DNA from: Salvia splendens | Lineage: Eukaryota; Streptophyta; Magnoliopsida; Lamiales; Lamiaceae | Reading direction: 5' to 3' | DNA: 64,000 bases | Assembly (NCBI RefSeq): GCF_004379255.2 | Contig: NC_056038.1 | Location: forward strand, 12,562,729-12,626,728 | Shown: piece by piece, positions 1-64,000 of the stretch | Layout: the number at the start of each line of letters is the position of its first letter | How positions within the stretch are numbered: the first letter of the stretch is position 1 | The notes under the pieces: generated by a model | Database searches by the model: none | The model's input: only the letters and a program-made list of their open reading frames with translations | What the model was told of the DNA's origin: nothing | Made by a program: the position numbers and the translations under genes

Positions 1-183
1 GGCCCGTTCTCCGGAGGCTCCATGAACCCGGCCCGCTCCTTCGGCCCAGCAGTTGCCAGCGGCGACTTCACCGGCCACTGGATCTACTGGGTGGGCCCAC
101 TCATCGGAGGCGGCCTCGCCGGGCTCGTCTACAGCAACACTTACATCCACCACGAGCATGCACCACTTGCTACTGATTTCTAG
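1..183 (+). CDS. TIP2: TIP2-like tonoplast aquaporin, C-terminal exon (partial)
   Basis: Sixty codons are open from base 1 and end at TAG 181-183. The translation holds the second aquaporin NPA box ([11 protein letters not shown], residues 8-18 of the fragment), whose Arg belongs to the selectivity filter. It is followed by the last membrane helix ([16 protein letters not shown]) and a short tail ending HAPLATDF. From family knowledge, this helix and a tail ending in an acidic residue plus Phe fit TIP2 (delta-TIP) vacuolar channels, which pass water and in TIP2 also ammonia. Earlier exons lie left of the window, so length and start cannot be judged. TIP1 or TIP4 are less likely because their tails differ. 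Inference: the host gene is intact, since nothing in the fragment is broken. Confidence 0.88.
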
Positions 184-1592
184 ATTTGCCTACATTTGTT
201 TGTGATGTGAAATTTCTTTTCTAATAAAAGGAAGATATGGGAATTCATTTTCCGTTTCTTTCTTTTCCTTTTTTTTTTGATGGTGGGGTGTTTGCAGCTG
301 TAAATGCAATTTCTTGGTGTAATGATTGGGCTTTTCTGGTAAAAGGGTGAAGTGAAATTGTTAATTATGTCATGTTTGATCCCATTTTGTCTTCTTGGCA
401 CACTCTTTTCATCATGGAAGATGGTATTCACGATTATTATGTCGCAACTATGCCTTAAAAAATAAATAAAAAATGAATAAAGATAACGTGTTGTATTGGA
501 GTAGATTAGAGGCTTATGATTACGTGTTTTAAGAGTGAAATCCGGGAAAAACAAAATTTAAAATGAGCTTATAGTGTGAAAACATTATCTTCAAAATTAA
601 AGTATTTGTACAAACAAAATAAACAATTTATGTGAATAAACGTTGACTAGGGTTGTTGCGTTTTGGCCAATTATATGGAGTGGTGGGTAGCGGCAATAAA
701 TTTATAAAATAATTGTAGTGCTTATCTGAAATGTGAGGTCTACCGTGATAGCCTATGATATTGTTTTTAACTTATTTTGGTGGGTAACACAACCGCCCCA
801 TCAAATATCACTTTTTCTGAATACGTTATATATCTCGTTCTCTTTTCTCCATTTCCAAATGCATTTTATACGCAACACCTTAAATCCTTAATTCACAATT
901 GCATATCATGCACGAATAGATGATTCCATTTTATGATTCCATTTTTGAAATGTTTTTGACATACGTACATTTCTATTGGTATGTCCTATATATAAATATT
1001 CAAATTTAAATAAAAAATTTAAAAAAAGGAGTTTCATAGTAGCAACCTTTTTAAGCTGTTTTGACCACTTTTAGCTATCGAAACCCAATATTATGGGCAA
1101 TGTTAGAAACTTATAATCAAGAGCTTTGCAACGATACATTTGAATTTTACATCGAACTTCAGTGGACCTAGTTGTTAATAAAACTAGTTAAATACTAAAT
1201 TAAATAATTTATATACTCACAAGTAACTAAACTTAACTTTGTTACTCGAGGAAATTTTCTTCCAATCAATTATAGCTAATTTAATAATAATGATTTTTAA
1301 TATAATTAAAAAATATAATTTTTTTGGAAGTTATGGTTCTTTTAGCCCCCAACATGACTTCGTCTCTACATCCAGTATGATATTTTGGAGAAATACACAG
1401 TTAGCAGCTGAAATCACAATTTTATAACAAATCTTATAGAAAGATGAACATAAAATCTGAAAAAACCTCAAAGTATATATGAACAACATAACAATAACCC
1501 AAAAAAAGGAAAAAGAGATAAAAATGTAGCACAAAGTCTCAAATATTAAAAACATAATAAGGATAACAGATAAAAGAGATTTAATAAAAGAC
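184..1592. other. 3' UTR and intergenic spacer
   Basis: AT-rich sequence after the aquaporin stop. The first 200 bases are probably its 3' UTR (aataaaag near 223 could serve as a polyadenylation signal). I see no convincing coding region, RNA gene or transposon ends here; the short open frames lack family motifs. Confidence 0.5.
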
Positions 1593-1615
1593 GCTAGAAG
1601 GAGGGCTTGAACCTC

Positions 1616-1648
<33 letters not shown>

Positions 1649-1665
1649 AACTGAGCTATTCCAGC
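1593..1665 (-). tRNA. tRNA-Asn (anticodon GTT)
   Basis: The reverse strand folds as a 73-nt cloverleaf without an intron. The acceptor 5' strand GCTGGAA pairs with the 3' strand TTCTAGC (one G-T pair). The D arm contains AGCTCAGTTGGTTAGAGC, the anticodon arm is TGTGG-CTGTTAA-CCACA with anticodon GTT, and the T arm carries GGTTCAAGCC. CCA is not encoded, as usual for nuclear genes. The internal A box (D arm) and B box (T arm) for RNA polymerase III are present. A T-run does not follow directly; the nearest downstream run (tttatt) lies about 10 bases away. Confidence 0.95.
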
Positions 1666-1948
1666 TTGTTGCTTGCTTATTCTAGACTCTAAATACAAAT
1701 TAATATATGCGGGAACTATATTCCATAAAGCATAATAACCAACTACAAAAAAAATGAAAATAAATAGGAACTTAAGTTTGAAGCATAATGTAAAATAATC
1801 TACTAATATCATCATACTATAAATATTATTCTCATATCAATATATACAGGTAATGTAGGAGTACTATATTGCATACTCTTCACTGTACTGTACATGATAC
1901 ATAGATCAAATGTAAATCTCCCATTAGGAATATTATTACATCAATTTA

Positions 1949-4900
1949 TCAATTAAGATTAGGCAAATGTTTAATATCTTCAATGCCAATCAGCCTAACT
2001 TTCATCTTCTTTATTCTCTTCAGCTGCTTCACCAAGTCGAGCCGTTCATCCAAGTAGGGCGACGGGATCTATTCAATGGAGACAACGCAAAAATAAGGCA
2101 AAAACTTGAAAAAAAAACGCGCACCAACAAGAAATTATATGCATACCAGATTAGGCATGTATTTCTTGATTGCAGCAAACATAGCTGCATGCCCTACAGC
2201 AGAAACCTGATCAAACAGAACAACCCCTTTCATCTTGATCGTAATCATGTACGCAAAGAGTCTTAAACACGAAGAAAATGTTAAATCTTTGATCAAAACT
2301 ACTGCGCTAAAACCAGCTTACTGGAAGTAGCATTAGTATTGCTACTGGAATGAGTGTGAACATGTCTGATGTTGTTCTATAAATCTTCTTCCTCTCCCTC
2401 TGCGTCACTCTATGGCCGTGCAGTCTCTTCTGCACGAGCCTCATGGTGTACGAGATATCCACGAAGAGCAGCTGTGTGCCCATCCAGACATCCTAGAATA
2501 TTTTAAGTTTGTATGCTTTAATAAGAGTTTTGACATAAACTATCTGAACTCAGACATGGTTTCATTCGACTCACGATGCTTGCAGCTACAAGATCACGCG
2601 TGTACTTTTTGAGAAAATTGCGTTGGAACGCCTTTTGTTTTGAAGTATGCCATGAAGTTAGAAAGGCTTCATTTTCACCTTGGAATGAAGATGAAGAACT
2701 AATAGCCTGCCATTTCCAGCAAAACCTCTCTTTTAAGTCAAAATTCTTCTTCTAAATTGATAATCCACAAGAAGTACACATAAAACTATACGGTGGTGTT
2801 CAGTTGCCAAGATAAAATAATACCAAGATATAATCTAGGATTGAGTTGTGAGCCTGAATCTCATGAACCAAACACACTACAAATTTAATCTCGGATACAA
2901 TCTTGCAAACCGTTCAGCATGTTTGACTAAAATTTGTAGTGATTGATCAATGAGGCCTACCTGATTTTGACTATGCTTTTCAATTTTGTTGATTTCAGCC
3001 GGTCTATAACGCGTATCCACTGCAGAAGAGCTCTTCGTGCCATTCATCCATACAGGCGGCATCATGTCAGGGTCATTCTTCTCCACAATCTTTAGCATTT
3101 CACTGCATGAAAATGAACAGAAGAATGCAGTTTAACACACACACACACAGCTCATAGACGCGTTTTTATTAGCTGATCGTGTTATAGAGCTTACATTGTT
3201 CCATCATAAGCCACCCAGTAATCCTCCAAACACGTAGACAGTAACGCTTGACTGCTCACAGCCGAGAAAAAAAATTACTAAGAGGCTTAGTCAGAAGAGA
3301 ACTGGTAAGTATTGGAACATTTTGAACACCTTCTAAGCAAGAAGTCTAGCAGATCAGCACCTAATGCTTGATGCTTAGAATTGCTGCGATGAGCATAGCC
3401 TAGAATCACGTCGTAGCACACAGTGAAAACAGCGTGTAGTATGATCTCCTTCTCTGCTTGAATTGGAGGGTGCTTTGATCTCCTTCTCTCTTGATGCAGC
3501 TGATTGTTAGATGCTGCGTAAAAGTTCAGCCATCCGATCTCATCGAGTATCACCTGTTTTAGAACACAACTAGTTCTAAGCCATCTGATGTGATATTATA
3601 TCACTTATTTGATCATCAACTATGTATGCAAACAGACCTCCATTAAGAGTTGATATTCAGATAGTGTTGAGAATTCTGGATATACGAACAGGACACCGCA
3701 CTCCAAGTAGCTGCAAACGAACACGAGACGCACTCACTATCCTCAAGCCATACACATCTAAAACACAAAAATACCTGACAAAATCTCTTGTTTGCTTGTC
3801 AAGAACCCGAATGCCATGCCTAGATAAGAACAGCCTCGTTTCTCTTCCAAGATAAGCAAACAACGCGAGAGTGGCCAAACTGTTTTCTCCAACCTGCCAA
3901 CATCATTTCTACATGAGACATTATTGAAAAGTTCCAAACAAAAAAAAGTTAAGGTTACCTCATTGGTAAGAATGCGCGTCTTGCTAGCGACACTTTCCCT
4001 ATGGAATGCTGCACAGAGTTTTCTATGAACCAGACAGATCCAAAACTCAACATCTTCAACATTTTTATGAGGCAGAAACCTACTTCCGAAATAGGACAGA
4101 AAATCCTCCTCGAACCCGGCCTCAGTTGCTAGAGAATGCAGCTTATCAAGAGTTACTAAACTGTGTGTTGCATCCATAAGCTGGAACAAGGCCTCCGCGA
4201 TTGAATCTGAGAATATACAACACGAAAGTTTCTCTGATCCTAGCTTTCGTATACCTGCACAGCACGTCATGGCCATGACCGTCCCTGCAACACCACTGAA
4301 TTCTTTGTGCTTCAGAGCTCAAACCAGCTAAGAAAACACTATGAGTTTGTAATTCGACAGCACTCTTTTTACTCATTCGACTGACCTCCCTGCGTATTCC
4401 ATAGTCCATTTCTTGAACAAATTCATGAAAGAGGCAGATATTCGTGGAAGCTCCACCATCTTGAACCATTCCACTAGCTTCGGGTTCTTCATGTTTAGCT
4501 GATTTTCTATGAGATCCCTTAAGAAGTTTGCCTTCGGAGATAGACTGACACGTACGCAATTGGAAGAAGAATCATAACGCGATTTGGGATTGTTTCCCTT
4601 CATACTGCCTTTCACAAGAATTAAACATATACGTATGGAAGTGACGAGCATGTTCGACTTACATGTTGAGAACCGGGGAAGGATTGTTGTTGCTACGATT
4701 GTGAGAGAGAAAGAGCTCCACCTCTGCTACTGCCATCAGCAATGCATAAACTGCAACCTGAAATAACAGCCAGCTTCTCAATATGCAATGCAAATCACAA
4801 CTAACTAGTCAAAATTCATTACTAAAGATCCCATTAGACCTGATATGCTATGTTTTTGTGCCAGGCATGGACGTCGATGCCAATCCACGCCATGGCCAGA

Positions 4901-5197
4901 GCAGGCCGTGTTCCCTCCAACGCAAGATCCTTCGCTGCAGCAGAGAAGCTTCTAGCTGATACATGCAGTGTCCATACAAGGCAGTTTACGCGATTGAACT
5001 TCACATCATTAGTCAACGATTTGTTGGTCTCCTCCAACACACTCTGGCTGGAGTTGGCAAACAACGGAGACAGCGCGCCATGCTGGAATCGTAACGTGGA
5101 CTCATGTTTGAACTGGAATTTTCTCGAATGCAGAAGTCGGTTTTTTAGGACATGTTCTTTAACATTGTTCAACCTCTCCTCAGATAATGCAGTTTTC
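1949..5197 (-). CDS. Plant LETM1-like protein, multi-exon (5' end uncertain)
   Basis: Read on the minus strand, exons with GT-AG borders and matching phase are 5197-4840, 4757-4663, 4544-4386, 4295-3959, 3893-3775, 3710-3638, 3553-3330, 3251-3195, 3102-2961, 2492-2322, 2206-2147 and 2068-1949 (TGA at 1951-1949). One or two small exons between 2961 and 2492 could not be fixed; 2721-2650 may hold one. Segments such as LATLALFAYLGRETRLFLS, DEIGWLNFYA, AEKEIILHAVFTVCYDV and WMGTQLLFVDIS, and the end TLIPVAILMLLP-VSAVGHAAM-KKYMP followed by RLDLVKQLKR, match my memory of the plant LETM1-like family (Arabidopsis At3g11560/At5g06220 type). The last part corresponds to the LETM1 membrane segment. LETM1 is a mitochondrial inner-membrane cation/proton exchanger; the role of this plant branch is not established. 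The first visible exon starts after an AG, so an upstream exon with the start codon and any transit peptide was not found. Confidence 0.8.
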
Positions 5198-5793
5198 CTG
5201 AGTAGAAAATACAATTTTAATACTAATATGGAATCAAAATCATGAGATTGTTATTCAACTAATTAAGTAGCAAAAAAGAGAGAGAAAAAAAAGGCGTTGT
5301 GGGGCTTTATAGACTACAACTGAAATTATATCGATTGCATCGAGATAGGATCAGGATCAAACTGAGATCGGCAAATTTGATTTCCATTATAAAATTAATG
5401 ATGATAATGTTCATAGTGATTTACGCTTAATTCGTAGCTAATTAAATATTACAACTGTAACGTCATTATAAAATTAATTATCTTCATTGGTGTAATTAAT
5501 TGCTCAATTTTCTAGAGGGTATCGACTATTATCCAATTTTCTGTCGTTTCGAAGAGGAGTATTGTGACTGCCGTCATGAATCATGATCGCTTATAGTATA
5601 ATACTAGATTATACGGCTTGGTTTCAAAGTTTCAGGTTTCAATAGGTATAATGGAGTACTACTTTATAAATCAACGCATATAAATGCATAAAACATTATT
5701 AGTTTTTTTTAATAGATAAAAGTGTTAAAGTAAACCCATGCAGCCAGGACGACCATTAAAAATTAGTTTAATGAAAAAAAAATCAGTTTGTTT
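5198..5793. other. Intergenic spacer
   Basis: AT-rich sequence between the LETM1-like gene and the hAT element. A first exon and promoter of the minus-strand gene should lie here or further right, but I could not recognise a start codon with transit-peptide-like coding sequence. Bases 5786-5793 are the left target duplication of the next element. Confidence 0.4.
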
Positions 5794-7412
5794 TAGGGGT
5801 GAGCAAAAAAACCGGAACTCAACATTCTTCATGTTGGAAGCTGCGACAACTTTTGAGAAAGCTTTCTATAGGTATGAGTTGATAGACTCATCATATAAAA
5901 AGGATCTTGAAGTAAGGCATAAGGATCTTGAAGTTGTTGATGATGATGAGGATGAGGATGAGGATGTGGATGGAGATAGAGTTCACGGGGTGCCAAAAGA
6001 GGAAGATTGGAGGAAAGCAAAATTAATGTTGAATTTCTTGAGGATTTTTTACGAGGCAACTAATAGGATTTCTGGATCTATATATGTTACCTCTAATTTA
6101 TTTGTTCATGAGATTTACAAAGTGCATGCATTGTTGAAGTCTTTCATAGAGGTGATGATTTTGAATTGAGTATCATGGCAAAGAAAATGAAAGAAAAATT
6201 TGACAAGTATTGGGGGAATCCTAGGAAGATGAATAAGCTCATTTTCATGGCTGTTGTTGTTGATCCTCGATACAAGTTGAAGTTGGTGAAACTTGTGTTG
6301 GCACATATGTACGATGAGGAGTTGGCTAACTCATTTGGAAATGAAGTTGATGCTGAATTAGTTAACATGTGTGGTGATTACAAACAGCCAATTGTCCAAC
6401 AAAATGTAGGACATGCTGAATTGAAATTGAATGCTACACGTGATGATAATGATGTATTGAAGAATGCTATGAAAATGGTGGGTTCCTTGTATGAGACTTT
6501 TCACCCAAGGCATGATGAAGTATTGATGTACATAAATATCTTAAGGAGGATATTGAGAGTAGTGGGCCAAAATTTGACCTTTTGGATTGGTGGAAAAATA
6601 ATGAATATAAATATCCTGTACTCTCCCAATCTGCCCGTGATATTCTAGCAGTTCCTATCTCCACTGTAGCATCTGAGTCCGCTTTTAGCACCGGTGGCCG
6701 AGTTCTTGATCCATTTAGGAGCTCTTTAAGTCCTAAAGTTGTCGAGTATCTTGTTTATGGTCAAAATTGGCTTCGCAAATCTTCCAAATTTAGTGTTGAA
6801 TAAATTCTTGAAGATGTCCAAAAGATAGAAGAAGGTAGTTTTATACATTTAAGTTTTTTGTTATTGATTATTTCATTTATAGTACTTATATAACTCTTTT
6901 TTGTGTAGGTATTGCATTGATGTCTACTCAAGATTCAACAAATTAATCAATCTCCATTATTTGTTGAAACTTGCTTGCACTTGGACAATATTGAAGACTT
7001 GTCATGGAACTTCATTTTGGATTTATGATGTAATGTGTTGAAACTATTGAAGACATTTTGGTTGATGTTTTTTATTGTGGAATGTTGATTGCATATTTGT
7101 ATTTGTTGGTTGATGCCTTTGATGGATTAGGGATATTATCATTTTTATCATGTTATGTTTTGAAGGTTGAAAATTTCTAAGTTTCTATACTGTTTTCTTT
7201 CTCTCCAGATTTTCGGTTTTTTAAATTCGGTTTTCGGTTTAAGGTTTTTCGATTTTTCAGTTTTTTATATAATTTCGGTTTTTCGGTTTAGTTCGGGTTT
7301 TTGAGTTCGGTTTTCGGTTTCGGTTCGGTTTTAGTTTTAGGCGAAATTTGGTTTTTCGGGTTCGGTTCGGTTAGGGTGAAAAACCGAACCGAAACCCGAA
7401 TGCACACCCCTA
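5794..7412 (+). mobile_element. hAT-superfamily DNA transposon, internally deleted
   Basis: The 1619-bp element starts TAGGGGTGAGCA and ends TGCACACCCCTA, so its 12-base terminal inverted repeats differ at one position. It is flanked by perfect 8-bp direct repeats gtttgttt (5786-5793 and 7413-7420), the target duplication length expected for hAT. The right arm (7205-7400) is packed with TTCGGTTT and related motifs, the kind of subterminal repeats hAT transposases bind; the left arm has few. Inside lies the C-terminal half of a transposase, described separately. The ends look mobile in trans if a full-length relative exists. Confidence 0.9.
5820..6803 (+). pseudogene. hAT transposase remnant, frameshifted
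   Basis: Three reading frames follow each other: to about 6160, then about 6166-6530, then about 6530-6803 (TAA). Together they give the C-terminal half of a hAT transposase. The parts are a FYEATNRISGSIYVTSNLF-like stretch, the DUF4413-like block KFDKYWGNPRKMNKLIFMA followed by VVDPRYKLKLV, and the hAT dimerisation domain (DLLDWWKNNEYKYPVLS, then ARDILAVPISTVASESAFST and GGRVLDPFRSSLSP). The N-terminal BED zinc finger and most of the catalytic region are missing. An acidic Asp/Glu repeat (VDDDEDEDEDVDGD, near 5930-5975) precedes the conserved part. With two frameshifts and no N-terminus it cannot code for an active transposase. Confidence 0.88.
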
Positions 7413-7420
7413 GTTTGTTT

Positions 7421-7789
7421 ATATATTGCGGTTCAATTCTGCTAACTACATAGCTATCCAATTAAGGCCAATTCTTAGTTACTAAATTAAAATCAATTAA
7501 ATTATATTTTAAATTTAAATAATCTGTAAATAAATTTAAAGAGTATTAATGTCAATTCTCTGTCATTAAAATCATCTCAACACTTTAAATTGGCGTAATT
7601 CTCTCGATTAAATTATTTTTCGCAAAATATATATAAAATTAAAGGTAATTTTATAAGGATTCTAACGAGACCTCAACTGCATATGTTCCAACGATGTTCG
7701 GATGATGAAATTTGATATAATTTTTATATCAGTTTTCGTACACGTAGATAAACTGATTTTTTTTATCAACAAATGCAAAAAAAATCCAA
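7421..7789. other. Intergenic spacer
   Basis: AT-rich sequence between the hAT element and the inverted repeat that opens the transposon nest. I see no gene or repeat here. Confidence 0.4.
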
Positions 7790-8236
7790 GAGTGTCCACA
7801 ATAGTGAAACAGCCACGCCTCAGCCACAAAAAACAACTTGTACGCCTAGTCATCACAGTCATGCCTCAGCCACATAAAACTTGTTCAGCCACGCCACAAC
7901 CACGCCACAGCTACGCTTCACATTTTTTTAATTGTTGGTATATTTTAATTGCACTAGAACAAAATTAATTGGATTTGAGAAAAAATTGAGATTTGAGATT
8001 TGAGATTTGAGATTTGAAATTAGAATGGAATAAAAAAAATTGAATTAAGAATAGGTATTTTATAGATAAAAAATTAAAGAATTAAAAAAAATTCGATTTT
8101 GACCGCCGTCCTCCCACCTAGCGAAACCGTGTCCTCAGTTGTCGAACAACCGTCGCGGTGCCGTTGCGGCTTACAATAGACCGGTGCGTCGCAGTAGCGC
8201 AACACGGAGACTGATAAGGGAAAAACCCTTATCAAG

Positions 8237-10054
8237 TGAAGAAGATAAAGAAAGTCGCAGAGAAACGTCGCTTAGTCGACAATCGATAGTTTTAGGATTC
8301 TAGACGGAAAACTAAAAAAGATAAAAGACAAATAATTATGATTTCATTGATTGATTGAAGAGAATAACAATAGCCCTATTTATAATATAATACTAAGTTA
8401 ATGAACAAGACAAAAGATATGTAAAAGATATGCAATCCCTAAATTATCTAACTAAATAATGCAACTAAATATAATGCAAGATATGAGAGAGATATAATAC
8501 TAATACTAAGTTAATGAGCAAGACAAAAGATATGTAAAAGATATGCAATCCCTAAATTATCTAACTAAATAATGCAAGATATGGAAGAGATATGAATGTC
8601 AAATGTATTGAAGGGGTTGGCAGCGGAAGCGTGCGTTCTAACGGATCACATAAAATTCTGATCTATTTAGCAAATTATTTAGACAAATTCTATTCGCGTA
8701 ATTCTCACATGTATCATGCTCATAACTTAAATTTAAACACGTTTTAGCACAAATAATACCAATTTACCTCGTTGATTCACTGAATAATCGAAGATGGTTC
8801 GCGTCTTCTCCCCGTGAAGATCTTGAGTACTAAACCACGGATCTTCTGACTGGTTCCCGGATTGTAATATGATATTAGTGGGGGCTAATCTCACCAGAAT
8901 ACTAGGACTTAAATAAAGAAGACAAAAATCCCTCACGGAGGAGGAGAAGAAATCGTCCCCTATGTGAGATAAGGGAGGGACGAAATTTTGATAGAAAATA
9001 CAAGTGTATTTTCTGTCTCCTTTATTCTCCTATTTATATTTAGTCACATATTGGGCCCAGTCTGAGATCTATGGAAGAATTTGGATATGGCCTCCCCCAA
9101 TTAGCTTTTTACTAATTAAATTGAACCCACGATTTAATATAAGCTTATATTGGAATATTACGAGCAGCCACTACAGAAGTAATATTGCACTGCCCATCCA
9201 AATCCGAAATTACAAGTATTCCGGGTTTCCATTTGTTTGTCATTTATTTCTCGCGCTTAAGATAGAAACGTCCATTAATTAATCAATGTCTGCTGTGGAC
9301 TTAATTAATTAACATATCATTAACTCCAAGAGTGGACTTAGCAAGAAATGCTTATTTATTATTCATAGAGTAATCAAACTCCAACTAGCTAGGTTCCGAA
9401 TAATAAAACCTTGTTTCGAGCCCCTCTTGTGAACGTTATCGAACGAGACTCACCTCGTGCACGATTCAATGTAATAGCAATCCTAGCACCGCTAGATATT
9501 AATCACCACTACCTAATATACCAGGATTCTTGGGTTACGAAAAACCCGCACCTATTGGTAAGTCAAAGTAGTGCATAATCAATATCGTATGCTCAATGCT
9601 AACGTACATTGATTAAGAAATTAATTATCAAGACCTCATCTTTCAGTAGATAGCATAAAGACTCGTCTTGCCATTAGATCCAATTCAGTGCTATACCACA
9701 CCAATGTCATCTTATTTCAGTAAGGCTTAGAAATATGCGGACTGACATTGCAACCTTTCACGATAGGTAGTCTAGGCCTATCTAGGTTGTGAAATTCTTA
9801 TTTTTCTTTGTTCAGAACTGATCGTGTTACCTTAAAGTGGACGACGCCCACAACCGGTCTACTAAAACAGAGACTTAGATTTTGTTATGTTGCTTATACA
9901 TTTAAATATGCAATAAACATCCATTAAATGTAAAACATAACAACATTATGACAAAAATAATCTGTTTCATTCCATTGGAAAATAAGATATAAAGTTTTAC
10001 AGTATTCAATCACTCGAAAGGTGATTTATAGTATACAAACTCTAACACGTATCA
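8237..10054 (-). repeat. 3' LTR of the same element, interrupted by a solo LTR
   Basis: The LTR sequence occupies 8237-8608 and resumes at 10048-10054 (cgtatca). The 1439 bp between is a later insertion. Within 8390-8590 a block of roughly 110 bp around the motif gatatgcaatccctaaatta is present twice in tandem; the partner LTR has it once. Confidence 0.7.
8609..10047 (-). mobile_element. Solo LTR, probably Ty1/copia
   Basis: The insert starts TGAAGGGGTT and ends CTCTAACA on the plus strand, with near-matching 5-base flanks tgtat (8604-8608) and cgtat (10048-10052). On the minus strand it starts TGTTAGAGTTTG, and it contains the GGCAGCGGAAGCG block often seen near copia LTR ends. There is no internal coding region, so it is read as a solo LTR left by LTR-LTR recombination. 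Bases from about 8753 rightward recur in copy C from about 52457. Confidence 0.6.
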
Positions 10055-10084
10055 ATTCCCCCGCCGTTGAAATCCACCTTGTCA

Positions 10085-10444
10085 TCAAGGTGAGAACCAC
10101 GAAGAAACAACTAGGAATCCTCCAGGGTCAAAAACAAGCTCGCCATAATTGAGTTTGGAAGGGATTTCCAACTTTCTTTTCTCACCTAAGCACATGCCCA
10201 ATACTAGTAGCCATCGTTTGATTACTTGTCCACTACCAAGTCCGATATCAATTGGATCCTCTCGTTGAAAAATGGGATCGAAAATTGTTCCATCTGTCCA
10301 CTTTCCCTTGTAGTGTATGTTTACACCGTCATATTCGTGAACCTGAACTTCACAAATATTTTTCTTGTCCGTGATGAGCAGAGGAAACCGATAGGAGAAT
10401 GGTGGTGGTTGTGGTGGCAGCGGGACAACAGTAGAAGCGGCCAT
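10085..10444 (-). pseudogene. FKBP15-like peptidyl-prolyl isomerase fragment captured by a retroelement
   Basis: A 119-residue frame without introns starts at ATG 10444. Residues 30-90 read as the first two thirds of an FKBP domain of the plant FKBP15 type: [47 protein letters not shown] and [19 protein letters not shown]. Known FKBP15 proteins continue with a GSPP/IPGG loop and a final strand. Here that is replaced by ELVFDPGGF and an unrelated tail, and the GWDQGL turn is altered to RWLLVL. Plant FKBP15 genes are interrupted by introns, so an uninterrupted copy between LTRs suggests capture through an RNA intermediate. The frame is open in both copies (also 53794-54153). Isomerase activity is doubtful because the fold is incomplete. 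Confidence 0.75.
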
Positions 10445-10638
10445 CGGCGGTATTGCTGAGCGTCAGAGACTCGTTGAACGGAGCAACGGCAGCAGCACAA
10501 CAGTAGGCTGTTCGTGGCAAGAGCAGCTTTGAGTTGTCGTTGTCGGGGAATTCAGAGAGGTTGTATACGTTGAGGTTGATTGCTGGTAGGAAGGCGGCCG
10601 TTCAGTCGGTGGAAGCGGTCGCGAGGGGCAGTTTTGTG

Positions 10639-11429
10639 TAGGGGCGGGGAATTATACCGAAATATCGGAATACCGGACTTACCGTACTGAAAAATTACCA
10701 AAAATATCGATTTTTCGGTATACCATACCGTACCGAAAGATTTGGTACGATAACAGTATTAGATTTCCTATACATCGGTATACCGAAGATTCAATATATA
10801 CCGACGCTTCGGTATATCGTGGTATACCGGTATACCGTTGATTATTAAATATATAAATATATACATTACACTTATGTACGTAGTATATAATATTTATGTT
10901 ATATTTATAGGATTATTTTATATATATAAAACCCTTATATTTATAGGATTCTCCATTTTCAATCATATCTACAGGTAATGTGTTTTGTCAAATTCACCAA
11001 CAAGGTTCCAAGAAATGAAGATAATGTTGTTCATGATTTTATAATTTATTTTTTATAAATTAGAATATTAGAATGATTGATGGAGTTTAATTGTTTTGTA
11101 ATTTTTGAAGTAATTGAACAATAGAATTATTTTTTATAAATATTTTGGGTATAAATATATTATTTTTTAGGTATAACACGTATAACGGTATATCGTAATG
11201 AAGTTCGGTATACCGCAAAAGTACGGTATACCGGAATGCGGTATGGTATACCGAAAACACGGTATGGTAATGGTATAAAAAACTACCATACCGAATTTTC
11301 GGTATACCGAACTCCGGTATATCGAAAAATTCGGTACATTATCGGTATGGTGTTTTGTTATACCATAACTTTCGGTACGGTATACAGTAAGACACTCAAA
11401 GTACGGTATACCGTACCGAACCACCCATA
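10639..11429. mobile_element. Non-autonomous hAT element rich in GGTATACCG
   Basis: The 791-bp element is flanked by perfect 8-bp repeats gttttgtg (10631-10638 and 11430-11437). Its ends TAGGGGCGGGG and CCACCCATA are imperfect inverted repeats. Both arms carry dozens of CGGTA, TACCG and palindromic GGTATACCG motifs; the centre (about 10845-11165) is plain AT-rich sequence. It has no transposase. Superfamily assignment rests on target duplication length and end sequence. It sits inside the gypsy-like element, so it is younger. The same insertion is at 54348-55138. Confidence 0.85.
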
Positions 11430-11777
11430 GTTTTGTGGCTGCCAAGGATGAAATCTTGGATGTGAATTGAACGACTATTCGTAGGTATACGACGCAGCGT
11501 CCGGCGGAGACCCAAAGGCTGAGGTTGGTGGGATGCATGGTGGAGAGCTTCGGCTCGTGGAGGCAGTTTTAGAGGCTGGACGACAGCTGTAGCGGGCAGC
11601 GGTGCTGCTGTGCGGCAGTGACTCATCGAGCTCCAGCAGGGTTGGTGCTGCGGTGGCGGCAACGGCCATTCAGTTGGGCGGTGGTCGGTAGACGAGCTGG
11701 TCTTGCTGCCATGGATCAGTGTAGGGATGAGACTTCAACTGCCTGTAGGGGTCGGAGTAGGTTGGATACAATGACTG

Positions 11778-12074
11778 TCAGTATGGCTCCGTGTCGAGCA
11801 GATATGGCGGCTGCTTGAAGGTATGTTGCTGGCAGGTATTTGGAGGCGGTGGCGGTGGCTGGTAGGTGTTTAGAGACGCTGACAACGACTGATTGTGGAA
11901 GTAGGGTGCAACAACGTAGGCTGGCGCCGAATATATTAGCGGCGCATATGAATCCGTGTAGGTGAACAAGTGTTGTTGTTCGTCTATCATGTCTAACTTC
12001 TTGTTTATTCTGTTGCAGACGGCCATTATCCAGTCACATAGGTAAGATAGATAGATTTCTTCGTTGGAAGTCAT
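11778..12074 (-). CDS. Gag-like Pro/Tyr/Gln-rich reading frame of the non-autonomous LTR element
   Basis: About 99 residues from ATG 12074, starting 35 bases inside the LTR. That position is where gag begins in the gypsy elements of this window. The N-terminal part (DWIMAVCNRINKKLDMIDEQ) is helical and resembles the short coiled segment at the start of plant gypsy gag proteins (compare NARFDKMDRQ at 36927). The remainder is rich in Tyr, Pro and Gln (TYQPPPPPPNTCQQ). No capsid or zinc-knuckle motif follows. Function is unknown; it may only be a remnant keeping the packaging region. An identical frame is at 55487-55783. Confidence 0.4.
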   Translation of the reverse strand: MTSNEEIYLSYLCDWIMAVCNRINKKLDMIDEQQHLFTYTDSYAPLIYSAPAYVVAPYFHNQSLSASLNTYQPPPPPPNTCQQHTFKQPPYLLDTEPY

Positions 12075-12108
12075 GGATGGAGGATGAGATCGCGATGAAA
12101 GCACCAAG

Positions 12109-12387
12109 TGAAGAAGATAAAGAAAGTCGCGGAGAAACGTCGCTCTGTCGACAATCGATACTTTTAGGATTCTAGACGGAAAACTAAATAAAGATAAAAG
12201 ACAAATAATTATGATTTCATTGATTGATTGAAGAGAATAACAATAGCCCTATTTATAATACTAATACTAACTTAATGAGCAAGATAAAAGATATGGAAAA
12301 GATATGCAATCCCTATATTATCTAACTAAATAATGCAAATAAATAATAATGCAAGATATGGAAGAGATATGAATATTAAACGTATCA
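12109..12387 (-). repeat. 5' LTR of the non-autonomous gypsy-like element (copy A)
   Basis: 279 bp, TGATACG to TTCA on the minus strand. It matches 8237-8608 apart from the extra tandem block in the latter. It also matches 55818-56096 in copy C, and its inner part recurs right of the N gap at 23126. Confidence 0.75.
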
Positions 12388-12420
12388 GCGACCACCGCAG
12401 CGGTCCTATTGTGGACACTC

Positions 12421-13225
12421 TAAAGGTGTAGATTTAGTCTTAGTTTTGGATTATGATACTATAAGCATTATAAGAGAACCCCAATTCAAACTACTCTTAA
12501 TCTTATTATACACTTGAGATATAAATATTACTTCTCCCGTCCCATAAAAATATGAACATTTGAGATGATACGAGAATTAATAGATAATTGGTAAAATATG
12601 ACAAACAGAAATAAGAAGTATTTATAGTATTGTTAGGGAAGAATATGACGCATCTTATTAGAGAGGAGAAAGTTATTAAAAATAAAAGAAATATTTTTAT
12701 CAATTATCTAAAAATGAAAAACGTTTTTATTTTTTTGACATGGAGGAGGGTGTACAATATATAATTATTTCTATTAAAACATCGACTACGTGGCACCATA
12801 TACCGACCACAGGATTCACCAAGTAAAGAGATACATTCCCCATTTATAAATGTACTTTGACTCGATCAACTCAAGGGATACAACCTGTCAAGAGGTCCAT
12901 ACAACATTTATGGATTTTTTCTCACAATCGAACATATCTCTCAAATGGCTACTCCCTCCGCCCATGAATAAATGTTCCATATTTGACCGTCTTGAATTTT
13001 AAAAAATTAGTTGACTTTATAAAAGAGGAGTTGATAGAAAAGTTAGTAGAACGTGAGTCTTGCTTTTATATATTAGTTTTATATTAAAATGTGAGTGAAA
13101 TGAGTTTGTGGAATGAAGGATTCACCTGCCAAATATAATAAAAGTGAAATAGGACCTTCTTTGACGGACATACGAAAAAGTAAAAATGAAACATTTAACT
13201 GCAAATGGAGAGTATAGTATAACAC
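12421..13225. other. WAK unit A upstream region with a promoter MITE
   Basis: Non-coding. About 12950-13216 starts ctactccctccgcccatga and ends with a weak inverted match (atggagagtatag), so it looks like a degenerate Stowaway-type MITE sitting in the promoter. Block 12781-12910 (cgactacgtggcaccatata to gtcaagaggtcc) recurs upstream of units B and C, and in diverged form at 20270-20400. Confidence 0.5.
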
Positions 13226-13381
13226 AGTGTAATTTGTGGGACACTATGGACCACCTCTATTTATAATGGGACACCGCTCTGGACTAGTGTAATTTGTGGG
13301 ACACTATGGACCACCTGTACTACCACTATGGCAATATATATACTTGAAGCAAGCAAGCATGCAAGCAAGCAAGCAAATTGA
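13226..13381 (+). promoter_or_regulatory. Core promoter and leader of WAK unit A
   Basis: A 31-bp sequence beginning agtgtaatttgtgggacac occurs at 13226-13256 and again at 13286-13316, one 60-bp step apart. A TATA-like TATATATA lies at 13335-13342, about 40 bases before the ATG at 13382. That leaves an unusually short leader, made largely of GCAA repeats (13349-13376). Unit C has the same layout but a shorter TATATA (57609-57614). Assignment as core promoter is inference from position. Confidence 0.45.
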
Positions 13382-14295
13382 ATGTTTAAGATAAGTATGG
13401 TTTGTCAAGTCTGTCTCCTCCCTCTGGCTATAATCTTGGTCCTCCTTCCACCACAACCGACACTTTCCAATTCAATCAGCCGGCCCGGCTGCCCCGACCG
13501 GTGTGGAAATTTACCGATACCATTTCCGTTCGGAGTCGGGTCGGATTGCTCTTTAGATCCATCATTCAACATAAGTTGCTATAATTATTCCAATTCTCCA
13601 ACACCTTTCCTCACTAGTATTCTCACGGTACTGTGGCCAGAGCTGATTGAAATAAACGAATTTCAAGTTCGGATTAAGTTAACCTACCCAGTTTGGTCTT
13701 GCTACACCGAAACTGGAATAGATTGGATGGATGGAGGGTTTGTAGTGAGTTACGATATTAGTGGAGGTCAGTACACGTTCTCTGATGGGAACCGGGTTAT
13801 TGCTATCGGCTGCGACGACGCTGTGGCGTTCAACGGAACAGCCAACGGCCGGAACTTCGCCGGTGGGTGCACAGCTGTTTGTGACAGCAACAATGGTTCA
13901 GCTGCGATTTGTCCAGATGGTAGTGACGCCAGTGAGCTCGGTAACGGCTGTTGCCAGACGCCTATTCCTAAAGGTAAGTCACCTACGGTTTTGCATTTTG
14001 GTATTTTATACAACCCTCCGTACCAAGGAAGATGACCCTTCCTTGGATGACACGAGAATTTATACAACTTTATTTTATATGTGAAGTGGAGAGAGTAAAG
14101 TAGGAGATATGGAATAAAGTAGAGAGAAATGTGTTTCCATTTTTAGTAATGGACCATCTTAGTTGGGAAAAATAAAAATGAAAGTGGGTCATCTTTAATG
14201 AACGAAGGGAGTATTAATTATCTCACTTTATTTTAATCAATTTTTATAGTAGACTTGATATTTCACTAACTCATTGTCGCTTACATATAAAATTA

Positions 14296-15052
14296 AGACT
14301 AAGGTCTATTTTTGGTCCCATACATTTGCCTTAAAAACTTTTTGGTCCCATACATTAAGTTTGTAACCTTTTGGTCCCAAATAATATGTTTTGGTCCAAG
14401 CTTAACTTTATCTGTTAAAACTAACGTGTTTGACCAAATTAATGATTTAATTATATAATATAGTTAATCTAATTAACTTAATTAATACAGTTGTATTAAA
14501 AATTTATGGGGCGTTAATAAAAATATAAATAAAATTTACAGAATTTTAATATTAAAATAATATAATGAAAATAACATTTACCGGACTTAATAAAAATATA
14601 GGTAACATTTACGGGACCATACTTCTTTTTGACCCATCCCCAAAAAACCAACCAATATTCCATATTATTTTTCGGTGAAATCCCGTAAATGTTGTTTTAA
14701 TTCAAATAAAGTAGTTTTTATATTTTAATTTAGAATAATAATTAATTCAGTTAATTATAGATTTTAATTAAGTCAATTTTTTATTTTCAGTAAATTTCTT
14801 TTAATTTAATCAATTTTTTAAGTAAAAAATTATTTTGAAAATTTTAATATTAAATAAATTGAGTTAATTAGGTTAATTATATTATAACTAAGTCATTAAT
14901 TTGGTCAAACATGTTTGACTGTTAGTTTTAACGAAAAATGCTAAGTTTGGACCAAAACATATTGTTTGGGACAAAAATGTCACAAACTTAATGTATAGGA
15001 CAAAAAAGTATTTTAGGGCAAATGTAGGGGGACCAAAAATGGACTTTAGTCT
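14296..15052. mobile_element. Mutator-like MITE in WAK intron 1 (copy A)
   Basis: About 757 bp with long inverted repeats of roughly 110 bases. The left arm reads AGACTAAGGTCTATTTTTGG and onward through repeated TTTTGGTCCCATACATT; the right arm is its complement, ending CCATTTTTGGTCC reversed. The direct repeat aaaatta flanks it (14289-14295 and 15053-15059). No open frame inside. The same insertion lies at 25761-26513 and 58569-59325, so it predates the duplications. Mutator class is inferred from the long repeats. Confidence 0.7.
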
Positions 15053-15311
15053 AAAATTAATACTCCCATGTTTCTGAAAAATATGAACATTTAGTTCGGC
15101 TTAAGTTTGAGTATATAATTGGTAAAGTAAGAGATAAGGAGATAAATGGTAGTGTAGGTAGTGTAAGTGTAGAGTGAGCTCCACATCATTAAAGTTATAA
15201 TTGTATTGTAATGATATAAGTTGTAAATAAAATAATGTGCATGGGTAAATTGTTGTTCCAAAATTAAAAAGTTCATATATTTCAGGACGAACTAATAAGG
15301 AATAGTTCATA

Positions 15312-15534
15312 CTCTCTCCATTCCCTCATAGTTGAGTCATTTTTTCTTTCTTGAGAAGTTCCTTCATTGTTGAGTCATTTCTATATATAGTAATAATATT
15401 CTCACTCTTATTTCCTCTCTCTATTTTTTTTCTTCCCTCTTCCTTTTTTATCTATCGACTTAACAAATTAAACATTTACTATTTTAAACTCCGTGCCGAA
15501 AAGTTCCTCCTCAACTATGAGGGAACGGAGGGAG
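15312..15534. mobile_element. Stowaway-type MITE in WAK intron 1 (copy A)
   Basis: Bounded by TA dinucleotides, with ends ctctctccattccctcatag and the inverted partner ctatgagggaacggagggag. No coding capacity. Orthologous insertions are at 26772-26996 and 59587-59810. Another Stowaway-like sequence with weaker ends lies in intron 2 (about 16395-16625). Confidence 0.65.
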
Positions 15535-18500
15535 TACTTTTCAGGCCGGATGAAATATATAAAAATAGAATCCACATTCCACTAATTTTTTCAGTCCCTT
15601 ACTATATTTCTTCCTCCATCCCAAGAAAGATGAATGAGTTTTTATTTTTAGTAAAGAGTCGTCTTGGATGAAATAAAATCATTTTAAGTGAAATTAAATG
15701 GATGGAATACATTCTTAAAATATGTCTTAGGAGAGTTTATTTTACGTAGAAAATGCCTATTCGGAGAGTTTTATTGTGCAATGAAGATAAAATATAAGTG
15801 CAGGCACAAATAGAATTGAACTAAGAGTATATGATGCACACCAAATTTGGAGGCGAGGCAGAAAGTTTTCAACTGCGGCTACGCCTTTCTAGGAGAAAGG
15901 GGCAACATAGATCCACGCTTCACCCAACTGAATGATTCAAAGCGTTTAAGACGTAGTGACAATTGGGTTTGGGATTTATATGCCGCCAGTGTTAGTGGAT
16001 TGGAGAATCGGAAGCGAGAGTTGCAGCCGCGCACAACAGGGTCGTTCAACTTACGTGTGTGCAGAGAATAGCGAATGTGGTTGATTTTGTTCTGATGCTA
16101 ATGGCTACAATTGCCGCTGCTTTCAAGGATATCAAGGAAACCCTTACCTGCCCTACGGATGTCAAGGTTGGTGCAACATTTTTCGCGTGATGAATAAAGT
16201 AAGAGATATAAAAGATAATTGAATATTTTAATGATTTTCTAAATAAGTGAGAGGTCATCTTGATTGGTATGGGTAAAGCGAGTCATCTTCTGTGGGACGA
16301 AGGAAGTATTATTTGGTACAAAACAAAATATTTATTGCATATTATTTTTAATTATGTAGATAGTGCTTAATTTTTAAAATTTAGACTAATATTCCATCCC
16401 CGTCCCATAGAAATAAGTCATATTTTCTTTTTCGTCCGTCCCATACAAATAGTCCATATCAATTTGTGGTAATCTTTTCTCCTTCCCATTTACTTAATTA
16501 TTTATGGACCCCACTATCTACTACACAATTTCAACTATTTTTTTCTCCTTTTATCTTACTTTAACAATTATGCATTAAAACTCGTGTTGATATTAAATGG
16601 TCTATTTCTATGGGGCAGAGTGAGTATAAAAAATAAATTAATGGTTCATGCATCACGAACGTTACACTAGTATGCATTATAGAGAAGTTGTAAACTAGGC
16701 ATCTTACGGTTGTAAATACACGACTCATACAACATGCTTCACCTTTATTTCTATTTAATACAAAAATTATAAAAAAAATTCATTCGTGTTTCATTTTTAG
16801 TACATTCCATTATTTTGTTTGGATGTCGTTAACTCTTTATTCATGTGGAATACAAAATATTGCATCATTGTTTCATATCAATACAAAAGGTTTTATCAAT
16901 ATTTTATATTGGTTAAAAAAAATCCATCATGGTTTCATGTTTTTGACCCACGTAGGTAAAGAGTTAACGACGTTCAAACACATGACATAATGTATTGAAT
17001 TTAAATGCAAATGAAAATTTAGAACATCGGGCCTAAACTGTTCGTAAACTCAATTTTTCGTAGCAATTGACAAATATTAGGATCCATTTACAGAGTAGAT
17101 AACTCCATAACATATAAGAGAGTTTATCTAACCTAATATAGGTGTTCTTATCATATTTTGTCTATCTCAACTTTCTATTAAACTTAAAAAGACTTATAGA
17201 ATCCACCTACACACTTCATATACCTAGTAGCATTATTATGCTTGTTATAAAAATGCATAGTACAAATAATATACTCCTTCTGTCTGTGAATAGGAGTTCC
17301 GTTTTTCTATTTTAGTCCGTCCACGAATAGGAGTCCTGGTTCACTTTTACCATAAATGGCAATAGGGTTCCACCTTCCACTAACTCATTCTACTCACATT
17401 TCATTTAAACTAATATATACAAGTGGGACCCCTATTCCACTAATTTTTTTCGCTCACTTTTCTTAACATTTCTTAGAACTCGTGCCTTCATATGTATATA
17501 TATTACTCCATTTCATATGTTAGTTTCTGTGGCAGATATTGATGAATGTTCAAATCATACACTTAACCCATGCGATTCAAATTCAATTTGCACAAACACT
17601 CCTGGCTCTGTTAATTGCACGTGTCGAAAAGGATATCGTGGTGATGGATTGTCCAATGGTAAGGGCTGCACTCGGGAGCCACCTTCAGAATGACCATCAA
17701 ATTATTAATAGGTAAATTTTCATTAAGTCCCTATCTTGATTTTAGTTTTAAGCATATACTGTATTATATATTTACTAAATTATATGTGCAGACGAGAATG
17801 CCATTAATGAAATGAAATACAATGAATTAGAAACATTGGAATGAGAGTAGTAAATAAGTTTGATGTTATTTTGTGAAATTGACGAGTATCCCATTCATTC
17901 CCAGGTCTGGCATGTGGGTTAGGATTTCTGTTACTCTTGCCAATTTGTTTCTGGTTGCACAAACAGCTGAAAAACAGAGAAAATAGAAGGCGCAAAGAAA
18001 ATCTCTTCCAAACCCTTCTCTTACAACATCAGACCAATGAAGATACATTTGGAAGAACCAAGCTTTTTCTAGCAAAGGAGCTGGAGAAAGCTACCGATAA
18101 CTTCAAACGAAAATCGAATTCTCGGAAGAGGAGGGCAAGGTGTAGTCTACAAAGGAATGCTATCCAATGGTACAATTGTAGCAATCAAGAACTGAAGGAG
18201 GTTGATGAGACTCAAGTGGAGCAATTCATAAACGAGGTTGTGATATTATCACAAATCAATCATAGGAATGTCGTCAAATTGTTGGGTTGTTGCTTGGCGT
18301 TTGAGGTTCCTCTCCTCGTATACGAGTATGTGCTTAATGGGACACTTTTTGATCTCATTCATCAATCAGAACTTCCAATCTCATGGAACATGCGCATAAA
18401 AATTGCGGGCAGATATAGCAGGTGCAGTGGCTTACTTACATTTTGCATCAGCTGTCCCCATCTATCACAGAGACATCAAGTCCACCAACATCCTTATGGA

Positions 18501-19666
18501 TGAAAAGTACGTTGTCAAAGTGTCGGATTTCGGAACATCCAATTTGTTGCAGTAGACCAAACTCACCTGACCACGCTGGTGAAAGGTACATTCGGATATT
18601 TAGATCCAGAGTATTTCCAGACGAGCCAATATACAGACAAGAGCGACGTTTATAGCTTTGGAGTAATTCTTGTCGAGCTTCTAACAGGACAACGGGCCCA
18701 TATCTTTAGATGCATCACAAGAAAGAAATCTAGCAACACGATTTCTTGCATGTATGGAAGCAGACAATCTTGATGCCATAATAGATACCCAAGTTTCCAA
18801 GCAAGCTAAGAAAGAAGAGGTGATTGCAGTTGCAAGGCTTTGCAAAAAGGTGCTTGAACATCACAGGGATAATGAGGCCAAACATGAAGGAAATAGCCAG
18901 AGAATTGGAAAGTTTGTCTATGTCTCAACTCTCTGCAAATGTTACACATGAAATTGAAGAAGCAACCATGTATGAAGCCAAGTCAGTTTGGTTCCAAACA
19001 TTGATTACACTTGGACAAGTGGTGACACTGTCGCCTCATCATCAGATGCACATCCTCTAATGTCTACAAAATTTTGAACTTATGTCTTTTTTATTGCTCT
19101 TGTAATACCTTTAGTTACAACTAAGCTTTCACATATTACAAATATAATTTCACTTTTACGTGCTGGTAAAAATTATCTACCTCCTTAAATATGACTATTT
19201 TAGTGACGTGTCTCTCTGTTTTTGACATGCATAATAACTACATATCTATGTGTCGTAATTCTCTTCAATAATTATGTCGCTGATTTATGTAGTACTACGA
19301 TTCAATGATTGTTGAAGGAGTTGATCCACATATAGAAAATGATTGTTTAACTCTACACGAATGAAAACATTAACGTAAAGATTTTTGTTTGTTGAAAAGG
19401 TTTTGTAGCTAAGAAGTGAAAGCTGTAAAAAAAGTTCAAATAAGATAAACTACAAATAGGACGGTAAAAAAATCAAATAAGATAAGATTTCACATCAATG
19501 TAAAATTTGAACTAAAATCACTACTAATAGTATAAAAGGACAATGGAATGCATGAATCATAGTCTGATTTATAAACCAAAAGGAATTAAGTCTCCAGTAT
19601 AAGTAATTTATATTGTTCAATTTTACATTTTAAACATAAATTGTCCACAATACAAAATAAATTATA

Positions 19667-19931
19667 CTCCCTCCGCCCCGCTTAAGATGACATGTTTCCC
19701 TTTTAGTTTGTCCCAACTAAGATGACACATTTCTTTTTTTGGAAACTTTCTCTCTCCAATTAATACACCCAACAACTTTTTCTCACTCCTATTAAAATAT
19801 TCATCTTTCTTTATCTCTCTCCTTTAATACTTCCACCTAACTTTTCTCTCTCCAATTAAACACTTTAACCAATAACTCCTAAAATCCCGTGCTGGCCAAG
19901 AAATGTGTCATCTTAGTCGGGACAGAGGGAG
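19667..19931. mobile_element. Stowaway MITE downstream of unit A
   Basis: 265 bp, flanked by TA, with ends ctccctccgccccgcttaag and the inverted partner ttagtcgggacagagggag. Non-coding. The same insertion lies at 31135-31400 in unit B and begins at about 63949 in unit C. Confidence 0.8.
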
Positions 19932-20936
19932 TATATAAATATATCCGTCTATATATAAAATGCAAATTAAACAATCTATTTCTAAAATGGAAAACTCAAC
20001 AATAGAAAATGTAATCTGCCTATAACTAAAATGCAATCTTCTAAAATTCATCTATTAAAATACAAATGTATATTGCTTTTTAATATTTATAATATTGGAT
20101 GTTCGTTCCACATGACAGCAACGAGATTGGATGTAACTTAGCACTTAAATTAGTTATCATATTAGTATATCCTTATGTATATATAACATAATAAATAAAT
20201 ATATAAAACTATTAAAGTAGGACATTCAAACTACGTTGAAAAATAGAACTATCTCAAATTATTTCGATTAGGATATCGACTACTTTGCACCATTATAGCC
20301 GAGCAAAGGATTCACCAGGTGAAGTGGTCTTCCACATTTATTAATGCCTTTTGACCCGAACAAGGTATTCACCCGGTCAAGACGTCCATATTAGTACATT
20401 TTTTATTGTTTGTATGTCGATCCATTCAACATGTTCAATATTTTTAATAAAATATCTATTTATCTCTCACAGTCTTACATAATTCTCGGATTATTACAAA
20501 TACTTGACTAATTTTAAATATTATTGAACAAAAAATTAGATTAATTATGACCTTTATTTACAAGTAATTATACAATCGAACGTGTCTGTAAAGAAATATG
20601 CTTATAAACTATTTTCATATAATTGAAGTGAGTTCCATACTATTTGGTGCTAGCAGCATCTTAAAAATAAAATCAAATATTTGAATTAACTAAAAGAAAA
20701 ATTATTTAATGGTTCCCTCTATTGTTAATAATATAGTAACGCTTTCCATCCCCAGTTAATTGTCACCAATTTATTTTTTCGTTCGTCCCCAATTAATTGA
20801 CACACTTTATTTTGACTAGTTTTAATAATGTACATCACATTTCACTAACTTATTTCACTTACATTTTATTGTAAAATTAATATATAAAAGTTGGACTTAT
20901 ATTCCATTAACTTTTTTCCACCAACTTTCGCAATAC

Positions 20937-20990
20937 ATACGCCTTTCTAGGAAAAATGGCGATAGATCGGCGCCTCACCCAACTAAATCA
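20937..20990 (+). pseudogene. Shard of WAK exon 2 (copy A spacer)
   Basis: About 54 bases match the exon 2 segment coding [18 protein letters not shown], with changes (aggaaaaatggcgat in place of aggagaaaggggcaa). A frame consistent with YAFLGKNG followed by RRLTQLN is visible. It lies 540 bases right of a diverged copy of the WAK upstream block (20270-20400). Together they look like a nearly erased older WAK gene. The B counterpart is 32407-32462. Confidence 0.6.
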
Positions 20991-21499
20991 CTACTAATAG
21001 TACTCCCTTCGTTCCTTCATAGTTGAGTCATTTTTTTCATTTCAGGAAGTTCTTCATAGTTGAGTCATTTCCATATATGTAACTGTTTTCTCTCTTTCTT
21101 CCTTTATTCTCTCTTACTTTATTCTCTCTACTTTATTCACTTATACTTTATTCTCTCTATCTTTTCCTCTCTTCTTACTTATTTTATCTATTTATTTAAC
21201 ACATCCAACTTCATTTCTAAAACTCTGTGCAGAAAAGTTTCGCCTCTACTATGAAGAACAAGAGGAGTATAAAAAGGACAATGGAATGCAATGAATCACT
21301 ACTATTTCACTACATTTCTATTTCCACCCACTTTTTATTATATTTCTTAAAAATCCGTACCGGGTCAAAAGATGCCATTAATGGGCGACGAGTGAGTAAT
21401 ATTTGGAAAATTTTAATCTAACAAATGATACACATCAGTCTACAATGTTATTATAATTAAAGCACCATTTAAATTTGTACCTTAACTCTATATGTTTTA

Positions 21500-21560
21500 T
21501 ATATATTAGTATTAACACCCGAGCTATGCACGGGAATATAAGAGTTTCAAAATAATGAAT
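21500..21560. other. Helitron-like 5' signature
   Basis: The phrase attaacacccgagctatgcacggg resembles the CCCGTGCGATGCACGGG box near the 5' end of many plant Helitrons. No CTRR end with hairpin was identified downstream, so this is a weak hint only. B counterpart: about 32970-33015. Confidence 0.25.
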
Positions 21561-22831
21561 ATAACATATAATAAATATATAGAAATAAGAATTGAAAGCA
21601 ATATGGAGATTTAAAAAAACATAATGTACTTATCTTGTCTCACTCAAAATGAAGAATTATACTATTCCCCAGTGAATGAAACATTTATGCAATTTAATTA
21701 TAATCTAAGTGAAGTAAAAACAATAAAATTATGACAAAAATAATATGTGTGACTAATGATCAAAGAGTATGAATTAATTAGAATAAGATATACAAATAAA
21801 GAAAATATGTGTGAGTAAAGATGTTTATTGAAAGTGATATGCAAGCCATTAATCCAAATAAAAGGTAATTTATAGCTTAATTTATAAAAAATTAATTTGA
21901 AAAATATATGGAATATTAAACATATCCACATTAAATATATGAATAATTTAAATCATATAAATTTAAAACTTCTTTGAGAAGTCAAGGTTAGAAAATTTGT
22001 ATTATCCAATAATCACATTTATTGACTGTTTATTTCTTTCTTTTAATTTCAGACCATAGCATAACTTGATATACATTGCCAAGACTAAATGAATTTTTAT
22101 ATTGGAAAGAATAAATTTTCTTACTTCCCGCCACATATACGTATAAAAAGTAATTACTATTATCACTTAAAATAACGATAATATTTTATGCTTCTTGTTT
22201 GTTTTGAATAATGTGAGAATTTACACTACTCTTTATATTAAGAAGTTATACAAACTTTATAAGTTAGATTTAATTTTAAATATATATAATGTCACCTTAT
22301 TCCTTAGTTTAATCTATAAACTTAGTAGTATTGTTTAATTAGAGACGAATTAAAATATAAGAACTAAAAACTTTAATTGAGTAAATATAGGATGGAAATT
22401 GTAAGCATTACATATATGTGTTGTCGTTTAGCTTGTGAATTAATTCGGAGAAAAAGTATTGCAATAAATGATTAAATCTCAATTTTAACCTAAATAAATG
22501 GAAGGCAAACTAAATTGTCTAGCACAATTCCAATTTAACTCAAATATAAGGCTAATTAATATATAAATTTAATAACTTAATTATAAAAAAAAATTAATGG
22601 TAGTGCACTATTTAAATGTGTTTTAAACTTCTTCAAGAAGTTAGCATTTTATGGGCTATTATTTGTCAATTGTTTGCCTTAAAAAATTCCATTTTTTGAC
22701 CCGAGATAATGTTCTCGCGCCTATTTGGACCGAGTCACCATAACGCGCGGCTGCTTGATTTTCCGAAATTGCCACATATAATCAAACTACAAAACAAATT
22801 AATGAATCGAGCCCCCGGGCTCTGATACCAC

Positions 22832-23041
22832 TGTTAGGAATTTCTTGTTATTCATCTAATGAGCGCAGCGGAACTTGCAGACATGAATAACAGATCTAGA
22901 TTCATAATCATATTGCAAGTTGAGCACTAATACCAACGGAACTAAATCTCACTTGTTTTTGTGTTTTCTTCTTCTACATTGTGTCCCTGCAAGTTTGCAA
23001 TCCACACTATCGAGGTCACGTTATTCGGTCCATGCATGGAA
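22832..23041 (-). mobile_element. Start of a copia LTR, cut by the N gap
   Basis: TGTTAGGAATTTCTTG and the following bases match the LTR at 34319 onward. Just left of it, 22820-22831 (gctctgatacca) is the complement of the copia primer-binding site TGGTATCAGAGC. Agreement with the B copy worsens toward the gap. Confidence 0.7.
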
Positions 23042-23125
23042 NNNNNNNNNNNNNNNNNNNNNNNNNNNNNNNNNNNNNNNNNNNNNNNNNNNNNNNNNNN
23101 NNNNNNNNNNNNNNNNNNNNNNNNN
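23042..23125. other. Assembly gap of 84 N
   Basis: Unresolved bases. To the left the sequence is a copia LTR. To the right it is the interior of the non-autonomous gypsy-like LTR (equivalent of about 12212 and 55921). The missing piece should therefore contain far more than 84 bases if unit B resembles unit C. Confidence 0.97.
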
Positions 23126-24847
23126 ATTTCATTGATTGATTGAAGAGAATAACAATAGCCCTATTTATAATACTAATACTAACTTAATGAGCAAGATAAA
23201 AGATATGGAAAAGATATGCAATCCCTATATTATCTAACTAAATAATGCAAATAAATAATAATGCAAGATATGGAAGAGTATGAATATTAAACGTATCAGC
23301 GACCACCGCGGCGGTCCTATTGTGGACACTCTAAAGGTGTAGATTTAGTCTAGTTTTGGATTATGATATATAAACATTATAAGAGAACCCCATTCAAACT
23401 ACTCTTAATCTTATTATACACTTGAGATATAATATATTACTCTTCCCCGCCCATAAAAATATGAACATTTGAGATGATACAGAATTAAAGATAATTGGTA
23501 AATATGACAAACAGAAATAAGAAGTATTTATAGTATTGTTAGGGAAGAATATGACGCATCTTATAGAGAGGAGAAAGTTATTAAAAAAAAAGAAATATTT
23601 TTATCAATTATCTAAAAATGAAAACGTTTTTATTTTTTTTGACATGGAGGAGGTGTACAATATATAATATATTCTATAAAACATCGACTACGTGGCACCA
23701 TATACCGACCACAGGATTCACCATATACGTGGCCCATATAATACGACCACAGGATTCACCAAGTAAAGATATGCAATCCCTATATTATCTAACTAAATAA
23801 TGCAAATAAATAATAAAAATGCAAGATGGAAGAGATATGAATATTAAACGTATCAGCGACCACCGCGGCGGTCCTATTGTGGACACTCTAAAGGTGTAGA
23901 TTTAGTCTTAGTTTTGGATTATGATACTATAAGCATTATAAGAGAACCCCAATTCAAACTACTCTTAATCTTATTATACACTTGAGATATAAATATTACT
24001 TCTCCCGTCCCATAAAAATATGAACATTTGAGATGATACGAGAATTAATAGATAATTGGTAAAATATGACAAACAGAAATAAGAAGTATTTATAGTATTG
24101 TTAGGGAAGAATATGACCCATCTTATTAGAGAGGAGAAAGTTATTAAAAATAAAAGAAATATTTTTATCAATTATCTAAAAATGAAAAACGTTTTTATTT
24201 TTTTGACATGGAGGAGGGTGTACAATATATAATTATTTCTATTAAAACATCGACTACGTGGCACCATATACCGACCACAGGATTCACCAAGTAAAGAGAT
24301 ACATTCCCCATTTATAAATGTACTTTGACTCGATCAACTCAAGGGATACAACCTGTCAAGAGGTCCATACAACATTTATGGATTTTTTTCTCACAATCGA
24401 ACATATCTCTCAAATGGCTACTCCCTCCGCCCATGAATAAATGTTCCATATTTGACCGTCTTGAATTTTAAAAATTAGTTGACTTTATAAAAGAGGAGTT
24501 GATAGAAAAGTTAGTAGAACGTGAGTCTTGCTTTTATATATTAGTTTTATATTAAAATGTGAGTGAAATGAGTTTGTGGAATGAAGGATTCACCTGCCAA
24601 ATATAATAAAAGTGAAATAGGACCTTCTTTGACGGACATACGAAAAAGTAAAAATGAAACATTTAACTGCAAATGGAGAGTATAGTATAACACAGTGTAA
24701 TTTGTGGGACACTATGGACCACCTCTATTTATAATGGGACACCGCTCTGGATAGTGTAATTTGTGGACACTATGGACCACCTGTACTTACCACTATGGCA
24801 ATATATATACTTGAAGCAAGCAAGCATGCAAGCAAGCAGCAAATTGA
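23126..24847. other. Upstream region of WAK unit B, with tandem duplication
   Basis: LTR interior and WAK upstream sequence, non-coding. The block around gatatgcaatccctatatta occurs twice (from about 23214 and from about 23769), as in unit C and unlike unit A. The first copy carries many single-base losses relative to unit C, most densely next to the N gap. A TATA-like element lies at 24802-24809. Confidence 0.6.
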
Positions 24848-25760
24848 ATGTTTAAGATAAGTATGGTTTGTCAAGTCTGTCTCCTCCCTCTGGCTATATC
24901 TTGGTCCTCCTTCCACCACAACCGACACTTTCCAATTCAATCAGCCGGCCCGGCTGCCCCGACCGGTGTGGAAATTTACCGATACCATTTCCGTTCGGAG
25001 TCGGGTCGGATTGCTCTTTAGATCCATCATTCAACATAAGTTGCTATAATTATTCCAATTCTCCAACACCTTTCCTCACTAGTATTCTCACGGTACTGTG
25101 GCCAGAGCTGATTGAAATAACGAATTTCAAGTTCGGATTAAGTTAACCTACCCAGTTTGGTCTTGCTACACCGAAACTGGAATAGATTGGATGGATGGAG
25201 GGTTTGTAGTGAGTTACGATATTAGTGGAGGTCAGTACACGTTCTCTGATGGGAACCGGGTTATTGCTATCGGCTGCGACGACGCTGTGGCGTTCAACGG
25301 AACAGCCAACGGCCGGAACTTCGCCGGTGGGTGCACAGCTGTTTGTGACAGCAACAATGGTTCAGCTGCGATTTGTCCAGATGGTAGTGACGCCAGTGAG
25401 CTCGGTAACGGCTGTTGCCAGACGCCTATTCCTAAAGGTAAGTCACCTACGGTTTTGCATTTTGGTATTTTATACACCCCTCCGTACCAAGGAAGATGAC
25501 CCTTCCTTGGATGACACGAGAATTTATACAACTTTATTTTATATGTGAAGTGGAGAGAGTAAAGTAGGAGATATGGAATAAAGTAGAGAGAAATGTGTTT
25601 CCATTTTTAGTAATGGACCATCTTAGTTGGGAAAAATAAAAAATGAAAGTGGGTCATCTTTAATGAACGAAGGGAGTATTAATTATCTCACTTTATTTTA
25701 ATCAATTTTTATAGTAGACTTGATATTTCACTAACTCATTGTCGCTTACATATAAAATTA

Positions 25761-26513
25761 AGACTAAGGTCTATTTTGGTCCCATACATTTGCCTTAAAA
25801 AACTTTTTGGTCCCATACATTAAGTTTGTAACCTTTTGGTCCCAAATAATATGTTTTGGTCCAAGCTTAACTTTATCTGTTAAAACTAACGTGTTTGACC
25901 AAATTAATGATTTAATTATATAATATAGTTAATCTAATTAACTTAATTAATACAGTTGTATTAAAATTTATGGGGCGTTAATAAAAATATAAATAAAATT
26001 TACAGAATTTAATATTAAAATAATATAATGAAAATAACATTTACCGGACTTAATAAAATATAGGTAACATTTACGGGACCATACTTCTTTTGACCCATCC
26101 CCAAAAAACCAACCAATATTCCATATTATTTTTCGGTGAAATCCCGTAAATGTTGTTTTATTCAAATAAAGTAGTTTTATATTTTAATTTAGAATAATAA
26201 TTAATTCAGTTAATTATAGATTTTAATTAAGTCAATTTTTTATTTTCAGTAAATTTCTTTTTAATTTAATCAATTTTTTAAGTAAAAAATTATTTTGAAA
26301 TTTTAATATTAACATAAATTGAGTTAATTAGGTTAATTATATTATAACTAAGTCCTTAATTTGGTCAAACATGTTTGACTGTTAGTTTTAACGGAAAATG
26401 CTAAGTTTGGACCAAAACATATTGTTTGGGACAAAAATGTCACAAACTTAATGTATAGGACCAAAAAAAGTATTTTAGGGCAATGTAGGGGGACCAAAAA
26501 TGGACTTTAGTCT
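25761..26513. mobile_element. Mutator-like MITE in WAK intron 1 (copy B)
   Basis: Orthologous to 14296-15052, with the same inverted arms and the same flanking aaaatta repeat (25754-25760 and 26514-26520). Confidence 0.7.
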
Positions 26514-26771
26514 AAAATTAATACTCCCATGTTTCTGAAAAATATGAACATTTAGTTCGGCTTAAGTTTTGAGTATATAATTGGTAAAGTAAGAGATAAG
26601 GAGATAAATGTAGTGTAGGTAGTGTAAGTGTAGAGTGAGCTCCACATCATTAAAAGTTATAATTGTATTGTAATGATATAAGTTGTAAATAAAATAATGT
26701 GCATGGGTAATTGTTGTTCCAAAATTAAAAGTTCATATATTTCAGGACGAACTAATAAGGAATAGTTCATA

Positions 26772-26996
26772 CTCTCTCCATTCCCCTCATAGTTGAGGTC
26801 ATTTTTTTCTTTCTGAGAAGTTCCTTCATTGTTGAGTCATTTCTATATATAGTAATAATATTCTCACTCTTATTTCCTCTCTCTATTTTTTTTCTCCCTC
26901 TTCCTTTTTTATCTATCGACTTAACAAATTAAACATTTACTATTTTTAAACTCCGTGCCGAAAAGTTCCTCCTCAACTATGAGGGAACGGAGGGAG
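26772..26996. mobile_element. Stowaway-type MITE in WAK intron 1 (copy B)
   Basis: Orthologous to 15312-15534, flanked by TA. Confidence 0.6.
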
Positions 26997-29900
26997 TACT
27001 TTTCAGGCCGGATGAAATATATAAAAATAGAATCCACATTCCACTAATTTTTTCAGTCCCTTACTATATTTCTTCCTCCATCCCAAGAAAGATGAATGAG
27101 TTTTTATTTTTAGTAAAGAGTCGTCTTGGATGAATAAAATCATTTTAAGTGAAATTAAATGGATGGAATACATTTCTAAAATATGTCTTAGGAGAGTTTA
27201 TTTTACGTAGAAAATGCCTATTCGGAGAGTTTTTATTGTGCAATGAAGATAAAATATAAGTGCAGGCACAAATAGAATTGAACTAAGAGTATATGATGCA
27301 CACCAAATTTGGAGGCGAGGCAGAAAGAAAGTTTTTCAACTGCGGCTACGCCTTTCTAGGAGAAAGGGGCAACATAGATCCACGCTTCACCCAACTGAAT
27401 GATTCAAAGCGTTTAAGACGTAGTGACAATTGGTTTGGGATTTATATGCCGCCAGTGTTAGTGGATTGGAGAATCGGAAGCGAGAGTTGCAAGCCGCGCA
27501 CAACAGGGTCGTTCAACTTACGTGTGTGCAGAGAATAGCGAATGTGTTGATTTTGGTTCTGATGCTAATGGCTACAATTGCCGCTGCTTTCAAGGATATC
27601 AAGGAAACCCTTACCTGCCCTACGGATGTCAAGGTTGGTGCAACATTTTTCGCGTGATGAATAAAGTAAGAGATATAAAAGATAATTGAATATTTTAATG
27701 ATTTTCTAAATAAGTGAGAGGTCATCTTGATTGGTATGGTAAAGCGAGTCATCTTCTGTGGGACGAAGGAAGTATTATTTGGTACAAAACAAAATATTTT
27801 ATTGCATTTATTTTTAATTATGTAGATAGTGCTTAATTTTTAAAATTTAGACTAATATTTCCATCCCCGTCCCATAGAAATAAGTCATATTTTCTTTTTC
27901 GTCCGTCCCATACAAATAGTCCATATCAATTTTGTGGTAATCTTTTTCTCCTTCCCATTTACTTAATTATTTATGGACCCCACTATCTACTACACAATTT
28001 CAACTATTTTTTCTCCTTTTATCTTACTTTAACAATTATGCATTAAAACTCGTGTTGATATTAAATGGTCTATTTCTATGGGGCAGAGTGAGTATAAAAA
28101 TAAATTAATGGTTCATGCATCACGAACGTTACACTAGTATGCATTATAGAGAAGTTGTAAACTAGGCATCTTACGGTTGTAAATACACGACTCATACAAC
28201 ATGCTTCACCTTTATTTCTATTTAATACAAAATTATAAAAAAAATTCATTCGTGTTTCATTTTAGTACATTCCATTATTTTGTTTGGATGTCGTTAACTC
28301 TTTATTCATGTGGAATACAAAATATTGCATCATTGTTTCATATCAATACAAAAGGTTTTATCAATATTTTATATTGGTTAAAAAAAATCCATCATGGTTT
28401 CATGTTTTTGACCCACGTAGGTAAAGAGTTAACGACGTTCAAACACATGACATAATGTATTGAATTTAAATGCAAATGAAAATTTAGAACCATCGGGCCT
28501 AACTGTTCGTAAACTCAATTTTTCGTAGCAATTGACAAATAATTAGGATCCATTTACAGAGTAGATAACTCCATAACATATAAGAGAGTTATCTAACCTA
28601 ATATATGTGTTCTTATCATATTTTGTCTTATCTCAACTTTCCTATTAAACTTAAAAAGACTTATAGAATCCACCTACACACTTCATATACCTAGTAGCAT
28701 TATTATGCTTGTTATAAAAATGCATAGTACAAATAATATACTCCTTCTGTCTGTGAATAGGAGTTCCGTTTTCTATTTTAGTCCGTCCACGAATAGGAGT
28801 CCTGGTTCACTTTTACCATAAATGGCAATAGGGTTCCACCTTCCACTAACTCATTCTACTCACATTTCATTTAAAACTAATATATACAAGTGGGACCCCT
28901 ATTCCACTAATTTTTTTCGCTCACTTTTCTTAACATTTCTTAGAACTCGTGCCTTCATATGTATATATATTACTCCATTTCATATGTTAGTTTCTGTGGC
29001 AGATATTGATGAATGTTCAAATCATACACTTAACCCATGCGATTCAAATTCAATTTGCACAAACACTCCTGGCTCTGTTAATTGCACGTGTCGAAAAGGA
29101 TATCGTGGTGATGGATTGTCCAATGGTAAGGGCTGCACTCGGGAGCCACCTTCAGAAATGACCATCAAATTATTAATAGGTAAATTTTCATTAAGTCCCT
29201 ATCTTGATTTTAGTTTTAAGCATATACTGTATTATATATTTACTAAATTATATGTGCAGACGAGAATGCCATTAATGAAATGAAATACAATGAATTAGAA
29301 ACATTGGAATGAGAGTAGTAATAAGTTTGATGTTATTTTGTGAAATTGACGAGTATCCCATTCATTCCCAGGTCTGGCATGTGGGTTAGGATTTCTGTTA
29401 CTCTTGCCAATTTGTTTCTGGTTGCACAAACAGCTGAAAAACAGAGAAAATAGAAGGCGCAAAGAAAATCTCTTCCAAACCCTTCTCTTACAACATCAGA
29501 CCAATGAAGATACATTTGGAAGAACCAAGCTTTTTCTAGCAAAGGAGCTGGAGAAAGCTACCGATAACTTCAACGAAAATCGAATTCTCGGAAGAGGAGG
29601 GCAAGGTGTATCTACAAAGGAATGCTATCCAATGGTACAATTGTAGCAATCAAGAAACTGAAGGAGGTTGATGAGACTCAAGTGGAGCAATTCATAAACG
29701 AGGTTGTGATATTATCACAAATCAATCATAGGAATGTCGTCAAATTGTTGGGTTGTTGCTTGGCGTTTGAGGTTCCTCTCCTCGTATACGAGTATGTGCT
29801 TAATGGGACACTTTTTGATCTCATTCATCAATCAGAACTTCCAATCTCATGGAACATGCGCATAAAAATTGCGGCAGATATAGCAGGTGCAGTGGCTTAC

Positions 29901-30569
29901 TTACATTTTGCATCAGCTGTCCCCATCTATCACAGAGACATCAAGTCCACCAACATCCTTATGGATGAAAAGTACGTTGTCAAAGTGTCGGATTTCGGAA
30001 CATCCAAATTTGTTGCAGTAGACCAAACTCACCTGACCACGCTGGTGAAAGGTACATTCGGATATTTAGATCCAGAGTATTTCCAGACGAGCCAATATAC
30101 AGACAAGAGCGACGTTTATAGCTTTGGAGTAATTCTTGTCGAGCTTCTAACAGGACAACGGGCCATATCTTTAGATGCATCACAAGAAAGAAATCTAGCA
30201 ACACGATTTCTTGCATGTATGGAAGCAGACAATCTTGATGCCATAATAGATACCCAAGTTTCCAAGCAAGCTAAGAAAGAAGAGGTGATTGCAGTTGCAA
30301 GGCTTGCAAAAAGGTGCTTGAACATCACAGGGATAATGAGGCCAAACATGAAGGAAATAGCCAGAGAATTGGAAAGTTTGTCTATGTCTCAACTCTCTGC
30401 AAATGTTACACATGAAATTGAAGAAGCAACCATGTATGAAGCCAAGTCAGTTTTGGTTCCAAACATTGATTACACTTGGACAAGTGGTGACACTGTCGCC
30501 TCATCATCAGATGCACATCCTCTAATGTCTACAAAATTTGAACTTATGTCTTTTTTATTGCTCTTGTAA

Positions 30570-33500
30570 TACCTTTAGTTACAACTAAGCTTTCACATAT
30601 TACAAATATAATTTCACTTTTACGTGCTGGTAAAAAATTATCTACCTCCTTAAATATGACTATTTTAGTGACGTGTCTCTCTGTTTTTGACATGCATAAT
30701 AACTACATATCTATGTGTCGTAATTCTCTTCAATAATTATGTCGCTGATTTAGGTAGTACTACGATTCAATGATTGTTGAAGGAGTTGATCCACATATAG
30801 AAAATGATTGTTTAACTCTACACGAAATGAAAACATTAACGTAAAGATTTTTGTTTGTTGAAAAGGTTTTGTAGCTAAGAAGTGAAAGCTGTAAAAAAAG
30901 TTCAAATAAGATAAACTACAAATAGGACGGTAAAAAAATCAAATAAGATAAGATTTCACATCAATGTAAAATTTGAACTAAAATCACTACTAATAGTATA
31001 AAAAGGACAATGGAATGCAATGAATCATAGTCTGATTTATAAACCAAAAGGAAATTAAGTCTCCAGTATAAGTAATTTATATTGTTCAATTTTACATTTT
31101 AACATAAATTGTCCACAATACAAAATAAATTATACTCCCTCCGCCCCGCTTAAGATGACATGTTTTCCCTTTTAGTTTGTCCCAACTAAGATGACACATT
31201 TCTTTTTTTGGAAACTTTCTCTCTCCAATTAATACACCCAACAACTTTTTCTCACTCCTATTAAAATATTCATCTTTCTTTATCTCTCTCCTTTAATACT
31301 TCCACCTAACTTTTCTCTCTCCAATTAAACACTTTAACCAATAACTCCTAAAATCCCGTGCTGGCCAAGAAATGTGTCATCTTAGTCGGGACAGAGGGAG
31401 TATATAAATATTATCCGTCTATATATAAAATGCAAATTAAACAATCTATTTCTAAAATGGAAAACTCAACAATAGAAAATGTAATCTGCCTATAACTAAA
31501 ATGCAATCTTCTAAAATTCATCTATTAAAATACAAATGTATATTGCTTTTTAATATTTATAATATTGGATGTTTCGTTCCACATGACAGCACGAGATTGG
31601 ATGTAACTTAGCACTTTAAATTAGTTATCATATTAGTATATCCTTATGTATATATAACATAATAAATAAATATATAAAACTATTTAAAGTAGGACATCAA
31701 CTACGTTGAAAAATAGAACTATCTCAAATTATTTCGATTAGGATATCGACTACTTTGCACCATTATAGCCGAGCAAAGGATTCACCAGGTGAAGTGGTCT
31801 TCCACATTTATTAATGCCTTTTGACCCGAACAAGGTATTCACCCGGTCAAGACGTCCATATTAGTACATTTTTTATTGTTTGTATGTCGATCCATTCAAC
31901 ATGTTCAATATTTTTAATAAATATTTATTTATCTCTCACAGTCTTACATAATTCTCGGATTATTACAAATACTTTGACTAATTTTAAATATTATTGAACA
32001 AAAAATTAGATTAATTATGACCTTTATTTACAAGTAATTATACAATCGAACGTGTCTGTAAAGAAATATGCTTATAAACTATTTTCATATAATTGAAGTG
32101 AGTTCCATACTATTTGGTGCTAGCAGCATCTTTAAAAATAAAATCAAATATTTGAATTAAACTAAAAGAAAAATTATTTAATGGTTCCCTCTATTGTTAA
32201 TAATATAGTAACGCTTTCCATCCCCAGTTAATTGTCACCAATTTATTTTTTCGTTCGTCCCCAATTAATTGACACACTTTATTTTTGACTAGTTTTAATA
32301 ATGTACATCACATTTCACTAACTTATTTCACTTACATTTTATTGTAAAATTAATATATAAAAGTTGGACTTATATTCCATTAACTTTTTTCCACCAACTT
32401 TCCAATACATACGCCTTTCTAGGAAAAATGGCGATATAGATCGGCGCCTCACCCAACTAAATCACTACTAATAGTACTCCCTTCGTTCCTTCATAGTTGA
32501 GTCATTTTTTTCATTTCAGGAAGTTCTTCATAGTTGAGTCATTTCCAATATATGGTAACTGTTTTCTCTTTCTTACTTTATTCTCTCTTACTTTATTCTC
32601 TCTACTTTATTCACTTTATACTTTATTCTCTCTATCTTTTCCTCTCTCTTACTTATTTTATCTATTTATTTAACACATCCAACATTCATTTCTAAAACTC
32701 TGTGCAGAAAAGTTTCGCCTCTACTATGAAGAAACAGAGGGAGTATAAAAAGGACAATGGAATGCAATGAATCACTACTATTTCACTACATTTCTATTTC
32801 CACCCACTTTTTATTATATTTCTTAAAATCCGTACCGGGTCAAAAGATGCCAATTAATGGCGACGGAGTGAGTAATATTTGGAAAATTTTAATCCAAACA
32901 AATGATACACATCAGTCTACAATGTTATTATAATTAAAGCACCATTTAAATTTGTACCTTTAACTCTATATGTTTTATATATATTAGTATTAACACCCGA
33001 GCTATGCACGGGATATAAGAGTTTCAAATAATGAATATAACATATAATAAATATATAGAAAATAAGAATTGAAAGCAATATGGAGATTTAAAAAAACATA
33101 AATGTACTTATCTTGTCTCACTCAAAATGAAGAATTTACTATTCCCCAGTGAATGAAACATTTATGCAATTTTAATTTATAATCTAAGTGAAGTAAAAAC
33201 AATAAAATTAATGACAAAAATAATATGTGCGACTAATGATCAAAGAGTATGAATTGATTAGAATAAGATATACAAATAAAGAAAATATGTGTGAGTAAAG
33301 ATGTTTATTGAAAGTGATATGCAAGCCATTAATCCAAATAAAAGGTAATTTAATAGCTTAATTTATAAAAAATTAATTTGAAAAAATATATGGAATATTA
33401 AACATATCCACATTAAATATATGAATAATTTAAATCATATAAATTTAAAACTTCTTTGAGAAGTCAAGTTAGAAAATTTGTATTATCCAATAATCACATT

Positions 33501-34318
33501 TTAGTTGACTGTTTATTTCTTTCTTTTAATTTCAGACCATAGCATAACTTGATATACATTGCCAAAGACTAAATGAATTTTTTATATTGGAAAGAATAAA
33601 TTTCTTACTTCCCGCCACATATACGTATAAAAAGTAAATTACTATTATCACTTAAAATAACGATAATATTTTATGCTTCTTGTTTGTTTTGAATAATGTG
33701 AGAATTTACACTACTCTTTATATTAAGAAGTTATACAAACTTTATAAGTTAGATTTAATTTTAAATATATATAATGTCACCTTATTCCTTAGTTTAATCT
33801 ATAAACTTAGTAGTATTGTTTAATTAGAGACGAATTAAAATATAAGAACTAAAAACTTTAATTGAGTAAATATAGGATGGAAATTGTAAGCATTACATAT
33901 ATGTGTTGTCGTTTAGCTTGTGAATTAATTCGGAGAAAAAGTATTGCAATAAATGATTAAATCTCAATTTTAACCTAAATAAATGGAAGGCAAACTAAAT
34001 TGTCTAGCACAATTCCAATTTAACTCAAATATAAGGCTAATTAATATATAAATTTAATAACTTAATTATAAAAAAAAATTAATGGTAGTGCACTATTTAA
34101 ATGTGTTTTAAAACTTCTTCAAGAAGTTAGCATTTTATTGGGCTATTATTTGTCCAATTGTTTTTGCCTTAAAAAATTATTTTTGACCCGAGATAATGTT
34201 CTCGCGCCTATTTGGACCCGAGATCACCATAACGCGCGGGCTGCTTGATTTCCGAAATTGCCACATATAATCAAACTACAAAACAAATTATGAATCGAGC
34301 CCCGGGCTCTGATACCAC
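30570..34318. other. Spacer downstream of WAK unit B
   Basis: Near-identical to 19078-22831. It holds a Stowaway MITE at 31135-31400, a diverged WAK upstream block at about 31738-31870, a WAK exon 2 shard at 32407-32462, and a Stowaway-like element at about 32475-32743. Bases 34190-34256 match the tail of a gypsy pol gene (compare 50072-50145, minus strand), here truncated. Bases 34306-34317 are the complement of a copia primer-binding site. Confidence 0.6.
32407..32462 (+). pseudogene. Shard of WAK exon 2 (copy B spacer)
   Basis: Same relic as at 20937-20990: tacgcctttctagg, a changed middle and gcctcacccaacta correspond to the exon 2 segment starting YAFLGE and ending TQLN. Confidence 0.55.
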
Positions 34319-35710
34319 TGTTAGGAATTCTTGTATTCATCTAATGAGCGCAGCGGAACTTGCAGACATGAATAACAGATCTAGATTCATAATCATATTG
34401 CAAGTTGAGCACGTAATACACAACGGAACTAAATCTCACTTGTTGTTGTGTTTTCTTCTACAATTGTGTCCTGCAAGTTGAATCCACTACTATCGAGGTC
34501 CACGTGTATTCTGATCCGATGCAGGAACAATTCCCCGGTACAATCGTTCTATAGAGAAAGCTAGGAAATCTCTTGTGAACGTAGCGCCGCTTTTCTCTCT
34601 TAGAGAATTAGGTTTTCTGTGTCTTGTGTTCTCTACAATAGAACATATATATAATAGAATAATTGTAACATTGGACCAAGCCCAATAGAATTATTTCCTA
34701 TTAATCTAATCTAGCCCATTAATCTTTCAATCTCCCACTTGGACTAGCATTAGATATAATACACAGCTCTAACATTGTACCCTTGAGCGGATCAAAATAC
34801 ACATATAGTGTGACCCTTTAGGCCCTCATTATCGACGACGATCTAATCGAAGTCTTGACAGAACTCCTAGACTGCGTTGGCAGCGTAGCTCGATATATGA
34901 AGGACGTTTACGTGAATTCGGTAAACAAGCATTTACACAAAGTTTATAGTAATATCCTTTCATTCACGAACCAACCGATTGAGCCTAAGATTTGTCATGT
35001 GTCATCCAAATAGCTCAATCACTTTATCTCATCTTTATTAAATGACTCATTCGATCATATTCAATTACTTTAATTGAATATATCTTTGCATTGACCAATG
35101 ACTTAATGGTCAAGTAATATAGAGAATTTGAGTGTTCTCTTGAAATTCTAATCGAGGAATGAATCTCATTCTTGGGTCAACTACCATTTCCATTTATCTT
35201 ATGATGTACCCAACACAAGTCCGTGTCTTAATCCTCCGAGGGGAGGAAAAGCGTTGTACAAGGTCAAAGCACACCACTCAACAAACAAAATGTGTAATGA
35301 CCTCAGATCCAAGGACTATTACATACTTCATGTACTAATAAACTGTAGACATTCAACAAAACAGTTTAATAGTAGGGTATACCAATACTCTCCAAAGTAT
35401 ACCATGTGTCCATCACGAGTATCTAATATCTCATAGTTGTGAGAACAACTACATTCTCGAAGAATGTGATGCAAACCCCATGCTAACCTATAACATATAA
35501 TCAATATCCCATTCTTGATGATCATTGGTTAGGGCTATTTTAGAATTACACTAAATCATTAATGTCTCACACCATTAACGACAGTCATAATTCAAGGGAA
35601 CAAATATTTAGAATAAAATCAAACATTTAAAACAATTATTCCAATAAGTGCACAAAACCCATAGAAAATGAAATTTTCATATAATGTGATCAAGTAATAT
35701 TGTCTCAACA
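34319..35710 (-). mobile_element. Ty1/copia LTR (approximate right edge)
   Basis: Plus-strand start TGTTAGGAATTC and end TCTCAACA give TG...CA borders, about 1.39 kb. On the minus strand it lies downstream of the RNase H fragment at 35753, as a 3' LTR should. Yet its other side is a primer-binding-like GTGGTATCAGAGC (34318-34306), as after a 5' LTR. The right edge is uncertain because the purine-rich cagtgggag near 35737-35745 does not touch it. Confidence 0.6.
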
Positions 35711-35752
35711 CAAAATGTTTCTAAGACCTATAAAACTGTAACTCCCACTGAT

Positions 35753-36335
35753 TCAAAGCCATCTACCAACATGCTTAACACATAAGCTCTCAAAGTGCTT
35801 GTTGTGTTTTGCTATACATAACGGTTTGGTGAAAGGATCAGCCAAATTATCATCAGTGGGTACTCTTTCTAATTTTATGTCGCCTCTTTCAATTATTTCT
35901 CTGATCAGATGATATCTTCTGGGAACATGCTTGTTCCTGTTCGTAGCTCTGGGTTCTTTTGCTTGCGCAACAGCACCAGTGTTGTCACAATATAAAGGTA
36001 TTGCACTATTGGCACTCGGAATGACACCCAGTTCTTTAACGAACTCTAACAAAGCAACAACTTCTTTGGCAGCTTCAGATGCAGCAATATACTCGGCTTC
36101 GGTGGTGGGATCGGCAATTGTACCTTGTTTGGAACTATTCCAACTCACTGCTCCACCATTGAGGACAAAAACTTATCCAGACTGAGACTTATAGTCGTCA
36201 TGGTCTGTCTTGAAACTAGCATCAGTGTACCCAGTAACTGATAACTCTGGTTGTCCACCATAGACTAAGAAATATTCTTTAGTCCTTCTAAGGTACTTAA
36301 GAATAGTCTTAACTGTTTTCCAATGTTCCTCACCG
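35753..36335 (-). pseudogene. Ty1/copia RNase H C-terminal fragment
   Basis: The minus strand from about 36335 encodes the end of a copia polyprotein: linker LRRTKEYFLVYGG, first RNase H block GYTDASFKTD, an in-frame TAA near 36173 after KSQSG, then VSWNSSKQ, TTEAEYIAASEA, LYCDNTGAVAQ, RRYHLIREIIERGDI and LADPFTKPL, stopping at 35753. The acidic catalytic residues (D of TDAS, E of TEAE, D of CDN) are present. Gag, integrase and most of reverse transcriptase are missing because a truncated gypsy LTR abuts at 36338. The internal stop and truncation make it non-functional. Confidence 0.88.
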
Positions 36336-36337
36336 GG

Positions 36338-36727
36338 ATTTTATTTCCTTTTGGTTTTTCTTTCCTTTTATGTTTTATTGATTTTTGAACATTATTTTAT
36401 TTACAATTGAGTTAGGCCTGATTTATAAGCCCCGTTCGGGTTTTCTTTGCGGTTCTTTCCCGGATGCATTAGGATACGTCGAACCGCCCTAGGGTCTTTA
36501 GTATAAAATAGGGTATTTCATCACACATTATATTTATGAATGAAATATTTTCCCTAAACCTATCTTGTGAAACAAGCTATCATAATTCCTGTTTCTTTGC
36601 TGCCGCGTGGAAGACGTCCGCGAATCAAGCAAATTTCTCGAACAATTCCGCGTGTTTGACGTGGGAATTGATCGTGGTTCCGTCGAGAAGGAAGATCACG
36701 GAGCCGTTACGGAGGACGTCCGTAACA
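36338..36727 (+). repeat. 5' LTR of the deleted gypsy element, truncated
   Basis: Matches 37547-37931 almost base for base, including the end gttacggaggacgtccgtaaca (GTTACGGA pairs with TCCGTAAC). The first 205 bases of the LTR are absent. Confidence 0.85.
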
Positions 36728-36776
36728 TCTGGTGCTTTCATCCCGATAACTCAACATCTACTTTGTTACGCAATCA

Positions 36777-36947
36777 ATGGCGGCGGAATTTCCGCATGCA
36801 GAGTCCTCGTCGGGGCTGCAATTAGGCCCGGCGCGGCAGAAAAATCCAGGCGATGTCGACGGGAGGCAACCGTACGTCGACCCAGTCACGTTAGGGTTTG
36901 CGCAGTTGAACGCGCGATTTGATAAGATGGATCGTCAGGGTCGATAA
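36777..36947 (+). pseudogene. Gag N-terminal fragment of the deleted gypsy element
   Basis: ATG at 36777, 50 bases after the LTR. The 56-residue frame starts MAAEFPHAESSSG and ends GFAQLNARFDKMDRQGR before TAA. The last part is the helical segment that opens many plant gypsy gag proteins. Capsid and zinc-knuckle regions are gone; the frame then runs into the pol remnant. Confidence 0.6.
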
Positions 36948-36999
36948 CTTGGAGCGACGACCGACGCCGCAGGCAGAGGGCCATGAGCGCGATTGGGAC

Positions 37000-37537
37000 G
37001 AAGCCGACCACGCGTGGGAGGAATACCGGGGTGCGTCTCCCCGATGGAAGTAGAATCCACAACGTGTTCCACGTGAGCTTGTTGCGAGAGTTTGTGGCAG
37101 GGGACGGCGATGTGGACGGGGTGAAACTTCCCCCGGAGTTTGTTGAAGACAGGCCGGTGGTACGGCTGGTAGCAGTGTTGGAGGAACGCGTTAGTTGGCG
37201 TGAGGGTCGTCCAGAAAAACAGTGCCTGGTACAGTGGGAAGATGATGCGTCCACGCCGACGTGGGAGCCGGTTGAGGCGATTGGTAGGCAGTTTCCGGAT
37301 GTCCGCCTTGTGGACAAGGCTTGTCTTAACGGAGGGGGGGTTGATACGGTGTCCCCGATAACGACCGCCGCAACAGACCAGCTCGCCGAACTGGAGGCGG
37401 CAGCGGCAGAGCAGCACGAGTCAGCGCCTCCAGAGCCGCCGCAGAAGGAGAAGGGCCGTGGAGAAGAGTTGGCGACGGCGAAGAGGTCCTTGAGGCCGAG
37501 GGACAAGCTCAAACCGCCAAGCAAGTTCAAGAAGTAG
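37000..37537 (+). pseudogene. Pol C-terminus with chromodomain, reading through the 3' LTR
   Basis: Open in one frame to TAG at 37535-37537. It starts within the integrase C-terminal region (VRLPDGSRIHNVFHVSLL), continues through a linker, a chromodomain-like block (QCLVQWEDDASTPTWEP, then GRQFPDVRLVD) and GGGVDT. It then runs about 195 bases inside the LTR, ending LRPRDKLKPPSKFKK. Chromodomains steer chromovirus integration toward marked chromatin. Without the catalytic domains the fragment is inactive. Confidence 0.8.
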
Positions 37538-37931
37538 CCGTTTGTTTTTATTTCCTTTTGGTTTTTCTTTCCTTTTATGTTTTATTGATTTTTGAACATT
37601 ATTTTATTTACAATTGAGTCGGGCATGATTTATAAGCCCCGTTCGGGTTTTCTTTGCGGTTCTTTCCCGGATGCATTAGGATACGTCGAACCGCCCTAGG
37701 GTCTTTAGTATAAAATAGGGTATTTCATCACACATATTTTTATGAATGAAATATTTTCCCTAAACCTATCTTGTGAAACAAGCTATCATAATTCCGTTTC
37801 TTTGCTGCCGCGTGGAAGACGTCCGCGAATCAGCAAATTTCTCGAACAATTCCGCGTGTTTGACGTGGGAATTGATCTTGGTTCCGTCGAGAAGGAAGAT
37901 CACGGAGCCGTTACGGAGGACGTCCGTAACA
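37342..37931 (+). repeat. 3' LTR of the deleted gypsy element
   Basis: TG...CA borders, preceded by the purine tract ggaggggggg (37331-37340). A perfect 8-bp inverted repeat closes the LTR (37910-37917 with 37923-37930). Confidence 0.85.
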
Positions 37932-38114
37932 AGAAGCCATTGGCCGGAATTTCGCCGGTGGCTGCTCAACTGTTTGTATCAGCAACAATGATTCAGCTCC
38001 GTTTTGCCCAGAAGGTAGTGATGCCAATGACCTCGGTAACGGCTGTTGCCGGACGCCTATTCCTAAAGGTAATTTAATTCGCCTCTCTTACCTACCTTTT
38101 ATACTTTTCAATTA

Positions 38115-38366
38115 CTCCCTCCGTCCCCGATTAAGAGTCACACTTTGACCGGACACGAGTTTTAAGAAATGTAAAGAAAATTTGGTTGAAAAAGCTAGTG
38201 GAACGTGAGACCCACTTTTTTATATTGATTCTATAATAAAATGTGAGTGAAGTGAATTAGTGGAATGTGAGACCTACTTACCATTTATGATAAAAATGAA
38301 GTGTGACTCTTAATTGAGGACGGACCGAAATGGAAAAGTGTGACTCTTAATCGGGGACGGAGGGAG
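38115..38366. mobile_element. Stowaway MITE in intron 1 of WAK D
   Basis: 252 bp between TA dinucleotides. Its ends ctccctccgtccccgattaa and ttaatcggggacggagggag are perfect inverted repeats that extend about 30 bases. Non-coding. It is absent from this position in units A-C. Confidence 0.92.
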
Positions 38367-38993
38367 TATATTCATATATTTTATTTAAACAACACACTGA
38401 CCTCATAACACTTTGTTAATTACTTAAATAAAATTAAATAATATTTATTAATATAACTGCCTAATATTTATTAGTTAATATAACTATATAAGAAATCTGC
38501 TATTTATTAAATAAAAAGTACATAATTTAGAAAGTTTTAATACAACAAAAATGCTATAAAAGAGTGTTACACCGTATCGTTATTTTTCTATTGTAGAATT
38601 TCCATATTATGCATCGTTTTTATTATTAATGTTGAACAATTATTTGTTATATTTGATAGCATATTTAGTTTGATATTAGGTATTGTTAGTTTAAAAAAAA
38701 TACAGTAATTCTTAATATTGAAAAGTAAATACTCACGTGACTTTTTCCAATTATATATATGTAGTATTATGATTAATATTAGTCTAACTAATCACTAAAA
38801 ATGTGTATTATATTAATATAGGTCAGCCCACTAATTAATACTAAGTAACTAAATATTAATAGAATTTAATTAGATTAATTAATAGAATCATCTTCTTCTC
38901 CACTGTTCTTCTCCACGCCGCACTGCACTGTAAGTTTTTCTCTCAGCAATATTTTAATTTCTCTTCCTTCCTTTTTCTTTCTATTTTGATAAA

Positions 38994-39994
38994 GAGTGAA
39001 CTACATAAATGATACAATGATCTTTCACTTTCGCACGTAAATGGTACATGATCTTTATTTTATATCGTTTTTGATACCTATAAATCACATTTTTGGTATC
39101 TGATGCATTTTCACTCCAAAATGCCCTCTAAACAAATACATTTTCTCATTTGTGACATAGAGAATATTTTAGGCATATACAAAACTAGTACCAAAAGTAA
39201 TATTATAATATCTTCTCGCATTCTCCTCACTCTTTAAATTATTATTATTAATCAATATTAATATTATTATTTTGATATTATAAATTAATAATTAATTTTT
39301 TTTTATTTAAATGTACTTAATTATAATTATAATTAACTATTATAATAATATTATTGTTATAATACTAAAAAATAGTAGTAATTAATAAATAATTACAGTA
39401 TAATTATTTAGATTATGAATCATAGTATATTATTATTATTATTATTTTATATGAATTAATAACTAATTAATATAGTCTTAATAAAAATTTAAAATTATGA
39501 ATTGTATTCATAATGATATAAAGAGTTGAATATTTTTAGTTAGATGTTCCAATCCTAAAATGAGTATAAAATAATTTAATAAAAAATATTCAATTGATTA
39601 ATTACTTTAAATAATTAAATTAACTAGGTGTTTTGTTCATCATTTATATTATGAATGCAATTAGATGTATGTATAACACTAAAAAGAAAGAAGAAAAAGA
39701 AGAGAGAAGAAAAAAGAGGAAACATACACTAAGGAGAAAAAAGAAAGAAGAAATGAAGATATAATACTAAAAAAAGAAGAAAATGAAGAAAAAAGAAATA
39801 AGTAAGGGAAAAAAATCACATGTTTGGTACCATTTAATTGAAATTTCCAAAAATATCATCTATAACAAAAAAAATCACATAATTGGTAACTAGGGTTATT
39901 TTTGTCACGTGGTATAAAAAACGATATAAAATAAAGATCATGCACCATTTATGTGCAAAACTAAAAGATCATGTACCATTTATATAGTTCATTC
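38994..39994. mobile_element. Mutator-like MITE in intron 1 of WAK D
   Basis: 1001 bp with perfect 9-bp target duplication tttgataaa (38985-38993 and 39995-40003), the Mutator length. Terminal inverted repeats of about 90 bases start GAGTGAACTACATAAATG and end with the complement of GAATGAACTATATAAATG. The interior is AT-rich with a purine-rich patch (39680-39800) and no coding frame. Units A-C lack it. Confidence 0.88.
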
Positions 39995-40064
39995 TTTGAT
40001 AAATATAAAATGATTTGGATTTGAATGTAATAAATCAAAATCTGAAAAGTGTTTTTGGTATAGA

Positions 40065-40260
40065 TTTAGAGTAAACCTAAAGATATGTATTTTTTCTTCA
40101 AAAACGTATAATATGATTGGTTTTGCAGTACCGAGGTAGTTTTCTACTGCATTTTAGGTTTTGCAGTACTATTGGAGATGGTCTTATAGTACTCCAAAAC
40201 CAATTCCATTTTTGGTTTTTTTAAAAAACATATCTATCTTTAGGTTTACACTAAACCCAG
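40065..40260. repeat. Fold-back MITE-like sequence in intron 1 of WAK D
   Basis: The segment gagtaaacctaaagatatgt (40068-40087) and its near-complement around 40225-40255 (acatatctatctttaggttt) form a hairpin-prone inverted repeat around ggttttgcagtac repeats. No clear target duplication was found. Confidence 0.45.
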
Positions 40261-40803
40261 ACTCAAAAGTTATTCGAAGTTTGTGAATAAAAAAAAGAAC
40301 AACATTGAGAATATTCTTTTAAGTTTGAGTTTGGTTTAGAATTTGAATCGAGAAACAATATTTCTATAGAAAAGTATATTCGGTGAGTTTTACCGTGAAT
40401 GATGATAAAATATGGAGTACTATGGTTTATAAGTGCAGGCTTGTTAGAATGGCACTAGCAGTATCTGATTCGCACCAATTTTGGGGGCGAGGCAGAAAGT
40501 TATTCAACTGCAGCTACGCCTTTCCAGGAGAAAGGGGAAACATAGATCCACGCCTCACCCAACTGAATGATTCAAAGCCTTTACGACGTGAGAGTGAGAA
40601 TTGGTTTAGGAATTATATGCCGCCAGTGTTAATGGATTGGAGAATCGGAGGCGAGAGTTGCAGCCGCGCACAACAGAGTCGTTCAACTTACGTGTGTGCA
40701 GATAATAGCGAATGTGTTGATTTTGGTTCTGATGCTCATGGCTACAATTGCCGCTGCTTTCAAGGATTTCAAGGAAACCCTTACCTGCCCTACGGATGTC
40801 AAG

Positions 40804-41951
40804 GTTGGTGCGTCATTTTTCGCTGATGAATAAAGTAAAAGATATAAATTATAATTGAATATTTTAATGATTTTCTAAATAAGTGAGAGCTCATCTTGAT
40901 TGGTATGGGTAAAGCGAGTCATCTTCTGTGGGACGAAGAGAGTATTATTTGGTACAAAACAAAATATTTTATTGCATATTATTTTTAATTATGTAGATAT
41001 TTCTTAATTTTTAAAATTTAGACTAATACTCCCTCCCTCCCCGTCCCATAGAAATAAGTCATATTTTCTTTTTCGTCCATCCCATACAAATAGTCCATAT
41101 CAATTTATGGTAATCTTTTTCTCCTTCCCATTTACTTAATTATTTATGGACCCCACTATCTACTACACAATTTCAACTATTTTTTCTCCTTTTATCTTAC
41201 TTTAACAATTATGCATTAAAACTCGTGTTGATATTAAATGGTCTATTTCTATGGGGCAGAGTGAGTATAAAAATAAATTAATGGTTCATGCATCACGAAC
41301 GTTACACTAGTATGCATTATAGAGAAGTTGTAAACTAGGCATCTTACGGTTGTAAATACACGACTCATACAACATGCTTCACCTTTATTTCTATTTAATA
41401 CAAAAATTATAAAAAATATTCATTCGTGTTTCATTTTAGTACATTCCATTATTTTTGTTTGGATGTCGTCAACTCTTTATTCATGTGGAATACAAAATAT
41501 TGCATCATTGTTTCATATCAATACAAAAGGTTTTATCAATATTTTATATTGGTTAAAAAAAATTCATCATGGTTTCATGTTTTTGACCCACGTAGGTAAA
41601 GAGTTAACGATGTTCAAACACATGACATAATGTATTGAATTTAAATGCAAATGAAAATTTAGAACATCGGGCCTAAACTGTTCGTAAACTCAATTTTTCG
41701 TAGCAATTGACAAATAATTAGGATCCATTTACAGAGTAGATAACTCCATAACATATAAGAGAGTTATCTAACCTAATATATGTGTTCTTATCATATTTTG
41801 TCTTATCTCAACTTTCCTATTAAACTTAAAAAGACTTATAGAATCCACCTACACACTTCATATACCTAGTAGCATTATTATGCTTGTCAAAAAAATGCAT
41901 CGTACAAATAATATACTTCCTATGTCCGTGAATATGCATCGTACAAATGCA
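40804..41951. other. Intron 2 remnant of WAK D
   Basis: Aligned with unit C intron 2 from its start to about 41900, then joined directly to kinase exon sequence. Near the join gcatcgtacaaat occurs twice (about 41897 and 41937), a short direct repeat that may mark the deletion junction. Bases 41486-42087 are repeated at 47345-47946. Confidence 0.6.
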
Positions 41952-42087
41952 TTGTTGCTTGGCGTTTGAGGTTCCTCTCCTCGTATACGAGTATGTGCCT
42001 AATGGGACACTTTTTGATCTCATTCATCAATCACAACTTCCAATCTCATGGAACATGCGCATAAAAATTGCGGCCGATATAGCAGGT
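41486..42087 (+). repeat. Direct repeat of WAK D flank, left copy
   Basis: 602 bases of WAK D intron 2 and kinase piece 1 that recur at 47345-47946. Each copy is followed directly by a gypsy LTR. Confidence 0.9.
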
Positions 42088-42656
42088 TGATACGACTGCC
42101 CATGCAGCAGACGACCCAGCCATCGATGAGGAACCAAGAGCTGTTGCGGAGACACCGTCGCAGCAGCAAAGGGGGACGGAAGACGCAGCGGAGACGAGAA
42201 CCTTGAGGCCGCGGGATCGACTCAAACCGCCGAGGAAGTACACGGCTTAAGTCTAGGACGCATAGGAGTCTTTTGATTTTATTTATCTTATTTTATATTT
42301 TTGTTTATTCTATTTTAGGATTATTTTTGTTATTGTTTTTTTTTCTATTTTGAGTTCGGGTTTTCTTAGTTGGTTCTTTCCCGAACGTATTAGGATTAGG
42401 TCGAACCAACCCTAGGGTTTTAGTATAAATAGAGCCTTTTGTCATCAAACGATCTATCTATGAAATAAAAACATACTTTGGCTCAATAGCTTTTGCATCA
42501 AGAAACTTATCCCTAAGCTGTCGACGAGAATTCTCGCGCACCGGCTGCCCCATTCTGCCGTCTAAGTCACGACCCGACACCGGGCGCTCGACGAAAGACG
42601 ACAGCTCGTTTCTTGAACTGCTTGGAAATCGACGTTAAGGAATTCATTCCTTAACA
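42088..42656 (+). repeat. 5' LTR of the WAK D gypsy element
   Basis: Encodes a pol tail in its first 160 bases (TLRPRDRLKPPRKYTA, stop at 42247-42249). A tataaatag box sits at 42424-42432. The LTR ends in a perfect 10-bp inverted repeat, GTTAAGGAAT with ATTCCTTAAC (42634-42655). The primer-site-like ACTGGTGCTTC follows. Confidence 0.9.
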
Positions 42657-42681
42657 ACTGGTGCTTCATTGCGTACTCATT

Positions 42682-45600
42682 ATGTCTGGATTGGATGATC
42701 ATATACCGCCGCCGGGACTCCTCACCGGTGGCAACTCACAGTTGGTGTTGGGCGGTGTCTCACGCCGCACATCGACAAGCGCAGCGCGCGGCGACGATCA
42801 GCCGCGAATTCCGCGGCGGGAAGTTCCAGCAACCGAGGAGCCGCCTTCGGACGCGAATGGCACGGTGGTAGTCTCCTCCGCCGGCCTGGACAAAATTCTG
42901 GCTCGCTTAGACCGATTAGAGTGCACGATGAACTCGACAAGTCGGCGAGGCGACAAGATGGAGGGGACGCGTGATCTTGAGCCTGATCTCCCCTATCTCT
43001 CGGAGGAACAGGAAGACGAGGGGTATCCCTCTCCGCGCGACGCTTGGGAGATGGACGACGAGGTCCCCCGGCCTTTCAACCACGGTCGCCGAGGCCGTGG
43101 AGGGGATATCCGTCACCGACGAGGCGCAACCCGCGCACTGTATGGCCGCGAAGGCCGTTTCCCGCAGCATGGCGCGTACCATGATCGCCCCGAGCCCCGG
43201 CATCGCACGTGTTGGGATAGGCCGCGAGACCGACCCTTGGGGGATGTTGATCGGGGGTTCCGTCACCCGACATCGTGGGACTCACCTATACCACGACAGG
43301 ACTATGGGACACACAGGGCGGAGAGACCCAAGGAGCTTTCGATGAAGGCTCCCCACTTTGACGGAGCAGACGCTAGGAATTGGATTTCGAGGGTCGAGTA
43401 TTACTTCGACCACTTGGGGATGGCCGATTCTGAGCGCTTACACTATGTAGTCATGCTTTTTCGGCCACCGGCAGCCGAATGGATATTCAATTACCGCGAA
43501 AATAACCCGGTGGTGACGTGGAGGGAATTCTTGGAGGATGTACGCCACAGGTTTGATCCGCAAAGCTTTCGCAATAGCATTGGCCCTCTATCAAAATTGG
43601 TGCAGACGGGTTCGGTTTTGGAGTATCACGACGCCTTTGAGCGTTATCTTAGTCAGGTGAAGGGTCTGTCCGACGAGGCTCTAATCCCAATCTTCATCAC
43701 GGGCCTCAAGGAACCCATCCAGGAGAAGGTAGAATTGAAGGAACCGCGCTCTTTGGCAGAGGCAATGGCGTTAGCCTTACGGCTGGCAGCATCGCACAAC
43801 GAACGCCAAGACCAGTCAGGGCGCGGGCGGTGGAGCAACCGCGACACACGCGGTTCAGGTTTCACCCAGCCACAACCTAGCGCTCAACCAGACGCGACAG
43901 CGAAAGAGGCCCCGAGAACGTCTTTTCGGCCTATTCGGGTCTCGAACGCAGAAAAGGCGGATCGCGCGCGGAAGGGCCTATGTTACCACTGTCCGGAGAA
44001 ATGGACTCCCGGCCATGTATGTAAACAGAAAATATTATCATACGTGGGCGAGGATGAGGGGGACATTAGCATTGAAGGGTCCGACAGCGCGGGGGGAAGG
44101 GGAAACGATTATCACAGCGGACCTATCACACCTTCACGCACTGGCAGGGGGAACTAGAGGTCGCCCGTTTAATGTTGTTGGGACCATTGGCACGACGACC
44201 GTGAGTATACTCATTGATACAGGAAGTACGCACGACTTCCTTCATCCCCGGGTAGCTAAGCAGTTACAGTTATCCTTGACCCCTATTCGACCCTTCCGCG
44301 TATACGTGGGGAACGGGGCATCGCTGGTATGCTCGCACATCGCGCGGAAAACCAAGCTCTCCGTTCAAGGAGTGGAGTTCCTTATCGATCTGCACATTAT
44401 GGAAATTCACGGCCCCGACATTGTGCTAGGAATGGAGTGGCTCGAATCACTGGGCAAAATCTCAGCCGATTTTGTAGGCAAGACGTTGGAGTTCAGTAGG
44501 AACGGGGTCAGGATGACCCTACACGGCGTTCTCCCTTCACCACGCCTTATATCCCTGCAATCCTTGGCATCGCTTACGGCCCGGTCATCAACCCACGAGT
44601 TCTATGAGATTATTCGGATTGACGCCGATGACGAGCGCACCCAGGCTCCGCCCGAGGAAGAATTTCCTATGGATACCCATCCCGAGGTACGGCGCGTTTT
44701 GGACCAATTCAGGCAGGTCTTCGCGATGCCGACAGGCATACCACCGCGTCGCGAGTTCGATCATCGCATCCACCTGCTCCCGGGGTCTAAGCCAATCAAT
44801 GTGAGACCCTACAGGTACCCCTATTTTCAGAAAACCGAGATCGAGCGGCAGGTACGGGAAATGCTCGAGCAGGGACTTATCCAGCGGAGCCACAGCCCGT
44901 TCTCCTCACCGGTCCTTCTCATTCGGAAGAAGGACGGGACGTTCAGGTTCTGCATTGACTACAGAGCCCTCAACATGGCGACAATACCAGATCACTTCCC
45001 CATTCCGACAGCAGATGAACTTTTTGACGAGCTCGGGAGGGCGAAATTTTTTACTAAATTAGACCTGCGCTCGGGCTACCATCAAATCCGCATGCACGAC
45101 GCGGATGTATTCAAGACAGCCTTCAGGACACACGACGGTCATTTCGAGTTCTTGGTTATGCCTTTTGGCCTTACCAATGCCCCATCCACGTTTCATGCTG
45201 CAATGAATAGTATTTTTCAGCCTTTGCTCAGGAAGTGTGTCATCAGTTTTCTTCGACGACATTCTTGTCTACAGCCCGACACTAGAAGAGCATTGCTCTC
45301 ATTTGACAGAGGTGCTAGAGTTGCTACAGTCGCACAAATTCTTTGTAAAGATGTCTAAATGCTCGTTTTGCGGCACGACAGTGGAGTATCTGGGCCACTT
45401 GGTGTCAGACGGGGTTCTCAAAGCCGATCCATCAAAAATTGTCGCCATGACTTCTTGGCCCCTCCCTAAAAAGGTCAAGCAGCTGCGCGGTTTCTTAGGA
45501 TTGACAGGGTACTATCGTCGGTTCGTGGCTAATTACGCCATGATCGCAGCCCCACTCACCGACCTGCTCAAAAAGGAGGCCTTCGTCTGGTCTTCAGCAG

Positions 45601-47344
45601 CCGAGGCGGCATTCACGGCCCTCAAGCAGGCGATGACTACGGCTCCCGTCCTAAGCCTCCCTAATTTCGACAAACAATTCTGCGTGGAAACAGACGCCTC
45701 CGACATTGGCATCGGGGCGGTCCTAATCCAAGATAAACACCCGATCGCGTTCTTCAGCAAGAAATTAGGTCCGCGTCGCCGCGTGGCCTCGACGTATCAC
45801 AAGGAACTATATGCGATAGTGGAAGCAGTGCAAAAATGGCGCCAGTACCTTCTTGGCCGCGAGTTCATCATTCGCAGTGATCAAAAGAGTTTGAAGGATC
45901 TCCTACAACAGGTGGTCCAAACCCCGGATCAGCACTTTTACGTGCGCAAATTGATGGGATACAAGTTCAGCATTGAATATAAGAAGGGCAGCACGAATAA
46001 GGCTGCTGATGCATTATCCCGTCGAGACGACGACCGCGACACTACCGTCGGCGCACCTTCCGCAACGGCCCACACGCATACCGAGGCCGTCGACGGGCCT
46101 CCAGCGGGGGACGCGGCTTTCTTCGCATCGGTCGCCCAGCCGGTGCCAAAGATATTTGAATTGTTGCGTGAGGAAGCAGCGGCATTACCCGACATCCGTG
46201 AATTGATCGACCAGATTGCGACGGGCAAGGCTCCACCGCACTTCTCATTTGTCGACGGCCTTGTTTATTTCAAGCGTCGGGTCCTCCTAAGCATTCACTC
46301 CAAACTCAAAAAGCCACTCTTGAAAGAACATCACTGCACACCTCTCGCGGGCCATCCGGGGCACGAAAGAACTTTTCGCTTACTGTCTGCAGGATTTTAC
46401 TGGCCTAATATGCGCAAGGATGTTAAGAAATTCGTCGAAGCCTGCGCCGTGTGTCAATCGACAAAATACTCCACTCAAAAACCGGCCGGACTCTTGCAGC
46501 CCCTACCGATTCCCTCGCAAGTATGGGAAGACGTGTCCATGGATTTCATTACGGGCCTTCCATCCTCTAGAGGTTACACATCAATCATGGTAGTAGTAGA
46601 TCGCCTGTCCAAATATGCGCACTTTGCCCCTTTGCCTACCAAGTTTGATGCGCTACGGGTGGCCCATTTATTTGTCAACACGGTGGTCAGACATCATGGC
46701 TTTCCGAAGACGCTGGTCTCGGATAGAGACTCGGTTTTTCTGAACGCGACATGGGAAGAAATGTTGCGCCTCAGCGGCACCAAACTCCATTTTTCCACGG
46801 CCTACCACCCCCAGTCAGATGGTCAAACGGAGGTACGGAACCGTGGTTTGGAGCAATATCTGCGAGCGTTTGCGGCTGATCGGCCTTCGACATGGTGCAA
46901 TCTGCTTCCGTGGGCCGAGTTATCCCTTAACTGTTTGCCACCACGCCGCGTTGGGGACTTCACCCTTCAAAGCACTGTATGGCCGCGATCCCCCACTCTT
47001 AGTGGCATCACCGCCGTCAGCAAAGACTCCCCCGAAGGTGGCAGAATTGATTAGACAACGTGGGACCCTCCTTCGTGAGCTACGTGATAATCTCGCCCGC
47101 GCCCAACAGAGAATGCGGGATTCCGCCAATAAGCACCGGCGACATGTGGAGTTCGAGGTGGGTGATTTAGTGTGGTTGAAACTTCAGCCCTATCGCCAAC
47201 ACTCGGTGGCCAGGCCGCTGTCGGCTAAATTGGCAAGACGTTACTATGGGCCGTTTGAGGTCTTGGAACGGATAGGGCCAGTGGCGTACCGCCTGCGCCT
47301 TCCGGAAGGGAGCCGCATCCATGACGTCTTTCACGTAAGTCTTC
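42682..47344 (+). pseudogene. Gag-pol polyprotein of the gypsy element, three frameshifts, truncated
   Basis: The start ATG is 42682 (MSGLDDHIPPPG). In order: gag capsid-like domain (about 43345-43800, APHFDGADARNWISRVEYYF), zinc knuckle CYHCPEKWTPGHVC (43981-44022), protease ILIDTGSTHDFLHP (44209-44250), reverse transcriptase (FRFCIDYRALN, KLDLRSGYHQIRM, FFDDILVYS), RNase H (ETDASDIGIGAVLIQD), integrase zinc region (HHCC: GHPGHERTFR to CAVCQS), integrase core (MDFITGLPSS, SDRDSVF, YHPQSDGQTE) and C-terminal VAYRLRLPEGSRIHDVFHVS. Each frame change, near 44090, 45240 and 46935, fits one extra base. Codons beyond 47344 are host sequence. Whether the single-base shifts are biological or sequencing errors is open; the missing chromodomain disables it either way. 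Confidence 0.9.
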
Positions 47345-47946
47345 TGGAATACAAAATATTGCATCATTGTTTCATATCAATACAAAAGGTTTTATCAATA
47401 TTTTATATTGGTTAAAAAAAATTCATCATGGTTTCATGTTTTTGACCCACGTAGGTAAAGAGTTAACGATGTTCAAACACATGACATAATGTATTGAATT
47501 TAAATGCAAATGAAAATTTAGAACATCGGGCCTAAACTGTTCGTAAACTCAATTTTTCGTAGCAATTGACAAATAATTAGGATCCATTTACAGAGTAGAT
47601 AACTCCATAACATATAAGAGAGTTATCTAACCTAATATATGTGTTCTTATCATATTTTGTCTTATCTCAACTTTCCTATTAAACTTAAAAAGACTTATAG
47701 AATCCACCTACACACTTCATATACCTAGTAGCATTATTATGCTTGTCAAAAAAATGCATCGTACAAATAATATACTTCCTATGTCCGTGAATATGCATCG
47801 TACAAATGCATTGTTGCTTGGCGTTTGAGGTTCCTCTCCTCGTATACGAGTATGTGCCTAATGGGACACTTTTTGATCTCATTCATCAATCACAACTTCC
47901 AATCTCATGGAACATGCGCATAAAAATTGCGGCCGATATAGCAGGT
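47345..47946 (+). repeat. Direct repeat of WAK D flank, right copy, inside the gypsy element
   Basis: Second copy of 41486-42087, lying between truncated integrase sequence and the 3' LTR. The join at 47345 shares tgga with the host start of the repeat, a short microhomology. Confidence 0.9.
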
Positions 47947-48514
47947 TGATACGACTGCCCATGCAGCAGACGACCCAGCCATCGATGAGGAACCAAGAGC
48001 TGTTGCGGAGACACCGTCGCAGCAGCAAAGGGGGACGGAAGACGCAGCGGAGACGAGAACCTTGAGGCCGCGGGATCGACTCAAACCGCCGAGGAAGTAC
48101 ACGGCTTAAGTCTAGGACGCATAGGAGTCTTTTGATTTTATTTATCTTATTTTATATTTTTGTTTATTCTATTTTAGGATTATTTTGTTATTGTTTTTTT
48201 TTCTATTTTGAGTTCGGGTTTTCTTAGTTGGTTCTTTCCCGAACGTATTAGGATTAGGTCGAACCAACCCTAGGGTTTTAGTATAAATAGAGCCTTTTGT
48301 CATCAAACGATCTATCTATGAAATAAAAACATACTTTGGCTCAATAGCTTTTGCATCAAGAAACTTATCCCTAAGCTGTCGACGAGAATTCTCGCGCACC
48401 GGCTGCCCCATTCTGCCGTCTAAGTCACGACCCGACACCGGGCGCTCGACGAAAGACGACAGCTCGTTTCTTGAACTGCTTGGAAATCGACGTTAAGGAA
48501 TTCATTCCTTAACA
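47947..48514 (+). repeat. 3' LTR of the WAK D gypsy element
   Basis: 568 bp, matching 42088-42656 except for one T fewer (attattttgtt). Followed by the target duplication caggt and the continuing WAK kinase exon. Confidence 0.9.
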
Positions 48515-49173
48515 CAGGTGCAGTGGCTTACTTACATTTTGCATCATCTGTCCCCATCTATCACAGAGACATCAAGTCCACCAACATCCTTATGGATGAA
48601 AAGTACGTTGTTAAAGTGTCGGATTTCGGAACATCCAAATTTGTTGCAGTAGACCAAACTCACCTGACCACGCTGGTGAAAGGTACATTCGGATATTTAG
48701 ACCCAGAGTATTTCCAGACGAGCCAATATACAGACAAGGGCGACGTTTATAGCTTTGGAGTAATTCTTGTCGAGCTTCTAACAGGACAACGGGCCATATC
48801 GTTAGATGTATCACAAGAAAGAAATCTATCAACACGATTTCTTGCATGTATGGAAGCAAACAATCTTGATGCCATAATAGATACCCAAGTTTCCAAGCAA
48901 GCTAAGATAGAAGAGGTGATTGAATTTGCAAGGCTTGCAAAAAGGTGCTTGAACATCACAGGGAGAATGAGGCCAAACATGAAGGAAGTAGCAAGAGAAT
49001 TGGAAAGTTTGTCTGTGTCTCAACTCTCTGCAAATGTTACACATGCAATTGAAGAAGCAAACATGTATGAAGCGAAGTCAGTTTTGGTTCCAAACATTGA
49101 TTACACTGGGACAAGTGGTGACAGTGTCGCCTCGACATCAGATGCACATCCTCTAATGTCTACAAAATTTTGA

Positions 49174-49700
49174 ACTTATGCCTTTTTTATTGCTCATGTA
49201 ATACCTTTAGTTACAACCAAACTTTCACATATTACAAATATAATTACACTTTTACGTGCTACAAAATTATCTACCTCCTTAAATATCACTATTTTAGTGA
49301 CGTGTCTCTCTGTTTTTGACATGCATAATAAATACCCATCTATGTGTCACAATTTTATTTAGTACTACGATTCAATGCATAAAGATCGCCTTAAGTGATC
49401 AACAAATTATGTCTAATTATCACACTTCATTTTTACCATAAATGGTAAATAGGTCTCAAGTTCCACTATCTCACTCCACTCACATTTTATTATAAAACCA
49501 ATATAAAAAAGTGAGTCACATTCCACTAACTTTTTCATTTCTTACATTTCTTAAAACTGGTGCCCGGTCAAAGAGTGACAATTAATTGGGGACGAAGGGA
49601 GTAATACAACTCTATTGCAAGATTTCAGCTTCATATGTTGTGTTGAAGGAGTTTATCAATGTTAAGAACGCTCTTTAATTAATGTCGAATATATGTCCCC
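49174..49700. other. Spacer downstream of WAK D
   Basis: 3' flank similar to that of the other WAK units for about 190 bases, then a half Stowaway-like sequence (about 49415-49605, ending gggacgaagggagta). No gene seen. Confidence 0.5.
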
Positions 49701-50303
49701 TGTTTGTAGAAACAAGCAAACCGGTGCCCGGGAAGGGTCGGCAGCTAACAAGACGGCTGGCGCTGAAGTTCCGTTGGCAACAAAATAAGTTTATTTTTGT
49801 TTCACACAAGAATTGTGGGCAAATACTTCTTCATTAATTGAGAACGAAATCAATGAATAGCCCTATTTACATAACCAAGGACTCTATGGTTGGTTCGACC
49901 AATCCTAGACATCGGGAAAGAATCAACAAAGAAAACCCGATGGGGCGTAGAAAAGCCCAACTTAATGATGTTTGCAATAAAAATAAAACAGAGACTCGAC
50001 AAAAGGAAAAAAACAGTCTTAATAAAAGGAAATTAACTAAAATTTAAATAGTCTTAATAAAAGGAAATTAACTAAAATTTAAATAACGTTCTCGCGTCTA
50101 TTTTGGACGCGAGATCACCATAACGTGCGGGCGGCTTGATGTTCTCCCTTGGTCTCAATGTCCTCGTCATTATTCCTTCGTCCCTATGCGATGTCCCCAA
50201 ATCTTCTTGGCATAGCTCCTCCTGATCATCTCTCGAGTTCTGTGTCGGTGTCGTGGGTAGGCTGGTAGTACTCTCTGTTGATGGAGCTGGTGGGTTCGTA
50301 TCA
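49701..50303 (-). repeat. Ty3/gypsy LTR on the minus strand
   Basis: Minus-strand start TGATACGAACCCACC directly after the purine tract (gggggggag), end CTACAAACA. About 603 bp. The first 230 bases encode the pol tail. The end carries a 5-bp inverted repeat, TGTTT and AAACA (49701-49714). A target duplication could not be assessed because no partner LTR is present. Confidence 0.7.
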
Positions 50304-50485
50304 ACTCCCCCCCGGATAGTAACCTCCTTGTCCTCAAAGATAATGTCCGGAAACCGTTGCTTAACTTCTGATAGAGGCTCCCACGAGGGCGAATCTGACC
50401 TATCCGACCACTTGACCAAAACATGCTCCACCGCCTCTCCATTGTGCCACAAAATCTGAGTGTCCAATATGCTGACCAGCTTCAT
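50072..50485 (-). pseudogene. Gypsy pol C-terminus with chromodomain-like segment
   Basis: 137 residues open on the minus strand. The first part (VEHVLVKWSDRSDSPSWEP, then VKQRFPDIIFEDK) is a chromodomain-like block of a chromovirus integrase. It is followed by the IRGGVDT purine-tract junction and a tail inside the LTR with TLRPRENIKPPARYGDLASK. Upstream (50486-50590) a few more codons may remain, but the integrase core is absent. A fragment of the same tail lies at 34190-34256 and in unit A near 22690. Confidence 0.78.
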
Positions 50486-52456
50486 GATCTGTAATACCCA
50501 CTTCCTTTCCTATCCCTTCCCGTCAATATTTACGTCGTATGTTTTAATGGGACTTGTTACCTTGTTGTCGACGCTTAGCATTATTAGTTCGCAAAACAAA
50601 TTTTAAGGAGAATAATCAAACAAGCTAAAACACGCAAAAGTATGTTATTGAAATATGGGAACCGGTGAGAGGAGATTTCTTCATCCCAAACTAAAATGTT
50701 CGTACACCTTTCGAATGATGAAATTTTGCTAAATGGAATAGTATTCTATTACAAAAAAAATCCAAAAAAGGCTAAGAGCTACAAGTTACTACTAAGCTAT
50801 ACTTTGGACTCCCCTGCCGAGCCAAAAAAAAAACCGCACAACACCGAGCCCCGGTCCGATCAGCCGCTGGGCCGAGGCAGCGAGCCGTCTCGCGGGTGGC
50901 TTTGGCAACCCATGTTGCTTCCACCTGCATTTAGACACAAAAAGGGGAGGGACTTATCACTAAAGTACAAGAGAAAGTAAGGGAGCTCATTAAAGGAAGA
51001 AAATAAACCCCTTAAGCGTCATTCTATATGGTGACTAAGATAACATGACTAATTCAAGTCATTCATTTAAATAACTTATTTCGTCTGGCCGATGAAGTCA
51101 TTCCTTATCTTAGATTTTATCGTCAGATATGGAGCTCTAAAGCTTGCATCGATCGTAATTGTAGCCATTGAGGTAGCGGATTGACCTCAGAATCTCTTGC
51201 TTAGCTGGGGTGGTCTACTTTCACAGTTTTCAAGATACTTTTGTGCTCACCGCGATCCTTTTTGTCATGATTTTGCACATATTTTGTCCTACTTGCGTTT
51301 ATCTTTGAATACTAGAATAGTGCATGTGGATGTGTAGACTTCTTTCTCCAGGCATTGCTAACTCTACACTTCTTCACATTTTATTGTTAACGTCTGTCCT
51401 TACTCTATATTGTAGGGCTCCAAATCCGTTCTCTTGCGATTACTCTTTAAAGAAGATTTTCGATTTCTCCTTTCGTAGTAGGGATGGTGAGGGTAGCGAT
51501 GCTATCACACGTTCTTTTCCCGAATGTCTCTCCAGCTTTGGTTCTTGCTGGCCACCTTTCAGACGAATACTACTTGTTGATGGAATTTGTTTCGCCAAGC
51601 ATATTCTACGAATGTACTCGCATTTTCTCAATGATTGAGTCTTCGTTTCCTGTGGCTCACTTACCTTACTCTTGATAATCATTTCGATCGATCAAACATT
51701 TATATATTGTCTTGTACATCATCAAAAGTCATTCGATCAATGTATATTCCTTAACATTTCTCTTCTTAAGGCTAGTTACCTTTCTACATAGCATAACATT
51801 CGATCTATTACTAGCTTGTTATAAGCGGTACGTAGATATGAAATATTTAATGTTTCGTGTTGTCGGTTATGTCGACGCTTCTAGTTGGTGTATCATTTTC
51901 TGCCCGTGTGCCAAAAAAGACTTATCTAACATGCGTATCTGAAAGGGATTAAGACTATATCTTTTCTGATAGTTTAATCTAGCAGTCTTAACTTGGATAG
52001 GGATTGACATCACACAGATGAAGCATGACTGGAAATGTGAAGGGCTCCACAATATCCAAAGGGACAAGAATAACATCCCTTGTTCGACTCTTATGAATTT
52101 TCATCATCAATTTACGACAATTGATTTTGAATGCAATTACTAAATTCAATTGAACTTATCGGGTTCATTCAAAGAACTACATGGTTCAAATGGTTTCAAA
52201 TAATTAGACCCATAGAATTTGAGAACTCGCTTCTGGTGGGAGCTTGAAAAATATGCGATAGGTCATGAAAAATGGATGGAAATGAATTAACCGTAAGTTT
52301 CTATAGTAGGCTGCCAAATAGGACAGTAAAGTTGTCCAATTAAATTGAAAGGATCTGAGCATCAAGGATAGTGGTTCAACATGTCACTGCCTAAGTTGAT
52401 CAGCCGCGAAAAATTTATAAACATAGGCGATTGCAATGAAGGAACATTGATCATGT
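50486..52456. other. Unassigned spacer
   Basis: Mixed-composition sequence in which I recognise no gene family, LTR or terminal inverted repeat. Open frames of 60-105 codons occur (for example 51324-51638) but have no recognisable motif and overlap on both strands. A GC-richer patch lies at 50810-50930. The segment ends abruptly at the left edge of the large repeated block at about 52457. Confidence 0.4.
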
Positions 52457-53756
52457 TTCAAATAATACCAATTTACCTCGTTGATTCACTGAATAATCGA
52501 AGATGGCTCGCGTCTTCTCCTCGTGAAGATCTTGAGTACTAAACCACGGATCTTCTGACTGGTTCCCGGATTGTAATATGATATTAGTGGGGGCTAATCT
52601 CACCAGAATACTAGGACTTAAATAAAGAAGACAAAAATCCCTCACGGAGGAGGAGAAGAAATCGTCCCCTATGTGAGATAAGGGAGGGACGAAATTTTGA
52701 TAGAAAATACAAGTGTATTTTCTGTCTCCTTTATTCTCCTATTTATATTTAGTCACATATTGGGCCCAGTCTGAGATCTATGGAAGAATTTGGATATGGC
52801 CTCCCCCAATTAGCTTTTTACTAATTAAATTGAACCCACGATTTAATATAAGCTTATATTGGAATATTACGAGCAGCCACTACAGAAGTAATATTGCACT
52901 GCCCATCCAAATCCGAAATTACAAGTATTCCGGGTTTCCATTTGTTTGTCATTTATTTCTCGCGCTTAAGATAGAAACGTCCATTAATTAATCAATGTCT
53001 GCTGTGGACTTAATTAATTAACATATCATTAACTCCAAGAGTGGACTTAGCAAGAAACGCTTATTTATTATTCATAGAGTAATCAAACTCCAACTAGCTA
53101 GGTTCCGAATAATAAAACCTTGTTTCGAGCCCCTCTTGTGGACGTTATCGAACGAGACTCACCTCGTGCACGATTCAATGTAATAGCAATCCTAGCACCG
53201 CTAGATATTAATCACCACTACCCAATATACCAGGATTCTTGGGTTACGAAAAACCCGCACCTATTGGTAAGTCAAAGTAGTGCATAATCAATATCGTATG
53301 CTCAATGCTAACGTACATTGATTAAGAAATTAATTATCAAGACCTCATCTTTCAGTAGATAGCATAAAGACTCGTCTTGCCATTAGATCCAATTCAGTGC
53401 TATACCACACCAATGTCATCTTATTTCAGTAAGGCTTAGAAATATGCGGACTGACATTGCAACCTTTCACGATAGGTAGTCTAGGCCTATCTAGGTTGTG
53501 AAATTCTTATTTTTCTTTGTTCAGAACTGATCGTGTTACCTTAAAGTGGACGACGCCCACAACCGGTCTACTAAAACAGAGACTTAGATTTTGTTATGTT
53601 GCTTATACATTTAAATATGCAATAAACATCCATTAAATGTAAAACATAACAACATTATGACAAAAATAATCTGTTTCATTCCATTGGAAAATAAGATATA
53701 AAGTTTTACAGTATTCAATCACTCGAAAGGTGATTTATAGTATACAAACTCTAACA
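52457..53756 (-). mobile_element. Solo LTR, left-truncated (copy C)
   Basis: Matches 8753-10047 with scattered substitutions (for example cttctcctcgtg for cttctccccgtg). Its first 144 bases are absent: sequence identity between units C and A starts at about 52457, inside this LTR. Confidence 0.65.
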
Positions 53757-53793
53757 CGTATCAATTCCCCCGCCGTTGAAATCCACCTTGTCA

Positions 53794-54153
53794 TCAAGGT
53801 GAGAACCACGAAGAAACAACTAGGAATCCTCCAGGGTCAAAAACAAGCTCGCCATAATTGAGTTTGGAAGGGATTTCCAACTTTCTTTTCTCACCTAAGC
53901 ACATGCCCAATACTAGTAGCCATCGTTTGATTACTTGTCCACTACCAAGTCCGATATCAATTGGATCCTCTCGTTGAAAAATGGGATCGAAAATTGTTCC
54001 ATCTGTCCACTTTCCCTTGTAGTGTATGTTTACACCGTCATATTCGTGAACCTGAACTTCACAAATATTTTTCTTGTCCGTGATGAGCAGAGGAAACCGA
54101 TAGGAGAATGGTGGTGGTTGTGGTGGCAGCGGGACAACAGTAGAAGCGGCCAT
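53794..54153 (-). pseudogene. FKBP15-like fragment (copy C)
   Basis: Encodes the same 119 residues as 10085-10444, with the partial FKBP domain ([32 protein letters not shown]) and the foreign C-terminal tail. It is open and intronless in both copies. The duplication is probably too young for this to mean selection. Confidence 0.75.
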
Positions 54154-54347
54154 CGGCGGTATTGCTGAGCGTCAGAGACTCGTTGAACGGAGCAACGGCA
54201 GCAGCACAACAGTAGGCTGTTCGTGGCAAGAGCAGCTTTGAGTTGTCGTTGTCGGGGAATTCAGAGAGGTTGTATACGTTAAGGTTGATTGCTGGTAGGA
54301 AGGCGGCCGTTCAGTCGGTGGAAGCGGTCGCGAGGGGCAGTTTTGTG

Positions 54348-55138
54348 TAGGGGCGGGGAATTATACCGAAATATCGGAATACCGGACTTACCGTACTGAA
54401 AAATTACCAAAAATATCGATTTTTCGGTATACCATACCGTACCGAAAGATTTGGTACGATAACAGTATTAGATTTCCTATACATCGGTATACCGAAGATT
54501 CAATATATACCGACGCTTCGGTATATCGTGGTATACCGGTATACCGTTGATTATTAAATATATAAATATATACATTACACTTATGTACGTAGTATATAAT
54601 ATTTATGTTATATTTATAGGATTATTTTATATATATAAAACCCTTATATTTATAGGATTCTCCATTTTCAATCATATCTACAGGTAATGTGTTTTGTCAA
54701 ATTCACCAACAAGGTTCCAAGAAATGAAGATAATGTTGTTCATGATTTTATAATTTATTTTTTATAAATTAGAATATTAGAATGATTGATGGAGTTTAAT
54801 TGTTTTGTAATTTTTGAAGTAATTGAACAATAGAATTATTTTTTATAAATATTTTGGGTATAAATATATTATTTTTTAGGTATAACACGTATAACGGTAT
54901 ATCGTAATGAAGTTCGGTATACCGCAAAAGTACGGTATACCGGAATGCGGTATGGTATACCGAAAACACGGTATGGTAATGGTATAAAAAACTACCATAC
55001 CGAATTTTCGGTATACCGAACTCCGGTATACCGAAAAATTCGGTACATTATCGGTATGGTGTTTTGTTATACCATAACTTTCGGTACGGTATACAGTAAG
55101 ACACTCAAAGTACGGTATACCGTACCGAACCACCCATA
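54348..55138. mobile_element. Non-autonomous hAT element rich in GGTATACCG (copy C)
   Basis: Same element and same target duplication gttttgtg (54340-54347 and 55139-55146) as at 10639-11429. Confidence 0.85.
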
Positions 55139-55486
55139 GTTTTGTGGCTGCCAAGGATGAAATCTTGGATGTGAATTGAACGACTATTCGTAGGTATACG
55201 ACGCAGCGTCCGGCGGAGACCCAAAGGCTGAGGTTGGTGGGATGCATGGTGGAGAGCTTCGGCTCGTGGAGGCAGTTTTAGAGGCTGGACGACAGCTGTA
55301 GCGGGCAGCGGTGCTGCTGTGCGGCAGTGACTCGTCGAGCTCCAGCAGGGTTGGTGCTGCGGTGGCGGCAACGGCCATTCAGTTGGGCGGTGGTCGGTAG
55401 ACGAGCTGGTCTTGCTGCCATGGATCAGTGTAGGGCTGAGACTTCAACTGCCTGTAGGGGTCGGTGTAGGTTGGATACAATGACTG

Positions 55487-55783
55487 TCAGTATGGCTCCG
55501 TGTCGAGCAGATATGGCGGCTGCTTGAAGGTATGTTGCTGGCAGGTATTTGGAGGCGGTGGCGGTGGCTGGTAGGTGTTTAGAGACGCTGACAACGACTG
55601 ATTGTGGAAGTAGGGTGCAACAACGTAGGCTGGCGCCGAATATATTAGCGGCGCATATGAATCCGTGTAGGTGAACAAGTGTTGTTGTTCGTCTATCATG
55701 TCTAACTTCTTGTTTATTCTGTTGCAGACGGCCATTATCCAGTCACATAGGTAAGATAGATAGATTTCTTCGTTGGAAGTCAT
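55487..55783 (-). CDS. Gag-like Pro/Tyr/Gln-rich frame (copy C)
   Basis: Encodes the same residues as 11778-12074, from ATG 55783. Role unknown; it sits at the gag position behind the primer site. Confidence 0.4.
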   Translation of the reverse strand: MTSNEEIYLSYLCDWIMAVCNRINKKLDMIDEQQHLFTYTDSYAPLIYSAPAYVVAPYFHNQSLSASLNTYQPPPPPPNTCQQHTFKQPPYLLDTEPY

Positions 55784-55817
55784 GGATGGAGGATGAGATC
55801 GCGATGAAAGCACCAAG

Positions 55818-56096
55818 TGAAGAAGATAAAGAAAGTCGCGGAGAAACGTCGCTCTGTCGACAATCGATACTTTTAGGATTCTAGACGGAAAACTAAATAA
55901 AGATAAAAGACAAATAATTATGATTTCATTGATTGATTGAAGAGAATAACAATAGCCCTATTTATAATACTAATACTAACTTAATGAGCAAGATAAAAGA
56001 TATGGAAAAGATATGCAATCCCTATATTATCTAACTAAATAATGCAAATAAATAATAATGCAAGATATGGAAGAGATATGAATATTAAACGTATCA
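55818..56096 (-). repeat. 5' LTR of the non-autonomous gypsy-like element (copy C)
   Basis: Equivalent to 12109-12387. Confidence 0.75.
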
Positions 56097-57130
56097 GCGA
56101 CCACCGCGGCGGTCCTATTGTGGACACTCTAAAGGTGTAGATTTAGTCTTAGTTTTGGATTATGATACTATAAGCATTATAAGAGAACCCCAATTCAAAC
56201 TACTCTTAATCTTATTATACACTTGAGATATAAATATTACTTCTCCCGTCCCATAAAAATATGAACATTTGAGATGATACGAGAATTAATAGATAATTGG
56301 TAAAATATGACAAACAGAAATAAGAAGTATTTATAGTATTGTTAGGGAAGAATATGACGCATCTTATTAGAGAGGAGAAAGTTATTAAAAATAAAAGAAA
56401 TATTTTTATCAATTATCTAAAAATGAAAAACGTTTTTATTTTTTTGACATGGAGGAGGGTGTACAATATATAATTATTTCTATTAAAACATCGACTACGT
56501 GGCACCATATACCGACCACAGGATTCACCATATACGTGGCACCATATACCGACCACAGGATTCACCAAGTAAAGATATGCAATCCCTATATTATCTAACT
56601 AAATAATGCAAATAAATAATAATGCAAGATATGGAAGAGATATGAATATTAAACGTATCAGCGACCACCGCGGCGGTCCTATTGTGGACACTCTAAAGGT
56701 GTAGATTTAGTCTTAGTTTTGGATTATGATACTATAAGCATTATAAGAGAACCCCAATTCAAACTACTCTTAATCTTATTATACACTTGAGATATAAATA
56801 TTACTTCTCCCGTCCCATAAAAATATGAACATTTGAGATGATACGAGAATTAATAGATAATTGGTAAAATATGACAAACAGAAATAAGAAGTATTTATAG
56901 TATTGTTAGGGAAGAATATGACCCATCTTATTAGAGAGGAGAAAGTTATTAAAAATAAAAGAAATATTTTTATCAATTATCTAAAAATGAAAAACGTTTT
57001 TATTTTTTTGACATGGAGGAGGGTGTACAATATATAATTATTTCTATTAAAACATCGACTACGTGGCACCATATACCGACCACAGGATTCACCAAGTAAA
57101 GAGATACATTCCCCATTTATAAATGTACTT
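56000..57130. repeat. Tandem duplication of about 564 bp upstream of WAK unit C
   Basis: The block from gatatgcaatccctatatta to ggattcaccaagtaaaga occurs twice, offset 564 bases. It covers the LTR end, the right arm of the outer TIR element and the first WAK upstream sequence. The two blocks differ at few sites (atgacgcatc against atgacccatc). The junction also has an extra copy of about 37 bases containing cgtggcaccatataccgacc. Unit B shares the duplication; unit A has a single block. Confidence 0.8.
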
Positions 57131-57653
57131 TGACTCGATCAACTCAAGGGATACAACCTGTCAAGAGGTCCATACAACATTTATGGATTTTTTTCTCACA
57201 ATCGAACATATCTCTCAAATGGCTACTCCCTCCGCCCATGAATAAATGTTCCATATTTGACCGTCTTGAATTTTAAAAAATTAGTTGACTTTATAAAAGA
57301 GGAGTTGATAGAAAAGTTAGTAGAACGTGAGTCTTGCTTTTATATATTAGTTTTATATTAAAATGTGAGTGAAATGAGTTTGTGGAATGAAGGATTCACC
57401 TGCCAAATATAATAAAAGTGAAATAGGACCTTCTTTGACGGACATACGAAAAAGTAAAAATGAAACATTTAACTGCAAATGGAGAGTATAGTATAACACA
57501 GTGTAATTTGTGGGACACTATGGACCACCTCTATTTATAATGGGACACCGCTCTGGACTAGTGTAATTTGTGGGACACTATGGACCACCTGTACTACCAC
57601 TATGGCAATATATACTTGAAGCAAGCAAGCATGCAAGCAAGCAAGCAAATTGA
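57131..57653 (+). promoter_or_regulatory. Upstream and core promoter region of WAK unit C
   Basis: Contains the degenerate Stowaway-like MITE (about 57225-57490), the 31-bp direct repeat agtgtaatttgtgggacac... at 57500-57530 and 57560-57590, a TATATA at 57609-57614 and a GCAA-repeat leader (57620-57647) just before ATG 57654. Promoter role inferred from position. Confidence 0.45.
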
Positions 57654-60600
57654 ATGTTTAAGATAAGTATGGTTTGTCAAGTCTGTCTCCTCCCTCTGGC
57701 TATAATCTTGGTCCTCCTTCCACCACAACCGACACTTTCCAATTCAATCAGCCGGCCCGGCTGCCCCGACCGGTGTGGAAATTTACCGATACCATTTCCG
57801 TTCGGAGTCGGGTCGGATTGCTCTTTAGATCCATCATTCAACATAAGTTGCTATAATTATTCCAATTCTCCAACACCTTTCCTCACTAGTATTCTCACGG
57901 TACTGTGGCCAGAGCTGATTGAAATAAACGAATTTCAAGTTCGGATTAAGTTAACCTACCCAGTTTGGTCTTGCTACACCGAAACTGGAATAGATTGGAT
58001 GGATGGAGGGTTTGTAGTGAGTTACGATATTAGTGGAGGTCAGTACACGTTCTCTGATGGGAACCGGGTTATTGCTATCGGCTGCGACGACGCTGTGGCG
58101 TTCAACGGAACAGCCAACGGCCGGAACTTCGCCGGTGGGTGCACAGCTGTTTGTGACAGCAACAATGGTTCAGCTGCGATTTGTCCAGATGGTAGTGACG
58201 CCAGTGAGCTCGGTAACGGCTGTTGCCAGACGCCTATTCCTAAAGGTAAGTCACCTACGGTTTTGCATTTTGGTATTTTATACACCCTCCGTACCAAGGA
58301 AGATGACCCTTCCTTGGATGACACGAGAATTTATACAACTTTATTTTATATGTGAAGTGGAGAGAGTAAAGTAGGAGATATGGAATAAAGTAGAGAGAAA
58401 TGTGTTTCCATTTTTAGTAATGGACCATCTTAGTTGGGAAAAATAAAAAATGAAAGTGGGTCATCTTTAATGAACGAAGGGAGTATTAATTATCTCACTT
58501 TATTTTTAATCAATTTTTATAGTAGACTTGATATTTCACTAACTCATTGTCGCTTACATATAAAATTAAGACTAAGGTCTATTTTTGGTCCCATACATTT
58601 GCCTTAAAAAACTTTTTGGTCCCATACATTAAGTTTGTAACCTTTTGGTCCCAAATAATATGTTTTGGTCCAAGCTTAACTTTATCTGTTAAAACTAACG
58701 TGTTTGACCAAATTAATGATTTAATTATATAATATAGTTAATCTAATTAACTTAATTAATACAGTTGTATTAAAATTTATGGGGCGTTAATAAAAATATA
58801 AATAAAATTTACAGAATTTTAATATTAAAATAATATAATGAAAATAACATTTACCGGACTTAATAAAAATATAGGTAACATTTACGGGACCATACTTCTT
58901 TTTGACCCATCCCCAAAAAACCAACCAATATTCCATATTATTTTTCGGTGAAATCCCGTAAATGTTGTTTTATTCAAATAAAGTAGTTTTTATATTTTAA
59001 TTTAGAATAATAATTAATTCAGTTAATTATAGATTTTAATTAAGTCAATTTTTTATTTTCAGTAAATTTCTTTTTAATTTAATCAATTTTTTAAGTAAAA
59101 AATTATTTTGAAAATTTTAATATTAAATAAATTGAGTTAATTAGGTTAATTATATTATAACTAAGTCATTAATTTGGTCAAACATGTTTGACTGTTAGTT
59201 TTAACGGAAAATGCTAAGTTTGGACCAAAACATATTGTTTGGGACAAAAATGTCACAAACTTAATGTATAGGACAAAAAAGTATTTTAGGGCAAATGTAG
59301 GGGGACCAAAAATGGACTTTAGTCTAAAATTAATACTCCCATGTTTCTGAAAAATATGAACATTTAGTTCGGCTTAAGTTTTGAGTATATAATTGGTAAA
59401 GTAAGAGATAAGGAGATAAATGGTAGTGTAGGTAGTGTAAGTGTAGAGTGAGCTCCACATCATTAAAAGTTATAATTGTATTGTAATGATATAAGTTGTA
59501 AATAAAATAATGTGCATGGGTAAATTGTTGTTCCAAAATTAAAAAGTTCATATATTTCAGGACGAACTAATAAGGAATAGTTCATACTCTCTCCATTCCC
59601 TCATAGTTGAGTCATTTTTTTCTTTCTTGAGAAGTTCCTTCATTGTTGAGTCATTTCTATATATAGTAATAATATTCTCACTCTTATTTCCTCTCTCTAT
59701 TTTTTTTCTCCCTCTTCCTTTTTTATCTATCGACTTAACAAATTAAACATTTACTATTTTTAAACTCCGTGCCGAAAAGTTCCTCCTCAACTATGAGGGA
59801 ACGGAGGGAGTACTTTTCAGGCCGGATGAAATATATAAAAATAGAATCCACATTCCACTAATTTTTTCAGTCCCTTACTATATTTCTTCCTCCATCCCAA
59901 GAAAGATGAATGAGTTTTTATTTTTAGTAAAGAGTCGTCTTGGATGAAATAAAATCATTTTAAGTGAAATTAAATGGATGGAATACATTTCTTAAAATAT
60001 GTCTTAGGAGAGTTTATTTTACGTAGAAAATGCCTATTCGGAGAGTTTTATTGTGCAATGAAGATAAAATATAAGTGCAGGCACAAATAGAATTGAACTA
60101 AGAGTATATGATGCACACCAAATTTGGAGGCGAGGCAGAAAGTTTTTCAACTGCGGCTACGCCTTTCTAGGAGAAAGGGGCAACATAGATCCACGCTTCA
60201 CCCAACTGAATGATTCAAAGCGTTTAAGACGTAGTGACAATTGGTTTGGGATTTATATGCCGCCAGTGTTAGTGGATTGGAGAATCGGAAGCGAGAGTTG
60301 CAGCCGCGCACAACAGGGTCGTTCAACTTACGTGTGTGCAGAGAATAGCGAATGTGTTGATTTTGGTTCTGATGCTAATGGCTACAATTGCCGCTGCTTT
60401 CAAGGATATCAAGGAAACCCTTACCTGCCCTACGGATGTCAAGGTTGGTGCAACATTTTTCGCGTGATGAATAAAGTAAGAGATATAAAAGATAATTGAA
60501 TATTTTAATGATTTTCTAAATAAGTGAGAGGTCATCTTGATTGGTATGGGTAAAGCGAGTCATCTTCTGTGGGACGAAGGAAGTATTATTTGGTACAAAA

Positions 60601-63356
60601 CAAAATATTTTATTGCATATTATTTTTAATTATGTAGATAGTGCTTAATTTTTAAAATTTAGACTAATATTCCATCCCCGTCCCATAGAAATAAGTCATA
60701 TTTTCTTTTTCGTCCGTCCCATACAAATAGTCCATATCAATTTGTGGTAATCTTTTTCTCCTTCCCATTTACTTAATTATTTATGGACCCCACTATCTAC
60801 TACACAATTTCAACTATTTTTTCTCCTTTTATCTTACTTTAACAATTATGCATTAAAACTCGTGTTGATATTAAATGGTCTATTTCTATGGGGCAGAGTG
60901 AGTATAAAAATAAATTAATGGTTCATGCATCACGAACGTTACACTAGTATGCATTATAGAGAAGTTGTAAACTAGGCATCTTACGGTTGTAAATACACGA
61001 CTCATACAACATGCTTCACCTTTATTTCTATTTAATACAAAAATTATAAAAAAAATTCATTCGTGTTTCATTTTAGTACATTCCATTATTTTTGTTTGGA
61101 TGTCGTTAACTCTTTATTCATGTGGAATACAAAATATTGCATCATTGTTTCATATCAATACAAAAGGTTTTATCAATATTTTATATTGGTTAAAAAAAAT
61201 CCATCATGGTTTCATGTTTTTGACCCACGTAGGTAAAGAGTTAACGACGTTCAAACACATGACATAATGTATTGAATTTAAATGCAAATGAAAATTTAGA
61301 ACATCGGGCCTAAACTGTTCGTAAACTCAATTTTTCGTAGCAATTGACAAATAATTAGGATCCATTTACAGAGTAGATAACTCCATAACATATAAGAGAG
61401 TTATCTAACCTAATATATGTGTTCTTATCATATTTTGTCTTATCTCAACTTTCCTATTAAACTTAAAAAGACTTATAGAATCCACCTACACACTTCATAT
61501 ACCTAGTAGCATTATTATGCTTGTTATAAAAATGCATAGTACAAATAATATACTCCTTCTGTCTGTGAATAGGAGTTCCGTTTTTCTATTTTAGTCCGTC
61601 CACGAATAGGAGTCCTGGTTCACTTTTACCATAAATGGCAATAGGGTTCCACCTTCCACTAACTCATTCTACTCACATTTCATTTAAAACTAATATATAC
61701 AAGTGGGACCCCTATTCCACTAATTTTTTTCGCTCACTTTTCTTAACATTTCTTAGAACTCGTGCCTTCATATGTATATATATTACTCCATTTCATATGT
61801 TAGTTTCTGTGGCAGATATTGATGAATGTTCAAATCATACACTTAACCCATGCGATTCAAATTCAATTTGCACAAACACTCCTGGCTCTGTTAATTGCAC
61901 GTGTCGAAAAGGATATCGTGGTGATGGATTGTCCAATGGTAAGGGCTGCACTCGGGAGCCACCTTCAGAAATGACCATCAAATTATTAATAGGTAAATTT
62001 TCATTAAGTCCCTATCTTGATTTTAGTTTTAAGCATATACTGTATTATATATTTACTAAATTATATGTGCAGACGAGAATGCCATTAATGAAATGAAATA
62101 CAATGAATTAGAAACATTGGAATGAGAGTAGTAATAAGTTTGATGTTATTTTGTGAAATTGACGAGTATCCCATTCATTCCCAGGTCTGGCATGTGGGTT
62201 AGGATTTCTGTTACTCTTGCCAATTTGTTTCTGGTTGCACAAACAGCTGAAAAACAGAGAAAATAGAAGGCGCAAAGAAAATCTCTTCCAAACCCTTCTC
62301 TTACAACATCAGACCAATGAAGATACATTTGGAAGAACCAAGCTTTTTCTAGCAAAGGAGCTGGAGAAAGCTACCGATAACTTCAACGAAAATCGAATTC
62401 TCGGAAGAGGAGGGCAAGGTGTAGTCTACAAAGGAATGCTATCCAATGGTACAATTGTAGCAATCAAGAAACTGAAGGAGGTTGATGAGACTCAAGTGGA
62501 GCAATTCATAAACGAGGTTGTGATATTATCACAAATCAATCATAGGAATGTCGTCAAATTGTTGGGTTGTTGCTTGGCGTTTGAGGTTCCTCTCCTCGTA
62601 TACGAGTATGTGCTTAATGGGACACTTTTTGATCTCATTCATCAATCAGAACTTCCAATCTCATGGAACATGCGCATAAAAATTGCGGCAGATATAGCAG
62701 GTGCAGTGGCTTACTTACATTTTGCATCAGCTGTCCCCATCTATCACAGAGACATCAAGTCCACCAACATCCTTATGGATGAAAAGTACGTTGTCAAAGT
62801 GTCGGATTTCGGAACATCCAAATTTGTTGCAGTAGACCAAACTCACCTGACCACGCTGGTGAAAGGTACATTCGGATATTTAGATCCAGAGTATTTCCAG
62901 ACGAGCCAATATACAGACAAGAGCGACGTTTATAGCTTTGGAGTAATTCTTGTCGAGCTTCTAACAGGACAACGGGCCATATCTTTAGATGCATCACAAG
63001 AAAGAAATCTAGCAACACGATTTCTTGCATGTATGGAAGCAGACAATCTTGATGCCATAATAGATACCCAAGTTTCCAAGCAAGCTAAGAAAGAAGAGGT
63101 GATTGCAGTTGCAAGGCTTGCAAAAAGGTGCTTGAACATCACAGGGATAATGAGGCCAAACATGAAGGAAATAGCCAGAGAATTGGAAAGTTTGTCTATG
63201 TCTCAACTCTCTGCAAATGTTACACATGAAATTGAAGAAGCAACCATGTATGAAGCCAAGTCAGTTTTGGTTCCAAACATTGATTACACTTGGACAAGTG
63301 GTGACACTGTCGCCTCATCATCAGATGCACATCCTCTAATGTCTACAAAATTTTGA
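57654..63356 (+). CDS. Wall-associated receptor kinase, unit C (intact)
   Basis: Exons 57654-58245, 60081-60443, 61816-61992 and 62185-63356 join in phase to 767 codons plus TGA, with GT-AG introns. Residues 1-30 are a signal peptide ([15 protein letters not shown]). A GUB_WAK domain starts at Cys37 ([20 protein letters not shown]). An EGF-like module is at about 283-318 and a calcium-binding EGF at 319-363 ([13 protein letters not shown]). The membrane helix is 378-395, followed by a basic stop-transfer segment (KNRENRRRK). Kinase: P-loop [11 protein letters not shown] (452-462), Lys472, Glu488, HRDIKSTN with Asp567, DFG at 585-587, [11 protein letters not shown] activation segment. All catalytic residues of an RD Ser/Thr kinase are present. 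Known WAKs bind pectin and oligogalacturonides and act in growth and defence. Long MITE-filled introns separate the extracellular exons. The first in-frame ATG was taken as start; Met6 is an alternative. Confidence 0.93.
58569..59325. mobile_element. Mutator-like MITE in WAK intron 1 (copy C)
   Basis: Orthologous to 14296-15052, flanked by aaaatta (58562-58568 and 59326-59332). Confidence 0.7.
59587..59810. mobile_element. Stowaway-type MITE in WAK intron 1 (copy C)
   Basis: Orthologous to 15312-15534, flanked by TA. Confidence 0.65.
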
Positions 63357-64000
63357 ACTTATGTCTTTTTTATTGCTCTTGTAATACCTTTAGTTACAAC
63401 TAAGCTTTCACATATTACAAATATAATTTCACTTTTACGTGCTGGTAAAAAATTATCTACCTCCTTAAATATGACTATTTTAGTGACGTGTCTCTCTGTT
63501 TTTGACATGCATAATAACTACATATCTATGTGTCGTAATTCTCTTCAATAATTATGTCGCTGATTTAGGTAGTACTACGATTCAATGATTGTTGAAGGAG
63601 TTGATCCACATATAGAAAATGATTGTTTAACTCTACACGAAATGAAAACATTAACGTAAAGATTTTTGTTTGTTGAAAAGGTTTTGTAGCTAAGAAGTGA
63701 AAGCTGTAAAAAAAGTTCAAATAAGATAAACTACAAATAGGACGGTAAAAAAATCAAATAAGATAAGATTTCACATCAATGTAAAATTTGAACTAAAATC
63801 ACTACTAATAGTATAAAAAGGACAATGGAATGCAATGAATCATAGTCTGATTTATAAACCAAAAGGAAATTAAGTCTCCAGTATAAGTAATTTATATTGT
63901 TCAATTTTACATTTTAACATAAATTGTCCACAATACAAAATAAATTATACTCCCTCCGCCCCGCTTAAGATGACATGTTTTCCCTTTTAGTTTGTCCCAA
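63357..64000. other. Spacer downstream of WAK unit C
   Basis: 3' UTR and spacer matching 19078-19715 and 30570-31185. The Stowaway MITE begins at about 63949 and runs off the window. No gene. Confidence 0.6.

Follow-up and report, generated by a model that had tools for sequence, protein, structure and literature searches.

Two kinds of false duplication are the described systems closest to the locus reported here. In homotype false duplication, overlapping sequence at contig boundaries gives rise to tandem copies with a gap between them, as outlined by the Vertebrate Genomes Project (2021, PMC8081667) and Ko et al. (2022, PMC9516828); in heterotype (haplotype) false duplication, the copies are two alleles of one locus. 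The genome concerned is that of the ornamental plant Salvia splendens, whose chromosome-scale assembly is given as 807.7 Mb in 1,184 scaffolds with 22 pseudochromosomes (PMC8408255). The first assembly is described as made from noisy PacBio reads with a mean length of 7.4 kb, from selected templates of 15-50 kb, by means of Canu, Arrow, SSPACE, GapCloser and Pilon, and the sequenced line as inbred, with a heterozygosity of 0.06% (PMC6030905). The same paper names BioProject PRJNA422035 for the PacBio and Illumina reads. The later steps named are Hi-C, two rounds of LR_Gapcloser, a further Pilon round and the removal of contigs with >99% identity as redundant (PMC8408255). LR_Gapcloser is described as accepting raw reads and may close gaps partly (PMC6324547).

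We analyzed a window of 64,000 nucleotides (C7:12562729-12626728, where C7 is contig NC_056038.1) within an assembly that, as searched, comprised 806 Mb in 1,162 contigs. Two of the three near-identical WAK units in this window, A and B, carry frameshifts. Our comparisons make it very probable that these are contig-end consensus errors in a tandem WAK array, not decay, and that the neighborhood in which A and B are drawn, on either side of an assembly gap, is not true. Judged in this way, the order A-84 N-B as drawn is wrong or unproven.

Layout of the tandem array and gene C

Self-comparison of the window, which took in matches above 150, 300 or 700 bp depending on the run, revealed identities of 98-99% among three units: A (12298-23041), B (which starts at 23126) and C (which runs up to the window end). 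Coordinates are those of the window, and the blocks and exons named here lie on its plus strand. A clean block upstream of A (AL, 8750-12821) recurs at 52459-56530. It is followed by unit A with its WAK gene (12822-23041), which we take as the right end of the left contig, and by a run of 84 N (23042-23125); no other N run occurs in the window or elsewhere in the 154 kb of C7 examined. Unit B (23126-34527), taken as the left end of the right contig, holds the same segment as A and matches A at 12214-23041. The first 32.8-kb period continues with a spacer and the interrupted paralogue D (34528-52458, D itself at 40428-49348), and 52459-64000 is taken up by the upstream block together with unit C, which is the cleanest copy and runs on past the window end. 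The initial annotation had described three near-identical units, which their identity confirmed, but the repeat exceeds the units: the stretch from B through D to 43835, including the spacer part from 34528, matches C onward to 76649, beyond the window, giving two periods of a 32.8-kb tandem repeat. The array itself looks real, because B and C recur at this distance on a single N-free stretch.

Several smaller repeats were found along the way. A 524-bp element is tandemly duplicated in C (56007-57094; two copies with a 40-bp spacer, from self-comparison), and it is present twice in B (23210-24289) and in an unplaced 158-kb contig (C348) and once in A (12298-12821). An N gap adjoining this element was considered and rejected, as the element is a tandem duplication free of N. 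The spacer between B and D has direct repeats of ~389 bp (98%) at 36339-36727 and 37546-37931, and the first intron of A holds inverted copies of a ~200-bp element (83%) at 14286-14486 and 14854-15062. Matches of ~200 bp to a 2-kb query from the start of A and its first exon were also observed on many chromosomes, and the element likely represents small mobile elements. At C8:12386738-12397015, two sites ~8 kb apart match the first exon region at 82-83%, which is probably a homoeologous WAK locus.

The coding model of copy C joins four exons into 767 aa with no internal stop: exon 1 (57654-58245; signal peptide region and GUB_WAK_bind), exon 2 (60081-60443; colinear with Salvia hispanica protein P0001), exon 3 (61816-61992; EGF_CA region) and exon 4 (62185-63356; kinase domain). 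All domains scored above cut-off (GUB_WAK_bind, 35.1 bits; EGF_CA, 32.5; Pkinase, 168.7), so that one protein combines the GUB_WAK_bind, EGF and kinase domains by which the WAK family is recognized. A wall-associated receptor kinase-like 6 of 762 aa from Salvia hispanica aligns with it colinearly (88% identity). The gene shares its domain set with tandem plant WAK/WAKL receptor kinase genes and in itself shows nothing unusual. No protein named Salvia splendens was close to gene C over its full length among the best 120 matches of each of two protein searches, made in a database clustered at 90% identity and with limited lengths. The closest Salvia splendens protein among the matches listed was a 264-aa fragment (92% identity over 70% of the kinase exon), which fits the D-type copies.

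Paralogue D had been credited with ordinary substitutions, and this was borne out by the aligned blocks of D and C, with 54 substitutions and 4 indels in 1,500 bp and 32 substitutions and 1 indel in 834 bp. Within D, at 41486-48521, an insert (42665-47344), labeled gag-pol-like by eye from its open reading frames, lies between direct repeats of 1.18 kb that belong to the WAK gene's own sequence. We rejected these repeats as LTRs, as WAK homology is continuous over the left edge at 41486. A downstream copy (94633-97704, in window coordinates) has a single 1.18-kb repeat and no gag-pol-like insert.

Indels, substitutions and the assembly gap

With the exons set on C as reference, 2,304 exonic bp were compared. 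A differed from C by 12 indels and B by 6, with 0 substitutions in both; the about a dozen and six small indels given in the initial annotation, which also noted very few coding substitutions, are thus exact. Seventeen of these 18 exonic indels are of one base and one is of four bases; none is a multiple of three. In the introns, 25 indels and 2 substitutions were counted in A, and 29 and 1 in B. The full alignment and count that had been proposed as a check gave the same dominance of indels over whole stretches, with, against C, 113 indels against 17 substitutions in A (12822-23041) and 86 against 21 in B (23126-43835), as counted from the top BLASTN alignment of each pair with affine gaps. 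Substitution clusters in A, B and C348 that had appeared in MAFFT alignments (three-way with a low gap penalty, and four-way) were discarded as misplaced gaps, since they are absent from the affine-gap alignments. The further statement that the indels fall mainly in homopolymers held for the whole stretches, where 44 of 68 one-base deletions in A and 33 of 52 in B lie in runs of at least three bases (such runs make up 25% and 24% of the bases), but not for the exons, where only 5 of 12 and 2 of 6 indels do so. Copy C, which had been called intact, retains an open coding sequence but is not error-free: A and B share 7 indel sites against it (5 exactly, 2 within 3 bp), none of them in C exons, and 13 further indels lie at 71.4-74.6 kb.

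The 84 N fill precisely the interval from the end of A to the start of B. A matches C up to its final base and B from its opening base, and C itself extends past both points; since the homology is flush with the N run on both sides, the edges of A and B are ends of contigs that fall within a repeat and not breakpoints of a duplication. Indel density was also arranged around this gap. In A, compared with C, it amounted to 1 per kb at 13 kb, 7-8 at 14-19 kb, 13 at 20 kb, 24 at 21 kb and 23 at 22 kb. In B it fell away from the gap, with 18 indels in the first 874 bp and then 7, 4, 14, 9, 5, 1 and 1 per kb up to 30 kb. None of 20,000 uniform draws gave a mean indel distance to the gap as small as that of A, and none of 20,000 one as small as that of B (23126-34527). 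The gap and these gradients are additions to what the initial annotation had noted. The gradient in B is uneven, with the 14 indels at 26 kb, and this counts against reading the indels as consensus errors. The idea that A starts as a gap fill at 12821 was dropped, as the noise climbs from ~14 kb with no step at 12821.

Clean blocks and an unplaced contig served as controls. The AL block differed from the block upstream of C by 11 substitutions, 9 of them transitions, and 0 indels. The first part of the unplaced contig (C348:1-67117) matches the left flank of the array and is an apparent haplotig of it; over six alignments, each 1.5 kb or longer and together covering 32.9 kb, 262 substitutions and 99 indels were counted. 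Against this ratio, those of A (12822-19716; 3 substitutions, 46 indels) and B (23126-29000; 10 and 57) were strongly shifted toward indels (Fisher p, 6e-20 and 5e-19). Transitions made up 9/11 and 10/13 of the substitutions in the clean blocks AL and R3, and 4/17 in A, 10/21 in B, 6/16 in the C348 unit and 2/26 in a further unit, E; that about half of those in B are transitions again counts against consensus error. In its array part, C348 carries both a WAK that has diverged (88-93%) and a near-copy of C that is noisy. The contig ends inside this noisy unit with 97 indels in its last 8.1 kb and no gradient, which misfits a simple contig-end picture. When the far end of C348 was used to search the genome, it matched a dispersed repeat and gave no synteny information.

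Origin of A and B

The reading we prefer would start from a real tandem array in Salvia splendens of a WAK gene pair (the unit and a D-type paralogue) with a period of 32.8 kb. Assembled from noisy PacBio reads averaging 7.4 kb, the array would have been broken into contigs internally, and two contig ends, A and B, would have been set side by side with 84 N between them. Consensus would have been poor at each end, where read depth was presumably low, so that mostly one-base indels would have piled up toward the gap; these may have survived polishing, probably as the near-identical copies left short reads without a unique placement. We judge the frameshifts most likely to be errors on the strength of the 18 exonic indels unaccompanied by substitutions, the gradients facing the N run and the clean AL block, and the few transitions in A, the published noisy-read pipeline and the likeness to the described contig-boundary artefact point the same way. 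The earlier suggestion of an unpolished long-read consensus thus gained strong support from this evidence, in particular from private, mostly one-base indels that peak at the N-facing contig ends. With the frameshifts taken as consensus errors, A and B would likely be functional.

The deposited sequence is frameshifted 12 times in A and 6 times in B, as expected if both were truly decayed pseudogenes, but the lack of any exonic substitution beside those indels, an indel density that tracks the distance to the assembly gap, and nearby clean blocks that hold substitutions with few or no indels make genuine decay extremely improbable. We also regard it as very unlikely that A and B truly lie 84 bp apart in a separate real tandem duplication with a period of ~11.5 kb. 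The deposited scaffold reads that way, but an N run, not a breakpoint, cuts the homology to C at both ends, and the errors peak there.

How A and B relate to each other turns on very few differences. B is distinguished from A, or from the block upstream of A, by isolated transitions at 12399 (window) and at 59207, 66046 and 66072 (C coordinates), and a fifth, at 64741 (C coordinates), is private to A; the overlap also holds isolated transversions, 3 in A and 1 in B, which may be errors or real. This leaves 4-5 credible single-nucleotide variants (SNVs) in ~10.8 kb. It is seriously possible, though we stop short of calling it probable, that A and B represent two distinct copies within the 32.8-kb array, subject to consensus noise as above, and that the gap hides ~21.4 kb (the rest of copy 1 and a D-type paralogue). 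Such an arrangement suits the presence of B and C on one N-free stretch with D between them, a missing length of 32,797 minus 11,402 and a number of SNVs between A and B that is about as low as between B and C; it has to accommodate a gap drawn as 84 bp and two indels that A and B have in common and that C and E lack. The same two indels favor a single array copy of one haplotype assembled twice, a reading we hold only tentatively and, in its simplest same-molecule form, consider not proven, because of the SNVs separating A from B. A heterotype false duplication, in which A and B would be allelic versions of a single locus, appears rather unlikely to us. The observed SNVs are close to the ~6 expected at the published heterozygosity, and an apparent haplotig of the left flank exists, but the line is described as inbred and C348 differs from that flank by ~0.3-2.0% substitutions, far above the difference between A and B. 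The frameshifts are best read as errors in every one of these cases, be it one copy, alleles or two copies.

Haplotype false duplication, as first suggested for these units, is one of several candidate readings. It fits the heterozygosity, but the SNV count agrees equally well with the small difference between B and C, and not all of the repeat would be false. The expectation that the true gene count is smaller is fair for A and B together, but the gap may equally hide ~21 kb with another D-type copy. Somewhat doubtfully, we also consider a very young array comprising three or four near-identical pairs of WAK genes, in which the gap is drawn too small and of which no intact copy was seen among the public proteins searched. 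If so, a recent expansion of a cell-wall receptor gene would be masked by assembly errors.

Further breaks and relation to described artefacts

Beyond the window, a second discontinuity was observed at 76647 (window coordinates), where the sequence jumps, with no N, from the interior of the D' insert into the middle of unit E, in an intron of its WAK unit. The first 354 bp of E (76647-77000) show 42 differences from C (11.9 per 100 bp, against 0.57 in the remainder) and look like a raw-read gap fill. The 13 indels at 71.4-74.6 kb set C apart from both B and a third copy. C may be noisier toward the 76647 break as well; these indels peak at 72-73 kb, away from that break, and could be real variants. 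Copy E alone carries a 5.2-kb LTR-retrotransposon-like insertion (81021-86240), whose terminal repeats measure 572 and 579 bp (97%) and which has a target duplication of 5 bp.

Collectively, the locus is best described as an assembly artefact superimposed on a tandem WAK array that looks real and is otherwise ordinary, in which the duplicate A/B copy itself is perhaps also not real. WAK gene and pseudogene counts are unreliable at this array locus in the published genome of an ornamental plant. What looks like two decayed paralogues can be recognized as contig-end noise from sequence alone, by differences confined to indels and by a density climbing to an N run.

In comparison with homotype false duplication as described, A and B likewise form a tandem pair on one scaffold, each copy at a contig end and the two parted by a gap, with homology flush with the contig ends and, as the indel gradients indicate, uneven consensus quality. 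Their overlap of ~10.8-11.4 kb can be set beside the approximate (corrected) read length expected for a homotype case, given the published mean read of 7.4 kb and templates of 15-50 kb. Unlike that artefact, A and B lie in a real-looking array of near-identical copies, and credible SNVs separate them. The resemblance to heterotype false duplication consists in a near-identical pair within one scaffold and an apparent haplotig of the flank, but A and B differ from each other far less than this haplotig differs from the flank.
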